Source: Candidatus Goldiibacteriota bacterium (lineage in GTDB: Bacteria > Oederibacteriota > PGYV01 > DYJU01). From it: a stretch of 45,437 nucleotides of DNA. Made by a program: the position numbers and the translations under genes. Below, in pieces: positions 1 to 45,437 of the stretch. Below the pieces are notes generated by a model. The model was not told the origin of the DNA and did not search any database. It saw nothing but the letters and a program-made list of their open reading frames with translations. Numbering within the stretch: the first letter of the stretch is position 1; each line of letters starts with the position of its first letter. The stretch is taken from positions 1-45,437 of the forward strand of contig CALHNI010000014.1 in the NCBI GenBank assembly GCA_938034975.1. Reading direction: 5' to 3'.

Positions 1-1
1 T

Positions 2-226
2 ACACAATTTATTTTACATTACCACAATACAGGTGCAGCGGTTCCGAGCGTTGATATATGGGATACAATACCTTCGGTTTTAACAGTAAATAATATTAAT
101 CCCACACCAACAGGTGGTCCAGTATCTGTTTCAGGTGGTAATTTATACTGGTGGCATTTTGCACCCTTGCCTGCAGGTGCAAATAGTTGTATTACGATAA
201 ATTTTACTGTTAATAGTTTACCTTAA
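2..226 (+). CDS. 3' end of a secreted DUF11-like repeat-domain protein (partial)
   Basis: An open frame enters from the left edge and ends at TAA 224-226, leaving 74 residues. The residues fit the end of a DUF11-type (conserved repeat domain) beta-sandwich: an NTG turn, then a DTIP motif, a PTPTGG loop, a YWW strand, then a LPAG turn and a final ITINFTV strand. Such domains occur in tandem in surface or secreted proteins of many bacteria. The start and any signal peptide lie outside the window, so the full length and function cannot be judged. A 12-bp hairpin (part of repeat R1) begins 29 bases after the stop and could end transcription. Confidence 0.6.
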   Translation, partial: TQFILHYHNTGAAVPSVDIWDTIPSVLTVNNINPTPTGGPVSVSGGNLYWWHFAPLPAGANSCITINFTVNSLP

Positions 227-254
227 AAGAGAAAAAAACAATGGACAATTTAAA

Positions 255-465
255 CCTGAAAAACGCATTAGCGTTTTTCAGGGGAAAAGAGAAAATATAA
301 AAAAAGGTTTATAAACAAATAAGAATTTTAAGAGTGTCCTTGTTTTTAAAATTAAAAAACAGGTGAATTAAAGTAATGTGCTATAAAAATAAAAAATTAT
401 TAAACAAAAAAGCCAAAAATATTTTATATCCCCGTAAAAACGCATTTTCTAACGCGTTTTTACGG
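255..465 (+). repeat. Hairpin-ended dispersed repeat, copy R1 (A to B orientation)
   Basis: End A is a perfect 12-bp hairpin at 255-282 (CCTGAAAAACGC, loop ATTA). End B is a hairpin at 432-465 (CCGTAAAAACGC with its complement). Between them is the family-conserved segment with AGGTGAA at 361-367, then AAAGTAATG and CTATAAAAAT. An ATG at 376 opens a 35-codon frame running through hairpin B to TGA 481-483. R1 matches R6 (33879-34090, opposite orientation) almost base for base over 210 bp, so these two form one subfamily. R1 lies between the end of the first gene and the infC promoter. Confidence 0.85.
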
Positions 466-479
466 ATAAATAAAATTTC

Positions 480-507
480 TTGACAAAAAAAAAATATATA
501 ATATAAT
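480..507 (+). promoter_or_regulatory. Sigma-70-type promoter of the infC operon
   Basis: TTGACA at 480-485 and TATAAT at 502-507 are separated by 16 bp, both perfect consensus. Transcription would start near 514 and give a leader of about 145 nt before the infC start at 661. The promoter begins 15 bp after repeat R1. Confidence 0.8.
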
Positions 508-537
508 TAAAAAATGTTAAATCAGGATTTAGTAAGC

Positions 538-636
538 AGAAGATTTATCTTCTCACCTGAGAAGGATTATTTAAATACTTGCTCGGGTTTAAAATATATG
601 ATATATGATAGAGAAGATGGCTTTTGCCATCTTTTT
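538..636 (+). promoter_or_regulatory. Attenuator-like leader upstream of infC-rpmI-rplT
   Basis: The leader has competing pairings. Hairpin 538-553 (AGAAGA/TCTTCT) excludes hairpin 549-564 (CTTCTC/GAGAAG). An intrinsic terminator is at 614-636 (AAGATGGC, loop TTTT, GCCATCTT, then T's). ATCTTCTC at 547-554 is perfectly complementary to GAGAAGAT at 611-618, so this long-range pairing would take the 5' arm of the terminator and act as an antiterminator. In Firmicutes the infC-rpmI-rplT leader is autoregulated by ribosomal protein L20. The same logic is likely here, but the sequence alone does not show the ligand. Confidence 0.65.
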
Positions 637-660
637 AAATTTATACGGAGGTGATACAAA

Positions 661-1179
661 ATTTCATCAAAAGAATTAAGAGTAAACGAGCAAATTTTTG
701 CAGAAAAAGTAAGGGTGATTGATAATGAAGGCAAATCTCTAGGGATTTTTGATTTGCAAAATGCTTTAAAAATGGCTGATGATTTGAATTTAGACCTTGT
801 GGAAATAAATCCAAATACAGACCCCCCGGTTTGTAAAATTATGGATTATAGTAAGTTTAAATACAATCAGATGAAAAAAGCAAAAGAAGCAAGGAAACAT
901 CAACAGGAGATTGTTATTAAAAGTATTCAGATGGGTCCCAATATCAAAGATCATGACCTTGAAATAAAATTAAAACATGCTCTTGAATTTCTTGAAAAAA
1001 ATTACAAAGTAAATTTTTCAATACAGTATAAAGGCAGGGATTTAGAACATAAAGATAAGACAGGACCTGAACTTTTAAATAAAATATTAAAATATATAAG
1101 TGAAAAAGGAAAATTGGAAAAAGATCCGGTATTTGATGCAAAAGAAATTTATTTTTCAATAATACCGAGAAAAGATTAA
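661..1179 (+). CDS. infC: Translation initiation factor IF-3, ATT start
   Basis: IF-3 binds the 30S subunit and checks initiator tRNA and start codon. The protein has the canonical N-terminal pattern KELRVNEQI, then the ALKMADDLNLDLVEI helix, the PPVCKIMDY motif and a C-terminal domain with the KGRDLEHKD loop. A GTG at 715 would cut off the conserved first 18 residues. In frame, ATT at 661 sits 5 nt after a strong GGAGGTGAT (647-655) and gives 172 aa, the usual length. E. coli infC also starts with AUU, which IF-3 uses to repress its own synthesis, so the ATT start is very probably genuine. rpmI and rplT follow directly. Confidence 0.93.
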   Translation: MSSKELRVNEQIFAEKVRVIDNEGKSLGIFDLQNALKMADDLNLDLVEINPNTDPPVCKIMDYSKFKYNQMKKAKEARKHQQEIVIKSIQMGPNIKDHDLEIKLKHALEFLEKNYKVNFSIQYKGRDLEHKDKTGPELLNKILKYISEKGKLEKDPVFDAKEIYFSIIPRKD

Positions 1180-1196
1180 AAAAGGAGAAAATGAAA

Positions 1197-1394
1197 ATGC
1201 CAAAATTAAAAACGAATTCCTGTGCTAAAAAAAGATTTAAGATAACAGCAAAAGGGAAAATAAAATTTAAACACGCAGGTTTAAGACATTTGCTTTCTCA
1301 TGAAAGCAGTAATGTCAAAAGACCAAAAAGAAAACCAGGTTATGTTGATAAAACACAGCAAAAGGATATATTAAAATTATTACCTTATAGATAA
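1197..1394 (+). CDS. rpmI: 50S ribosomal protein L35
   Basis: A small, very basic protein starting MPKLKTNSCAKKRFK, the classic L35 N-terminus, with the later HLLSHESSNVKR segment, which gives 65 aa, typical for the family. ATG 1191 also exists (adds Met-Lys), but GGAG at 1184-1187 is only 3 nt from it and 9 nt from ATG 1197, and L35 proteins start at MPKLK, so 1197 is preferred. It sits 17 bp after infC and 36 bp before rplT, the conserved infC-rpmI-rplT order. Confidence 0.95.
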   Translation: MPKLKTNSCAKKRFKITAKGKIKFKHAGLRHLLSHESSNVKRPKRKPGYVDKTQQKDILKLLPYR

Positions 1395-1430
1395 TAAATA
1401 TTTTAAGAAAACTAACGGAGGTTAAATAAA

Positions 1431-1799
1431 ATGGCAAGAGTAAAAAGAGGTGTGATGACCAGAAAACGTCATAAAAAAATGATTAAACTGGCAAAGGGTT
1501 ATTATGCAAGAAAAAAGAATGTTTGGTCAAAAGCGTCAGAGCAGGTAAGGAAGGGCTGGGAGTATGCTTATTTTGGAAGAAAACAGAAAAAAAGAAATTT
1601 TAGAAAATTATGGATAGTAAGAATAAACGCTGCATGCAGATTAAATGATATTTCTTATTCAAAGTTTATTTCAGGGCTTAAAAAGGCAAATATTGAAATA
1701 AACAGAAAACAACTTGCGGAACTTGCAGTAAATGATTCTGCTGCATTTGCAAAACTTGTTGAAGTTTCAAAAGGGAAAAATTTAGTTACCGCTGGTTAA
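1431..1799 (+). CDS. rplT: 50S ribosomal protein L20
   Basis: 122 residues with the L20 signature: N-terminal MARVKRGV, then the [12 protein letters not shown] stretch, [21 protein letters not shown] cut by the usual RLND turn, and a C-terminal [16 protein letters not shown] segment. L20 is an early 23S rRNA assembly protein, and in several bacteria it represses its own operon by binding the leader RNA. The start is preceded by ACGGAGGT with good spacing. No clear terminator separates it from the permease gene 25 bp downstream, so read-through is possible. Confidence 0.96.
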
Positions 1800-1824
1800 A
1801 AAAAAAAATGGGGTTACAGTGTAA

Positions 1825-3783
1825 ATGGTTGAGCGCTTGAGGTCTATACAAAGAAAGATAATAATTGAAAAAGAAAAATTAAAAAGAGAAATAGGTGTGG
1901 CTGGACTTTTAAGCACAGCCTATGGAAATGTTGGTTCATCAATATATTATGCACTTGGCGCAACTGCTGTTTTTGCTTTGGGTGCAACTCCGATTGCTAT
2001 TGCAGTTGCAGGCATATTTTTTGTATTTAGCGTTTTTAGTTTTTCAGAAGGTGCTAGCATGTTCCCTTTTGCCGGTGGTGCAGCTTTTTACGCGAGAAAA
2101 GCATATAACGAAGTCATAAGTTTTTTTGCCGGCTGGGTTGATTTGCTTTCTTATATTGCAACAATTGCAATATCATCTGTTACTGCTGTTTATTATGCCG
2201 CATATTTTTTCCCATTTTTAAAAGTTCCTATTCCGATAAAAATAGGGGAAAATATAAGTTTTTCAACAGATCCTAATTTTTTTGTTATTTTTTTTGCGGT
2301 TATGATAGTTTTATTTCTTATGGGATTAAATATAATAGGTATTAAAGAGACAATGAAATTTAATATATTTTTTGCTGTTTTAGATATATTAACACAGTTG
2401 ATAATTGTTGTTTTGGGTTTCATACTTTTATTTAATCTGGATGAATTGTTGAGTTTGCCGTCAAAAGGACCTGAATACTGGCCTGATTTTAAAAATCTTA
2501 TATATGGATTTGCAGTTGCCATAGTTGCTTATACTGGTATTGATACAATTTCCCAGATGGCAGAAGAAACAGCAGATTATAAAATAAAGATTCCCAAAGC
2601 ATATAATTTACTTATGATAATTGTTTTATTAATGTATTTAACCATACCTGTGGTTGGTATAAGTGCGGTAGGTCCTAAGGAACTTGCAACCACCTGGCAT
2701 ACTGATCCGATAGCCGGTATTGCTCATTATATGCCACAAATTACAATAGCAGGGGCAAAAATAAATTTAAGCGCAATTTTTGCGCCATGGATTGCTTTGC
2801 TTGCTATTTCAATATTACTTATTGCAACAAATGCCGGGATAATAGGAGCGTCACGTCTTGCATACTCAATGGGACAATACAGACAATTGCCATCTTTTAT
2901 TTTTAAATTGCATCGTAAATTTAATACTCCACATAAAGGAATCATGTTTTTTTGTTTTGTTGCAATTTTATTACTTATATCAGGAATTTTTTTTAAGGAT
3001 ATTTTTGTAAAGTTGGCTATTTTATATAGTTTTGCAACAATTATTATTTTTATAATTGCTGATTTATCCATAATTGTTTTAAGGTTAAAATTTCCTGAAA
3101 TGGAGAGACCTTTTAAAATACCATTGAATATAAAAATTAAAGGGAAAGAATTGCCACTTACAGCGATTATAGGTTCCATATTCAAAATTTTAATTTTTTT
3201 TGTTATAATAACAGGGAATGCATGGGCAAGTTTTATCGGTTTGGGTTGGATAATTGCAGGGTTTATTCTGTATTTTATTTACAGAACAGGGTATAAATTA
3301 CCAGTGTTTGAAGAAGTATCAATAGAAAGAGTTGCAGAAGCAGCTTATTTGCCTATTGTATATGAAGGTATTTTAGTTCCTACTACAGGAGAGATTGATG
3401 CTGAGATGATTCAAATGGCATGTAAAATAGCACAACGTGATAAATCAAATGTGACAGCTCTTTATGTTATTGAAGTCCCTATGGTTTTACCTTTGGATGC
3501 AAAAATACCGGCAGAAGAAGAAAAGGCACATAAAATTATGGACCAGGCAGAATTGATTGGAAAAGAATACGGAGTTCAGATAAATACGAAAATAATTCAG
3601 ACAAGAACCGCAGGAAAAGCAATTGTTGAGCAGGCAAAAGCAATGAAGGCAAGTTTGATATTATTAGGTTCAGGTAGCAGAGAAAAGAAAACAGAAGAAA
3701 TATTAAATGGAAAAACCGTTAACTTTGTTGCTAAAAATGCTCCTTGTCCTGTATTGACTAATATCGCAGAAAATGTTTTTTAA
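1825..3783 (+). CDS. APC-superfamily permease with C-terminal UspA-like domain
   Basis: 652 residues. About 12 hydrophobic segments fill residues 25-490, with the APC hallmark near the start (GVAGLLSTAYGNVGSSIYYALG), followed by a universal stress protein-like domain at about 509-650 (LPIVYEGILVPTTG start, LLGSGS near the end). APC transporters move amino acids, polyamines or, in the KUP/KimA branch, potassium. The two RCK/TrkA proteins directly downstream (16 bp gap) point to a monovalent cation substrate, but this is inference. The USP nucleotide-binding loop is only partly canonical (GSGS, then NGKTV). The ATG at 1825 has no strong Shine-Dalgarno site, so translation may be coupled to upstream transcription. 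Confidence 0.8.
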   Translation: MVERLRSIQRKIIIEKEKLKREIGVAGLLSTAYGNVGSSIYYALGATAVFALGATPIAIAVAGIFFVFSVFSFSEGASMFPFAGGAAFYARKAYNEVISFFAGWVDLLSYIATIAISSVTAVYYAAYFFPFLKVPIPIKIGENISFSTDPNFFVIFFAVMIVLFLMGLNIIGIKETMKFNIFFAVLDILTQLIIVVLGFILLFNLDELLSLPSKGPEYWPDFKNLIYGFAVAIVAYTGIDTISQMAEETADYKIKIPKAYNLLMIIVLLMYLTIPVVGISAVGPKELATTWHTDPIAGIAHYMPQITIAGAKINLSAIFAPWIALLAISILLIATNAGIIGASRLAYSMGQYRQLPSFIFKLHRKFNTPHKGIMFFCFVAILLLISGIFFKDIFVKLAILYSFATIIIFIIADLSIIVLRLKFPEMERPFKIPLNIKIKGKELPLTAIIGSIFKILIFFVIITGNAWASFIGLGWIIAGFILYFIYRTGYKLPVFEEVSIERVAEAAYLPIVYEGILVPTTGEIDAEMIQMACKIAQRDKSNVTALYVIEVPMVLPLDAKIPAEEEKAHKIMDQAELIGKEYGVQINTKIIQTRTAGKAIVEQAKAMKASLILLGSGSREKKTEEILNGKTVNFVAKNAPCPVLTNIAENVF

Positions 3784-3798
3784 AGAAAGGATAAAAAA

Positions 3799-4236
3799 AT
3801 GAAAATAGTGATACTGGGGTGCGGAAGATTAGGTTCCCGCGTAGCATTAAAATTAGGCAAAGATGAAAATAATCAGATAATTGTTATTGATAAAAATCCT
3901 GATGCTTTTATTTTGCTTGGTAAGGATTTTAAAGGTAAAATTCTTGAAGGTGATGGAGCAAATATGGAAACATATATTAAAATTATGACTGAAAAACCAG
4001 ATGTGTTTTTAGCCCTTACCAATTCAGATAATACAAACATAATGGCTGCTGAAATAGCAAAACAAAAATATAAAGTTGAAAAGACAATTGCAAAGGTTTA
4101 TGACCCTATAAGGGCAAGGGCTTTTGAAGAATTAGGGATAGAAACAATATGTCCAACTTTGCTCTGCGAAAAGAAGATAAATAAAATGATTGAAAAAGCA
4201 AAGGTAAAAGAAAGCGAGAGTGATGAGGATGCCTGA
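3799..4236 (+). CDS. RCK_N (TrkA-N) domain protein, single domain
   Basis: 145 residues with a Rossmann fold: GCGRLGSRVA at residues 7-16, an acidic residue ending strand 2 (IVIDKN), a DGAN turn and LALTNSDNTN. This is the regulator-of-K+-conductance N-domain of TrkA/KtrA, which binds NAD(H) or ATP/ADP and gates cation transporters. No RCK_C domain follows. The protein ends in an acidic tail and overlaps the next RCK gene by 17 nt. The pair (RCK_N only, then RCK_N+RCK_C) probably forms a hetero-oligomer attached to the permease upstream, with AAAGGA before its ATG. Confidence 0.82.
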   Translation: MKIVILGCGRLGSRVALKLGKDENNQIIVIDKNPDAFILLGKDFKGKILEGDGANMETYIKIMTEKPDVFLALTNSDNTNIMAAEIAKQKYKVEKTIAKVYDPIRARAFEELGIETICPTLLCEKKINKMIEKAKVKESESDEDA

Positions 4237-4909
4237 TTTATCAGAAAAAGATAACCGTAAGTTTATCATAGTTGTTGGCGCCGGAAAGATGGGATATAAT
4301 CTTACAAAACTTTTGATTTCTGAGGGGCATGAGGTTCTTTTGGTGGAAAAAGATAAAGCAAGGTTCAATGAGTTAAGTGCTGAATTAGGTGAAAGTATAT
4401 TTTTAGGCGATGCTGCTGAATCTGATGTTTTAAAACAGATAGGGACTAACAGAGCAAATGTAGTTGTTGCAGTAACAGGAGATGATGATACAAATCTGAT
4501 AATCTGTCAGATGGCAAAAATAATGTATATGACGCCAAGAACGATAGCAAGAATTTCAAATCCCCAAAATGAAGATATTTTTTCAACATTAGGTGTTGAT
4601 AACATTGTAAATACCACACATATAGTAAATTCTCTTATTGAAAAAGAAGTTGATGCAGGAATGATAGTGCCAATACTTGATATAAAAGGAAGTAATGCTG
4701 AAATAGTTGAAACAGAACTTTCATCAAATTCACCTATAATAAATAAGGCAATAAAAGATATAAAATTACCTGAAGAGAGTTTAATTGTTTCAATTTTAAG
4801 GGATGGTCAGGTAGTTTTTCCGCACGGAAACACAGTGCTTAAAAATGGAGATACAATTATGATACTGGTTTCCAAGGAAAAGCGGGATATTTTAAGACAA
4901 ATTCTATGA
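4220..4909 (+). CDS. TrkA-family K+ uptake regulator, RCK_N plus RCK_C
   Basis: 229 residues. An RCK_N Rossmann domain (VVGAGKMGYNLTK at about 18-30, LVEKD, LGDAAES, AVTGDDDTN) is followed by an RCK_C domain at about 145-229 that ends in the typical DGQVVFPHGNTVLKNGD turn. RCK_C domains of KtrA/KtrC and CpaA are established c-di-AMP receptors in Firmicutes, and this window encodes a diadenylate cyclase (37442-38218). Three starts are possible: GTG 4220, ATG 4223 and ATG 4229. GAGAG at 4215-4219 favours none decisively. The gene ends about 50 bp before repeat R2. Confidence 0.83.
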   Translation: MMRMPDLSEKDNRKFIIVVGAGKMGYNLTKLLISEGHEVLLVEKDKARFNELSAELGESIFLGDAAESDVLKQIGTNRANVVVAVTGDDDTNLIICQMAKIMYMTPRTIARISNPQNEDIFSTLGVDNIVNTTHIVNSLIEKEVDAGMIVPILDIKGSNAEIVETELSSNSPIINKAIKDIKLPEESLIVSILRDGQVVFPHGNTVLKNGDTIMILVSKEKRDILRQIL

Positions 4910-4958
4910 AAATTTATTCAAGATTTTTAAATCAGAAAATAAATAAATTGATTTCTTT

Positions 4959-5165
4959 CTGAAAATCGTATTAAAAGATTGCGATTTCCAGGAGAAAAAA
5001 CACAAGAATAATATATTATTTTAAAAAATAAAATATTTAAAACAACGCTTGAGTTTTATTTTAAATTTAAAAAACGGGTGAATAAAAGTAATGCATTATA
5101 AAAATAAAATTAATAAAAAAATTTTGTTTTTCCGTAAAAACGAGTTTTCTAACGCGTTTTTACGG
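4959..5165 (+). repeat. Hairpin-ended dispersed repeat, copy R2, fused to a gene start
   Basis: End A is an imperfect hairpin at 4959-4991 (CTGAAAATCG with GCGATTTCCAG). End B is at 5132-5165 (CCGTAAAAACGAGTT, TTCT loop, AACGCGTTTTTACGG). The conserved interior is present: a TTTTATTTTAAATTT tract, then ACGGGTGAATAAAAG and ATG at 5091. The first 25 codons of the following GT-C gene are exactly the repeat from that ATG to the last base of hairpin B. Confidence 0.85.
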
Positions 5166-7151
5166 TTTCTTTTTATTTATTGTTTAGCAGTTTCTTTTTT
5201 ATTTTTATTTACAATGCTTATCTATAGCAATTTAAATTTTTCAGCCCCGCTGGATGATGCATTTATTTATTTTCAGTATGCAAGGAATACAGCTTTTGGG
5301 AATTTTTTTGAATATGTAAAAGGAGAAGGTTATTCATCAGGAGCAACCAGTTTTATTTATGTGTTTTTTTTAATTCCTTTTATTTATATTTTTAAAGGGC
5401 AGTACTTAATAATTGCGACTTATATTATAGGTGGCGTATGTTTATTCGTTACATCCTATTTTTTGTATAAGTTAATTCATCATATAACAAATAATGAAAA
5501 ATTGGCTTTTTTTGGTGTTTTGTTATTTGTTTTAAATGGTAATATTTTATGGGGTTTTTTTTCTGGTATGGAAATATGCCTGATTTTTACATTTGTTATT
5601 TTAGCGTTATATTACATTGCTGTTCCTTCTGAGACTTATAAAAAAATTTTGGCGCTTTGTTTTTTATCCCTGACAAGACCCGAGAGTTATATTCTCGTGT
5701 TGATTTTTTTTATAGTTAAAATTTTCAACAGAATTTATAATAAAAAAGAAAAATTGCTTGTCTATTTAATTCCTGTTTTTACCGGTCTTATCTATTTTTT
5801 ATTAAACAAATTTTTTACCGGTGATTATATGCCAAACACAATGCGGGCTAAATCAAATTTTTCCCTATTTTATTTTGATTATACAGAAATGATAAAACAC
5901 GGATGGGTATTTTATCTGCAGTTTTTAAAGGACATTTTTAACGGTGGTAAAGAACACTATTTTTTACATTACTCATTATTCTTTTTTTTAATTGGAATTA
6001 TGCCAGGGGTTATAAAAGAAATAAAAAACAAAAAAATGGAATTTTTTTCAATTTCTTTTTTTTGGTTTTTTATAGGTGTTATGGCAACAATGTTTTCAAG
6101 TTTTGCGCTTGTCCATAATTTCAGATATACAATGCCTTTTACAATAATCTTTATACTTTTTTTGGTAAATGGTTTAAAATTTGTTTTTGATACTTTAAAA
6201 ATATCAAAATACAGTTTACTTGTCATGGCAATTTTAAGCGTTTTTATCGTCTTTAATATTTTTACTTTTTTTGCAAATATAATAAACTTTGGCAGGGATT
6301 GCAACGCGATTTATTCTCAATCAATTCAGGCAGGTAAATGGTTAAGAGAAAATTTAAAAGATAAAAAAGTCGCTGTCAATGATGTCGGTGCAATTCAATA
6401 TTTTTTCAACGGGAAAATTTTTGACCTTGTTGGACTTGTAACAAATCATCAGGCAATAAATTTCAGGAATGGATTACCTGGCGTATTTGAAGCACTAGAA
6501 CGTATAAAGCCTGAATATTTTATGGTGCATATTGGCTGGTTTAATTATGAACCATATACTATTTTTAAAAAACCAAAACTTGCTGAATTTTCAATAAAAA
6601 GAGAACCCCCTTATTATGTTATCGGCTCACCAGAAATATGTTTTGAAACAGATATGTCACTTTTTCAAAGTGGTGATGAAATGCTTAAAGATTTTACTGA
6701 AAATGGCAATTTTATTTTAAAAGATAAAATAGATATTTGTGATATTATAGACGAAAAAGAACATTCTTATAAAATATGGGTTAAATGGCGCGGGGAATAT
6801 CCCGGGACAGAACTTTATGAGGAAAATTCCAAATATAGCGGGAAAAGAATAATTGATGCCGGCAGAATAACAAGTGGCGGGGAACAATTCAAAATAAAAA
6901 ATTTAATTCCCGGAGTTGATACCAAAATCATAATAAGAACTTATAACAACCCACGGAACTTACTTGACGTATTTATTAATGGGCAAAAAATAGGCAGATG
7001 GCTGATAGAAGAGACCGAAGGTTTTTCAGAAAATGAATTTTTTATAAAAGGTGATTATATAAAAAAAACAGAAGAAATTATCAAACTTGAAGTTGTTTCA
7101 AAAAACAGGTATAATAGTTTTTACTATTTTATTTTACAAAAAAAGACCTAA
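5091..7151 (+). CDS. GT-C fold membrane glycosyltransferase (DDAFIYF motif)
   Basis: 686 residues. The first membrane helix at about 26-46 is followed by APLDDAFIYFQYARN (Asp55-Asp56), the catalytic-loop signature of GT-C enzymes of the AftB/ArnT type that use polyprenyl-phosphate sugars. About ten more hydrophobic segments run to about residue 405, then a soluble C-terminal domain of about 280 residues of unknown role. Residues 1-25 are encoded by repeat R2. Helix 1 begins straight after it, so any start before helix 1 must lie in the repeat (ATG 5091, or TTG at codon 12). GGGTGA lies 9 nt before ATG 5091. It is followed 8 bp later by a second GT-C gene. Confidence 0.75.
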   Translation: MHYKNKINKKILFFRKNEFSNAFLRFLFIYCLAVSFLFLFTMLIYSNLNFSAPLDDAFIYFQYARNTAFGNFFEYVKGEGYSSGATSFIYVFFLIPFIYIFKGQYLIIATYIIGGVCLFVTSYFLYKLIHHITNNEKLAFFGVLLFVLNGNILWGFFSGMEICLIFTFVILALYYIAVPSETYKKILALCFLSLTRPESYILVLIFFIVKIFNRIYNKKEKLLVYLIPVFTGLIYFLLNKFFTGDYMPNTMRAKSNFSLFYFDYTEMIKHGWVFYLQFLKDIFNGGKEHYFLHYSLFFFLIGIMPGVIKEIKNKKMEFFSISFFWFFIGVMATMFSSFALVHNFRYTMPFTIIFILFLVNGLKFVFDTLKISKYSLLVMAILSVFIVFNIFTFFANIINFGRDCNAIYSQSIQAGKWLRENLKDKKVAVNDVGAIQYFFNGKIFDLVGLVTNHQAINFRNGLPGVFEALERIKPEYFMVHIGWFNYEPYTIFKKPKLAEFSIKREPPYYVIGSPEICFETDMSLFQSGDEMLKDFTENGNFILKDKIDICDIIDEKEHSYKIWVKWRGEYPGTELYEENSKYSGKRIIDAGRITSGGEQFKIKNLIPGVDTKIIIRTYNNPRNLLDVFINGQKIGRWLIEETEGFSENEFFIKGDYIKKTEEIIKLEVVSKNRYNSFYYFILQKKT

Positions 7152-7159
7152 GGTGAAAA

Positions 7160-8368
7160 ATGGAAAGATATTTTAGAATTATTAAAGATGTGCCTGTGAA
7201 CTTATTGCTTTTTTTGCTTGGCTTTGTTTTTGTTTTTCAGGTAAGTTTAACAATGTTTTATAGCAACAATATAGTTACATTTTCAAACAAATTCAGTTTT
7301 TATTCTATTAACAGGGCTGTTGATTTTGCCGATTCTAATTTTACGACAATGAAATTTGACATAAATTATAAAAAAGAAATAAACGGGGTTCTTTATCCTT
7401 TTGTCATATCATTTTTGTATAAAATAGTGGGAAAGAATAATATTGTTCCTTTGTTATATGTTATGTCATTTCTGGTTTTTTTTATTATTTCTATATTTTT
7501 TTATGTTGTGTCTGAAAAATTTTCAGGCAGGGAAATTTCTTTATTTTCAACGATATTGTTTATAACTTCTATGCCTGTTATAATTTCAATTTATAGCGGG
7601 ACAGATGTGGTACTGACTTTTTTACTTTTTGCATTAAACATCTATTTTTTGATTTTTGATGTGGAAAGGAGAAAGTATAAAGGCGCATTAATAACTTCTT
7701 TTCTTTTATTTTTTTGCAGTTTAACATCCGCAATACTTGGATTTATATCCCTGCTTTATATCGGGTTGAAGTTTTTCAACAAAAAAATCAAAACGGATTA
7801 TAATAAAATAATATCGGTGACTTTTATTTTATTTTTTATAATCTGCGCTGTATTTTTATTTTATATTCTGGCTGAAAAAAAAGACCTGCAAAAGACCCCT
7901 TTATTTGAAACAAAAACTTTTTTTGTAAATACATTTTTTAAAGACGGATTTTTATGGTCAGAACTTTTTGCTCCTTTTGTTGGGTTGTTTTTTTACATCG
8001 GGATGTTTATTAAGGTTTTTGGTGATATTAAAAATAAAGAAATAACTTTTAATATTTATTCTTTATTTTTAACTGTTGCTGTATTATTGATGGAGTTTTT
8101 TTCAACTTTTTCATCTGAAACAGAAACGATTTTTTTTATATCGCCCTTTTATTTTATTTTTGTTTTGTATGCCTGTTATGGTCTTTATTATTTTTCTTTG
8201 ATTATTATGAAAGTAAAAAACATTAATAAAAATTTTATTTTTACTGGATTATTTTTATTTGTCCTGTTTTATAATGTAATTTTAGTTTTCAATAAATCAG
8301 TGGAACAAAATAATAATATAAGATTTATAGCAAATGAATTTTACATACAGAAATTTATGGAGAAATAA
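7160..8368 (+). CDS. GT-C/GT39-like multi-pass membrane protein
   Basis: 402 residues, almost all hydrophobic, with 10-11 predicted helices starting at about residue 14. The arrangement resembles the membrane part of dolichyl-phosphate-mannose-type (GT39/PMT_2) enzymes: a first helix, an extracytoplasmic loop with FADSNFTTM and NGVLYPFVISFLYKIVG, then packed helices. The usual acidic catalytic pair is not obvious, so activity is uncertain. The start has AGGTGAAAA just upstream, and the gene lies 8 bp after the previous GT-C gene and 1 bp before the next. It is probably part of the same glycosylation unit. Confidence 0.6.
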   Translation: MERYFRIIKDVPVNLLLFLLGFVFVFQVSLTMFYSNNIVTFSNKFSFYSINRAVDFADSNFTTMKFDINYKKEINGVLYPFVISFLYKIVGKNNIVPLLYVMSFLVFFIISIFFYVVSEKFSGREISLFSTILFITSMPVIISIYSGTDVVLTFLLFALNIYFLIFDVERRKYKGALITSFLLFFCSLTSAILGFISLLYIGLKFFNKKIKTDYNKIISVTFILFFIICAVFLFYILAEKKDLQKTPLFETKTFFVNTFFKDGFLWSELFAPFVGLFFYIGMFIKVFGDIKNKEITFNIYSLFLTVAVLLMEFFSTFSSETETIFFISPFYFIFVLYACYGLYYFSLIIMKVKNINKNFIFTGLFLFVLFYNVILVFNKSVEQNNNIRFIANEFYIQKFMEK

Positions 8369-8369
8369 A

Positions 8370-10649
8370 ATGAATATATTAAAGAAAATAATAAAAGGAC
8401 CTTTTAATATTGTTTTGTTTTCAATAGGATTTGCTGTTTGTGGACAGTATTTTTTATTTTATAAAAAATTTTTGCAAATGGGGCTTATTTTTTATGGTGT
8501 CGCGGTAATTCTTTTTCTTATTGCGGATTTTATATCAAAAAATAAAAAAGAATCCTTTGATGAAATTTATTTTGATTCAACAAAAGAAAGAATAGACAAA
8601 AAAACAGAATTTATCCTTTTTCTTGTTATTTTGTTAACAGGGATATTTTTCAGGATTTATTTGATATCAGAAATACCTTCCGGATGTTACAGGGATGAAG
8701 GGCAAAACGGAAATGAAGCACTTAATATATTAAACGAAATTGAATTAGATGGAACAAAATTACCTGTGTATATTGACAGGAACACACAGAATGCTGCAAT
8801 GTATATGTATTTTGTTGCTGCGTTTTTTAAAATTTTTGGGGTTGGTGTTTTACAGATTAGAATGGTTTCAGTTGTGCTTGCTATTTTGACAATTCCAGCT
8901 TTTTATTTTCTGTTAAGATATTTATTTGGAGTAAAAATAGCTTTAATTGGAAGTTTGATTTTATCTGTTTTAAGATGGCATGTTAATTTCAGCAGGATTG
9001 GATTTTTAGGAGTGTTTACTGTTCTCGTATTTGTAATGATTCTATATTTTTTATATAGAACTTATAAAGAAAGAAGAACAGGAGATTTTATTTTACTTGG
9101 TTTTACAACTGCTTTTTCTCTTTATTCGTATATAGCGGCAAGATTAATACCTGTGGGATTATTTTTGATTTTTATTTATCTTATTTTTAAAGAGATAAAT
9201 TTTTTAAAAGAAAACATAAAAAAAATAATTTTAGCGTTATTTGTTTTTTTTATTGTTTTTGCGCCACTTGCAAGCTATATAATAAAAAACCCGCAACTTT
9301 TTATGAGAAGAACAGCAACGGTTTCTATTTTTAATAAGGGAATTTTAGAAGCAATGGGTGGCGTTTATGTGAACAAGGACGGTAAAGCCAAACATCCTGT
9401 TGAACTTTATACAAAAAATTTAATAAATACTTTACTTATGTTTAATTACTTTGGAGATGGCAATCCAAGGCATAATTATGGAAGAAAACCAATGCTTGAT
9501 TTTATAACCGGTATATTTTTTGTTCTAGGATTTTTTTACTGTTTATTTAAATTTTATAAACCATTTTATTTTATTTTATTGGCACTTTTTTTTGCTTTGC
9601 TACAGGCAGGACTTTTTTCAATAGAATCTCCACAGGCATATAGGACAATTCCAATTGTTCCGCTTATTATTATTTTTATTTGTATAAGTGTCGCAAAAAT
9701 CTGGGAATATTGCAGGGAACAGTATAAATATAATTTAAATCATATTTTAGTTGGAGTAACATCGGCGCTTTTAGTATATATTGCTTATGATAATTATGAC
9801 CAGTATTTTAATAAATGGGCTAATGACCATGGGGCCTGGGCAGAATTTTCAACAGATGAATGGCATATGGGGAAATATGTTCATTCTTTAGGACCTGACT
9901 GGACAGCTATAGTTGTTCCTGGCTGGGCAGAGAGTTATACTTTTGAATTTATGACTTATCCTTACAGAAATTACATTAAATTTGATCCATCAGAATGGAT
10001 CCCAATAAAAGCGAAAATTTTTAAAAATTTTGTTTATGTCCTTGATACATCTTATCTGCCGCTCGTTTCAGTATTACAGAAAATGTATCCGGGTGGTAGG
10101 TATGTTGATTTTAAACATAAATATCAGAATAGAATTTTATATTTTGCCTATGAAGTGCCTTATGAAGAAGTTAAAAGATATCAAAACAAGGAAATTAAAA
10201 ATTGTTTAACCGGATATTATTATCGTGATGACCACACAAAGGATTTAAAAGACATAAATAATCATTGGGCAACCAAACCGGTTTTTATAAGATGCGATCC
10301 GTTTATTTTATTTAACTGGACAGTTGACCCTATCTTGGGTCCTTTTTCTGTTAAGTGGGTGGGAAAAATAAAAATAGATAAAGAAGGCGATTATTTATTT
10401 ATGACCCGTTCAAATGATTATTCGGATTTATTCATAGATGGTAAGCAGGTTCTCGTAAATCCAGGTGGGCATGGAAGTTTAAACGAAGCCAGAGGTATGG
10501 TGCGACTTAAAAAAGGATTCCATAATATAATTGTCAGATACTATGAGAGCGTTCAATATTCAAAAATGCAGTTGTGGTGGAAATCACCAGATTCTGATTC
10601 ATTTGATATTATACCAAGTGAAATTTTATATCCGGAAGATTTTAAATAA
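8370..10649 (+). CDS. GT39-like membrane glycosyltransferase with C-terminal PA14 domain
   Basis: 759 residues. Membrane helices start at about residue 10. The periplasmic loop GCYRDEGQNGNEALN carries the Asp-Glu pair expected of GT39/ArnT enzymes, followed by about ten helices to about residue 480 and an extracytoplasmic tail. The last 120 residues form a PA14-like beta-barrel: FSVKWVGKI, DGDY-like turn KEGDYLFMTRSNDYSDLFIDG, GFHNIIVRYYE and MQLWW. PA14 domains bind carbohydrate in many surface enzymes. A start at ATG 8334 would overlap the previous gene by 35 nt. ATG 8370 has GGAG (8359-8362) at ideal spacing and is preferred. Confidence 0.78.
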   Translation: MNILKKIIKGPFNIVLFSIGFAVCGQYFLFYKKFLQMGLIFYGVAVILFLIADFISKNKKESFDEIYFDSTKERIDKKTEFILFLVILLTGIFFRIYLISEIPSGCYRDEGQNGNEALNILNEIELDGTKLPVYIDRNTQNAAMYMYFVAAFFKIFGVGVLQIRMVSVVLAILTIPAFYFLLRYLFGVKIALIGSLILSVLRWHVNFSRIGFLGVFTVLVFVMILYFLYRTYKERRTGDFILLGFTTAFSLYSYIAARLIPVGLFLIFIYLIFKEINFLKENIKKIILALFVFFIVFAPLASYIIKNPQLFMRRTATVSIFNKGILEAMGGVYVNKDGKAKHPVELYTKNLINTLLMFNYFGDGNPRHNYGRKPMLDFITGIFFVLGFFYCLFKFYKPFYFILLALFFALLQAGLFSIESPQAYRTIPIVPLIIIFICISVAKIWEYCREQYKYNLNHILVGVTSALLVYIAYDNYDQYFNKWANDHGAWAEFSTDEWHMGKYVHSLGPDWTAIVVPGWAESYTFEFMTYPYRNYIKFDPSEWIPIKAKIFKNFVYVLDTSYLPLVSVLQKMYPGGRYVDFKHKYQNRILYFAYEVPYEEVKRYQNKEIKNCLTGYYYRDDHTKDLKDINNHWATKPVFIRCDPFILFNWTVDPILGPFSVKWVGKIKIDKEGDYLFMTRSNDYSDLFIDGKQVLVNPGGHGSLNEARGMVRLKKGFHNIIVRYYESVQYSKMQLWWKSPDSDSFDIIPSEILYPEDFK

Positions 10650-10669
10650 TTTAAAAAGGTAAATTAAAA

Positions 10670-11488
10670 ATGGCTGGCAAGAAGAAAAAAAAGAAAAAAG
10701 TTGTTGTAATAATGCCGGCATATAATGCTGCAAAAACACTTGAAAAAACATACAGGGATATTCCCAAAGATGTTGTTGATGAAATTATTTTGGTTGATGA
10801 TGTAAGCAAAGACCAGACCGTTGAGATTGCAAAAAGGCTTGGGATCAAAGTGATTGTTCATATACAGAATCGTGGATATGGTGGCAATCAGAAAACCTGT
10901 TATATTGAAGCATTAAAAAGCGGGGCTGATATAATAGTTATGCTGCATCCTGATTACCAGTATGATTCTCGTTTGATTCCTTTTATGATATCGCCAATAG
11001 AATTAGGTTATGCTGATTTTGTTCTGGGTTCGCGGATGCTGGGACATGGAGCGATGCAGGGTGGGATGCCTTTTTATAAATACTGGGCAAATAAAATTCT
11101 TACCTTTATTGAAAATTTGTGTTTTAGAAAACACTATTCTGAACTGCACAGTGGTTTCAGGGCTTATAGCAGAAAAGTTTTAATGACAATACCTTTTACG
11201 CTTAATTCTGATGATTTTGTATTTGATACAGAAGTGATTGCACAGATAGAAATGTTTAAATTCCCGACATCAGAAATTCCTGTGCCAACAAGGTATTTTA
11301 AAGAAGCATCATCAATAAATTTTAAAAGAAGTGTTGTTTATGGATTACAGACATTAAAAGTTATGATGCAATTTTTATTGCATAAATTCGGAATAAAAAA
11401 ATATGACAAGTTTAGTAAAAAATTATTAGATGTTATAAGTCCTTTTTATGCAAAACAAATATTAAAAGCAGAAAAAAAGAAAAGATGA
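10670..11488 (+). CDS. GT2-family glycosyltransferase (polyprenyl-phosphate sugar synthase-like)
   Basis: 272 residues. A lysine-rich start is followed by [15 protein letters not shown] and the GT-A nucleotide-sugar motifs: [27 protein letters not shown], and HPDYQYD in the DxD position. The acceptor region [12 protein letters not shown] follows. No membrane helix is evident. Enzymes of this group make dolichol/undecaprenyl-phosphate hexose, the donor for GT-C enzymes, which fits the three GT-C genes upstream. The donor sugar cannot be read from the sequence. The gene shares ATGA with the next (4-nt overlap), indicating translational coupling. Confidence 0.82.
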
Positions 11489-12528
11489 TAAAAAAGAAAA
11501 GATTTTATTTGGGATTTTTGGTTACATTTATTTGCCTTTATTTTGTTTTCAGGGGAATTGATTTAAAAGAACTTTTCAGTATATTAAAAAAAACAAATAT
11601 ATTATTACTTCTTTTAACTATAGTAATTTATATTGTTGGTTATTACATAAGAGCGATAAGATGGCATTATATTTTAAAACATATAAAAGAATTTAAGGCA
11701 TTTGAACTTTTTCCTTATCTTGTCATGGGTTTTATGTTTAATAATATTTTACCAGCAAGAGCAGGAGAATTTATAAGGGCTTATATTACAGGAGAAAAAA
11801 AGGGAATATCAAAGTCATCCACCTTTGCTTCAATAATAATTGAGAGGGTATTTGATGGTCTTGTCATGATTTTTTATTTTATATTGGGGTATATTTCTTT
11901 TTATGTTGTTAAAGAACAGGTGGTAAATCCTGTTTCTTTTAATCTTTTTGGAAGAAAAATGACAATAAAAGAAGCAGTTATGATATTTGCAATTGCCGGG
12001 AGTTTGATTTTTATTGGTATTTTTGTTATTAGTTTACTTTTGTTGTTTAAAAAGGAGCCAACTGTTAATTTTTTGCATAATTTAATGAAAAGTATACCTG
12101 GTAAATTATCTGAAAAATTTTTAAAACTTATAGATACATTTATAGAAGGTTTAGGGGTTTTACGTAATAAAAAGGATTTACTTATAGTTTTTTTATATAC
12201 TTTTTTTGCCTGGTCAGTTGAGGTTTTAACATATTATTTAATGGCTATGGCAATGAAAATTGAGATAAACTTTTTTATTGTATGCCTTATAATGGCTGTA
12301 TCAAATTTTGCAATAATGGCACCTTCAACATCAGGTGGAGTTGGTCCTTTTGAATTTTTTGGTGTAGGTGTTATGCTCATTTTTGCATATACAAAAGAGA
12401 TTGCTGTTTCATATATAATATTAATTCATGGTATGATACTTTTGCCGATAATTTTTCTCGGGATAATATTTGTTTTTACAGAAGGATTAAATTTTGGTAA
12501 GTTAATAAAAACAAAAAAGGAGGAGTGA
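11485..12528 (+). CDS. UPF0104 / LPG_synthase_TM family membrane protein
   Basis: 347 residues with about 8 hydrophobic helices. The signature near residue 90 is [15 protein letters not shown], typical of the lysylphosphatidylglycerol-synthase-transmembrane (UPF0104, AglD/MprF-flippase-like) family. A late [14 protein letters not shown] motif matches the conserved Gly/Pro-rich loop. Members often sit with GT2 and GT-C genes and are thought to move or modify polyprenyl-linked sugars or lipids. That role is inferred here from context. It overlaps the GT2 gene by 4 nt and is followed after 3 bp by the cyclophilin gene. Confidence 0.8.
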
Positions 12529-12531
12529 ATT

Positions 12532-13071
12532 ATGGGAAAGAGTATTTTTAGATTTTTTTTCTTTTCTTTTTTGGTGTTTTTATTATTGGTTAATTTTTTG
12601 TCTGCTAAAGATACTAAAAATAAAACAACAAAGAAAAAAGGACAACCCATAGCTGTTATTATTACGGATAAAGGAACAATAAAATTTAAATTTTTTGAAA
12701 AAGATGCTCCAAATACAGTAAAGAATTTTATTAAACTTGCAGAAAAAGGTTTTTATAATGGACTTACTTTTCACAGAGTAGAACCTGGTTTTGTGATTCA
12801 GGGTGGAGATCCAAATGGCAATGGAACAGGCGGACCAGGATATACGATAAAAGCGGAATTTAATAAAAGGCCACATCTTGATGGAACTGTTGCAATGGCA
12901 AGAGCTGCTCATCCTGATTCAGCAGGCAGTCAATTTTATATTTGTCTTGGACCACAGCCATTTTTAGATGGTAAATATACTGTTTTTGGGCAGGTTATAG
13001 AAGGACTTGATGTCGTTCATAAAATAGAAGTCGGGGATGTGATGAGAAAGGTATATATTGAATACAAATAA
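12532..13071 (+). CDS. Exported cyclophilin-type peptidyl-prolyl isomerase
   Basis: 179 residues. A signal peptide (hydrophobic residues 5-23, ending near LSAKD) is followed by a short cyclophilin domain: [15 protein letters not shown] carries the catalytic Arg, then [20 protein letters not shown] and [12 protein letters not shown]. This matches bacterial PpiA/B-like enzymes that speed proline isomerisation in proteins folding outside the membrane. AAAGGAGGAG precedes the ATG. It is the last tightly spaced gene of the glycosylation cluster, suggesting a role in folding secreted clients. Confidence 0.9.
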
Positions 13072-13117
13072 TATAATCTGCCGGTTTATAAAACATATTT
13101 ATAAGGGAATTTGAGTT

Positions 13118-14878
13118 ATGAAATTTTACACAGGCAATGAGCATATCTCTTTGATAAATATTGAAAAAGATTTAACAATTAATGGCATTACATTTTTAAG
13201 TATGGGTTTAAATGGTAATATATTTTTAGATTGTAATATAAAGCATAAAATAATTTTTAATAATTCTGAATTAGATCTTAACAATGGTGAATTTAATTAT
13301 AAAAACTACTGGGTTCCTGAAATTAAACTAAAAAATGATTTTTTCTCAATTGTTTGTGATATATTTGCTCCACTGAATAAAAGAGGTTTCATAAAAAGAA
13401 TAAGAATAAAGAATAACACAAATAAAAAAATAAGTATAAAATTAGAGCAGGAAATAAAGTTAAAAGATATTTTTTTAAATATAAATGCATCATATAAAAT
13501 CAATCCTGAAATAAGAATTTTATATAATGACTGGTTTAAAAATATCGCTGTTACTGCAATAGAAAAAGGGATCATTTTTTCTTTTGCTTTGGGTGCTGAT
13601 TTTTCTTTTAAGCACAGGATTTTAAATAATAAAATTTTAATGATGTCGGATTTATGCGTTGAAAAGGGAAAAGAAAGAACAATAAATTATTTTTTTTCAA
13701 TAGGTGCAGAAGAAATGGCTGCATTTTCAACAAATGTATATTTTAAAAGGCAAGGTGTTTCTTATCTTTTTGATAAACTTGATAAATGGCTCAGTTCTTA
13801 TATGCTGATTTTTAAAGATAAAAATATACAAAAAATATATAATACAAATTTGTTTTTTAATTATTTTTTTACAAATGGAATAACCATAGATACAGAAGAA
13901 TTAGTTTGTGTAACTTCGCGATCTCCGGAATACTATGTCAGTGGTGCATACTGGGACAGGGATATTTTTTTATGGAGTTTTCCTGCCATACTTGATATGG
14001 ATTTTAATAAAGCAAGAGAAATTCTTGAATATGGTTTTAAAATCCAGAGTAAAAATTTTGGTGTTCACTCAAGATTTATCAATGGAAATACATTAGAATG
14101 CGGTTTTGAACTTGATGAATTATGTGCTCCGTATATGGCGCTTGAAAATTATATAAAAAAGTCGGGTGACACCAAATTTTTAAAAAGAAATTTTGTAATT
14201 GATGCACTTGGAAAAGCAGAATATAGATTTAATGAATGGAAGCATCCTGTGTATTTTGTTTATGCAACTGAATTAAGACCTTCTGATGATATGGTGGAAT
14301 ATTTTTATAATACTTATGATAATGTTCTTGTTTGGCGGACATTTAAAGCAATTGGATATTTGTATAAAGTTCTTGGAGAAAATAAAAAAGTAAAAGATTT
14401 TAATTTAATAGCTTCAAAAATAAAAAAAGATATTAAAAAATTTGCCTTTTTAAAAAAAGAAAAATTAATTGCATATGAATTTGATACACAAGGTAATTAT
14501 GTGTTATATGAAGAGCCGGCAGGTAGTTTAAAATTACTAAATTATTATGGCTTTATTGATAAGAATAATATTTATTTTAAAAATACTTTAAGATGGATAT
14601 ATTCAGATAAAAATAAATATTTTTTTAATGAAACTTACATTAAAGAATCCGGTTGTGCTCATGCCCCTCATCCATGGCCCTTATCAGCAGTAAATTCACT
14701 ATTAACTCCAGGTTATGAAAAATACGGGTTTGATTTTTTTAAGCGTGCCCAGATGGATAATTTTTATGCCTGTGAAAGCGTTGACAAAAAAACAGGCGTT
14801 TCCAAAACTGGTAAAGCGTTTGCAACTGCTGCTGGATTCATTGTAAATGCATTAAAAAATTGTATGTTAAAAATTTAA
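13118..14878 (+). CDS. Six-hairpin (alpha/alpha)6 glycosidase-like protein
   Basis: 586 residues without a clear signal peptide. The first 230 residues look like a beta-sandwich. The rest is helical, with motifs seen in (alpha/alpha)6-barrel glycosidases such as amylo-glucosidase/debranching and GH63/GH125-type enzymes: SGAYWDRDIFLWSFPAI at about 273-289, LECGFELDELCAPY, and a C-terminal SGCAHAPHPWPLSAVNSLL. These hold probable catalytic acids but the exact family is not clear. It may trim or recycle glycan made by the upstream cluster, or act on storage polysaccharide. The gap from the cyclophilin gene is 46 bp, so co-transcription is possible. Confidence 0.6.
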   Translation: MKFYTGNEHISLINIEKDLTINGITFLSMGLNGNIFLDCNIKHKIIFNNSELDLNNGEFNYKNYWVPEIKLKNDFFSIVCDIFAPLNKRGFIKRIRIKNNTNKKISIKLEQEIKLKDIFLNINASYKINPEIRILYNDWFKNIAVTAIEKGIIFSFALGADFSFKHRILNNKILMMSDLCVEKGKERTINYFFSIGAEEMAAFSTNVYFKRQGVSYLFDKLDKWLSSYMLIFKDKNIQKIYNTNLFFNYFFTNGITIDTEELVCVTSRSPEYYVSGAYWDRDIFLWSFPAILDMDFNKAREILEYGFKIQSKNFGVHSRFINGNTLECGFELDELCAPYMALENYIKKSGDTKFLKRNFVIDALGKAEYRFNEWKHPVYFVYATELRPSDDMVEYFYNTYDNVLVWRTFKAIGYLYKVLGENKKVKDFNLIASKIKKDIKKFAFLKKEKLIAYEFDTQGNYVLYEEPAGSLKLLNYYGFIDKNNIYFKNTLRWIYSDKNKYFFNETYIKESGCAHAPHPWPLSAVNSLLTPGYEKYGFDFFKRAQMDNFYACESVDKKTGVSKTGKAFATAAGFIVNALKNCMLKI

Positions 14879-14911
14879 AATATTTTTAATAATTATTTAG
14901 ATTCCGAATCA

Positions 14912-14940
14912 TTGACGTTTTAAAAAATACGTATTATAAT
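14912..14940 (+). promoter_or_regulatory. Sigma-70-type promoter of murA
   Basis: TTGACG at 14912-14917 and TATAAT at 14935-14940 are separated by 17 bp, 30 bp before the TTG start of murA. It marks a new transcription unit after the glycosidase gene. Confidence 0.75.
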
Positions 14941-14969
14941 CATAAATAATTTGAATTAAGAGGTGAAAT

Positions 14970-16244
14970 TTGAAATTTAAAACTCTGGTAATAAAAGGTG
15001 GGACAAAATTAAAAGGCAAAGTGAGTGTAAGCGGTTCTAAAAATGCAACTTTGCCTATCATGGCAGCAAGTTTGCTTGGTGAGACACCTTCGGTCATAAA
15101 TAATATCCCATTAGTAAGAGATATTTATACCATGGCTGAATTATTAAAAATTCTTGGAGCAAAAGTTGAAATAAAAAATCACTCAATTTTAATTGATCCG
15201 TCCAAAATAAAAAATTATAAAGCGCCTTATGAAATAGTAAAACAGATGAGAGCATCTATATATGTTCTTGGACCATTGGTTGCAAGATGCAGAAAAGCAA
15301 AGGTTGCAATGCCGGGTGGGTGTGCTATTGGTTTACGTCCAATTGACCTTCATATAAAGGGTATAAAAAAACTTGGAGCAAAAATTAAAATAAAACATGG
15401 CTATGTTATTGCCGAAGCCCAAAAATTAAAAGGAACTAAAATCATTTTTGATAAAATAAGTCTGGGCGCAACTATTAATTGTCTTTTGGCAGCTGTAAAA
15501 GCAGAAGGCACTTCCATATTTGAAAATGCATCAAAAGAACCAGAGGTTGTAGATACAATAAAATTTTTAAAAATGATGGGAGCTGATATAAAAGGTGAAG
15601 GAACTTCTACCCTGATAATAAATGGTGTTAAAAATTTAACAGGGGTTTCCGGATATACTGTAATTCCAGACAGGATAGAAGCCGCAACATTGATCGCTGC
15701 TGCTGTTATGACAAAAAGTAAAGTCACCATAGAAAATTTTATCCCGGAAAATTTGACTGTCTTTTTCGAAAAATTAAGAGAAGCCGGAGCAAAATTTGAG
15801 ATAAAGAATAATTCGGTTAAAGTTTTACCTTATAAAGGAAAGTTAAAAGCAGTTGATATAATAACTGAACCCTACCCAGGATTCCCAACTGATATTCAGG
15901 CACAATGGATGGCGTTAATGACAATAGCACAAGGTAATTCCATTATTAAAGAAACAATATGGGAAAACAGGTTTATGCATGTTTTAGAACTTAATCGGAT
16001 GGGGGCTGACATAAAAATTGAAGGTAATACCGCCATTGTCACTGGCGTTGATGAATTAAGCGCAGCAGATGTTATGGCATCTGATTTAAGAGCATCTGCC
16101 GCTCTTATAATTGCGGGGTTAAAAGCAAAAGGCGTCACATATATAAGAAGAATATATCATCTTGAAAGAGGATATGAAAATTTTTATAATAAACTTAAAA
16201 AATTAGGCGCAAAAATAAAAATAATTATGGAGAATATTATATGA
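14970..16244 (+). CDS. murA: UDP-N-acetylglucosamine 1-carboxyvinyltransferase
   Basis: 424 residues, full length for MurA, which transfers enolpyruvate from PEP to UDP-GlcNAc in the first committed step of peptidoglycan synthesis. The N-terminal [15 protein letters not shown] carries the catalytic Lys. The loop [16 protein letters not shown] holds Cys118, the PEP-binding and fosfomycin-target cysteine, which is retained. The C-terminal [12 protein letters not shown] and [13 protein letters not shown] motifs are also present. The start is TTG 14970 after AAGAGGTG. Stop and next start overlap as ATGA, coupling it to the MCP-like gene, an unusual partner. Confidence 0.95.
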
Positions 16245-17443
16245 AAATCAGGTTTATTCTGGTTTTATGTGGTATTTCTGTTTTTATTATAGCTGCTTGT
16301 TTTTCTGCTTTCCTTGCATATTTTTATGAAATAAATCCAACCTTGATTTTTATTTTTTTATTAATTGAAGCAATTATAGTTTTTATTACAACAGCATATT
16401 TTTTAAAAAAATACCATCAATATAAAATATTTAATATAATAAAATTTTTAAAAAGTGGAGAATTGGAATCAGTTGAATATGACAAAGACATAAAAGATGT
16501 AAAAAATGCTATGGAAGATATAAATAAAAAATCCGAGGAAAGGATTGCAAAAGAAAAGGAAAAGATGGAAGAAATTTTACTGTCTTTAAGAAATGTTAAA
16601 TCATTAATTGAAGAAAAAAGAGCTGAAAACGAGCAGATAAAAATTCTTTTAAAAAATATAAAGGATTATTTTTATTTTGATTCAAGGATTTTTGATAAAA
16701 TCAGAACAATAGGACTTGAGATTAAAAATACATCAAAAAATATTGATTTTGAAACACATAAAATATTAAATGACACAAAAAAACAATCCGATATGGCAGC
16801 CCAGGGTGTAAAAGCAATAGGAAAGGGAATCCAGAGTATAAATGAATTAAAAGCATCAATACTTTCATCTACCAAAATAATAGAAGAATTAATTGAGATG
16901 TCTAAAAGAATAAATAATTTTGTTACGACGATTGCAGATTTTTCCAAAAAAACCAATCTTTTGGCGTTAAATGCAGGTATAGAAGCTGCACGTGCAGGCG
17001 AGGCTGGAAAAAGTTTTTCAGTTGTGGCAGAGGAGATAAAGCAACTTGCAACAAATTCAAATAAATCAGCAGAAGAAATTACGCAGATACTTAAAAATAT
17101 AAGAGAACGAACAGCAGAAGTAATTGAAATGATACGTATAACTGAGAAAATTGAGGACAATATTTTAACATTTTATAAAACCGGGGATTTTTTTATAAAT
17201 ATTGTAAAAGATGTAAAACGCATAGAAAAATCCATAAGTAATGTTTCGGATTTTTCTAATGAGCATTATACTGACAGCGAACTGCTTTTTAAAATAATAA
17301 CAGATACTACAAAAAAAATAAATGAATATATTGATAAATCAACTAAATTGGAATTTGGTTTAAATGAAATTTATGAAAACACTTTATTGCTACGGAGTAA
17401 AATAGAAGATATAATTAATAAAATAGAAAAAATTATAATATAA
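16241..17443 (+). CDS. Methyl-accepting chemotaxis-like protein without a sensor domain
   Basis: 400 residues. Two adjacent membrane helices (about 5-27 and 32-54) are joined by only a few residues, so there is no periplasmic ligand domain. A coiled-coil follows, then the MCP signalling hairpin: [20 protein letters not shown] and [12 protein letters not shown] at about 228-275. This tip contacts CheA/CheW. The protein may sense membrane state or an unknown partner, or form a scaffold. It overlaps murA by 4 nt and precedes two small unknown genes and the flagellar operon. Confidence 0.85.
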
Positions 17444-17460
17444 AATCAGGGGGTTTTGAT

Positions 17461-17817
17461 ATGGAAGAAGAAAGAAATAAAACAGAAGCAGATTTTCAAA
17501 TTGAAAGATTGCAAAAATTAAAACAGGAGAAAGAGGAAAAAAGAAAAAAAATAATGATAGATGCCATAGACTTGCCGCAACCAGAAGTTAAAATCCAGAT
17601 TTCACAGACTAGGCGTCAACGTTATATTTTAATAGAAAAAGAAATTTATGAAAGAGTTCATAAAATATTATCTAATATTAATAGAAATAAACCATCAGGG
17701 AAAATAAGCAAAAAGAAATTTATAAACAAAATTTTAAAAGAAGTATTGGATTGTATAGAAAAAGAAGAGATAAATAATATTGAAGATATAAAAAAGATTT
17801 TTAAAGAAAAAATATAA
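17461..17817 (+). CDS. Unknown small charged protein
   Basis: 118 residues, not recognised. The N-terminal 40 residues are a highly charged, probably helical segment. A middle part with QTRRQRYILIEKEIYERVHKIL and a following SKKKFINKILKEVLD could form a compact helical domain, vaguely like a ribbon-helix-helix DNA-binding fold, but no family can be named. GGGGG lies just before ATG 17461. It sits 17 bp after the MCP-like gene and 9 bp before the next, so it belongs to the murA-MCP unit. Confidence 0.6.
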   Translation: MEEERNKTEADFQIERLQKLKQEKEEKRKKIMIDAIDLPQPEVKIQISQTRRQRYILIEKEIYERVHKILSNINRNKPSGKISKKKFINKILKEVLDCIEKEEINNIEDIKKIFKEKI

Positions 17818-17826
17818 TTTATTAAA

Positions 17827-18174
17827 ATGCCGGAAAAGTTACTTGAAAGAAAGATAAAAATAATAAGAATCCTATATAAATTAGCATTAAAGTTTAAAAA
17901 AGTAATACTAAAATCCGATCCTGAAATTACAGGTTTTTATATAAGTCGTCGCGAAAAAATTTTAAATGAATTAAACAGAATTGATGCTGAACTGGAAAAA
18001 TTATTTTTGATTAATAAAAAAAATATGAAAAATATGGAAAACCTGATAATTAAAATAAATTTATTATATGGTGAGTTAATAAAAATTGAAAAAGAAAATG
18101 AAATTTTATTAAATAAAACTCTGGAATCAAAAAAAGGAAATTATATAGAAATTTATAAAAAATTTAATAAATAA
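17827..18174 (+). CDS. Unknown helical protein, possible flagellar chaperone-like
   Basis: 115 residues, almost all predicted helix, rich in Lys/Glu/Leu/Ile, with a repeated coiled-coil pattern (ILNELNRIDAELEKLF, then LIKIEKENEIL). Length and pattern recall FlgN/FliT-type export chaperones, and its position before flgB would fit, but no signature residue supports this. No clear Shine-Dalgarno site precedes ATG 17827. It may be coupled to the gene 9 bp upstream. Confidence 0.5.
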   Translation: MPEKLLERKIKIIRILYKLALKFKKVILKSDPEITGFYISRREKILNELNRIDAELEKLFLINKKNMKNMENLIIKINLLYGELIKIEKENEILLNKTLESKKGNYIEIYKKFNK

Positions 18175-18189
18175 AAAATGTAAAAATAC

Positions 18190-18367
18190 ATTAGAAAACG
18201 CGTTTTTTAAAAAAAACAAAATATTTTTATAAGGTAATACTTTTATTTACCAGTTTTTAAATTTAAAATAAAACATAAATATTATTTTAAAAATTTAAAA
18301 TATTTAATAATATTTTTGTTGTGTTTTTTTATTCTGGAAATTATAATTTTTTATTGCGTTTTTCAGG
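18190..18367 (-). repeat. Hairpin-ended dispersed repeat, degenerate copy R3 (A to B on minus)
   Basis: Read on the minus strand, an eroded end A (18334-18367) is followed by the shared TGTTTTATTTTAAATT tract, a GGTAAATAAAAGTA segment and the second half of hairpin B (18191-18210). The conserved ATG has become ATT and hairpin B is incomplete. It fills most of the 326-bp gap before flgB; the rest holds the promoter at 18408-18436. Confidence 0.65.
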
Positions 18368-18407
18368 TAAAACAATGTTTCATCATTAAAGAAACAATAA
18401 AAAATAG

Positions 18408-18436
18408 TTGACAAATTATATAAATTTAAGTAAGAT
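18408..18436 (+). promoter_or_regulatory. Probable promoter of the flagellar operon
   Basis: TTGACA at 18408-18413 with TAAGAT at 18431-18436 (17-bp spacer). An alternative -10 is GATAAT at 18434-18439 with a long 20-bp spacer. It is 65 bp before flgB. A second TTGACA at about 18477 is too close to the start codon to serve. No convincing sigma-28 or sigma-54 site is visible. Confidence 0.5.
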
Positions 18437-18500
18437 AATATTTACATAACAGAATGGCAAAAATATTTAAATAAGTTGACAAAAAAGGAGTTATTTTTTT

Positions 18501-18929
18501 ATGATAGATGGAATTTTTTCAAGTGAAATATATCAAATTTTAGAAAAATCTTTAAATGCTGCTTCACAGCAACATAAATTGATAAGTAATAATATAGCCA
18601 ATGTAGATACACCAGGGTATAAAACATCAGAAATTATTTTTCAGAGTAAATTGCAGGAAATTTTAAATAATAAAGAAAAAAATTATCTTCCACTTAAAAT
18701 TACACATCCAAAACATATTCCATTAGTTCCTGATATAAATATAAATAACATAGAACCGGAAATAATAACAAGAACAGAAACAACATCAAGGAATGACGGA
18801 AATAATGTTGATATAGATTTGGAAATGTCAAAACTTGCAGAAAATACGGTATATTATTCAACATTAGCACAACTTATGTCAATGAGATTAACTATGTTAA
18901 AAGATGTAATTACAGAAGGGAGGCGTTAA
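18501..18929 (+). CDS. flgB: Flagellar basal-body rod protein FlgB
   Basis: 142 residues. The N-terminal motif AASQQHKLISNNIANVDTPGYK is the rod/hook family signature, and the C-terminal half has GNNVDIDLEMSKLAENTVYYSTL, diagnostic of FlgB. It forms the proximal rod in the periplasm after flagellar type III export. AAAGGAG is well placed before ATG 18501. First gene of the flgB-flgC-fliE-fliF-fliG-fliH-fliI operon. Confidence 0.94.
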   Translation: MIDGIFSSEIYQILEKSLNAASQQHKLISNNIANVDTPGYKTSEIIFQSKLQEILNNKEKNYLPLKITHPKHIPLVPDININNIEPEIITRTETTSRNDGNNVDIDLEMSKLAENTVYYSTLAQLMSMRLTMLKDVITEGRR

Positions 18930-18933
18930 ATAA

Positions 18934-19383
18934 ATGAGTTTATTTAATTCATTTGCAATAAGCGCTTCAGGTTTGACTGCAGAAAGATTAAGGATGGATG
19001 TCATAGCAAATAATATTGCAAATGCAAATACAACAAGAACAGTAGAGGGTGGACCTTATATAAGGCAAAGAGTTATTTTTGAACCGCGGGGAGAAAAACT
19101 CGGTTTTTTAGTTCCTTTTATGTTTGAAAAAAATAAAAGAATAAGTCAATTTCAGGGTGTTAAGGTTACAGGAATAGTAAGAGATCCAGAACCGCCAAGA
19201 TTAATTTATGATCCTGGACATCCTGATGCTGATAAAGACGGATATGTTGCAATGCCAAATGTAAATATTGTGAAAGAAATGGTAGATATGATATCAGCTA
19301 CTCGGGCCTATGAAGCAAATGTAACTGCCATAAATTCTGCAAAAACGATGGCAGCAAAAGCCCTGGATATTGGGAAAATATAA
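18934..19383 (+). CDS. flgC: Flagellar basal-body rod protein FlgC
   Basis: 149 residues. N-terminal FAISASGLTAERLRMDVIANNIANANT and C-terminal YVAMPNVNIVKEMVDMISATRAYEANV are the standard FlgC signatures, including the NIVKEM motif. It builds the proximal rod with FlgB. GGGAGG precedes ATG 18934, and flgB ends 4 bp upstream. Confidence 0.95.
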   Translation: MSLFNSFAISASGLTAERLRMDVIANNIANANTTRTVEGGPYIRQRVIFEPRGEKLGFLVPFMFEKNKRISQFQGVKVTGIVRDPEPPRLIYDPGHPDADKDGYVAMPNVNIVKEMVDMISATRAYEANVTAINSAKTMAAKALDIGKI

Positions 19384-19401
19384 TGTTTAAGGAGTAAATA
19401 A

Positions 19402-19740
19402 ATGGCAGATTTAAGCATAAATAATTTGACAGGAATAGAAAATATAACAGGTATAAAACCAACTATAGGTATACCAGAATCAATTTTAAAGCCAGCTATA
19501 GAAACAGAAAAACCTACTAAAATTGATTTTGGTAATTTCCTTCAAAATGCAATAAAATCATTGAGTGATACACAATTATCAGCAAATGAAGCCATGGCAA
19601 AATTAGCTGCCGGTGAAAATATAGAATTACATAATGTAATGCTTGCTACAGAAAAGGCCGCATTAACTTTGCAATTAGCTTTGCAATTAAAAAATAAAAT
19701 CACAGAAGCTTATCAGGAAATTATGCGGATGCAGATATAA
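19402..19740 (+). CDS. fliE: Flagellar hook-basal body complex protein FliE
   Basis: 112 residues. A variable N-terminal part is followed by the conserved C-terminal half with FGNFLQNAIKSLSDTQLSANEAMAKLAAGENIELHNVMLA cut into its typical helices, and AALTLQLALQLKNKITEAYQEIMRMQI at the end. FliE links the MS ring to the rod. AAGGAG precedes ATG 19402. The gene is 18 bp after flgC. Confidence 0.94.
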   Translation: MADLSINNLTGIENITGIKPTIGIPESILKPAIETEKPTKIDFGNFLQNAIKSLSDTQLSANEAMAKLAAGENIELHNVMLATEKAALTLQLALQLKNKITEAYQEIMRMQI

Positions 19741-19790
19741 AATTATTACCGGTTATAATAACTAAAATATAAATTTAACGAGGTGTCATA

Positions 19791-21398
19791 GTGAACGAAT
19801 TTTTAATCAGATTGTGGGAAAGATTAAAAACATGGTGGGCAGGATTAACGTCCACAATGAAAGTTTTATGGAGTGTAATACCTTTAACTATAATTATGGG
19901 ATTGATAATTGCCGGGTTGTGGTTAACGCAGCCAAATTACATGCCACTTTTTTCAAATTTATCGGCAGAAGATGCTGGGGTTATAGTACAGGAACTTAAA
20001 GATCAGAAAATTCCTTATAAACTTGAAGCTGGTGGTAAAACAATTTTGGTTCCTGTAAAACATGTTTATAATACACGACTTGACCTTGCGACAAAGGGAC
20101 TTCCTAAAGGTGGTGGGGTTGGATTTGAAATATTTGATAAAACAAACCTGGGAATAACTGATTTTACTCAGAGAGTAAATTATGTAAGAGCTTTGGAAGG
20201 AGAATTACAAAGGACAATAAATAATATAGATATTATTCAGGAAGCCAAGGTTCACCTGGTTATTCCAAAAAAAGAACTTTATGAAGAAAAAGAAAAAGAA
20301 CCCACAGCATCTATTTTAATAAAATTAGTCCCTGATGCAAAGTTAAATTATGACCAGATAAAAGGCATAGTGCATCTTGTTTCAAGTTCAGTAGAAGGAT
20401 TAAAACCAATAAATGTAACGATAGTTGATTCAAAGGGAGAAGTTTTAAGCGACATGATAAGGGATGAATTATTAGAGGATGGAGCTGCATATTCATATTC
20501 AAAACAGTTAAAACTTACAAGTCAGCAGATAAGGATTCAGAAAGAATTTGAAAAAGATGTTCAGTTAAGAGTTGAAACTATGCTTGCCAAAGTTATTGGA
20601 AGCAGCAGAGCAACAGTAAGAGTGCATGCAGAACTAAATTTTAATCAGGTTGAAAAGAAAGATGAAATATATGAACCTATAATAGGTGGTAAGGGAATTT
20701 TAAGGAGTTCAAAAAGAAATCTTGAATCTTATACTGGTGTTGGTGTTTATCCCGGTGGTGTTCCTGGAACAGATTCAAATATACCAGGTTATAAATCGGT
20801 TGTAAGTGGCAATTCACAATATACAAAATCTGAATCAACTGAAAATTATGAGATAACAAAAAAAGAGCAACACATAATTGAACAGGTAGGCAGTATAAAA
20901 AGAATGTCTGTTGCAGTAATTGTTGATAACCTGCAACCGCAGCAGGTTGCATCAATAAAAAACGCGGTAATTGCAGCTGCCGGTCTTGATTTAACAAGGG
21001 GAGACCAGGTTGCTGTTGAAAATATTTCATTTGACAGATCAACAGAAAAAGCAGAACAGTTTAAAATGCAAGTTAGCGCAAGAGAAAAATATATGACAAC
21101 GCTTGTTAGTTTAGCAGTAATTATAGGTATACTGATTTTTGCCCTTATATTCTTAAAATCAACCTTAAAACCAAAAGCAATAAGGGAAAAATTAAGACGG
21201 CAGATAGAACTTGCTGCTAAGGAAGTAAAAGAAGAAGAAGAAATAGAAGTGCCATTAGAAGCAGTGCCTTCTGCTGCGGAACTTGCTGAAGCGCAAAAGC
21301 GCGCAGAAATGAAAAGACAGATTACAAAAATTGCAAGAGAAAATCCGAAAATTATTGTTCAACTTATTAAACGTTGGATAACTGAAGAAAAGAGGTGA
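19791..21398 (+). CDS. fliF: Flagellar MS-ring protein FliF
   Basis: 535 residues. Membrane helix 1 is at about 27-45, then the YscJ/FliF ring-building domain (LPKGGGVGFEIFDKT; RVNYVRALEGELQRTI; EAKVHLVIPKK), a variable Gly-rich loop, helix 2 at about 434-457 and a cytoplasmic tail for FliG binding. GTG 19791 follows ACGAGGTG. Length and order are normal. FliF is the inner-membrane ring on which the rod and switch assemble. Confidence 0.95.
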   Translation: MNEFLIRLWERLKTWWAGLTSTMKVLWSVIPLTIIMGLIIAGLWLTQPNYMPLFSNLSAEDAGVIVQELKDQKIPYKLEAGGKTILVPVKHVYNTRLDLATKGLPKGGGVGFEIFDKTNLGITDFTQRVNYVRALEGELQRTINNIDIIQEAKVHLVIPKKELYEEKEKEPTASILIKLVPDAKLNYDQIKGIVHLVSSSVEGLKPINVTIVDSKGEVLSDMIRDELLEDGAAYSYSKQLKLTSQQIRIQKEFEKDVQLRVETMLAKVIGSSRATVRVHAELNFNQVEKKDEIYEPIIGGKGILRSSKRNLESYTGVGVYPGGVPGTDSNIPGYKSVVSGNSQYTKSESTENYEITKKEQHIIEQVGSIKRMSVAVIVDNLQPQQVASIKNAVIAAAGLDLTRGDQVAVENISFDRSTEKAEQFKMQVSAREKYMTTLVSLAVIIGILIFALIFLKSTLKPKAIREKLRRQIELAAKEVKEEEEIEVPLEAVPSAAELAEAQKRAEMKRQITKIARENPKIIVQLIKRWITEEKR

Positions 21399-21405
21399 GG
21401 TAATT

Positions 21406-22404
21406 ATGCCTTTAACCGGTGAACAAAAAGCAGCTGTACTTTTAATAACGTTAGGACCTGATTTATCAGCAGAGGTGTTTAAAAATTTAAGTGATGAACT
21501 TGTTGAACAACTTACACTTCAGATAGCAAATACGAAAAAAGTAACACCGCAGGACAGAGATTCTGTTTTGGAAGAAAGTTATCAACTGGCTTTGGCTGAA
21601 GAATACATATCACAGGGTGGTATTGATTATGCCCGTGAACTTTTGGAAAAAGCGCTTGGAGAACAAAAGGCAGTTGAGATATTAAATAGATTGCAGGGCG
21701 CTTTACAGATGACTCCTTTTGATTTCATAAAAAGAACAGACCCGCAACAGATACTTAACTTCATACAGAACGAACATCCACAGACAATTGCACTTGTTCT
21801 TGCTCATCTTTCACCGGATCAGTCGGCAACAATACTTTCCTCATTACCACCTGAAATCCAGGTTGATGTTGCAACAAGAATCGCAACAATGGACAGAGCA
21901 ACCCCTGAAGTGATAATGGAAGTGGAAAAAGTTCTGGAACGAAGAGTTGCTTCTGTATTTACACAGGAGTTTGCATCGGCAGGTGGGGTGCGTTGTGTTG
22001 CAGAAATGTTAAACAGGGTAGAAAGAAGCGCTGAAAAAGCAATCATGGAAAAATTAGAAGAACAAAATCCTGATTTGGCTGATGAAATAAAAAGGCTTAT
22101 GTTCGTTTTTGATGATATTTTATTGCTTGATGACAGGACAATACAGCAGATATTAAGAGAAATTGATTCTAAGGACCTTGTTCTTGCATTAAAAGGAGCA
22201 TCAGAGGAATGCAGAAATAAAATATTAAAAAATATGTCAAGCAGGGCAAGGCAGATGATTTTGGAAGATATGGAAGTTATGGGACCTGTAAGATTAAAGA
22301 CAACAGAAGAAGCACAGCAAAAGATAGTAAACGTTATAAGACAGTTGGAAGAAATGGGCGAAATAGTAGTTGCACGCGGAGGGGAGGAAGAAATATTTGT
22401 ATAA
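21406..22404 (+). CDS. fliG: Flagellar motor switch protein FliG
   Basis: 332 residues. The N-terminal part has LTGEQKAAVLLITLGPDLSAEV, the middle has NEHPQTIALVLAHLSPDQSA, and the C-terminal torque domain has FVFDDILLLDDRTIQQILREID with the charged residues that face the stator. It mounts on FliF and sets rotation direction. AGAGGTGAGG precedes ATG 21406, 7 bp after fliF. Confidence 0.96.
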   Translation: MPLTGEQKAAVLLITLGPDLSAEVFKNLSDELVEQLTLQIANTKKVTPQDRDSVLEESYQLALAEEYISQGGIDYARELLEKALGEQKAVEILNRLQGALQMTPFDFIKRTDPQQILNFIQNEHPQTIALVLAHLSPDQSATILSSLPPEIQVDVATRIATMDRATPEVIMEVEKVLERRVASVFTQEFASAGGVRCVAEMLNRVERSAEKAIMEKLEEQNPDLADEIKRLMFVFDDILLLDDRTIQQILREIDSKDLVLALKGASEECRNKILKNMSSRARQMILEDMEVMGPVRLKTTEEAQQKIVNVIRQLEEMGEIVVARGGEEEIFV

Positions 22405-23203
22405 AAATATATATAAAGATGGAGAGTATAATTTAAGAGGGGAATTTAAACTTACCGGGACTTTTCTTACCAGAAAAGAAAAACTAAAATTACAAAATCA
22501 GGAAAAAGAAAAAGATATAAAAGAACAAATTGTTGATTTGGAAATAAAACTTAATGAGTTAAAAAATAAAGTAAAAGAGAAAAGTTTAGAATTAGAAAAA
22601 CTTGAAGAGCAGGCAAAAAATATTCTTGATATGGCACAAAAACAGGCAGAAACAATTTTAAATGAAGCAGAAAAACAGGCTATAGAGATTAAAAAGCAGA
22701 AAGAAAAAATAGGTTATGAAGAAGGATTTGATAAAGGATATTATGATGGATTGGAAAAAGGCAAATCTGAGATTTCTAATAAATACAAAGAGTTGATTGA
22801 AACAATTAAAAATATTGTGGAAAATGCAAAACAGGAAAAGCAAAAAATAATATCAGGCGCTGAAGATGATATAGTGAATTTATCAACCGGGATAGCGCGA
22901 AAAATAATATATCAGGAAATTTCAACTAATAAAGAGAAAGTTGTAGAAATTGTAAAAGAAGCAATAAAAAAAATAGAAGATAAAGAAAAAATTATCATAT
23001 ATGCCAATCCTGAAGATCTAGAGTTAATAAAATCACACAGGGAAGACTTTAAACAGATAATTGATACCGATGAATTGCATATTATGCCTGATGAATTGTT
23101 AAAAAGCGGGGAATGTAAAATAGAATCCAAAAGTGAAATAATTGATACTGACATTGAGTACCAGTTAGGTGAAGTAAAAAAGAAATTATTACGCAAAAAT
23201 TAA
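22397..23203 (+). CDS. fliH: Flagellar assembly protein FliH
   Basis: About 268 residues. A long Lys/Glu coiled-coil with QEKEKDIKEQIVDLEIKL is followed by the GYEEGFDKGYYDGLEKG repeat of FliH, and a C-terminal globular part like the V-ATPase E subunit (IYANPEDLELIKSHRED). FliH regulates the FliI ATPase. TTG 22397 is chosen because GGAGGGGAGG (22378-22387) lies 9 nt upstream. A TTG at 22370 would overlap fliG by 35 nt and lacks a ribosome site. It overlaps the end of fliG by 8 nt. Confidence 0.88.
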   Translation: MYKNIYKDGEYNLRGEFKLTGTFLTRKEKLKLQNQEKEKDIKEQIVDLEIKLNELKNKVKEKSLELEKLEEQAKNILDMAQKQAETILNEAEKQAIEIKKQKEKIGYEEGFDKGYYDGLEKGKSEISNKYKELIETIKNIVENAKQEKQKIISGAEDDIVNLSTGIARKIIYQEISTNKEKVVEIVKEAIKKIEDKEKIIIYANPEDLELIKSHREDFKQIIDTDELHIMPDELLKSGECKIESKSEIIDTDIEYQLGEVKKKLLRKN

Positions 23204-23216
23204 AACGAAGGGTAAA

Positions 23217-24536
23217 ATGTCTTTTATTGATCTGAGCAAATATAAAGAAAAACTTTCCAAAATTGAAACCTTAAAAACAAGTGGCAAAGTAACACAGATA
23301 ATTGGTCTTGTAATTGAAGCGTCAGGGTTACAGGGAGCATTGGGTGAAGTATGTAATGTTATATCAAGGAACGAAGAAATAGTAATAAAAGCGGAAATAG
23401 TAGGATTTAAGGAAGGAAAGATTTTGCTTATGCCACTTGGTGATTTGCATGGTATAGGTCCCGGGGCTAAAGTTATATCAACAGAAGAGACATTTAATGT
23501 TCCGGTAGGTGAAGGACTATTAGGAAGAATTCTTGATGGATTGGGTAATCCTATAGATGATAAAGGTCCATTAAAGGTAAATGAATATTATTCTGTGTAT
23601 AATAAACCATCTGATCCTATAACACGAAAAAAAGTAAGTGAACCAGTGGCAACCGGAATAAGAGCAATAGATGGTGCATTAACCATTGGCAAAGGGCAGA
23701 GGATGGGGATATTTTCAGGAAGCGGGGTAGGTAAAAGCACAACGCTCGGTATGATAGCAAGGAATACAAGTGCTGATATTAATGTAATAGCACTTATTGG
23801 TGAAAGAGGAAGGGAAGTCAGGGATTTTATTGAAAAAGATTTGAAAATAGAAGGACTTAGAAGATCAGTTGTTGTAGCGGCAACATCAGACCAGCCGGCT
23901 TTAATAAGACGTATGGGCGCATTTGTTGCAACATCCATAGCAGAATATTTCAGGGATAAAGGTTATGATGTTATGCTTATGATGGATTCAATAACAAGAT
24001 TTGCAATGGCTCAGCGTGAAATAGGGCTTGCAATTGGTGAACCACCAACAACCAAAGGTTATACTCCATCTGTATTTGCATTGCTTCCCAAATTACTGGA
24101 AAGGGCAGGAACATCTCCTGATAAAGGAACTATAACAGGTCTTTATACAGTTTTGGTAGAGGCAGATGATTTAAATGAACCAATATCAGATTCTGTTCGC
24201 GCCATTTTAGATGGGCATATTGTATTATCGCGTTTGCTTGCTTCACAGAACCATTATCCACCTGTTGATATTTTGGATTCTGTTTCCCGTTGCATGATTG
24301 ATATAGTAACAAAAGAGCATAAAGATGCAGCTAATGCTTTAAAAGAAACAATAGCATCTTATAGAAATGCAGAGGATCTAATAAATATAGGAGCTTATGT
24401 TAAAGGATCAAATCCTAAAATTGATTATGCTGTATCTAAAATTGCGGATATAAATAAATTTTTAATACAGGGGATAGAAGAAAAAACAGAATACGAAGAA
24501 ACAATAAAATGGTTAAAAGATATTTTTAAAGATTAA
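23217..24536 (+). CDS. fliI: Flagellum-specific ATPase FliI
   Basis: 439 residues. Walker A GSGVGKST at 168-175, IGERGREVRDFIE, Walker B MLMMDSITRFAMAQREIGLA and GEPPTTKGYTPSVFALLP are the F1-type export ATPase motifs. It energises export of flagellar subunits. The coding region begins 14 bp after fliH with GAAGGG upstream. The operon ends here: fliJ and the hook and filament genes are not in this window. Confidence 0.96.
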   Translation: MSFIDLSKYKEKLSKIETLKTSGKVTQIIGLVIEASGLQGALGEVCNVISRNEEIVIKAEIVGFKEGKILLMPLGDLHGIGPGAKVISTEETFNVPVGEGLLGRILDGLGNPIDDKGPLKVNEYYSVYNKPSDPITRKKVSEPVATGIRAIDGALTIGKGQRMGIFSGSGVGKSTTLGMIARNTSADINVIALIGERGREVRDFIEKDLKIEGLRRSVVVAATSDQPALIRRMGAFVATSIAEYFRDKGYDVMLMMDSITRFAMAQREIGLAIGEPPTTKGYTPSVFALLPKLLERAGTSPDKGTITGLYTVLVEADDLNEPISDSVRAILDGHIVLSRLLASQNHYPPVDILDSVSRCMIDIVTKEHKDAANALKETIASYRNAEDLINIGAYVKGSNPKIDYAVSKIADINKFLIQGIEEKTEYEETIKWLKDIFKD

Positions 24537-24758
24537 ATTATAATCATTAAAAAAAAGAGTTGTGTTTTAAAAGTAGTTAAAATTTTGGTAATTTAAAATT
24601 ATTTTTTATATAAAAATTATGGTTAATTGAAAGATGCTATTGCAGAGATTCTTGTTATTGATAATGTTCTGATAGGATAACGGAGATAAATGCATTTCCG
24701 TTGCTCCTTAAATGTAAAGGCATTATTAAAGCAAGAAAAGAAAAAAGGAGGCACGGAA

Positions 24759-25049
24759 ATGACAGGTAGTAAATTGTATGTCGGAAATATCAGTTATGAT
24801 GCAACATCTGAAGATTTAAAAGAGTTTTTTGCGACATGTGGAAACGTTGTAGAAGCAATTGTAATTGAGAGAAAAGGTTTTGGTTTTGTTACTATGGGTT
24901 CGCCGGAAGAAGCAGAAAAAGCAAAAGCAGAGTTAAATGGCAAAGAATTGCAGGGTAGAACAATAAAGGTTGACGAAGCAAGACCACCTAGAGAAAAAGG
25001 CAGTAGGAAAAGATTTGGTGGTGGAAGAGGTGGCAGAGGAAGATTTTAA
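24759..25049 (+). CDS. RRM-domain RNA-binding protein
   Basis: 96 residues: a single RNA-recognition motif with RNP2 LYVGNI and RNP1 KGFGFVTM, then a short basic Gly/Arg-rich tail (FGGGRGGRGRF). Such bacterial RRM proteins bind single-stranded RNA and are often cold- or growth-related. The start is ATG 24759, with AAAAAAGGAGG directly upstream. A longer reading from 24690 lacks a ribosome site and adds 23 residues outside the fold. The 222-bp gap upstream holds no gene. A strong terminator follows at 25091. Confidence 0.93.
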   Translation: MTGSKLYVGNISYDATSEDLKEFFATCGNVVEAIVIERKGFGFVTMGSPEEAEKAKAELNGKELQGRTIKVDEARPPREKGSRKRFGGGRGGRGRF

Positions 25050-25090
25050 ATAATAATTAACCATGAATTAAACTGCAATAGCAATAAAAA

Positions 25091-25116
25091 AGCCCCGGGA
25101 CACCGGGGCTTTTTAT
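25091..25116. terminator. Bidirectional intrinsic terminator between RRM gene and comM
   Basis: AGCCCCGG (25091-25098), loop GACA, CCGGGGCT (25103-25110), then TTTTT. On the other side AAAAA precedes the stem, so it works for both the RRM gene (+) and the convergent comM (-). It is the only strongly GC-rich stem in the window. Confidence 0.92.
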
Positions 25117-25121
25117 TTTAT

Positions 25122-26693
25122 TTATATTCCGACTTTCCAGTAGTCCCTGTCTAATGAGCGATATTGTATTGCTTCTGCGATATGGTTTGCAGTGATATTT
25201 TCGCTGCCTTCTAAATCAGCAATTGTCCTGCTGACTTTTAATATCCTGTCATAAGCTCTGGCCGATAAACCTAAATTTTCAATTGCATTTTTAAGTAATT
25301 TCTGACTTTCTTCATCCAATGAGCAGAATTTTTTAATATGTTTTGGGGTCATATGAGCATTAAAAAATACCCTTGGGAGAATATGTTTTGTTGAATATGC
25401 AAAAGAAGAAAATCTTTTTTCCTGAATTTTTCTTGCATTATTGACTCTTTGTCTTATGATTGCAGATGGTTCTGCTTCTAATTTTGAAGAAAGGTCATTA
25501 TACTGCACCACGGGGACTTCCACATGAATATCAATCCTGTCAAGAAGCGGACCTGATATTTTAGAAATATATTTTTCCCTTTGCATAGGTGAACATGAAC
25601 ATGATTTTGTCGGGTGTGTGAAATATCCGCATGGACATGGATTCATTGCAGCAAGTAACATAAATCTTGAAGGATATGCAATTGAAGCGGCAGCGCGCGA
25701 GATAACAACAACTCCATCTTCCATAGGTTGTCTTAAAACTTCCAAAACATTCCTGTTAAATTCAGGTAATTCATCAAGGAATAAAACGCCGTTATGAGAT
25801 AGAGAAACTTCTCCGGGTTTTGGTATTTGTCCACCACCAATTAAACCAGCATCTGATATTGTATGATGTGGGGAACGAAAAGGTCTTGTTGCTATTAATG
25901 AAGTTTTCTCTTTTACATAACCTGATACACTGTGTATTTTGGTTGTTTCAATTGCTTCTTCTATGGTCATTTCAGGTAGTATTGTTGTAAACCTTCGTGC
26001 GAGCATTGTTTTCCCTGAACCAGGAGGGCCTATCATTAAAACATTATGTCCGCCTGCTGCTGCAATTTCAAGGGCTCGTTTTACATGTTGTTGACCTTTT
26101 ACTTCTGAAAAATCAATGTTATATTTTGATGATTTTGAAAATATATCATTTATATCAATTTTATGAGGTTCAATTTTTAAACTACCATTTAAAAAATCAA
26201 TAACTTCTTTTACTGATTTTACAGGGATTATGTCAATACCATCAACCACAGATGCTTCATCAGCATTTTGGAATGGTAAAATAACTCCGCTGAAATTTAA
26301 TTTTTTTGCAAGAAGTGCTATGGATAAAGCACCTTTAATGGAATTTATGCTGCCATCTAAAGATAATTCACCGATAATCATAAATTTATTCAGATTGTAT
26401 GATGATATCTGTCCTTCTGCAACCAGTATTCCAATTGCAATTGGTAAATCAAAAGATGGGCCTTCTTTTTTCCTGTCTGCAGGAGATAAATTGATTGTAA
26501 TTTTTTTGTTTGGGGGAAATTCATATTCTGAGTTTTTTATTGCAGATCTTACCCTGTCTTTGCTTTCTTTTACTGATGCATCTGGTAAACCAACAATGGA
26601 AAAAACAGGCATACCAAAAGTTATATCAACTTCAACTTCTACTTCATATGCATCTATGCCAAGAATAGCAGCGGATTTGATTTTTGATAACAT
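25122..26693 (-). CDS. comM: ComM/YifB-family Mg-chelatase-like AAA+ ATPase
   Basis: 523 residues. An N-terminal Lon-protease-like fold (EVEVDITFGMPVFSIVGLPDASVKESKDR) is followed by an AAA+ core: [17 protein letters not shown] (Walker B) and the zinc-type insert CPCGYFTHPTKSCSC, ending with LSARAYDRILKVSRTIADLEG. ComM is a branch-migration helicase for natural transformation and recombination. The start has AGGGGTG upstream. It converges with the RRM gene over a shared terminator. Confidence 0.93.
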   Translation of the reverse strand: MLSKIKSAAILGIDAYEVEVEVDITFGMPVFSIVGLPDASVKESKDRVRSAIKNSEYEFPPNKKITINLSPADRKKEGPSFDLPIAIGILVAEGQISSYNLNKFMIIGELSLDGSINSIKGALSIALLAKKLNFSGVILPFQNADEASVVDGIDIIPVKSVKEVIDFLNGSLKIEPHKIDINDIFSKSSKYNIDFSEVKGQQHVKRALEIAAAGGHNVLMIGPPGSGKTMLARRFTTILPEMTIEEAIETTKIHSVSGYVKEKTSLIATRPFRSPHHTISDAGLIGGGQIPKPGEVSLSHNGVLFLDELPEFNRNVLEVLRQPMEDGVVVISRAAASIAYPSRFMLLAAMNPCPCGYFTHPTKSCSCSPMQREKYISKISGPLLDRIDIHVEVPVVQYNDLSSKLEAEPSAIIRQRVNNARKIQEKRFSSFAYSTKHILPRVFFNAHMTPKHIKKFCSLDEESQKLLKNAIENLGLSARAYDRILKVSRTIADLEGSENITANHIAEAIQYRSLDRDYWKVGI

Positions 26694-26943
26694 AAAACAC
26701 CCCTGATTGAATTATAATAATGTTAAATTTAAAAATGAATTTTGTAAAAAGTCGTGTTGGATTTATTATAGCAGACGTTAAATTTTTAGTATTTGCAGGA
26801 ATAATGTGGTTATGATTTAAAATAATACTCTTTACTTCTTTTATTAAATTAAAATAAAAAAATTTTTTCACAACCCCTCCATTTATTATGAGCCTTTTAT
26901 TTTATTAAATTATAACTTGTAAAATATAAATATCAAATAACAT

Positions 26944-27115
26944 CCGTAAAAACGCGTTAGAAAACGCGTTTTTTACGGTAATAAATTTTTATTTTTATAA
27001 TGCATTGCTTTTTTTTTACCCGTTTTTTAATTTAAAATAAAACACAAGTGTTATTTTAAATATTTTTTTGTATTTTTTATCCTGAAAATCTCAATTTTAA
27101 ATCTCGATTTTCAGG
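26944..27115 (-). repeat. Hairpin-ended dispersed repeat, copy R4 (A to B on minus)
   Basis: Hairpin B is at 26944-26978 (CCGTAAAAACGCGTT, TTCT-type loop; one extra T in one arm). The interior has TTATAATGCATT and ACCCGTTTTTTAATTT on the plus strand. Hairpin A is at 27081-27115 (CCTGAAAATC with GATTTTCAGG). On the minus strand the conserved ATG (27005-27003) opens only a 10-codon frame because of the extra base. It occupies most of the 466-bp gap between comM and the CNB gene; the rest shows nothing clear. Confidence 0.85.
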
Positions 27116-27159
27116 TCGCAATTTACTATTAAAATTTTCAGGAACATATTGAAAATTAT

Positions 27160-27615
27160 TTATTCAATCCAGAACTGTATAACTTCCAGATTTTTATTTG
27201 CCTGCCTTAAACGATTACTTAGGACCTTTATTAAAATATCAACAATTTTAAGAGCGGTTTGTGGGAATTTCTGGCGTAAAGCAAAATAATTATCCCTTGA
27301 TATTGAAATAACTGTAACTGCTGTATTTGCCCTGACTCCCGCTGAACGTGGAAGCCCGTCTAATAAAGCCATTTCTCCAAAAAATTCGCCTGGATTTAAA
27401 ACTGCGATAGTGTTTTCCTTATCTTTTACTTTTTTAATAATTTTCACAGAGCCGCTTTTAATTATATACATTTTGTCACCGGGTGCTTCTTCCTGGAAAA
27501 TAATATCTCCGGCATTAAATGTTTCTTCTGTGCAAACAGAATCCAAAGCAGCAATATCATTTGGATTTAAATCTTTAAATCCTTTTATTCCTGTTAAAAA
27601 ATCTGCCACACCCAT
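27160..27615 (-). CDS. Cyclic nucleotide-binding domain protein without DNA-binding domain
   Basis: 151 residues, a single CRP-type beta-roll: AGDIIFQEEAPGDKMYIIKSG, then the phosphate-binding cassette GEFFGEMALLDGLPRSAGVRA with the conserved Glu and Arg, and a C-terminal helix. There is no HTH, so it is a stand-alone sensor or adaptor and not a CRP regulator. Its ligand is unknown. TTGGAGGT precedes the ATG. A minus-strand promoter is at 27669-27642. Confidence 0.85.
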   Translation of the reverse strand: MGVADFLTGIKGFKDLNPNDIAALDSVCTEETFNAGDIIFQEEAPGDKMYIIKSGSVKIIKKVKDKENTIAVLNPGEFFGEMALLDGLPRSAGVRANTAVTVISISRDNYFALRQKFPQTALKIVDILIKVLSNRLRQANKNLEVIQFWIE

Positions 27616-27641
27616 TTTTTACCTCCAAAATTTATTTTTAT

Positions 27642-27669
27642 ATTATACAAATTTTATATTTTTTTGCAA
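27642..27669 (-). promoter_or_regulatory. Promoter of the CNB-domain gene
   Basis: On the minus strand TTGCAA (27669-27664) and TATAAT (27647-27642) are 16 bp apart, 27 bp before the start codon. Confidence 0.6.
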
Positions 27670-27683
27670 GATTAAATCACTAA

Positions 27684-27717
27684 CCGTAAAAACGCGTTTG
27701 AAAACACGTTTTTACGG
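27684..27717. repeat. Solo hairpin B of the dispersed repeat (R8)
   Basis: A 34-nt palindrome (CCGTAAAAACGCGTTT, then AAAACACGTTTTTACGG) equals end B of the family without end A or the interior. It lies between the CNB gene promoter and the tRNA promoter, in a 327-bp gap. Its A-tract/GC/T-tract symmetry would also suit a bidirectional terminator. Confidence 0.8.
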
Positions 27718-27799
27718 AACCAAGGAAAATACCTTTTATGTTGTCTGAAATAATTTAAAACTTTTCATGACAGTATATAGATATAGCAATTTTTTATAA

Positions 27800-27827
27800 T
27801 TGACTAAAATGATAAAAATTGTAAAAT
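27800..27827 (+). promoter_or_regulatory. Promoter of tRNA-Gln
   Basis: TTGACT at 27800-27805 and TAAAAT at 27822-27827 with a 16-bp spacer, ending 10 bp before the tRNA 5' end. Confidence 0.6.
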
Positions 27828-27837
27828 ATATTTGCCT

Positions 27838-27913
27838 TGCCGGGTCGTCTAATTGGCAGGACATCTGACTCTGGATCAGAGAGTTGGTGGTTCGACTCCA
27901 CCCCCGGCAGCCA
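27838..27913 (+). tRNA. tRNA-Gln, anticodon CTG
   Basis: Cloverleaf by hand: acceptor TGCCGGG (27838-27844) with CCCGGCA and discriminator G, D-stem GTC/GAC, anticodon stem TCTGA/TCAGA with loop CTCTGGA (anticodon CTG at 27871-27873), and T-arm GGTGG-TTCGACT-CCACC. The CCA end (27911-27913) is encoded. It reads glutamine CAG codons. No second tRNA is adjacent. The TPR gene starts 30 bp downstream. Confidence 0.95.
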
Positions 27914-27942
27914 ATTTTTACCATTTAATAAGGAGTTCATAA

Positions 27943-29850
27943 GTGGGATTATTCAAATCTGATGAAGAAAAAATAAAAGAGATAATACAGGCAGGTATTG
28001 AATATGCCAATAAAGACGAAACCGAAAAGGCAATAAAAGAATTTCAAAAGGCATTAAAAATTGACCCTGCAAATGAAGAAGCATTATTTAATCTTGCCTG
28101 CACATATTCTGATATTGGCGATTCACAGAAAAGTTATGAAACTTTCAAAACCCTTATAAATAAAAATCCAAAACATATAAATGCATTTAATAATCTTGCA
28201 TTGATGTTTGCCCGTCAGGGGAAATATGATGATGCACTTTTTATTTATGAAAAAGGTATAGAACAAAACCCTGACGCTGCTTTACTTTATAATAACCGTG
28301 GTAATATTTATTTTGAAATGGGCAATTATGTTGAAGCACTTAAAAATTTTAAAAAAGCAAGTGACCTTGACCCTATTTATTCAGAACGGTTATATCATCT
28401 GGGCATAAATTCTTATTTAAAAGAAGAAGGCGGTATGGATAATGCCATTAAAGAACTTGAACAGTCAGCAAAGAAAAATATGCACAAATCAAAAGATATT
28501 CATGACCTTGGCGTTGCTTATTTGGAAAGGCGGATGTATGATAAGGCAATTGAGGCTTTTAATAATGCTTTAAAAATAGACCCTAATTATTTAAGTGCTT
28601 ACATAAATTTAGGATATGCTTATCAATATAAGGAAGACTATATAAAAGCAATTCAATCATTTGAAAAAGCCCTGATTTTAAATCCCAAAAGTGCTAAAAT
28701 ATATAATACCATTGGTTTACTTTATGATAAAATGGGCAATCCTGATAAAGCAGTTATTGCATATAAAAAAGCAGTCAGTCTTGACCCGACATACACTAAT
28801 TCCCATTATATGCTCGGGCAGTTATATCAGAATCGTGGAAATATTGAAAAAGCAATAGCGGAATTTACCAAACATATTAAAATAATTGAGCATGGTCCTA
28901 CTGTTGATGATTGTATGCAGAGGATTGCCGAAATGAAAAATATGTCATTTGAACAGGTAAAGGAACTCTTTGCTCCTTTTTTAAGTGAAGAAAAAGCAGA
29001 ACAAATAAGAACTCCTATACAACAGACAGAAAAAAAAGATATGAAGGACTATTTAAAAGACTTAAAAGAAAAAATGGCTTCAAAAAAGGCAGAAATAAAG
29101 GATCAACAAGAGATTTTAAAAGGACCTGAAAACCAGGAATTAAAAGTTCCTGTTATAGACCCGCAGGAGTATATGAGAAGATTAAAAGAAAAAATGAAAC
29201 AAAAAAAGTTAGGCGTTCAGGAGCAGGAGCCAGTATCATCATCAAAAGTAAATATAGAACAGGGAAATATCCGGCAATCTGTAAATTTTAAACCTGAAAT
29301 TAAGACACAGGAAAAAGTAACAGAGGTTAATCAAAAACCACCAGAGGTACCTTTAATAGAGCGGGTGGATGATGAAAAAATTGAGACAGTTTCTTTTAAA
29401 TCAGCAGAACCTGAAAAGCAATCAGATAAAGGTTTCATAGATCCGATAACTCATAATATAAAGAATGCTTTAAATGATTTAGATGAAGAGCCAACGCCGG
29501 AATATCTCAGACAGACAATAATAAAACCAATTGGAAAAAATGTTGAATTGCCAACTGATAAAATGCCAGAATTTCATAAACAGCCACATAAAAAAGTAGT
29601 TCAAGATAACCCTATTAATAAACCATATTCTCAGTCATCATATACTGATAAGCCAATAGAATCTATTAATCCGGTTCAACCGATACAGAATATTAAAGCA
29701 GAAAAATCAAATGTTCAAAAACCAGAAGGAACAATAAAACATGGGAAATTACCTTCTTTTGATAATATAAATCCACAGGAAAATTTGGGTGAAAAAAGAG
29801 ACGATGATGATAATTTTAAACCTAAAACAATTAAAAGAGGATTTTTTTAA
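27943..29850 (+). CDS. TPR-repeat protein with long charged C-terminal region
   Basis: 635 residues. About nine tetratricopeptide repeats span residues 8-310 (for example AIKEFQKALKIDPANEEALF, and AYINLGYAYQYKEDYIKAIQ). A low-complexity, Lys/Glu/Pro-rich tail follows from about 340 to the end, likely disordered. No signal peptide or membrane helix is visible, so it is probably a cytoplasmic scaffold. The tail has two similar short helices (MKDYLKDLKEKMASKKAE and YMRRLKEKMKQKKLG). Start GTG 27943 follows AAGGAG. Function unknown. Confidence 0.82.
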   Translation: MGLFKSDEEKIKEIIQAGIEYANKDETEKAIKEFQKALKIDPANEEALFNLACTYSDIGDSQKSYETFKTLINKNPKHINAFNNLALMFARQGKYDDALFIYEKGIEQNPDAALLYNNRGNIYFEMGNYVEALKNFKKASDLDPIYSERLYHLGINSYLKEEGGMDNAIKELEQSAKKNMHKSKDIHDLGVAYLERRMYDKAIEAFNNALKIDPNYLSAYINLGYAYQYKEDYIKAIQSFEKALILNPKSAKIYNTIGLLYDKMGNPDKAVIAYKKAVSLDPTYTNSHYMLGQLYQNRGNIEKAIAEFTKHIKIIEHGPTVDDCMQRIAEMKNMSFEQVKELFAPFLSEEKAEQIRTPIQQTEKKDMKDYLKDLKEKMASKKAEIKDQQEILKGPENQELKVPVIDPQEYMRRLKEKMKQKKLGVQEQEPVSSSKVNIEQGNIRQSVNFKPEIKTQEKVTEVNQKPPEVPLIERVDDEKIETVSFKSAEPEKQSDKGFIDPITHNIKNALNDLDEEPTPEYLRQTIIKPIGKNVELPTDKMPEFHKQPHKKVVQDNPINKPYSQSSYTDKPIESINPVQPIQNIKAEKSNVQKPEGTIKHGKLPSFDNINPQENLGEKRDDDDNFKPKTIKRGFF

Positions 29851-30057
29851 AATAAATATTGCTTGAAAAATTAAAAATTAAGATTTTTAAAAAATATAAA
29901 CAAAGTAATTGTTTGCTTAATAAATTAATTTAAAAATATCACAAAATTACTCTAAAAAATAAATTTTAAACTTCACCGAAACTTAATCGTTTAAATATTG
30001 TCTAAATAAAAAATTTTTTCTTTTAAAATTACTAAAAAATATACGGAGGATTATTAA

Positions 30058-32397
30058 GTGAAAAGAAAAAATTTGTTTTTTTTAACATTGGTTTTAGCAT
30101 ATATTACCAATATAGCTGGCTATGGTGGGAATGTGCCTGCTGGATTACCTTTAACATTTGGATTTGGTGCAATTGATAAAGCGGATCCTTATGCTGCATT
30201 TGGACCGCATTTCTGGAAAGATGGGCAGGGAACAACTTGCTGGGATTATTCATATCAGTATTTAACACCTGGCTGGGTTAACTGGGTATCAGATGGTGGA
30301 TGGGTAAGTCGGGAAATACAATACTGGGAAAGCAAAGGTCAGATACAGATCTTTACATGGTATTATTATCCATATCAGACTTCATGGTATCAGAATGGCT
30401 CAAATATGACAGGCTATTTTAATGATTTTAAATTGTTAATGCAAAAAATAAATCAATATTCAACTAAAAAAGTGATTGTTCACATTGAACCTGATTTGCT
30501 TGGTTTTTGGAAGCAAAGCGGTAAAACCCCAACTCAAAATGGCGTAGTTGCAGTAGGAAGTTCAAATTTTGATGAAGTATGTGATGGTGTTAATATAAAT
30601 AGTCTACCTGATTCAATTCAGGGATGGTCAGAAGCATTATACAGAATTAGAAATCAATATGCACCAAACAAATGTCTTTTAGCACACCATTTTACACATT
30701 GGGCAACAGGTGCTGATATTTTTAAAGATTCACAGGATCAGGCAACTGTAAATAATCATGTTGATAATATGACAACATTTATCAGCCAGATAGAAAATGG
30801 AAAATCCTACAATTTATTTTTTGTTGACCCTTCTGACAGAGACGCTGACTGGTATTATATAAAACAGGGTGATGCGGGAAGATGGACATCATCAGAACAT
30901 ACTTTTACAAATTACAGAAGCTGGGGCAAAATAGGTTATATAGTTGACAGAGTTTCTACAAATTTAAACAGACGAGGAATGATGTGGCAAATTCCTGTTG
31001 GTAATACATATTTTAAAACCTGCAATAATTCCAATAATCATTTCAGAGATAATCATGCACAGGAATTTTTGCCTTCTACATCAAATAATGGCTCATCAGG
31101 AACACCAGGAGATGCGTATTCAATTTCTGATACTTCAAAAGGACCTGGCTTTTGGGCAAACAAAGGCATAATTGCAGTTTTATTTGGAGAAGGTGGTTAT
31201 GATGGATATGTTAACCCCAATGATATGACTCATTTAAGAGATTGGCCAGGGGATGGAATAACAAATCCTACTAATAATACAAATGGTGCACCAGGTTATA
31301 ATACCTGGGGACAGGCAACCTCTAATCATTCTGATAATGATGGTGGCTATATACGACTGGCAGTTGCAAAATATTGTTCAACAGGTAAATATCCTTTACC
31401 TGGTTCTGGCGGAACAGCAACTTTTACAACAACTAGTACAGCTACAGCAACCAGAACTAATACCACGCAACCGACATCAACGTTTACAGCAACCAGGACT
31501 AATACCTATTCGCCCACTTTTACTTCAACTAATACTTTGCAACCAACTTTTACACCAACCAATACTGCTACAAATACCTCAACTAATACTGCTACTGTGA
31601 CTTTGACAAGAACGCAAACAAATACATCAGAACCAACTTTGACAAGGACAAATACAAATACTTCAACTCAAACAAATACACATACAATAACTTTTACAAG
31701 AACACAGACATTTACAATAACTCAGACCCAAACAAAAACTCCCACAAGCACACCAACTTTTACAGCGACTTTATTAAATACTGGTCAAGCAACAGAAACT
31801 TTTACAAACACTTTTATTATAACTAATACGCAGACATCAACAAATACAATGACATTTACAACTACACCAACTAACACAAATACACAAACAAACACACAGA
31901 TTATTACAAGCACAAATACTACAACTTCAACTACAACTGCAACTACAATAAATACTATGACTTTTACAGCAACCCCAACCTTTACTTTAACTCAACAAAA
32001 TACTGTAATTTTAACATTAACGGCAACTTTAACTTTTACGAAAACAGCAGTTTTAACACCTACAAACACACCAATAATAGTTGCAGATGATTATATTTTA
32101 AAATTCATAGATAAAATAAGGGTTTACCCGAACCCGGTAAATTATGGTAATGACCTTAATTTCAAATTTAAAATAAATAAAAAAGCCAAAAGCATATATT
32201 TAAAAATATTTACAACATCATTACGGCTTGTTTATAAAACATCAAAAGAAAATATAAATGAAATAGACGATATAATAATAAGAAGGGAAGTAATAAATAA
32301 ATTTTCCACTGGAATTTATTATTATGTATTATCAGTAGAGGATGAGAATGGTAAAAAAGTAAATAGTGAAAATGGTCAGATTATAATAATAAGATAA
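30058..32397 (+). CDS. Secreted TIM-barrel-like (glycosidase-like) protein with Thr-rich linker and YPNP C-terminal module
   Basis: 779 residues. A signal peptide (1-20) precedes a Trp/Tyr-rich domain to about 453, with VIVHIEPDLLGFW and FFVDPSDRDADW, which look like ends of barrel strands with acidic residues. A glycosidase is likely but no family is assigned. Residues about 455-672 are an extreme threonine-rich linker (T every second residue). The last 100 residues start IRVYPNPVN and end in a beta-sandwich (FSTGIYYYVLSVEDENGKKV), like FlgD-Ig or type IX secretion sorting domains. GTG 30058 has ACGGAGG upstream. Confidence 0.7.
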   Translation: MKRKNLFFLTLVLAYITNIAGYGGNVPAGLPLTFGFGAIDKADPYAAFGPHFWKDGQGTTCWDYSYQYLTPGWVNWVSDGGWVSREIQYWESKGQIQIFTWYYYPYQTSWYQNGSNMTGYFNDFKLLMQKINQYSTKKVIVHIEPDLLGFWKQSGKTPTQNGVVAVGSSNFDEVCDGVNINSLPDSIQGWSEALYRIRNQYAPNKCLLAHHFTHWATGADIFKDSQDQATVNNHVDNMTTFISQIENGKSYNLFFVDPSDRDADWYYIKQGDAGRWTSSEHTFTNYRSWGKIGYIVDRVSTNLNRRGMMWQIPVGNTYFKTCNNSNNHFRDNHAQEFLPSTSNNGSSGTPGDAYSISDTSKGPGFWANKGIIAVLFGEGGYDGYVNPNDMTHLRDWPGDGITNPTNNTNGAPGYNTWGQATSNHSDNDGGYIRLAVAKYCSTGKYPLPGSGGTATFTTTSTATATRTNTTQPTSTFTATRTNTYSPTFTSTNTLQPTFTPTNTATNTSTNTATVTLTRTQTNTSEPTLTRTNTNTSTQTNTHTITFTRTQTFTITQTQTKTPTSTPTFTATLLNTGQATETFTNTFIITNTQTSTNTMTFTTTPTNTNTQTNTQIITSTNTTTSTTTATTINTMTFTATPTFTLTQQNTVILTLTATLTFTKTAVLTPTNTPIIVADDYILKFIDKIRVYPNPVNYGNDLNFKFKINKKAKSIYLKIFTTSLRLVYKTSKENINEIDDIIIRREVINKFSTGIYYYVLSVEDENGKKVNSENGQIIIIR
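31420..32080 (+). repeat. Coding low-complexity repeat (Thr-rich linker)
   Basis: A degenerate ACN-rich stretch of about 660 bp inside the secreted protein gene, with mixed ACT/ACA/ACC codons and Phe, Asn, Ser, Pro and Gln as spacers (units such as TFTATRTNT and TNTSTNTAT). It is imperfect, which indicates an old expansion and not a recent tandem array. Confidence 0.9.
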
Positions 32398-32405
32398 TCA
32401 GGAAT

Positions 32406-32576
32406 TTAATATTTTTTTCCGCATCTTAAACAGATAAATTCATGCGAAGTATCTTTTAATATAATTTCTATTTTTCCGCCACAATCACAGGTTAAGCGGC
32501 GTGGTCCTTTTCTCCTTTCTATTTTTACTTTCATATTTTTCTGTCTCCTGTCTTTTTTTCTTTTATCAGGTATCAT
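32406..32576 (-). CDS. Small zinc-ribbon-like protein
   Basis: 56 residues from ATG 32576, or 42 from ATG 32534 (AGGAG 32549-32545 precedes the latter). Four cysteines form CxC (Cys30, Cys32) and CxxC (Cys49, Cys52), spaced 17 residues, within a basic N-terminal context (RRKGPRRLTCDCGGKIE). This looks like a one-knuckle-pair zinc ribbon, of unknown function and too short for the usual ORF cut-off. It lies 15 bp after nusB on the same strand, so it is the last gene of ribH-nusB. Confidence 0.7.
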   Translation of the reverse strand: MIPDKRKKDRRQKNMKVKIERRKGPRRLTCDCGGKIEIILKDTSHEFICLRCGKKY

Positions 32577-32591
32577 AATTACCCTTTTTAA

Positions 32592-33086
32592 TCAGATTTC
32601 TTTATTAGTTAAATTTTTATCAAAAAATTTTTTTTTGAGAACTTCATTTTTATCTTTTTCTGTTTTTACAACACTGTCAAGAACCCCATTTATGAATCCG
32701 CCGGATTTTTCATCACCGAATTTTTTGGCAAGTTCAATTGCTTCGTTGATTGTTACTTTATATGGGATATCAGGCCTGTAAAGCAATTCAGCAACCCCTA
32801 AGCGTAAAATATTTCTATCCACTGATAAAATTCTGTCATATTGCCAATTTTTTAAGTAACGCGGAATTATTTCGTCAATTTCTTTAATATGAGCGATTAC
32901 AATATTTATAAGTTCTTTGGCAAATTCCTTTGATTTGTCAAGGAATTCGGGTTTTTTTTCATCAATGGTTTCTATATAGGAATAATTATCAATGAATTCA
33001 TTTATATCTTTTATTTCACTATTAACTATGTCTATTTGATATAAACTCTGAAGAGCTATTATTCTTCCTGCACGTCTTATGCCCAT
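32592..33086 (-). CDS. nusB: Transcription antitermination protein NusB
   Basis: 164 residues, all helical. [16 protein letters not shown] at the start and [35 protein letters not shown] with the C-terminal FINGVLDSV are NusB signatures. With NusE (S10) it promotes antitermination of rRNA operons. The ribH-nusB order (26-bp gap) is conserved in many bacteria. GAAGGA precedes the start. Confidence 0.95.
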
Positions 33087-33112
33087 ATTTCCTTCTTTTT
33101 TTAATACTAATT

Positions 33113-33574
33113 TTAAATGTTATTTATCAAATCAATCATTTCAAGAACTGATAAAGCTGCATCCCAGCCTTTATTACCTGATTTAACGCCTGCTCTGTCC
33201 TTTGCCTGATCAACTGTATCGGCTGTAATAATGCCAAACCCGATAGGAATCCCTGATTGAATACTTAAAGAAGCAATACCTTTTGAAACCTCAGACGCAA
33301 TATATTCAAAATGTGGAGTTTCACCACGGATTATAACACCAAGCGCAACAAATCCATCATATTTGGATTTTTTTATTAAATTTGAAATTATATTTGGAAT
33401 TTCAAATGAACCAGGGGTCCAGTAAACATCTATTGTGTCATCAGAAACCCCGTGCCTGACAAGACAATCAACAGCACCTGTTAAAAGGTTTTTACTTATC
33501 GCTTCATTAAACCTTGAAATTACAATTGCAATTTTTTTATTTTTCCCTATGAGGGAACCTTTAAATTCCTTCAT
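33113..33574 (-). CDS. ribH: 6,7-dimethyl-8-ribityllumazine synthase
   Basis: 153 residues. It condenses the ribitylamino-pyrimidine with dihydroxybutanone phosphate in riboflavin synthesis. Motifs: [36 protein letters not shown] with catalytic His88, FGIITADT and GNKGWDAA. The coding region has AAAGGAGG upstream of its ATG. No other rib genes are in the window. Promoter at 33631-33604. Confidence 0.96.
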
Positions 33575-33603
33575 AAATTTTTCCTCCTTTTAAATTTATT
33601 ATA

Positions 33604-33631
33604 AATATATCACTTTTGAAGTTATTGTCAA
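33604..33631 (-). promoter_or_regulatory. Promoter of ribH-nusB
   Basis: Minus strand TTGACA (33631-33626) and TATATT (33609-33604) with a 16-bp spacer, 30 bp before ribH. Confidence 0.7.
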
Positions 33632-33644
33632 GAGTTATCGCAAA

Positions 33645-33832
33645 TCTGAAAATTGAATTAAAAGATTACGATTTTCAGAAGAAAAAAAAATACAACAAAA
33701 ATATTATTAAACAAATTAAATACTTTAAATAATAATTATGTTTTATTTTAAACAAAAAACGGGTGGATAAAAGTAATGCATTATAAAAATTTTTTATTTT
33801 TCAGTAAAAACGTTTTTTATGCTTTTTTACTG
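33645..33832 (+). repeat. Hairpin-ended dispersed repeat, copy R5 (A to B)
   Basis: Hairpin A is at 33645-33679 (TCTGAAAATTG with CGATTTTCAGA). The interior has ACGGGTGGATAAAAG and ATG at 33776, then CATTATAAAAAT. Hairpin B is decayed at 33802-33832. The ATG opens 32 codons (33776-33874) starting MHYKN, as in R2. It faces R6 end-to-end across 46 bp. Confidence 0.8.
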
Positions 33833-33878
33833 GTAAATATGAAAAATGCAATAAATTTTATGTTTTTCAGGTAAGAAA

Positions 33879-34090
33879 CCGTAAAAACGCATTAGAAAAT
33901 GCGTTTTTACGGTAATATAAAATATTTTTTGCTTTTTTTGCTTAATAATTTTTTATTTTTATAGTAAATTACTTTAATTCACCTGTTTTTTAATTTTAAA
34001 AACAAATACACTCTTAAAATTCTTATTTGTTTATTAACCTTTTTATATATTTTCTCTTTTCCCCTGAAAAACGCTAATGCGTTTTTCAGG
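33879..34090 (-). repeat. Hairpin-ended dispersed repeat, copy R6 (A to B on minus)
   Basis: Hairpin B is intact at 33879-33912 and hairpin A at 34063-34090 (CCTGAAAAACGC, loop TAAT). It is nearly identical to R1. The conserved ATG is ATT here. With R5 it fills most of the 590-bp divergent gap between ribH and ftsH. Confidence 0.85.
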
Positions 34091-34104
34091 AAGAAACAAA
34101 ACAC

Positions 34105-34133
34105 TTTACAACATTTTAAAAATAATGTATAAA
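34105..34133 (+). promoter_or_regulatory. Promoter of the ftsH operon
   Basis: TTTACA at 34105-34110 and TATAAA at 34128-34133 with a 17-bp spacer, 31 bp before the TTG start and just after repeat R6. Confidence 0.6.
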
Positions 34134-34164
34134 TAATATAAAAAGAATTAAAAGGAGGAAAATT

Positions 34165-36015
34165 TTGAGTAATTCAAATAGCAAAAATAGTTTTTCTTTG
34201 TCTTTCTGGTTTTTTTTATTTTTGATTCTGATTATTTTTTTTAATTATTATTCAACTGTAAAGGAAATAGGACCTAAAAAACTTGAATATTCCAGACTGT
34301 TAAATGAAGTAAAAAATGGGAAAATTGAAAAAGTAATACTTTATTCCAAGGAAGACGGTTTAAGGGATATAGAAGGAATAAAGAAGGACAAGACACCGTT
34401 TTTTTCAACAGCACCAGGAGACGATGATACATTATATAAATTATTACATGAAAATAATGTGGAAATAATCGTAAGGCCACCTAAAACAACTTTCGGTAAA
34501 ATACTAGGTAATTTTTTAATATACTGGGGACCTGTGCTTTTACTCGTTTTATTTCTTTTTTTTATGTATAGAGGTTCGCAAAGTGGAGCAGGAGGTGCTT
34601 TATCTTTTGGGAAAAGCAGAGCCAAACTTGCCCAGATTGGCGGGAAAGTAACTTTTAATGATGTTGCCGGTATAGATGAAGCAAAAGAAGAGTTAAAAGA
34701 AATAATTGATTTTTTAAAAGATCCAAAGAAATTTCAGAGACTTGGTGGAAAAATTCCAAAAGGCGTTTTATTATTAGGGCCGCCTGGTTCGGGGAAAACG
34801 CTTCTAGCCCGTGCTATAGCAGGAGAAGCAGGAGTTCCTTTTTTTTCAATATCAGGTTCGGATTTTGTAGAGATGTTTGTAGGTGTTGGAGCTGCAAGAG
34901 TAAGGGATTTATTTGACCAGGGGAAGAAAAATGCACCCTGTATAATTTTTATAGATGAAATTGATGCTGTGGGAAGATATCGCGGGGCAGGGTTAGGTGG
35001 CGGGCATGATGAAAGAGAACAAACTTTAAATGCATTACTTGTTGAAATGGATGGGTTTGAATCAAATTCAGGAGTAATAATAATTGCAGCAACAAACAGG
35101 CCGGATATTTTAGATCCGGCTTTATTAAGACCTGGTAGATTTGACAGACAAATAGTGGTTGACAGACCTGATTTAAAAGGAAGGGAAGGAATTTTAAAAG
35201 TTCATACAAGAAATGTTTTATTGGATAAAGAGGTTGACCTTTCAATAATAGCAAGAAGAACATCTGGTTTTTCCGGTGCTGACCTTGCAAATCTGGTAAA
35301 TGAAGCAGCATTGCTTGCTGCCCGAAGGGATAAGAAAGCAATAACAATGGAAGAATTAGAAGAATCAATTGACAGGGTAATTGCAGGACCGCAGAGAAAA
35401 AGCAGAGTAATAAGTGATAAAGAAAAAAAACGTATTGCTTATCATGAGTCAGGGCATGCACTTGTTGCGAAATTTTTACCGGATACAAATCCAATACATA
35501 AAATTTCAATAATACCACGTGGTTACGGGGCATTAGGATATACATTACAATTGCCAACAGAAGACAGGTTTCTTGCAACACGTAATGAAATGTTTAATAA
35601 TATATCTGTTATGCTCGGTGGCAGAGCAGCAGAAGAGATAATTTTTAAGGAAGTATCAACAGGTGCAAGCAATGATTTGGAAAGAGCAACGGAAATTGCT
35701 CATAAAATGGTTTGCGAGTTTGGTATGAGTGATAAACTCGGGACTTTAACTTATGGTAAATCAAGCAGGGAAATATTTTTAGGTAAAGACCTTATGCGTG
35801 AAAAAAATTACAGTGAAAGGACAGCCCAACTTATAGATGCAGAAGTAAAAAATATTGTTGATACATGTTATGAGAAGTCAAGAAGCATTTTAAAAAAGCA
35901 CAAGGCTCTTTTGAATAAAATAGCAAATACTTTGCTTGAAAAAGAAATAATTGAAGGTGAAGATTTTGAAAAACTTTTCAAAGATTATAACGGAAAAAAA
36001 ATTAAAGATGGATAA
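34165..36015 (+). CDS. ftsH: ATP-dependent zinc metalloprotease FtsH
   Basis: 616 residues. Two membrane helices (about 10-28 and 112-135) flank a small periplasmic domain. The AAA+ module has Walker A GPPGSGKT at 205-212, Walker [10 protein letters not shown] near 260 and the second region of homology ([21 protein letters not shown] region). The zinc protease site is HESGH at 427-431 with Asp504 as third ligand. It degrades membrane and regulatory proteins. TTG 34165 follows AAAGGAGGA. First gene of the operon to the NtrC-type regulator. Confidence 0.97.
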
Positions 36016-36565
36016 GAAAAAAATTCAACAGGCGGTCAAGCAGATTTTAAAGGCAATCGGAGAAAACCCTGAAAGAGAAGGATTAAAAGAAACTCCGAGA
36101 AGAGTTGCGGAAATGTATGAGGAGATATTTTCTGGCATAAAACAAAAACCTGAAAGTGTTGTAAAAATTTTTTGTTCAGAAGAGCACGATGAGATGATTA
36201 TATTAAAAGATATACCATTTTATTCTGTTTGTGAGCATCATTTAATGCCTTTTTTAGGTAAAGCGCATATTGCATATATACCAAAGGGTAATAAACTTAT
36301 AGGATTAAGTAAACTGGCAAGAATAGTTGAAATTTTTGCAAAAAGGCTACAATTACAGGAGAGATTAACAACTCAAATAGCAGATACGATAAAAGAACTT
36401 ATAGACCCATTGGGAGTCCTTGTAATTATTGAAGCAGAACATTTATGTATGACAATGAGGGGTATTAAAAAGCCAGGGTCAAAGATGGTAACATCAGCAT
36501 TAAGGGGAGCATTTAAGAAAAATGAATCAACGCGAAAGGAAGCACTTGACCTTATAAAAAATTAG
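36008..36565 (+). CDS. folE: GTP cyclohydrolase I
   Basis: 185 residues, normal length. It converts GTP to dihydroneopterin triphosphate, the first step of folate synthesis. Zinc-binding CEHHLMPF and the second Cys in HLCMTMRG, plus [20 protein letters not shown], are diagnostic. ATG 36008 overlaps the end of ftsH by 8 nt. A reading from 35951 adds 19 non-homologous residues. The folate genes folE-folP lie side by side. Confidence 0.95.
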
Positions 36566-36585
36566 ATTTTTTAAAGAAGGTTTTT

Positions 36586-37440
36586 ATGCGGGTTAAAAAC
36601 GCACAAAAAAATTTGAAATTTGGTAAAACATATATAATGGGGATATTAAATGTAACGCCGGATTCGTTTTATGATGGCGGGAAATTTTTTAGCATAAAAG
36701 CAGCAGTAGAAAGGGCAAAAAAAATGATAGCGCAAGGGGCAGATATTATTGATATAGGCGGAGAATCAACAAGACCGGGTTCTTTAAGGGTATCCTCAGA
36801 AGAGGAAAAAAAAAGAATTTTACCTGTTATTGAGGCAATCAGAAAAGAAAATAAAGAAATAATAATTTCGGTTGATACATATAAATCAGAAGTCGCCAAA
36901 TGTTCTATAAATGCAGGAGCAGATATGATAAATGATATATCCGGTGGACTGTTTGAGCCGGAAATTTTAAATATAGTTGCTCAAAATGACGTATATTATG
37001 TAATTATGCATATTAAAGGCACTCCTGAGACAATGCAGAAAAATCCATGTTACTCTGAAAAAGGTGTTGTAAATGACATAATTGAATATTTTTATGAAAG
37101 AATAAAAGTTGCTGAAAGTTATGGTATAAACAGGGATAAGATTATTTTAGACCCTGGAATCGGTTTTGGCAAGACCCTTGAACATAATATAGAAATTTTA
37201 AGAGATTTAGATAAATTAAAACAATTTAAATTACCACTTTTAATAGGGACTTCAAGAAAATCAATGATAGGTAATATTTTAAATAAACAGCCAGCAGAAA
37301 GATTATATGGCACTCTTGCTACAGTTGCTTTAAGCATAATAAAAGGAGTGGATATAGTAAGAGTGCATGATGTTGCAGAGACAAGAGATGTTGTGCTGGT
37401 TTTAGATGCCATAGTTAAGAGTAAACAGGAGAATATTTAA
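36586..37440 (+). CDS. folP: Dihydropteroate synthase
   Basis: 284 residues, a TIM barrel. It joins p-aminobenzoate to the pterin pyrophosphate. Motifs: IMGILNVTPDSFYDGG, GADIIDIGGESTRPGS, ISVDTYKSEVA, DPGIGFGKT, GTSRKSMIG, and the C-terminal RVHDVAETRDVV. It is the sulfonamide target. It lies 20 bp after folE and 1 bp before cdaA, whose AGGAG site is inside its 3' end. Confidence 0.96.
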   Translation: MRVKNAQKNLKFGKTYIMGILNVTPDSFYDGGKFFSIKAAVERAKKMIAQGADIIDIGGESTRPGSLRVSSEEEKKRILPVIEAIRKENKEIIISVDTYKSEVAKCSINAGADMINDISGGLFEPEILNIVAQNDVYYVIMHIKGTPETMQKNPCYSEKGVVNDIIEYFYERIKVAESYGINRDKIILDPGIGFGKTLEHNIEILRDLDKLKQFKLPLLIGTSRKSMIGNILNKQPAERLYGTLATVALSIIKGVDIVRVHDVAETRDVVLVLDAIVKSKQENI

Positions 37441-37441
37441 A

Positions 37442-38218
37442 ATGGCAGAGTTTTTAAAAAATGTAATAAATACAGTTTCAGGAATGAAATGGAATGATAT
37501 CATAGACATTTTACTCGTTGCTTTTATTTTATATCAATTATTTATGCTAATCAAAGAAACCAGGGCAATTCAGATGTTAAACGGATTAATAATAATTTTC
37601 TTTTTTGTGTTTTTATCAAAATTTTTGGGTCTTGCAACAATATCATGGATTTTAACAGGACTTTCTGCAATTTGGATCATTGCTTTTGTTATTGTTTTTC
37701 AGCCTGAATTAAGACGTGTTCTTGTAGAATTTGGTCAGAATCGGCTTTTTAAATTTATATTTAAAGAACATGCACAATTATACAGGGAACTAAAAAATGC
37801 AGCTGAAATAATGAAAAAAAAGAAGATTGGGGCTTTAATTGTTTTGGAAAGGGATGTAAACTTAAAAAGTTTTATTGATACAGGGGTTAAAATTGATGCA
37901 GAAACAACATCTGAACTTTTACTGGCAATATTTAATCCCAGATCCCCGTTACATGATGGCGCTGTTATAATAAGAGAGGGGCGTATAGCGGCAGCAGCAT
38001 GCATATTACCACTTACTCAAAAGGAAGATATTGATAAATCATACGGAATGAGGCATAGGGCAGCTCTTGGTATATCAGAGGAAACAGATGCTATAACAAT
38101 AATTGTTTCAGAAGAAAGAAAGAGTGTATCTCTTGCTATAAGCGGAAAAATTACTCCGAATATTGACGGCGATACACTCCTGGAAATTTTGGCAGTTTAT
38201 GCACCTAAAATAAGATAA
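37442..38218 (+). CDS. cdaA: Diadenylate cyclase CdaA
   Basis: 258 residues. Three N-terminal membrane helices (about 17-85) are followed by the DAC (DisA_N) domain: SPLHDGAVII with DGA at 172-174 and RHRAALGISEETDA with RHR at 204-206, the catalytic motifs. It makes c-di-AMP from two ATP at the membrane. The order cdaA-ybbR(cdaR) is conserved in Firmicutes. Here folP precedes it, as in several other phyla. Confidence 0.94.
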   Translation: MAEFLKNVINTVSGMKWNDIIDILLVAFILYQLFMLIKETRAIQMLNGLIIIFFFVFLSKFLGLATISWILTGLSAIWIIAFVIVFQPELRRVLVEFGQNRLFKFIFKEHAQLYRELKNAAEIMKKKKIGALIVLERDVNLKSFIDTGVKIDAETTSELLLAIFNPRSPLHDGAVIIREGRIAAAACILPLTQKEDIDKSYGMRHRAALGISEETDAITIIVSEERKSVSLAISGKITPNIDGDTLLEILAVYAPKIR

Positions 38219-38230
38219 TAAAGGTGAGTT

Positions 38231-38671
38231 ATGAAAAATTTTATAAATAGGTATATTATAAAAAATTGGCAGTATAAAGTCCTTTCATTTGTAATTGCTT
38301 TTATATTATGGTTTTATGTGGTAAGCAACCAGAGTTTAAATATTAAATTAAATGTTCCGATAGAATATGACAATTATCCTTCAAATCTTAAATTGGCTGG
38401 GAAAGTTGAAAATTCTGCTGAATTACTATTGGAAGGCAGGAGGGATATCATAAACCGCATTGATAAAAATAATATAAAAATAAGAATAGATTTAAAAGGC
38501 GCACGAGAAGGCAAAAATAATTATATAATTACTTCTAAACGCATTGAAAATTTGCCTGACGGAATTATAATAAAAGATATTTCTCCATCAAGAGTTGTAT
38601 TAACCTTTTATATAAATTCAAAAGAGATAGATGTGAAAAAACAAAATAATTCAAAAGAGGGGCAACAATAA
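38231..38671 (+). CDS. cdaR: YbbR-domain protein, CdaA regulator-like
   Basis: 146 residues. A single N-terminal membrane helix (about 15-33) is followed by one outside YbbR domain (LNVPIEYDNYPSNLKLAG and GIIIKDISPSRVVLTF). The B. subtilis CdaR has several such domains, so this is a short form. CdaR binds and modulates CdaA. AAGGTGAG precedes ATG 38231. Its stop and the pdxJ start share one base. Confidence 0.86.
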   Translation: MKNFINRYIIKNWQYKVLSFVIAFILWFYVVSNQSLNIKLNVPIEYDNYPSNLKLAGKVENSAELLLEGRRDIINRIDKNNIKIRIDLKGAREGKNNYIITSKRIENLPDGIIIKDISPSRVVLTFYINSKEIDVKKQNNSKEGQQ

Positions 38672-39384
38672 TGGCAAAACTTTGTGTTAATATTGACCAC
38701 GTAGCAACTTTAAGACAGGCAAGGGGTGAAAAATTTCCTTCAGTAATTGATGCGGCAAAGATAGTAGAAAAATCAGGATGTGCAGGTGTTACTGTTCATT
38801 TAAGGGAAGATAGGCGTCATATTCAGGATGAGGATGTTATTAATCTAAAAAAAATATTAAAAACAAAATTAAATTTGGAAATGTCAATAAACAAAGATAT
38901 AGTAAATTTTGCTTTGAAAATTATACCGGATGAAGTTACTTTAGTTCCTGAAAAAAGGCAGGAACTTACAACCGAAGGCGGGCTTGATGTTATAAAATAC
39001 AAAAAAAGATTAAAAAAAATAATAAAGGATTTGCATAAAAAGGGAATTGTGGTTAGTTTGTTTATAAATCCTGATTTTAAGCAAATAGACGCAGCTAAAA
39101 AAGTTGGTGCTGATTTTATTGAAATCCATACAGGACATTATGCAGAGGCAAAAAATAAAACAAATTTTGAAAAAGAATTTAAAAAGATAAAAAATGCGGC
39201 AATATACGCAAAAGAAACAGGGCTTGGAGTAAATGCAGGACATGGTTTAAATTATGATAATGTAAAAGAAATAGCAGGTATTAAGGAAATAGAAGATTTA
39301 AATATAGGTTTCAGTATAATTGCGAGGGCTGTATTTATAGGTCTGGAAAATGCTATAAAAGAAATGTTAAAGTTAATAAGGTGA
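38671..39384 (+). CDS. pdxJ: Pyridoxine 5'-phosphate synthase
   Basis: 237 residues. It makes pyridoxine 5'-phosphate from deoxyxylulose phosphate and amino-acetone phosphate. Motifs: VNIDHVATLRQARG, VHLREDRRHIQDED, EIHTGHYAE, and GLGVNAGHGLNYDN. AGGGGC precedes ATG 38671. It is the DXP-dependent B6 route, implying a DXP pathway elsewhere in the genome. Confidence 0.96.
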   Translation: MAKLCVNIDHVATLRQARGEKFPSVIDAAKIVEKSGCAGVTVHLREDRRHIQDEDVINLKKILKTKLNLEMSINKDIVNFALKIIPDEVTLVPEKRQELTTEGGLDVIKYKKRLKKIIKDLHKKGIVVSLFINPDFKQIDAAKKVGADFIEIHTGHYAEAKNKTNFEKEFKKIKNAAIYAKETGLGVNAGHGLNYDNVKEIAGIKEIEDLNIGFSIIARAVFIGLENAIKEMLKLIR

Positions 39385-39391
39385 TTTAAAT

Positions 39392-40075
39392 ATGAAAAAT
39401 GGGTTAAAGCAGATAGAAGCAAAAGAATCAATGATCGCTGCTTTGGCACATGAAATAAAGAATCCGTTAAATTCAATAAAAGGGGCAAATAAATTTTTGC
39501 ATGATAAGTATAAATTTAATAAGGAAATATACGAATTTACCGGATTAATAGAAAATGAGATTTTAAGATTAGAAAGATATCTTAATGAATTTATGAGTTT
39601 TTCACGGGGTATAAAATTAAGATTAAGGGAAGTTGATTTGGAAAATTATTTAAAAGGAATAATTTTGATGGCAAAGCATGGATTCAAAGGAGATATATTG
39701 ATAAAGAAAAAAAAAGATAAATTACCTTTATTTGTTGCTGATCCGGAATTATTCAGGCAGGTTCTGGATAATTTGATTTTAAATGCAAAAGATGCTGTGA
39801 GTAAGAAAAACAATCCCAAAATAGAAATAATAATTGATTATAATGGAAAATATTTTATTTTTGAGATTTTTGATAATGGTTGTGGAATCAAAAAAAATAA
39901 TTTAAAAAAAGTTTTTTTGCCATTTTATACTACAAAATCAAATGGTTTGGGAATAGGCCTTTCTATATGTAATGCCATAATTAAGAAACACAATGGCCAG
40001 ATATCTGTAAAGAGTGTGGAAAAAAAATGGACCAGATTTATAATTAAAATGCCATATATTAAAAGGGATAATTAA
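39392..40075 (+). CDS. Soluble histidine kinase without sensor domain
   Basis: 227 residues. HisKA box AALAHEIKNPLNSIKG (His20 is the phospho-acceptor) and an HATPase domain: N-box DNLILNAKDA, G1 DNGCGIKK, G2 NGLGIGLSI. No membrane helix, PAS or GAF domain precedes it; the N-terminus is only 15 residues. Input must come from a partner or the protein acts as a phospho-relay. The NtrB/AtoS type with NtrC-family partner follows 1 bp downstream. Confidence 0.88.
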   Translation: MKNGLKQIEAKESMIAALAHEIKNPLNSIKGANKFLHDKYKFNKEIYEFTGLIENEILRLERYLNEFMSFSRGIKLRLREVDLENYLKGIILMAKHGFKGDILIKKKKDKLPLFVADPELFRQVLDNLILNAKDAVSKKNNPKIEIIIDYNGKYFIFEIFDNGCGIKKNNLKKVFLPFYTTKSNGLGIGLSICNAIIKKHNGQISVKSVEKKWTRFIIKMPYIKRDN

Positions 40076-40076
40076 T

Positions 40077-41477
40077 ATGGTAAGAAAAAAAATTCTTATT
40101 ATAGATGATAATGTTTCCACATTAAAAGTTATAAAAGCAATTTTAAGTGAAGAAGGTTATGTTGTATTTACTGCTTCAAATGCAAAAGATGCGTTAAGCA
40201 TAGTTCAAACCGAGAAGATAAATGTAATATTACTTGATTTAAAAATGCCTGATATGGATGGATTAGAGTTATATAAAAAAATAGCACAGATAGATAAAAA
40301 AGTTGTGGTAATAATAATGACTGCATATGGGACTATAGAATCAGCTGTTAATGCGATGAAACTTGGCATAGAAGATTATATTCAAAAACCTTTAAACTAT
40401 GAAGAATTAAAAATAACGGTAGCAAAAATATTTGAAAAAATAAATTTAAAAGAAGAACTAGAAATTTTAAAAGGTCAGTTATATGGCGAAAATGTGTTTG
40501 AAAATATGATAGGAAAATCCAGAAAAATGAAAGAAATTTTTAAAAAAATAATAAATATTGCAAAAGTTGATTCTACTGTTCTTATAACAGGTGAAAGTGG
40601 CACTGGTAAAGAAATGGTTGCCAAAGCAATTCATAATTTATCAAACAGGCGGGAAAATAAAATGATTTCCATAAATCTTGCTGCTATACCAGAAGGGCTT
40701 CAGGAATCTGAACTTTTTGGTTATGAAAAAGGCGCTTTTACCGGTGCATATACAAAAAAACCAGGTAAATTTGAAATAGCAGATAAAGGAACAATTTTTT
40801 TGGACGAAATAGGAAATATAAATTTTACTGTTCAGGCGAAACTTTTAAGAGTTTTGGAAGACAAAAAAATAGAGCCATTAGGCAGCAATAAATCCAGAAT
40901 TGTTGATGTTAGAATAATAAGTGCTACAAACAGTGATTTGATGGCAGAAGTTTCAAAAGGCAGATTCAGGGAAGATTTGTATTACAGGTTAAATGTTATA
41001 TCAATAAATTTACCACCACTAAGAGAAAGAAAGGCAGATATTCCATTACTTGCTGAATTTTTTCTGAATGAATTTTGTATTAAAAACAATATGGAAAAAA
41101 AATCATTATCTGATTCTGCAATTGAATTATTGCTTCAATATAATTGGCCTGGGAATATTAGAGAACTTAGAAATGTTATTGAAGAAGCAGCGGTTGTTTC
41201 AAACAGTGAAATATTAACAGTAGAAGATTTAAATATTAATCCCCAAAAAAATAAAGGTAGTACAATATTTATTGGTGACTTAGAACTTAGTTCAAATTCT
41301 TCACTTATAGAAATAGAAAAAGAACTAATTAAAAATGCATTAATAAAAACAAAAGGAAATCAAACCCAAGCAGCAAAATTATTAAAAATATCAAGAAAAG
41401 TATTATTAAATAAAATTAAAAGATACAATATATCTGAAATTGTCCAGATAAGGACAAAATCTAAAAAAATGGGCTAA
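40077..41477 (+). CDS. NtrC-family sigma-54-dependent response regulator
   Basis: 466 residues. A REC domain (1-120; LIIDDN start, LLDLKMPDMDG with the phospho-acceptor Asp) is followed by the AAA+ domain with GESGTGKE at 172-179, GAFTGA at 219-224 (sigma-54 contact) and RFREDLYYRLNV. A Fis-type HTH (GNQTQAAKLLKISRKVLLNKI) closes it. It activates sigma-54 promoters when phosphorylated by the kinase upstream. The nearest sigma-54 site is 56 bp downstream, before the PilZ gene. Confidence 0.95.
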   Translation: MVRKKILIIDDNVSTLKVIKAILSEEGYVVFTASNAKDALSIVQTEKINVILLDLKMPDMDGLELYKKIAQIDKKVVVIIMTAYGTIESAVNAMKLGIEDYIQKPLNYEELKITVAKIFEKINLKEELEILKGQLYGENVFENMIGKSRKMKEIFKKIINIAKVDSTVLITGESGTGKEMVAKAIHNLSNRRENKMISINLAAIPEGLQESELFGYEKGAFTGAYTKKPGKFEIADKGTIFLDEIGNINFTVQAKLLRVLEDKKIEPLGSNKSRIVDVRIISATNSDLMAEVSKGRFREDLYYRLNVISINLPPLRERKADIPLLAEFFLNEFCIKNNMEKKSLSDSAIELLLQYNWPGNIRELRNVIEEAAVVSNSEILTVEDLNINPQKNKGSTIFIGDLELSSNSSLIEIEKELIKNALIKTKGNQTQAAKLLKISRKVLLNKIKRYNISEIVQIRTKSKKMG

Positions 41478-41533
41478 ATGGCTCAAAAGTAATATATTAA
41501 AATAAAAAAAATATCATATTTTCATACATTTTG

Positions 41534-41549
41534 TGGCACGCCATTTGCT
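41534..41549 (+). promoter_or_regulatory. Sigma-54 promoter of the PilZ gene
   Basis: TGGCACG (41534-41540), CCAT, TTGCT (41545-41549) matches the consensus TGGCACG-N4-TTGCT fully. GG (41535-41536) and GC (41547-41548) have the required 10 bp between them. Transcription would start near 41560, with the PilZ ATG at 41592. The region upstream to 41478 is AT-rich and short for enhancer sites. Confidence 0.9.
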
Positions 41550-41591
41550 ATACTATAACCTAATAAAATAAAAAAATATTTAGGAGGGAAA

Positions 41592-41960
41592 ATGCAAAAT
41601 ATATATATGGAAAGAAGAAAAGATGAAAGAATACCTGTTCAAAATCAGGCAAAATTCAGAATAATAGGTGATATACCAGCAGAAGCGATATCATATGATT
41701 ATAAAAGTGCAATTGCAAAAAATATTTCCAAAGGCGGAATATGTTTAGTTTTATCACAAAAAATATCAGAAGGAAATATTATAAGAGTTGAAGTTCCAAT
41801 TGGTGAAACAAAAATTATTAAAGCATTTTGTGAGGTTGTATGGTGTAAAGAACAGGATTCAAATGGGTATTATGAAGTTGGTTTAAGTTTTATTGCATTA
41901 AAAGAAGAAGATGCAGAATTTTTAGATAAGTTTATTAAAGATAATAAAAGGGCAATTTAA
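41592..41960 (+). CDS. PilZ-domain protein (c-di-GMP receptor)
   Basis: 122 residues, a single PilZ domain. The RxxxR motif (Arg9-Arg13 in ERRKDER) and NxSxxG (Asn44-Gly49 in NISKGGI) are both intact, so c-di-GMP binding is likely. PilZ proteins act on flagellar motors, exopolysaccharide or pili. TAGGAGGG precedes ATG 41592; a second ATG at codon 6 is less well placed. The preceding sigma-54 promoter and NtrC-type gene suggest control by that two-component pair. Confidence 0.9.
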   Translation: MQNIYMERRKDERIPVQNQAKFRIIGDIPAEAISYDYKSAIAKNISKGGICLVLSQKISEGNIIRVEVPIGETKIIKAFCEVVWCKEQDSNGYYEVGLSFIALKEEDAEFLDKFIKDNKRAI

Positions 41961-42114
41961 AACTATAGTATTTTTTATTTTTTAAATAACTTTAAAAAAT
42001 TTATATATATATTTTTTTTAATCTATAAATATTATTTTTATATAATCCTGATAATTTTTTATAATGTTTTTAAGGGATATAAATTTATTCAATTTATCTT
42101 ACATTACACATAAT

Positions 42115-42295
42115 CCGTAAAAACACGTTAGAAAACGTGTTTTTAAGGGAAAACAATAATGCATTACTTTTATTACCCCGTTTTTAATTTAAAATAAAAC
42201 ATAAGTGTTGTTTAGAAAATTTATTTTTTTAATAATAATTTTTGTATTTTTTTTCTTCTAAAAAAACACAATTTTCTATAATAATTTTCAGAAGG
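42115..42295 (-). repeat. Hairpin-ended dispersed repeat, copy R7 (A to B on minus)
   Basis: Hairpin B is at 42115-42148 (CCGTAAAAACACGTT with AACGTGTTTTTAAGG; two paired changes keep the stem, one mismatch). The interior has AATGCATTACTTTTATTACCC. Hairpin A is eroded (42255-42295). On the minus strand the ATG remains but reads hairpin B in another frame. It is the only clear structure in the 413-bp gap after the PilZ gene, apart from the promoter at 42316. Confidence 0.75.
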
Positions 42296-42315
42296 GAAAA
42301 AACATTGATTTTTAC

Positions 42316-42344
42316 TTGATGAACAATTATTTTTCAGGTATAAA
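42316..42344 (+). promoter_or_regulatory. Possible promoter of the 42374 gene
   Basis: TTGATG at 42316-42321 and TATAAA at 42339-42344 with a 17-bp spacer, 29 bp before the start codon. Confidence 0.45.
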
Positions 42345-42373
42345 ATATATTAATCTAAAAAAGGAGGATAAAA

Positions 42374-42679
42374 ATGCATGAATATAAAATGTCAGTAAAA
42401 GAACGGGAAATAAGAGATAAATTGGCAAAAGCAGTAAGGACCATGGAATTTTTAAGGGGAACAATAAATATAAGAAATAAAAAAAGCAAAATAAATCGTA
42501 AGAAATATAAAACTATGTATCTAATATTGGCAAAAGATGGGAAACAAGAGCATAAATATGTGCCACGGGACTGGGAGGAGAAAATAAAAAAGTGGGTAAG
42601 AACATATAAAGAAATAGAGGGATATATGGAAAAAATATCTGATATATGTATAAAACGATTTAAAAATCGTGGGATATAA
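42374..42679 (+). CDS. Unknown small protein
   Basis: 101 residues, basic and mostly helical with a short beta segment (YKTMYLILAKDGKQEHKYVPRDW). The order 'EFLRGTI, basic stretch, YLIL, YVPRDW, long helix' faintly recalls DUF6788-type small proteins, but the usual cysteines are absent, so this is weak. AAAGGAGG precedes ATG 42374, so it is probably expressed. It sits at the start of the poorer right end and may belong to a mobile or defence island. Confidence 0.55.
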   Translation: MHEYKMSVKEREIRDKLAKAVRTMEFLRGTINIRNKKSKINRKKYKTMYLILAKDGKQEHKYVPRDWEEKIKKWVRTYKEIEGYMEKISDICIKRFKNRGI

Positions 42680-42973
42680 AAATTATGAGAGGATTGTTTG
42701 ATAATTCCAGTAAAGAAAAATAAAAAAATTATATGAGATAAAAGATAAAATAAGAAGTGCAAAAAAAAGAAAGATTTAATATTGTGGGGTATTAAGTAAA
42801 AGAATATTGAAATATTAAATATTAAATAAATTTTAAACAAGTTCCAGAAACGCTATGCTTTTGCCGAAAAAAAGTTGTAAAAAAATAAATTATTTACTAA
42901 AATTATAAAAATAAAAAAATTTTTTTATAAAAATTTACCAGTGATTAAATAATAATTACATGGGAATAAAAAA
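42680..42973 (+). other. Gene-poor stretch, probably decayed DNA
   Basis: 294 bp of very AT-rich sequence. A short frame begins with ATG 42686 and stops after 12 codons, and the next 150 bp has purine-rich, coding-like sequence with frequent stops in all frames. It may be the remnant of a gene that followed the 42374 gene. No terminator is clear, and no good promoter for the methyltransferase is visible. Confidence 0.35.
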
Positions 42974-44416
42974 ATGAAAATAAAGACAAACACAATAATA
43001 GATAAACAAAAAAAAGGAAAACAATCGTTTGTGAAAGAAGAGTTAACTTCTGACGTTACTCTTAGACAGGACAAAGAAAAGATATTTTATAAGGATAAAA
43101 GTGAAAAAACTGCCGAACAAATTTTGAATTTATTTAAAAATAAAGAAATAGACAAAGAATGGTCTTTTAAAGGATGCAAAACATCTGATACAGGAAAATG
43201 GACCCATAGTTACCATCGTTATCCTGCTAAATTTATTCCCCAGTTAGTAGAAAAGTTAATAGATGAATATGTTTCTAATGAAAATGCTCATATAAATGAT
43301 CCTTTTATGGGTTGTGGAACTACAATTGTTACAGCACTGTCGCGAGGTTATAAAGCAAGCGGGACTGATATTAACAAAATAGCATACTTGATAACTAAAG
43401 TAAAGGCAACACCAATACCCCCGGAATATCTTAATAAAAAAATAAAACAATTTTCAACAGTAGTTAAACATCTAGAAGATAAAAATGAATTATTTTATAA
43501 AGAAGTTGAATCATATATTCCTATACGTCATATTGAAAGGATAAATTATTGGTTTACTGAAGATGTAAAAATTAAACTTGGGAAATTATTAAAATTAATT
43601 TATGAAGAAAGTGATTTAACAATTAGAGATTTTTTTACTATTGCTTTTAGTCACATATTAAAAAATTGTTCTTTATGGTTACAAGAAAGCACAAAGCCGA
43701 CAAGAGATATAAATAAGAAATTAGTAAATCCATATGATTTATTTTTAAAACATTTAAAAAAAATGGAAAGAGGAAATAATTCTTTTTATAAAATTGTTCC
43801 TCTAAAAATAAAAAATAATATAAATAAATTCTTAAATATCCAAATTGGGGACGCTAGAATACAACCTGTATCCGATGGTGAGGTTGATTTAATTGTAAGT
43901 TCAAGTCCTTATGTTACCAGTTATGAATATGCAGATCTTCACCAATTATCTACTATATGGTTGGATTTAGTAGAAGATTTAAAAGAATATAAAAAACAAT
44001 TTATTGGTACTTCTTTTAAAAAATGTAATAATAGAACATTGAGAAGCAAAATTGCTATGAATATAGTTAATACAATGTTTAAAAAAGACTCCAAAATAGC
44101 AAAAGAAATTGAAACATTTTTTATAGATATGGAAGAAGTTTTTGATGAAAGTTTTAGAATTTTAAAACATGGGGGAAGATGTTGTTATGTTATTGGTAAT
44201 ACAAAATTGAAAGGAGTAGATATATTAAATGCAGAAGTATTTGCTGAAAGTTTACAATATTCTGGATTCAAAATTGATAGAATAATAAAAAGAGAGATTC
44301 CTTCTAAAATACTTCCGCAAAAAAGGGATGAAAAAACAGGAAGATTTGCTAATAATAAAGAAGCAAATTATGAAGCATATCCTATAGAATATATAGTTAT
44401 AGGATTAAAAGGATAA
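42974..44416 (+). CDS. DNA methyltransferase of a type II-like restriction-modification locus
   Basis: 480 residues. A SAM-binding motif DPFMGCGTT (109-117) follows the typical lead HSYHRYPAKFIPQLVEKLI of DNA amino-methyltransferases. The catalytic motif IV reads SSPY (310-313) where S/D/N-P-P-Y is expected, in the context IVSSSPYVTSYEYADLHQL. A one-base change (CCA to TCA) would explain it, so activity is uncertain. C-terminal RCCYVIGNTKLKG is a normal strand. No strong ribosome site precedes ATG 42974. The frameshifted endonuclease-like gene follows 5 bp after the stop. Confidence 0.85.
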   Translation: MKIKTNTIIDKQKKGKQSFVKEELTSDVTLRQDKEKIFYKDKSEKTAEQILNLFKNKEIDKEWSFKGCKTSDTGKWTHSYHRYPAKFIPQLVEKLIDEYVSNENAHINDPFMGCGTTIVTALSRGYKASGTDINKIAYLITKVKATPIPPEYLNKKIKQFSTVVKHLEDKNELFYKEVESYIPIRHIERINYWFTEDVKIKLGKLLKLIYEESDLTIRDFFTIAFSHILKNCSLWLQESTKPTRDINKKLVNPYDLFLKHLKKMERGNNSFYKIVPLKIKNNINKFLNIQIGDARIQPVSDGEVDLIVSSSPYVTSYEYADLHQLSTIWLDLVEDLKEYKKQFIGTSFKKCNNRTLRSKIAMNIVNTMFKKDSKIAKEIETFFIDMEEVFDESFRILKHGGRCCYVIGNTKLKGVDILNAEVFAESLQYSGFKIDRIIKREIPSKILPQKRDEKTGRFANNKEANYEAYPIEYIVIGLKG

Positions 44417-44421
44417 ATAAT

Positions 44422-45104
44422 ATGAATTTTGAAGATCTAAAAAATTATATATAAAAAAGAAAGAACGATTAGGGAAAGAAATATATAAGCACATTTCAGA
44501 ATTATTAAAAGAAGCAAAAAATATTCATAAGAAGGATTGGTTAAAATGCCCTACTCCTAATAAAGACCACGAGCAAAGTTGGCGAGCATTTAAGGTGAAA
44601 AATCTTGAAAAATTGATTCAATATATTATTACCGATGAGGTAGAAGAATTAGGATTAAAAATTATAAATGGCAACCAGTTAGAAAAAACTGCAAACCTAT
44701 CTAAAGAATTAAGTCAGGTAAAAAGAAATCTTGCTATAGATTATGGAGAATTTGGATTACATTTACCTGATGTTGATATAATTATTTATAATCCTAATGA
44801 TTGTAAGATACTTGCTGTTATTTCGAGTAAAGTTTCTTTAAGGGAAAGAATTGCTCAAACAGGGTATTGGAAACTCAAACTTTCTCAAGACACAGCAACT
44901 AAACATATAAAAGTTTATTTTATTACGCCTGATGAGGATGGAACATTAATGAAAAAGAAACCTGTTAAAAAAGGACGTGCAATTGTAGAAGTTGATCTTG
45001 ATGGCAGTTATGTTTTGACCGAAGATAAAATTGAGGAAAGTAATAAAGTAAAATTATTTGAACATTTTATTGATGATTTGAAAACGTTATTAAAATTTAA
45101 ATAA
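44422..45104 (+). pseudogene. Type II restriction endonuclease-like gene with a one-base frameshift
   Basis: ATG 44422 opens MNFEDLK and meets TAA at 44452-44454. Adding one A to the A6 run at 44439-44444 joins it to the downstream frame (LGKEIYKHISELLKEAKN, SWRAFK) and to the 170-codon frame 44595-45104. The joined product is about 227 residues. LPDVDIIIYNP, LAVISSKVSLRERIAQTGYWKL resembles the BsaWI-like PD-(D/E)XK restriction enzymes (Asp plus a late Lys). The GTG 44595 start would lose the N-terminal third. It pairs with the methyltransferase 5 bp upstream. Confidence 0.7.
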
Positions 45105-45157
45105 TTATTAGAGTGATAATATAATAAATAAAAAAACAGATAGGAAAAAAGTGGGCA

Positions 45158-45437
45158 ATGATTGAATATTAACTTTTTGAGAATAAACCGAAAGTAATTG
45201 GGCCTTATTCATTAAATATTATTAGAAAAAGAGAATTTTTACTTTGTGCCCAGGTTCAATTAAACAAAATATTAGATACAAAATCAGAAAATAATAAAAA
45301 AAATGTTGCAAAGATTAGAAAAATATGTTAATATTGAAATAGATAATTTAAGAGTGTATAAATTGCTGAATAGCCAAAAAGCAGATGTAATAATATTGGG
45401 TAAAAAGAAAGTCATTGAAGACGATAAAGAAGTATAT
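45158..45437 (+). pseudogene. Remnant of an unknown gene, running off the window
   Basis: A frame from ATG 45158 has a TAA as codon 5 (45170-45172), then stays open (45173-45331: LFENKPKVIGPYSLN, RKREFLLCAQVQLNKIL). A second frame opens at ATG 45303 and continues to the window edge (MLQRLEKYVNIEIDNLRVYK), overlapping the first by 29 bases past an A8 run. The two together read like one protein broken by a nonsense codon and a frameshift. No family is recognised. The 45105-45157 stretch holds nothing clear. Confidence 0.4.

Follow-up and report, generated by a model that had tools for sequence, protein, structure and literature searches.

The repeat family and its target duplications

The window, a contig of 45,437 nucleotides from a Candidatus Goldiibacteriota genome, contains seven copies of a dispersed repeat with a hairpin at each end (A and B), and one solo hairpin (Table 1). 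These were found within a few bases of the positions assigned in an earlier note made from the sequence alone; R3 in fact spans 18178-18367. The predicted promoter adjoining R1 stands upstream of a match resembling an L20 leader (528-644), that adjoining R5 upstream of a minus-strand ORF (33574-33113), and that adjoining R6 upstream of a plus-strand ORF at 34165. At the B end of R2, a weak −35-like TTGTTT occurs at +15, and nothing better was seen. The solo B hairpin, probably the remnant of a copy whose other parts were lost, has an outward predicted promoter on the minus strand, TTGCAA (27669-27664) N16 TATAAT (27647-27642), with the −35 box at +15.

Table 1. Repeat copies and adjoining predicted promoters in the window
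Feature	Position	Strand	Details
MITE copy R1, subfamily I	255..465	+	A hairpin 255-282, B hairpin 432-465
R1 predicted promoter	480..507	+	TTGACA (480-485) N16 TATAAT (502-507); −35 at +15 from B end
MITE copy R2, subfamily II	4958..5165	+	Target-site duplication (TSD) tttctt on both sides, 4952-4957 / 5166-5171
MITE copy R3, subfamily II, decayed	18178..18367	-	Without promoter in register
MITE copy R4, subfamily II	26944..27115	-	Without convincing promoter in register
Solo B hairpin	27684..27717		Remnant candidate
MITE copy R5, subfamily II	33645..33832	+	
R5 predicted promoter	33604..33631	-	TTGACA N16 TATATT; −35 at +14 outside A end
MITE copy R6, subfamily I	33879..34090	-	TSD aagaaa, 33873-33878 / 34091-34096
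R6 predicted promoter	34105..34133	+	TTTACA N17 TATAAA; −35 at +15 outside A end
MITE copy R7, subfamily II	42115..42295	-	Weak promoter-like TTGATT N17 TATTTT, −35 at +13 of A end

A covariance model built from the seven window copies identified at least 150 copies, interiors included, in the genome of 1.93 Mb (E ≤ 2 × 10−6; assembly completeness 84%). Since the interiors align, the possibility that the hairpins alone recur, which the earlier note had set beforehand as grounds for abandoning its proposal, is excluded. No copies were found in 40 relatives, a genome of the same genus included, at E ≤ 1 × 10−5 under strict filters. Copies measure approximately 120-230 bp, mostly 170-225 bp, and contain no transposase gene. 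Both hairpins open with an imperfect 16-bp terminal inverted repeat, CCTGAAAAACGCATTA / CCGTAAAAACGCGTTA, and each end is itself a palindrome. When one of the two ends is inverted, A and B agree at 14 of 16 terminal positions, which contradicts the previous view that the family is unlike a terminal-inverted-repeat MITE.

The subfamilies proposed previously were recovered, with R1 and R6 in subfamily I and the other five window copies in subfamily II. Genome-wide, two main clusters held 50 and 40 of 104 intact copies, with mean identity near 80%. The paired stem change described in R7 exists, and in a comparison of 118 copies at least one double change was found at 18 of 27 stem pairs. However, the double-changed cells came mostly from two positions that separate the subfamilies, and one-sided changes were common, so that these changes are weak evidence for the selection on the fold that had been suggested.

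A target-site pattern was sought at the copy edges, and 5-bp duplications were found. Exact duplications of at least 5 bp abutted the hairpin feet in 41 of 103 intact copies, compared with approximately 2 by chance; those of 5-6 bp occurred in 40 of 103, compared with approximately 2.1 when partners were shuffled. The target duplication is 5 bp in length, with consensus T-W-W-W-A. Two pairs of copies (C16) represent re-insertion in tandem, at the same 5-bp site and the same promoter. With terminal inverted repeats, a target-site duplication and a short multicopy unit lacking a transposase gene, the repeat family is a terminal-inverted-repeat MITE.

Probable relationship to IS1380 elements

A search for a related transposase with like ends yielded decayed IS1380 transposons in the same genome (L149-L154), the ends of which resemble those of the MITE. 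An A-type hairpin terminates three IS1380 derivatives, and the other IS1380 end, CCCTAAAATCGCGAT, matches the MITE A end, CCTGAAAATCGCGAT, at 13 of 15 positions. Delimited IS1380 elements have ends beginning with CC and a TSD of 4-6 bp, and the MITE has both. The IS1380 family (NF033539 / PF13701), of which ISEcp1 is an example, and MITEs derived from it share CC-type terminal inverted repeats and a 5-bp duplication with the repeat, which differs in having no gene and a palindrome at each end. No intact autonomous partner was found in the 84%-complete assembly. The resemblance of the ends suggests that the MITE was moved by an IS1380 transposase.

Local alignment of the MITE interior with IS1380 gave a score not above that of shuffles. 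A conserved interior block (..AAAACGGGTGAATAAAAGTAATGCATTATAAAAAT..) was considered as a promoter or as an IS1380 leader; its alignment scores were no better than those of shuffles, and neither role is therefore claimed. In two IS1380 elements, CGGGTGA/TGGGTGA, similar to this block, occurs at a distance of approximately 95 nt from the 5′ end.

Register of predicted promoters outside the element ends

Flanking stretches around the copies were analysed for promoters, all of which are predictions from sequence. Of 103 intact copies, 59 had a predicted sigma-70-like promoter beyond one end, the −35 box being placed at +14 to +16 from that end; the mean at other offsets was approximately 4.6 copies. 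Expressed per flank, in-register promoters occurred in 66 of 206, against a background of 2.3% (P ~ 1 × 10−55 to 3 × 10−55), and those scoring 13 or above in 14 of 206, against none in the background. Counts were again at background from +17 outward. Near-identical flank pairs were almost absent among the copies, and the flanks can thus be treated as independent. The in-register promoters pointed outward, usually with a gene following: the nearest ORF was oriented outward in a ratio of 62:15 on promoter sides, compared with 48:100 on other sides (Fisher P = 5 × 10−12). Either end could face the promoter, with the B end favoured approximately 2:1. About 40% of intact copies had no recognisable promoter in register; these may be older copies, copies beside weak promoters or non-promoter insertions. 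That more than half of the intact copies lie approximately 14 bases upstream of a predicted promoter suggests that the decayed transposase was aimed at the sites where transcription starts.

The spacing was shared by IS1380 elements whose transposases fall in the same clade as that linked to the MITE: in the MITE's own genome, a genome of the same genus, another family and another phylum. In the own genome, an IS1380 left end (TTGACA-17-TAAAAA) and the derivative L152 (TTGAAA-17-TAAATT) both had the −35 box at +14. The G018 element (TTGAAA-17-TATAAT; TSD TCTTA) had it at +14, the G001 element (TTGACA-17-TATAAT) at +15, and the G504 elements at +15 in three of three. A tree united these transposases (support 89/88). 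A matching TSD was absent in G001 and in the own L149, and the G018 genome contained one intact pair of element ends, with no further copies found. No promoter was seen in the sister-clade members G602 and G700, where one side each was readable, nor was any in register at a score of 10 or above among distantly related IS1380 elements that are carried on plasmids and have delimited ends. Searches of other phyla around chosen genomes gave nothing, and the clade members used came from a wide sample of 384 genomes. No relative of the transposase was found in viral contigs.

In the mechanism proposed here, a DDE transposase of the IS1380 family, the gene for which now persists in this genome as decayed copies, would once have moved the MITE in trans. 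Transposition would be aimed at sigma-70-type promoters, with strand transfer leaving the −35 hexamer 13-15 bp outside one end, either end, but preferably B, facing the promoter. The duplicated 5-bp target forms the element-proximal part of the gap to the −35 box. By analogy with TnGBS, for which this has been proposed, targeting may occur through contact with promoter-bound RNA polymerase/sigma rather than by reading of −35/−10 DNA. From the sequences, we consider it likely that the repeat is a MITE derived from IS1380, in which promoter-directed integration evolved independently. The fuller proposal, that the IS1380 clade evolved holoenzyme-guided integration independently of the TnGBS, ISLre2 and ISKra4 enzymes, and that the MITE thus settled beside many promoters without breaking genes, is in our judgement evenly balanced.

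Comparison with known systems and alternative explanations

Correia elements, BOX/RUP and REP/BIME resemble the MITE in being short repeats of high copy number that lie between genes and have palindromes at their ends or inside; we know of none locked to a −35 box. To our knowledge, descriptions of promoter-directed transposition have so far concerned one superfamily of bacterial transposases. In yeast, the transcription initiation machinery fixes the integration register of Ty3, which differs from the MITE in being a eukaryotic retroelement and in involving RNA polymerase III. The analogy with Ty3 has also been drawn elsewhere (PMC3942029). TnGBS conjugative elements, ISLre2 and ISKra4-group insertion sequences, which have Mutator-like transposases, insert 15-17 bp upstream of the −35 box of sigma-A promoters and, like the MITE, combine a fixed short distance with an orientation choice tied to end asymmetry (PMC3942029). 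The MITE differs in its transposase family, in its end-to-−35 distance of 13-15 bp and 5-bp duplication, and in being non-autonomous and present at least 150 times in a single genome. No report of promoter-targeted insertion by IS1380 was found in the literature. A second, unrelated transposase family at nearly the same spacing would argue that the upstream border of the promoter complex is a general safe haven, found repeatedly by transposons, as by Ty elements in yeast. The many copies are in effect a natural experiment in the choice of target and in the transcriptional effect of a hairpin at about −48, and a promoter-targeting transposase could serve as a promoter-marking tool.

Among the alternatives, it is possible, though less likely than not, that the transposase reads the −35 hexamer (TTGAC) as DNA, perhaps within a palindrome GTCAA-N8-TSD-N8-TTGAC, and that promoters are hit only because the sequence occurs there. 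Promoter-like sites were present on both sides in 7 of 103 copies, which accords with this. At the G475 element, TTGACG occurs at +15 within apparent coding sequence, a hint of DNA-sequence recognition rather than of polymerase, and at the right end of the own L149 it occurs at +14/15 in or beside coding-like sequence; neither place has a good −10 box. However, a strong −10 box followed TTGA in 77% of cases in register (n = 56), compared with 17% of those elsewhere facing outward (n = 121) and 10% of those on the opposite strand (n = 160). An excess of −10 boxes at +35 to +40 was also present in flanks lacking TTG in register, and weak −35 boxes such as TTTACA and TTGCTT were tolerated.

Selection could also produce a fixed register, if insertion were wide and the least harmful sites, just upstream of promoters, survived. 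The gene-dense genome, in which survivors would be expected in intergenic DNA, and the copies lacking an in-register promoter accord with this. Such a process would nevertheless leave a cut-off and a long tail further upstream, whereas counts return to background at +17. Repeated hits on one 5-bp site and the equal spacing of autonomous relatives in other genomes also make it improbable.

Mobilisation by a Mutator-like transposase of the TnGBS/ISLre2/ISKra4 type, which would explain the shared target class (PMC3942029), appears quite improbable: the spacing is not equal, the 5-bp TSD and CC-type ends fit delimited IS1380 elements, the A hairpin occurs on IS1380 derivatives, and same-clade IS1380 elements themselves show the targeting. 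A PF06782 search of the genome gave no match, and neither did its positive control; the linked transposase is IS1380.

The two explanations offered in the earlier note fared worse, although its description of a dispersed, hairpin-ended, transposon-derived family stands. A structured RNA, as gene family or cis-regulator, would suit the hairpins, with some compensatory changes, and the position upstream of genes, but is very unlikely given that the element lies upstream of, and outside, the predicted transcripts, in either orientation with respect to the adjoining promoter, with TSDs, tandem re-insertion at one 5-bp site, weak covariation and no Rfam match at gathering or relaxed thresholds. IS200/IS605 elements make no target-site duplication and insert 3′ of a fixed tetra- or pentanucleotide; despite imperfect hairpins at both ends, a single-strand origin of this type is refuted by the TSDs, and the inverted-repeat ends, the AT-rich TWWWA target with no fixed tetra- or pentanucleotide, and the related ends on IS1380 (DDE) elements likewise argue against it.

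Ends and copies of the MITE family

The seven copies in the window (R1–R7, in 5′ to 3′ order) and the lone B hairpin were confirmed where the earlier note had placed them, and every copy, oriented from end A to end B, consisted of the A hairpin, an AT-rich interior and the B hairpin. The covariance scan proposed in that note, with a model built from these seven copies, gave at least 150 matches in the genome, nearly all to the full model (E 8e-26 to 2e-6), and the interiors could be aligned throughout. A plain DNA search with R1 only returned about 40 close copies, at 85–98% identity. Two main clusters held 50/104 and 40/104 of the intact copies. The host genome is represented by a draft assembly of 66 contigs, 84% complete, and many of these contigs break at MITE copies; more than 150 copies may in fact be present.

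Read inward, A begins CCTGAAAAACGCATTA and B begins CCGTAAAAACGCGTTA, so that the hairpins constitute an imperfect terminal inverted repeat, both copies of which are themselves palindromic. Of the copies with both ends intact (103), 40 had the same 5 or 6 bp immediately before A and immediately after B, and one more had a shared stretch of 9 bp; in a shuffled-partner control about 2.3 copies reached 5 bp. On both sides, T was preferred at the first of the five flanking positions and A at the fifth. This identity is a 5-bp target-site duplication. The family is therefore a terminal-inverted-repeat MITE, a class that the earlier note had thought it did not resemble.

Among the best-conserved interior stretches of both subfamilies was a AAAACRGGTGAATAAAAGTAATGCATTATAAAAAT block (e.g. 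window 5072–5104), whose faint likeness to the IS1380 5′ leader was not significant. Within the named genome collection, the B hairpin had a single exact match, on a 3.2-kb contig assigned, perhaps wrongly, to the bin of Candidatus Calidifonticultor daggyaiensis. A MITE copy adjoining a helicase gene at the edge of a contig in that bin (L155, 1–191) reflects either transfer or mis-binning.

Predicted promoters beside the insertions

All promoters beside MITE copies were predicted. Counting outward from the MITE, TTG occurred at +14 to +16 and TATAAT around +36 to +39, on the A and B sides alike. A simple −35/−10 matrix matched at +14 to +16 in 54/119 B flanks and 32/133 A flanks, against about one match per position in a Markov control. 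A predicted promoter in this register lay on either side of 59/103 copies; every other offset gave between 0 and 8 copies, with a mean of about 4.6. Per flank, 66/206 were in register against a 2.3% background (p about 3e-55), and 35/206 against 0.14% at a stricter score threshold. A strong −10 followed TTGA in 77% of cases in register, 17% elsewhere in the same flanks and 10% on the other strand. The nearest ORF pointed outward rather than inward at a ratio of 62:15 on promoter sides and 48:100 on other sides, confirming promoter direction. When compared, the flanks were not duplicated segments.

The two subfamilies behaved alike (24/37 and 38/66 copies in register). Copies with a promoter on one side only had it at B in 38 cases and at A in 17 (p = 0.006). 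Several promoters had been struck twice; on contig C16 of the same genome, two pairs of copies lay head to tail, separated by nothing but the 5–6 bp duplication, whose bases recurred beside the outer end.

IS1380 relatives and target choice

The IS1380-family transposases of this genome were all decayed. One end of these elements was CCCTAAAATCGCGAT, and three internally deleted derivatives carried a terminal hairpin of the MITE A-end kind, e.g. CCTGAAAATTGTGATTGAAAATTATGATTTTAAGG. Besides the MITE, there was thus a second, rarer non-autonomous element of IS1380 derivation, about 545 bp long (L150, L151 and L152), in which an A-type hairpin was joined to the 3′ part of the transposase; its fusion point was identical at all three sites. 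In other bacteria, the IS1380 elements that were delimited likewise had CC-type ends, and their duplications were mostly of 5 bp.

The MITE and its IS1380 relatives shared a fixed spacing to predicted promoters. In this genome, 13 bp separated the left end of the decayed full element from TTGACA-17-TAAAAA downstream of it, and the same distance separated a derivative from a downstream TTGAAA-17-TAAATT. An element in G001, of the same genus, had TTGACA-17-TATAAT at +15. In G018, from another family of the phylum, a complete IS1380 (duplication TCTTA) had TTGAAA-17-TATAAT at +14, and in G504, outside the phylum, 3/3 copies had a predicted promoter at +15 of their shared right end. The transposases of register-sharing elements formed one tree group (support 89/88). 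Data for the sister group were thin and mixed: G475 had TTGACG at +15 within coding-like sequence, and no promoter was seen on the single readable side in G602 or G700. Among ten distant plasmid elements examined, none of those with delimitable ends was in register at the threshold used.

Inverted subterminal copies of the tip, CCCCAAAAATC..GATTTTTAGGG, occurred at IS1380 ends in relatives (L159 right, about 2890–2943; L195 left, about 1287–1312). Palindromic ends may thus be a feature of the clade, perhaps as putative paired transposase-binding sites.

The inferred mechanism is that the MITE was mobilized in trans, by an IS1380 transposase that worked on its ends and found its target through the promoter complex. 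With the start of the −35 hexamer taken as −35, the MITE target duplication spans roughly −48 to −44. Sigma region 4 sits just downstream of these positions in promoter complexes, so docking of the transposase on promoter-bound polymerase is physically reasonable. Alternatively, the transposase may read the −35 sequence directly as DNA, as would suit the −35 boxes flanking both sides of some copies and two insertions in coding-like DNA with TTGACG in register. Pure TTGACA recognition, however, is at odds with the enrichment of −10 boxes in register and with insertions beside poor −35 boxes. The sharpness of the peak, which was back at background by +17, is not accounted for by selection acting on random insertions.

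Insertion 15–17 bp upstream of sigma-A −35 boxes is known for TnGBS conjugative elements, for the ISLre2 family and for some IS of the ISKra4 group, whose Mutator-like transposase has been proposed to interact with the polymerase initiation complex (PMC3942029). The MITE works in a similar way but belongs with IS1380, another transposase family, for which no report of promoter targeting was found in the non-subscription literature searched.

Copies in the window and their neighbors

R2, R3 and R4 had no convincing promoter in register; the other copies are listed in the table. The match downstream of R1 probably represents an autoregulated leader, that of an operon of the infC-rpmI-rplT type.

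Features beside MITE copies in the window, and paired copies elsewhere in the genome
Feature	Location	Setting
R1		14 bp upstream of TTGACA-N16-TATAAT; promoter precedes L20-leader-like match
L20 leader match	window 528–644	Sub-threshold (41 bits against a gathering score of 58.7); a short way downstream of the promoter abutting R1
R5 and R6		Divergent gene pair, with each copy facing a different one of its two promoters
Solo B hairpin	window 27684–27717	Faces TTGCAA-N16-TATAAT at +15
tRNA gene	window 27838–27910	Near solo B hairpin
R7		Facing a weak predicted promoter
Head-to-tail MITE pairs	C16:5205–5593 and C16:6628–7025 (locus L085)	Same promoter struck twice at the same base

Follow-up and report, generated by a model that had tools for sequence, protein, structure and literature searches.

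Insertion of a MITE-like element very probably cut off the original start of a membrane-protein gene in a Candidatus Goldiibacteriota genome and supplied in its place an SD site, an ATG and a 25-codon reading frame, the insertion then being retained by selection on the host gene. The gene lies in a window of 45,437 nucleotides (the whole stretch of DNA that was analysed, to which positions given without a locus label refer), which belongs to a genome (G000) of 1.93 Mb that is 84% complete. The presence of the element and the disruption of the gene are evident from the sequence and from a sister genome whose site is empty, and from the arrangements described below we infer that at eight genes the repeat serves as a movable start for the protein.

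The repeat leads in frame into the membrane domain

The 686-residue frame (5091-7151, forward strand) begins at ATG 5091, and its first 25 codons are lysine-rich and run, as translated, through the right hairpin of the repeat into the predicted membrane domain (Table 1). The initial annotation held that the frame crosses hairpin B and leaves the repeat after codon 25, and this is exact to the base: codon 25, CGG 5163-5165, is the final codon of the repeat copy. Residues from 26 onward (FLFIYCLAVSFLFLFTMLIYS) are hydrophobic, placing membrane helix 1 directly after the repeat end as had been proposed, and translation of 5132-5165 in this frame confirms that RKNEFSNAFLR derives from hairpin B. 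As starts upstream of the conserved region the frame offers ATG 5091 and TTG 5124, both within the repeat, and ATG 5214, within helix 1, bearing out the earlier view that all starts before helix 1 are inside the repeat. The GGGTGA reported at ribosome-site distance lies 9 nt before ATG 5091, and folding of the RNA around the start (5060-5110) left it unstructured in this copy. Translation probably starts at ATG 5091, since no start outside the repeat precedes helix 1 and seven parallel cases exist.

Were the element a tolerated spacer, the protein would start at ATG 5214 or TTG 5124 and the repeat residues would be untranslated or only partly translated. Both codons are in frame, but a start at ATG 5214 would take away the larger part of helix 1 (residues 26-41), a helix kept in 10 of 10 orthologues, and neither codon has an SD at a spacing like that of ATG 5091. 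Most of the other fusions (e.g. L109, L113, L117 and L124) moreover lack a host ATG in the segment from the junction to the conserved domain or signal peptide, and we regard the spacer explanation as very unlikely.

The GT-C label first given to the membrane protein could be upheld only as far as a sub-threshold resemblance to DUF2079: the best Pfam model was PF09852 (E 2e-4, in an orthologue), and searches of the protein gave no Pfam match above threshold and no PDB match. A role for the repeat as promoter or terminator of the gene was rejected, the promoter scan scoring at the level of shuffled sequences and no terminator being found.

Table 1. Features of the window gene and its element copy, and loci of the parallel fusions
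Feature	Position	Strand	Evidence
TrkA-like gene upstream; stop TGA 4907-4909 overlaps the original start of the gene that follows	4220..4909	+	PF02254/PF02080; gene order common to several relatives
Ancestral N-terminus stub, ATG 4906, MKIYSRFLNQKINKLISF, TGA stop in the element's first bases	4906..4962	+	homologous to G001 MRIYSHINTSKLNKFLLLYC
Left TSD copy, TTTCTT	4952..4957	+	flank comparison; family consensus TSD is 5 bp
MITE-like element copy, imperfect terminal inverted repeats (consensus CCTGAAAAACGCATTA / CCGTAAAAACGCATTA)	4958..5165	+	nhmmer, flanks, TSD
Hairpin A, left terminal repeat	4958..4992	+	-10.8 kcal/mol, z -3.1
SD-like GGGTGA, 9 nt 5' of the ATG (family consensus AGGTGA)	5076..5081	+	sequence; copies compared
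Putative element-encoded start and codons 1-25, MHYKNKINKKILFFRKNEFSNAFLR	5091..5165	+	frame translation
Hairpin B, right terminal repeat, translated RKNEFSNAFLR	5132..5165	+	-16.6 kcal/mol, z -4.9
Right TSD copy, TTTCTT	5166..5171	+	flank comparison
Host-derived membrane-protein body: first helix, then SAPLDDAFIYFQYA motif	5166..7151	+	orthologue alignment
ABC_tran_2 permease fusion	L109		G001 empty site; seamless join at exact 5-bp TSD
ABC-2 permease fusion	L115		G001 empty site
Nudix protein fusion	L117		G001 empty site
Small exported protein fusion	L105		G001 empty site
PGA_cap lipoprotein fusion	L113		apparent ancestral stub MKKIIY|FILIIIISGC
GH30 protein fusion	L124		apparent ancestral stub MNK|YLIIIL...
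Large exported repeat protein fusion	L079		apparent ancestral stub, least clear of the set

The repeat is a high-copy MITE-like element

That the sequence is a repeat was upheld, at least 76 genome copies of a 30-nt core being found with up to 3 mismatches allowed and 0 with the reversed pattern as control, while its extent was corrected to 4958-5165. Perfect hairpin-B palindromes numbered 27 in the genome and 0 in the control. A 222-position nhmmer profile was built from the genome's own copies; the 208-bp window copy matches positions 2-222 of it with 171 bits, and 104-105 copies score above 50 bits in the window and 59 stretches around core copies. At its ends the element has imperfect inverted repeats, CCTGAAAAACGCATTA on one side and, as reverse complement, CCGTAAAAACGCATTA on the other. 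Each is also a hairpin, and with the two ends written in order the element reads CCTGAAAAACGCATTA...TAATGCGTTTTTACGG. An exact 5-bp zero-offset TSD flanks 19 of 67 copies, whereas shuffling gave 1.07 on average and at most 5.

With a length of about 210 bp, no transposase inside, high copy number, terminal inverted repeats and a TSD, the element is, as judged from its sequence, MITE-like, a label chosen because no autonomous parent was found and, at this level of genome completeness, the parent may be missing. The element is essentially absent from 40 relatives, in which there were just two weak partial matches (in G001 and G005). A lone hairpin B palindrome (CCGTAAAAACGCGTTTGAAAACACGTTTTTACGG) with no full element occurs at 27684-27717, near a tRNA gene (27838-27910).

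An existing N-terminus was split by the element

Of 13 genomes from the same genus or order, 12 have a match to the membrane protein. The orthologue in the same-genus genome G001 is 79-80% identical and lacks the repeat, and order-level orthologues are 47-51% identical over residues ~22-685, with unrelated short tails beginning just upstream of helix 1. Comparison with the repeat-free G001 orthologue, suggested at the outset as a check, showed a different N-terminus: its start ATG overlaps the TrkA-like stop, and its own tail (MRIYSHINTSKLNKFLLLYC...) is homologous to the window stub (MKIYSRFLNQKINKLISF*). This start ATG, missed in the initial annotation, persists in the window at 4906 and reads a stub of 18 codons that ends at TGA 4960-4962, part of the element's own CTGAAAA; hence the repeat, as far as sequence comparison goes, split an existing N-terminus and replaced it. 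Homology to G001 restarts right after the element (FLFIYC...), and the alignment of the joined flanks with G001 crosses the junction. Joining the flanks at the TSD leaves a frame offset of one base from G001 within a T-rich stretch; a one-base slip must therefore be assumed, either before or after insertion. The proposal that the repeat was captured as a translation start and cytoplasmic tail thus appears well founded, given the differing repeat-free orthologue and at least seven parallel replacements.

On the reading that we favour, the element would have inserted after about codon 17 of a gene whose start overlapped the TrkA-like stop. The insertion would have severed the original start, leaving the stub, and the element would have supplied an SD site, an ATG and a 25-codon frame running straight into the membrane domain. 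A competing possibility is that the 4906 stub is translated and the body is reached mainly by termination and reinitiation across the element, the element SD being incidental. This is favoured by the intact ancestral overlapping start and by the sister genome, where an ATGA overlap suggests translational coupling; however, the ~130 nt from the stop at 4960 to ATG 5091 is far for reinitiation without a new SD, and ATG 5091 has an SD that is spaced by 9 nt and lies in unstructured RNA, so that we consider such coupling quite unlikely. A pseudogene or assembly artefact, with the gene broken by the element and the downstream frame a coincidence, is barely credible: the original start is truly severed, but the same arrangement recurs at eight unrelated loci on different contigs, 8 of 8 in frame, and the fused bodies are intact. 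The window gene itself is taken not to be a pseudogene because its 686-aa frame has no stop and is strongly conserved.

At least seven other genes carry a putative repeat-derived N-terminus

The same in-frame N-terminal replacement was found in at least seven other genes, making eight with the window gene (Table 1), with the old start apparently remaining 5' of the element. G001 has an uninterrupted 5' end for five of the eight (L109, L115, L117, L105 and the window gene). Inspection of the flanks indicated that in five cases (the window gene, L109, L113, L117 and L105) the old start overlaps the in-frame stop of an apparent preceding gene, so that these insertions struck operon joints without a spacer. 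L115 depends less on the element start, since a host ATG lies two codons past the junction. Two further candidates were dropped: L066, where the copy is truncated and a host ATG is close by, and L074 (100 aa), which reads RDDEIGRRSGLKIHGSSPS, presumably a translated tRNA region.

Interrupted frames of at least 100 aa were sought blind to the element's own frame and classified by eye. Interruptions at gene 5' ends were sense and in frame with the mini-ORF in 7 of 7 cases, about ten near gene 3' ends included both orientations, and none lay clearly in the middle of a gene. The 5' pattern needs no explanation beyond selection on the host gene. Under the favoured reading, retention would reflect this ordinary selection, the survivors at gene 5' ends being just the sense, in-frame insertions, and the element family would be pre-armed to yield them. 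Separately, copies of either orientation at L093, L069, L086, L101, L104, L080, L070 and window 18180-18367 apparently shorten or change the final 10-20 codons of genes.

The start signal belongs to the family consensus

The family consensus reads AGGTGA, 9 nt, ATG and ~30 open codons (MHYKNKNLLNKNNKKILFFRKNAFSNAFLR) that exit at the right end. This raises the alternative that the mini-ORF is an adaptation of the element, with a start codon selected as a self-rescue device. In keeping with it, the consensus includes the SD, the ATG and a frame that remains open across the right end, and ATG and open frame are retained in 8 of 8 fused copies. Among unfused copies with the right (3') end, however, the ATG is kept in only 62 of 76 and the frame is open to the end in 52 of 76 (SD, ATG and open frame together in 32 of 76). 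In copies outside the core-pattern selection the ATG columns have no special conservation (79% for the ATG segment, 77-95% for other segments) and, the ATG segment being conserved no better than the rest, there is no sign of element-level selection for the start codon. Family-wide functional conservation of the SD/ATG core was thus unsupported once core-selected copies were set aside, and an adaptive origin of the mini-ORF seems unlikely. Selection on the host gene remains the reading that we prefer.

Insertion beside −35 boxes and the search for a mobile parent

About one third of the copies have a sigma70-type −35 box 13-15 bp from one end, directed away from the element; both ends are used. 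Reading outward from the right end, TTGAC has 15 occurrences in 66 copies, each at 13-15 nt, where ~2.4 would be expected in 60 nt; from the left end there were five, four of them at 13 nt. Most of these sites resemble sigma70-type promoters, with a TATAAT-like box ~17 nt further. Strictly scored promoters at 12-16 nt numbered 11 at the right end and 8 at the left, with 0 at 17-74 nt, and a looser threshold placed a promoter on either side in 21 of 66 copies. Examples with the −35 spacing include window copies 255-465 and 33646-33831 and those at L068, L070, L081, L085, L121 and L157; the fused copies showed no clear promoter at 13-15 bp. The fixed spacing suggests a further case of promoter-directed transposition.

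An autonomous parent with the same ends was not found in G000 at its 84% completeness. The sole match to an IS256/Mutator-type transposase (PF00872) found in the genome, at L157:1360-2637 (contig C5), has an intact frame; it appears not to be the parent, inspection by eye having revealed no terminal repeats matching the element around the gene. Just 5' of this gene lie two tandem copies (L157:868-1030 and 1189-1330) from a diverged sub-family of reduced length, made up of hairpin A, AATAAAAAAAGTAATG and the right end, and ~320 bp downstream is an element copy, 13-14 nt upstream of the TTGACA promoter of an ilvD-like gene. A DDE_Tnp_1 parent was rejected, the only trace being a decayed fragment at L155 (contig C36:1975-2079; a 57-aa frame with one stop within the match), which looks IS4/IS50-like, with the element ends not near. 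An IS200/IS605 or REP/RAYT origin was discarded in view of the 5-bp duplications and the lack of a Y1 transposase (PF01797) in the genome. Within the same 84%-complete assembly no ISKra4 transposase (NF033572) was detected, and a PF06782 search, run with no positive control, gave no parent.

Comparison with known elements

RPE is a ~150-bp palindromic element with a conserved open frame that is found in frame in genes for unrelated proteins and is translated (Ogata et al. 2000, reviewed in PMC10969869). The present element is likewise a short palindromic element with an open frame joined in frame to unrelated genes; compared by description, it differs in that RPE forms in-frame fusions within genes, whereas here the ancestral upstream frame stops inside the element, which consequently acts solely as a new 5' start. 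Going by the excerpts of Delihas (2007; PMC2759123), the nearest precedent of a MITE supplying a protein N-terminus appears to be RU-2, an enterobacterial element of the RU-2/ERIC type that supplies residues 1-30 of Y. pestis YPO1552; a carried ribosome site, sister empty sites and recurrent restored starts at overlapping operon genes are not described in those excerpts.

For the promoter spacing, the closest parallels are TnGBS/ISLre2 and ISKra4, which insert at a fixed distance upstream of the −35 of sigma-A promoters (~16 bp from the end), in both orientations when their terminal repeats are near-symmetric, and produce 8-9 bp duplications (Guerillot et al. 2014, PMC3942029). The element resembles such p-MULT 3/ISKra4 elements in its fixed distance and in both orientations being used, but differs in its 5-bp TSD and 13-15 bp spacing. 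Relative to these precedents in the open-licence literature, where earlier reports may exist, the additions would be the ribosome site, the empty sites, the eight genes and the promoter spacing.

Implications

A bolder interpretation is that this is a promoter-targeting, self-rescuing miniature element with a ready-made start, which time and again rewrites the N-termini of host proteins and is mobilised by an unrecognised −35-targeting transposase that makes 5-bp duplications; we hold this only as a tentative, rather doubtful possibility. If it were true, insertions upstream of promoters and insertions into the first codons of operon genes would both be survivable. On the favoured reading, a selfish repeat can remove and replace the start of a gene in one step, and may have done so at eight genes of one small genome. 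This would constitute a route to new N-termini, including signal-peptide and membrane-anchor leaders, and the start codons of repeat-fused genes would be easily misassigned when the repeat is not recognised.
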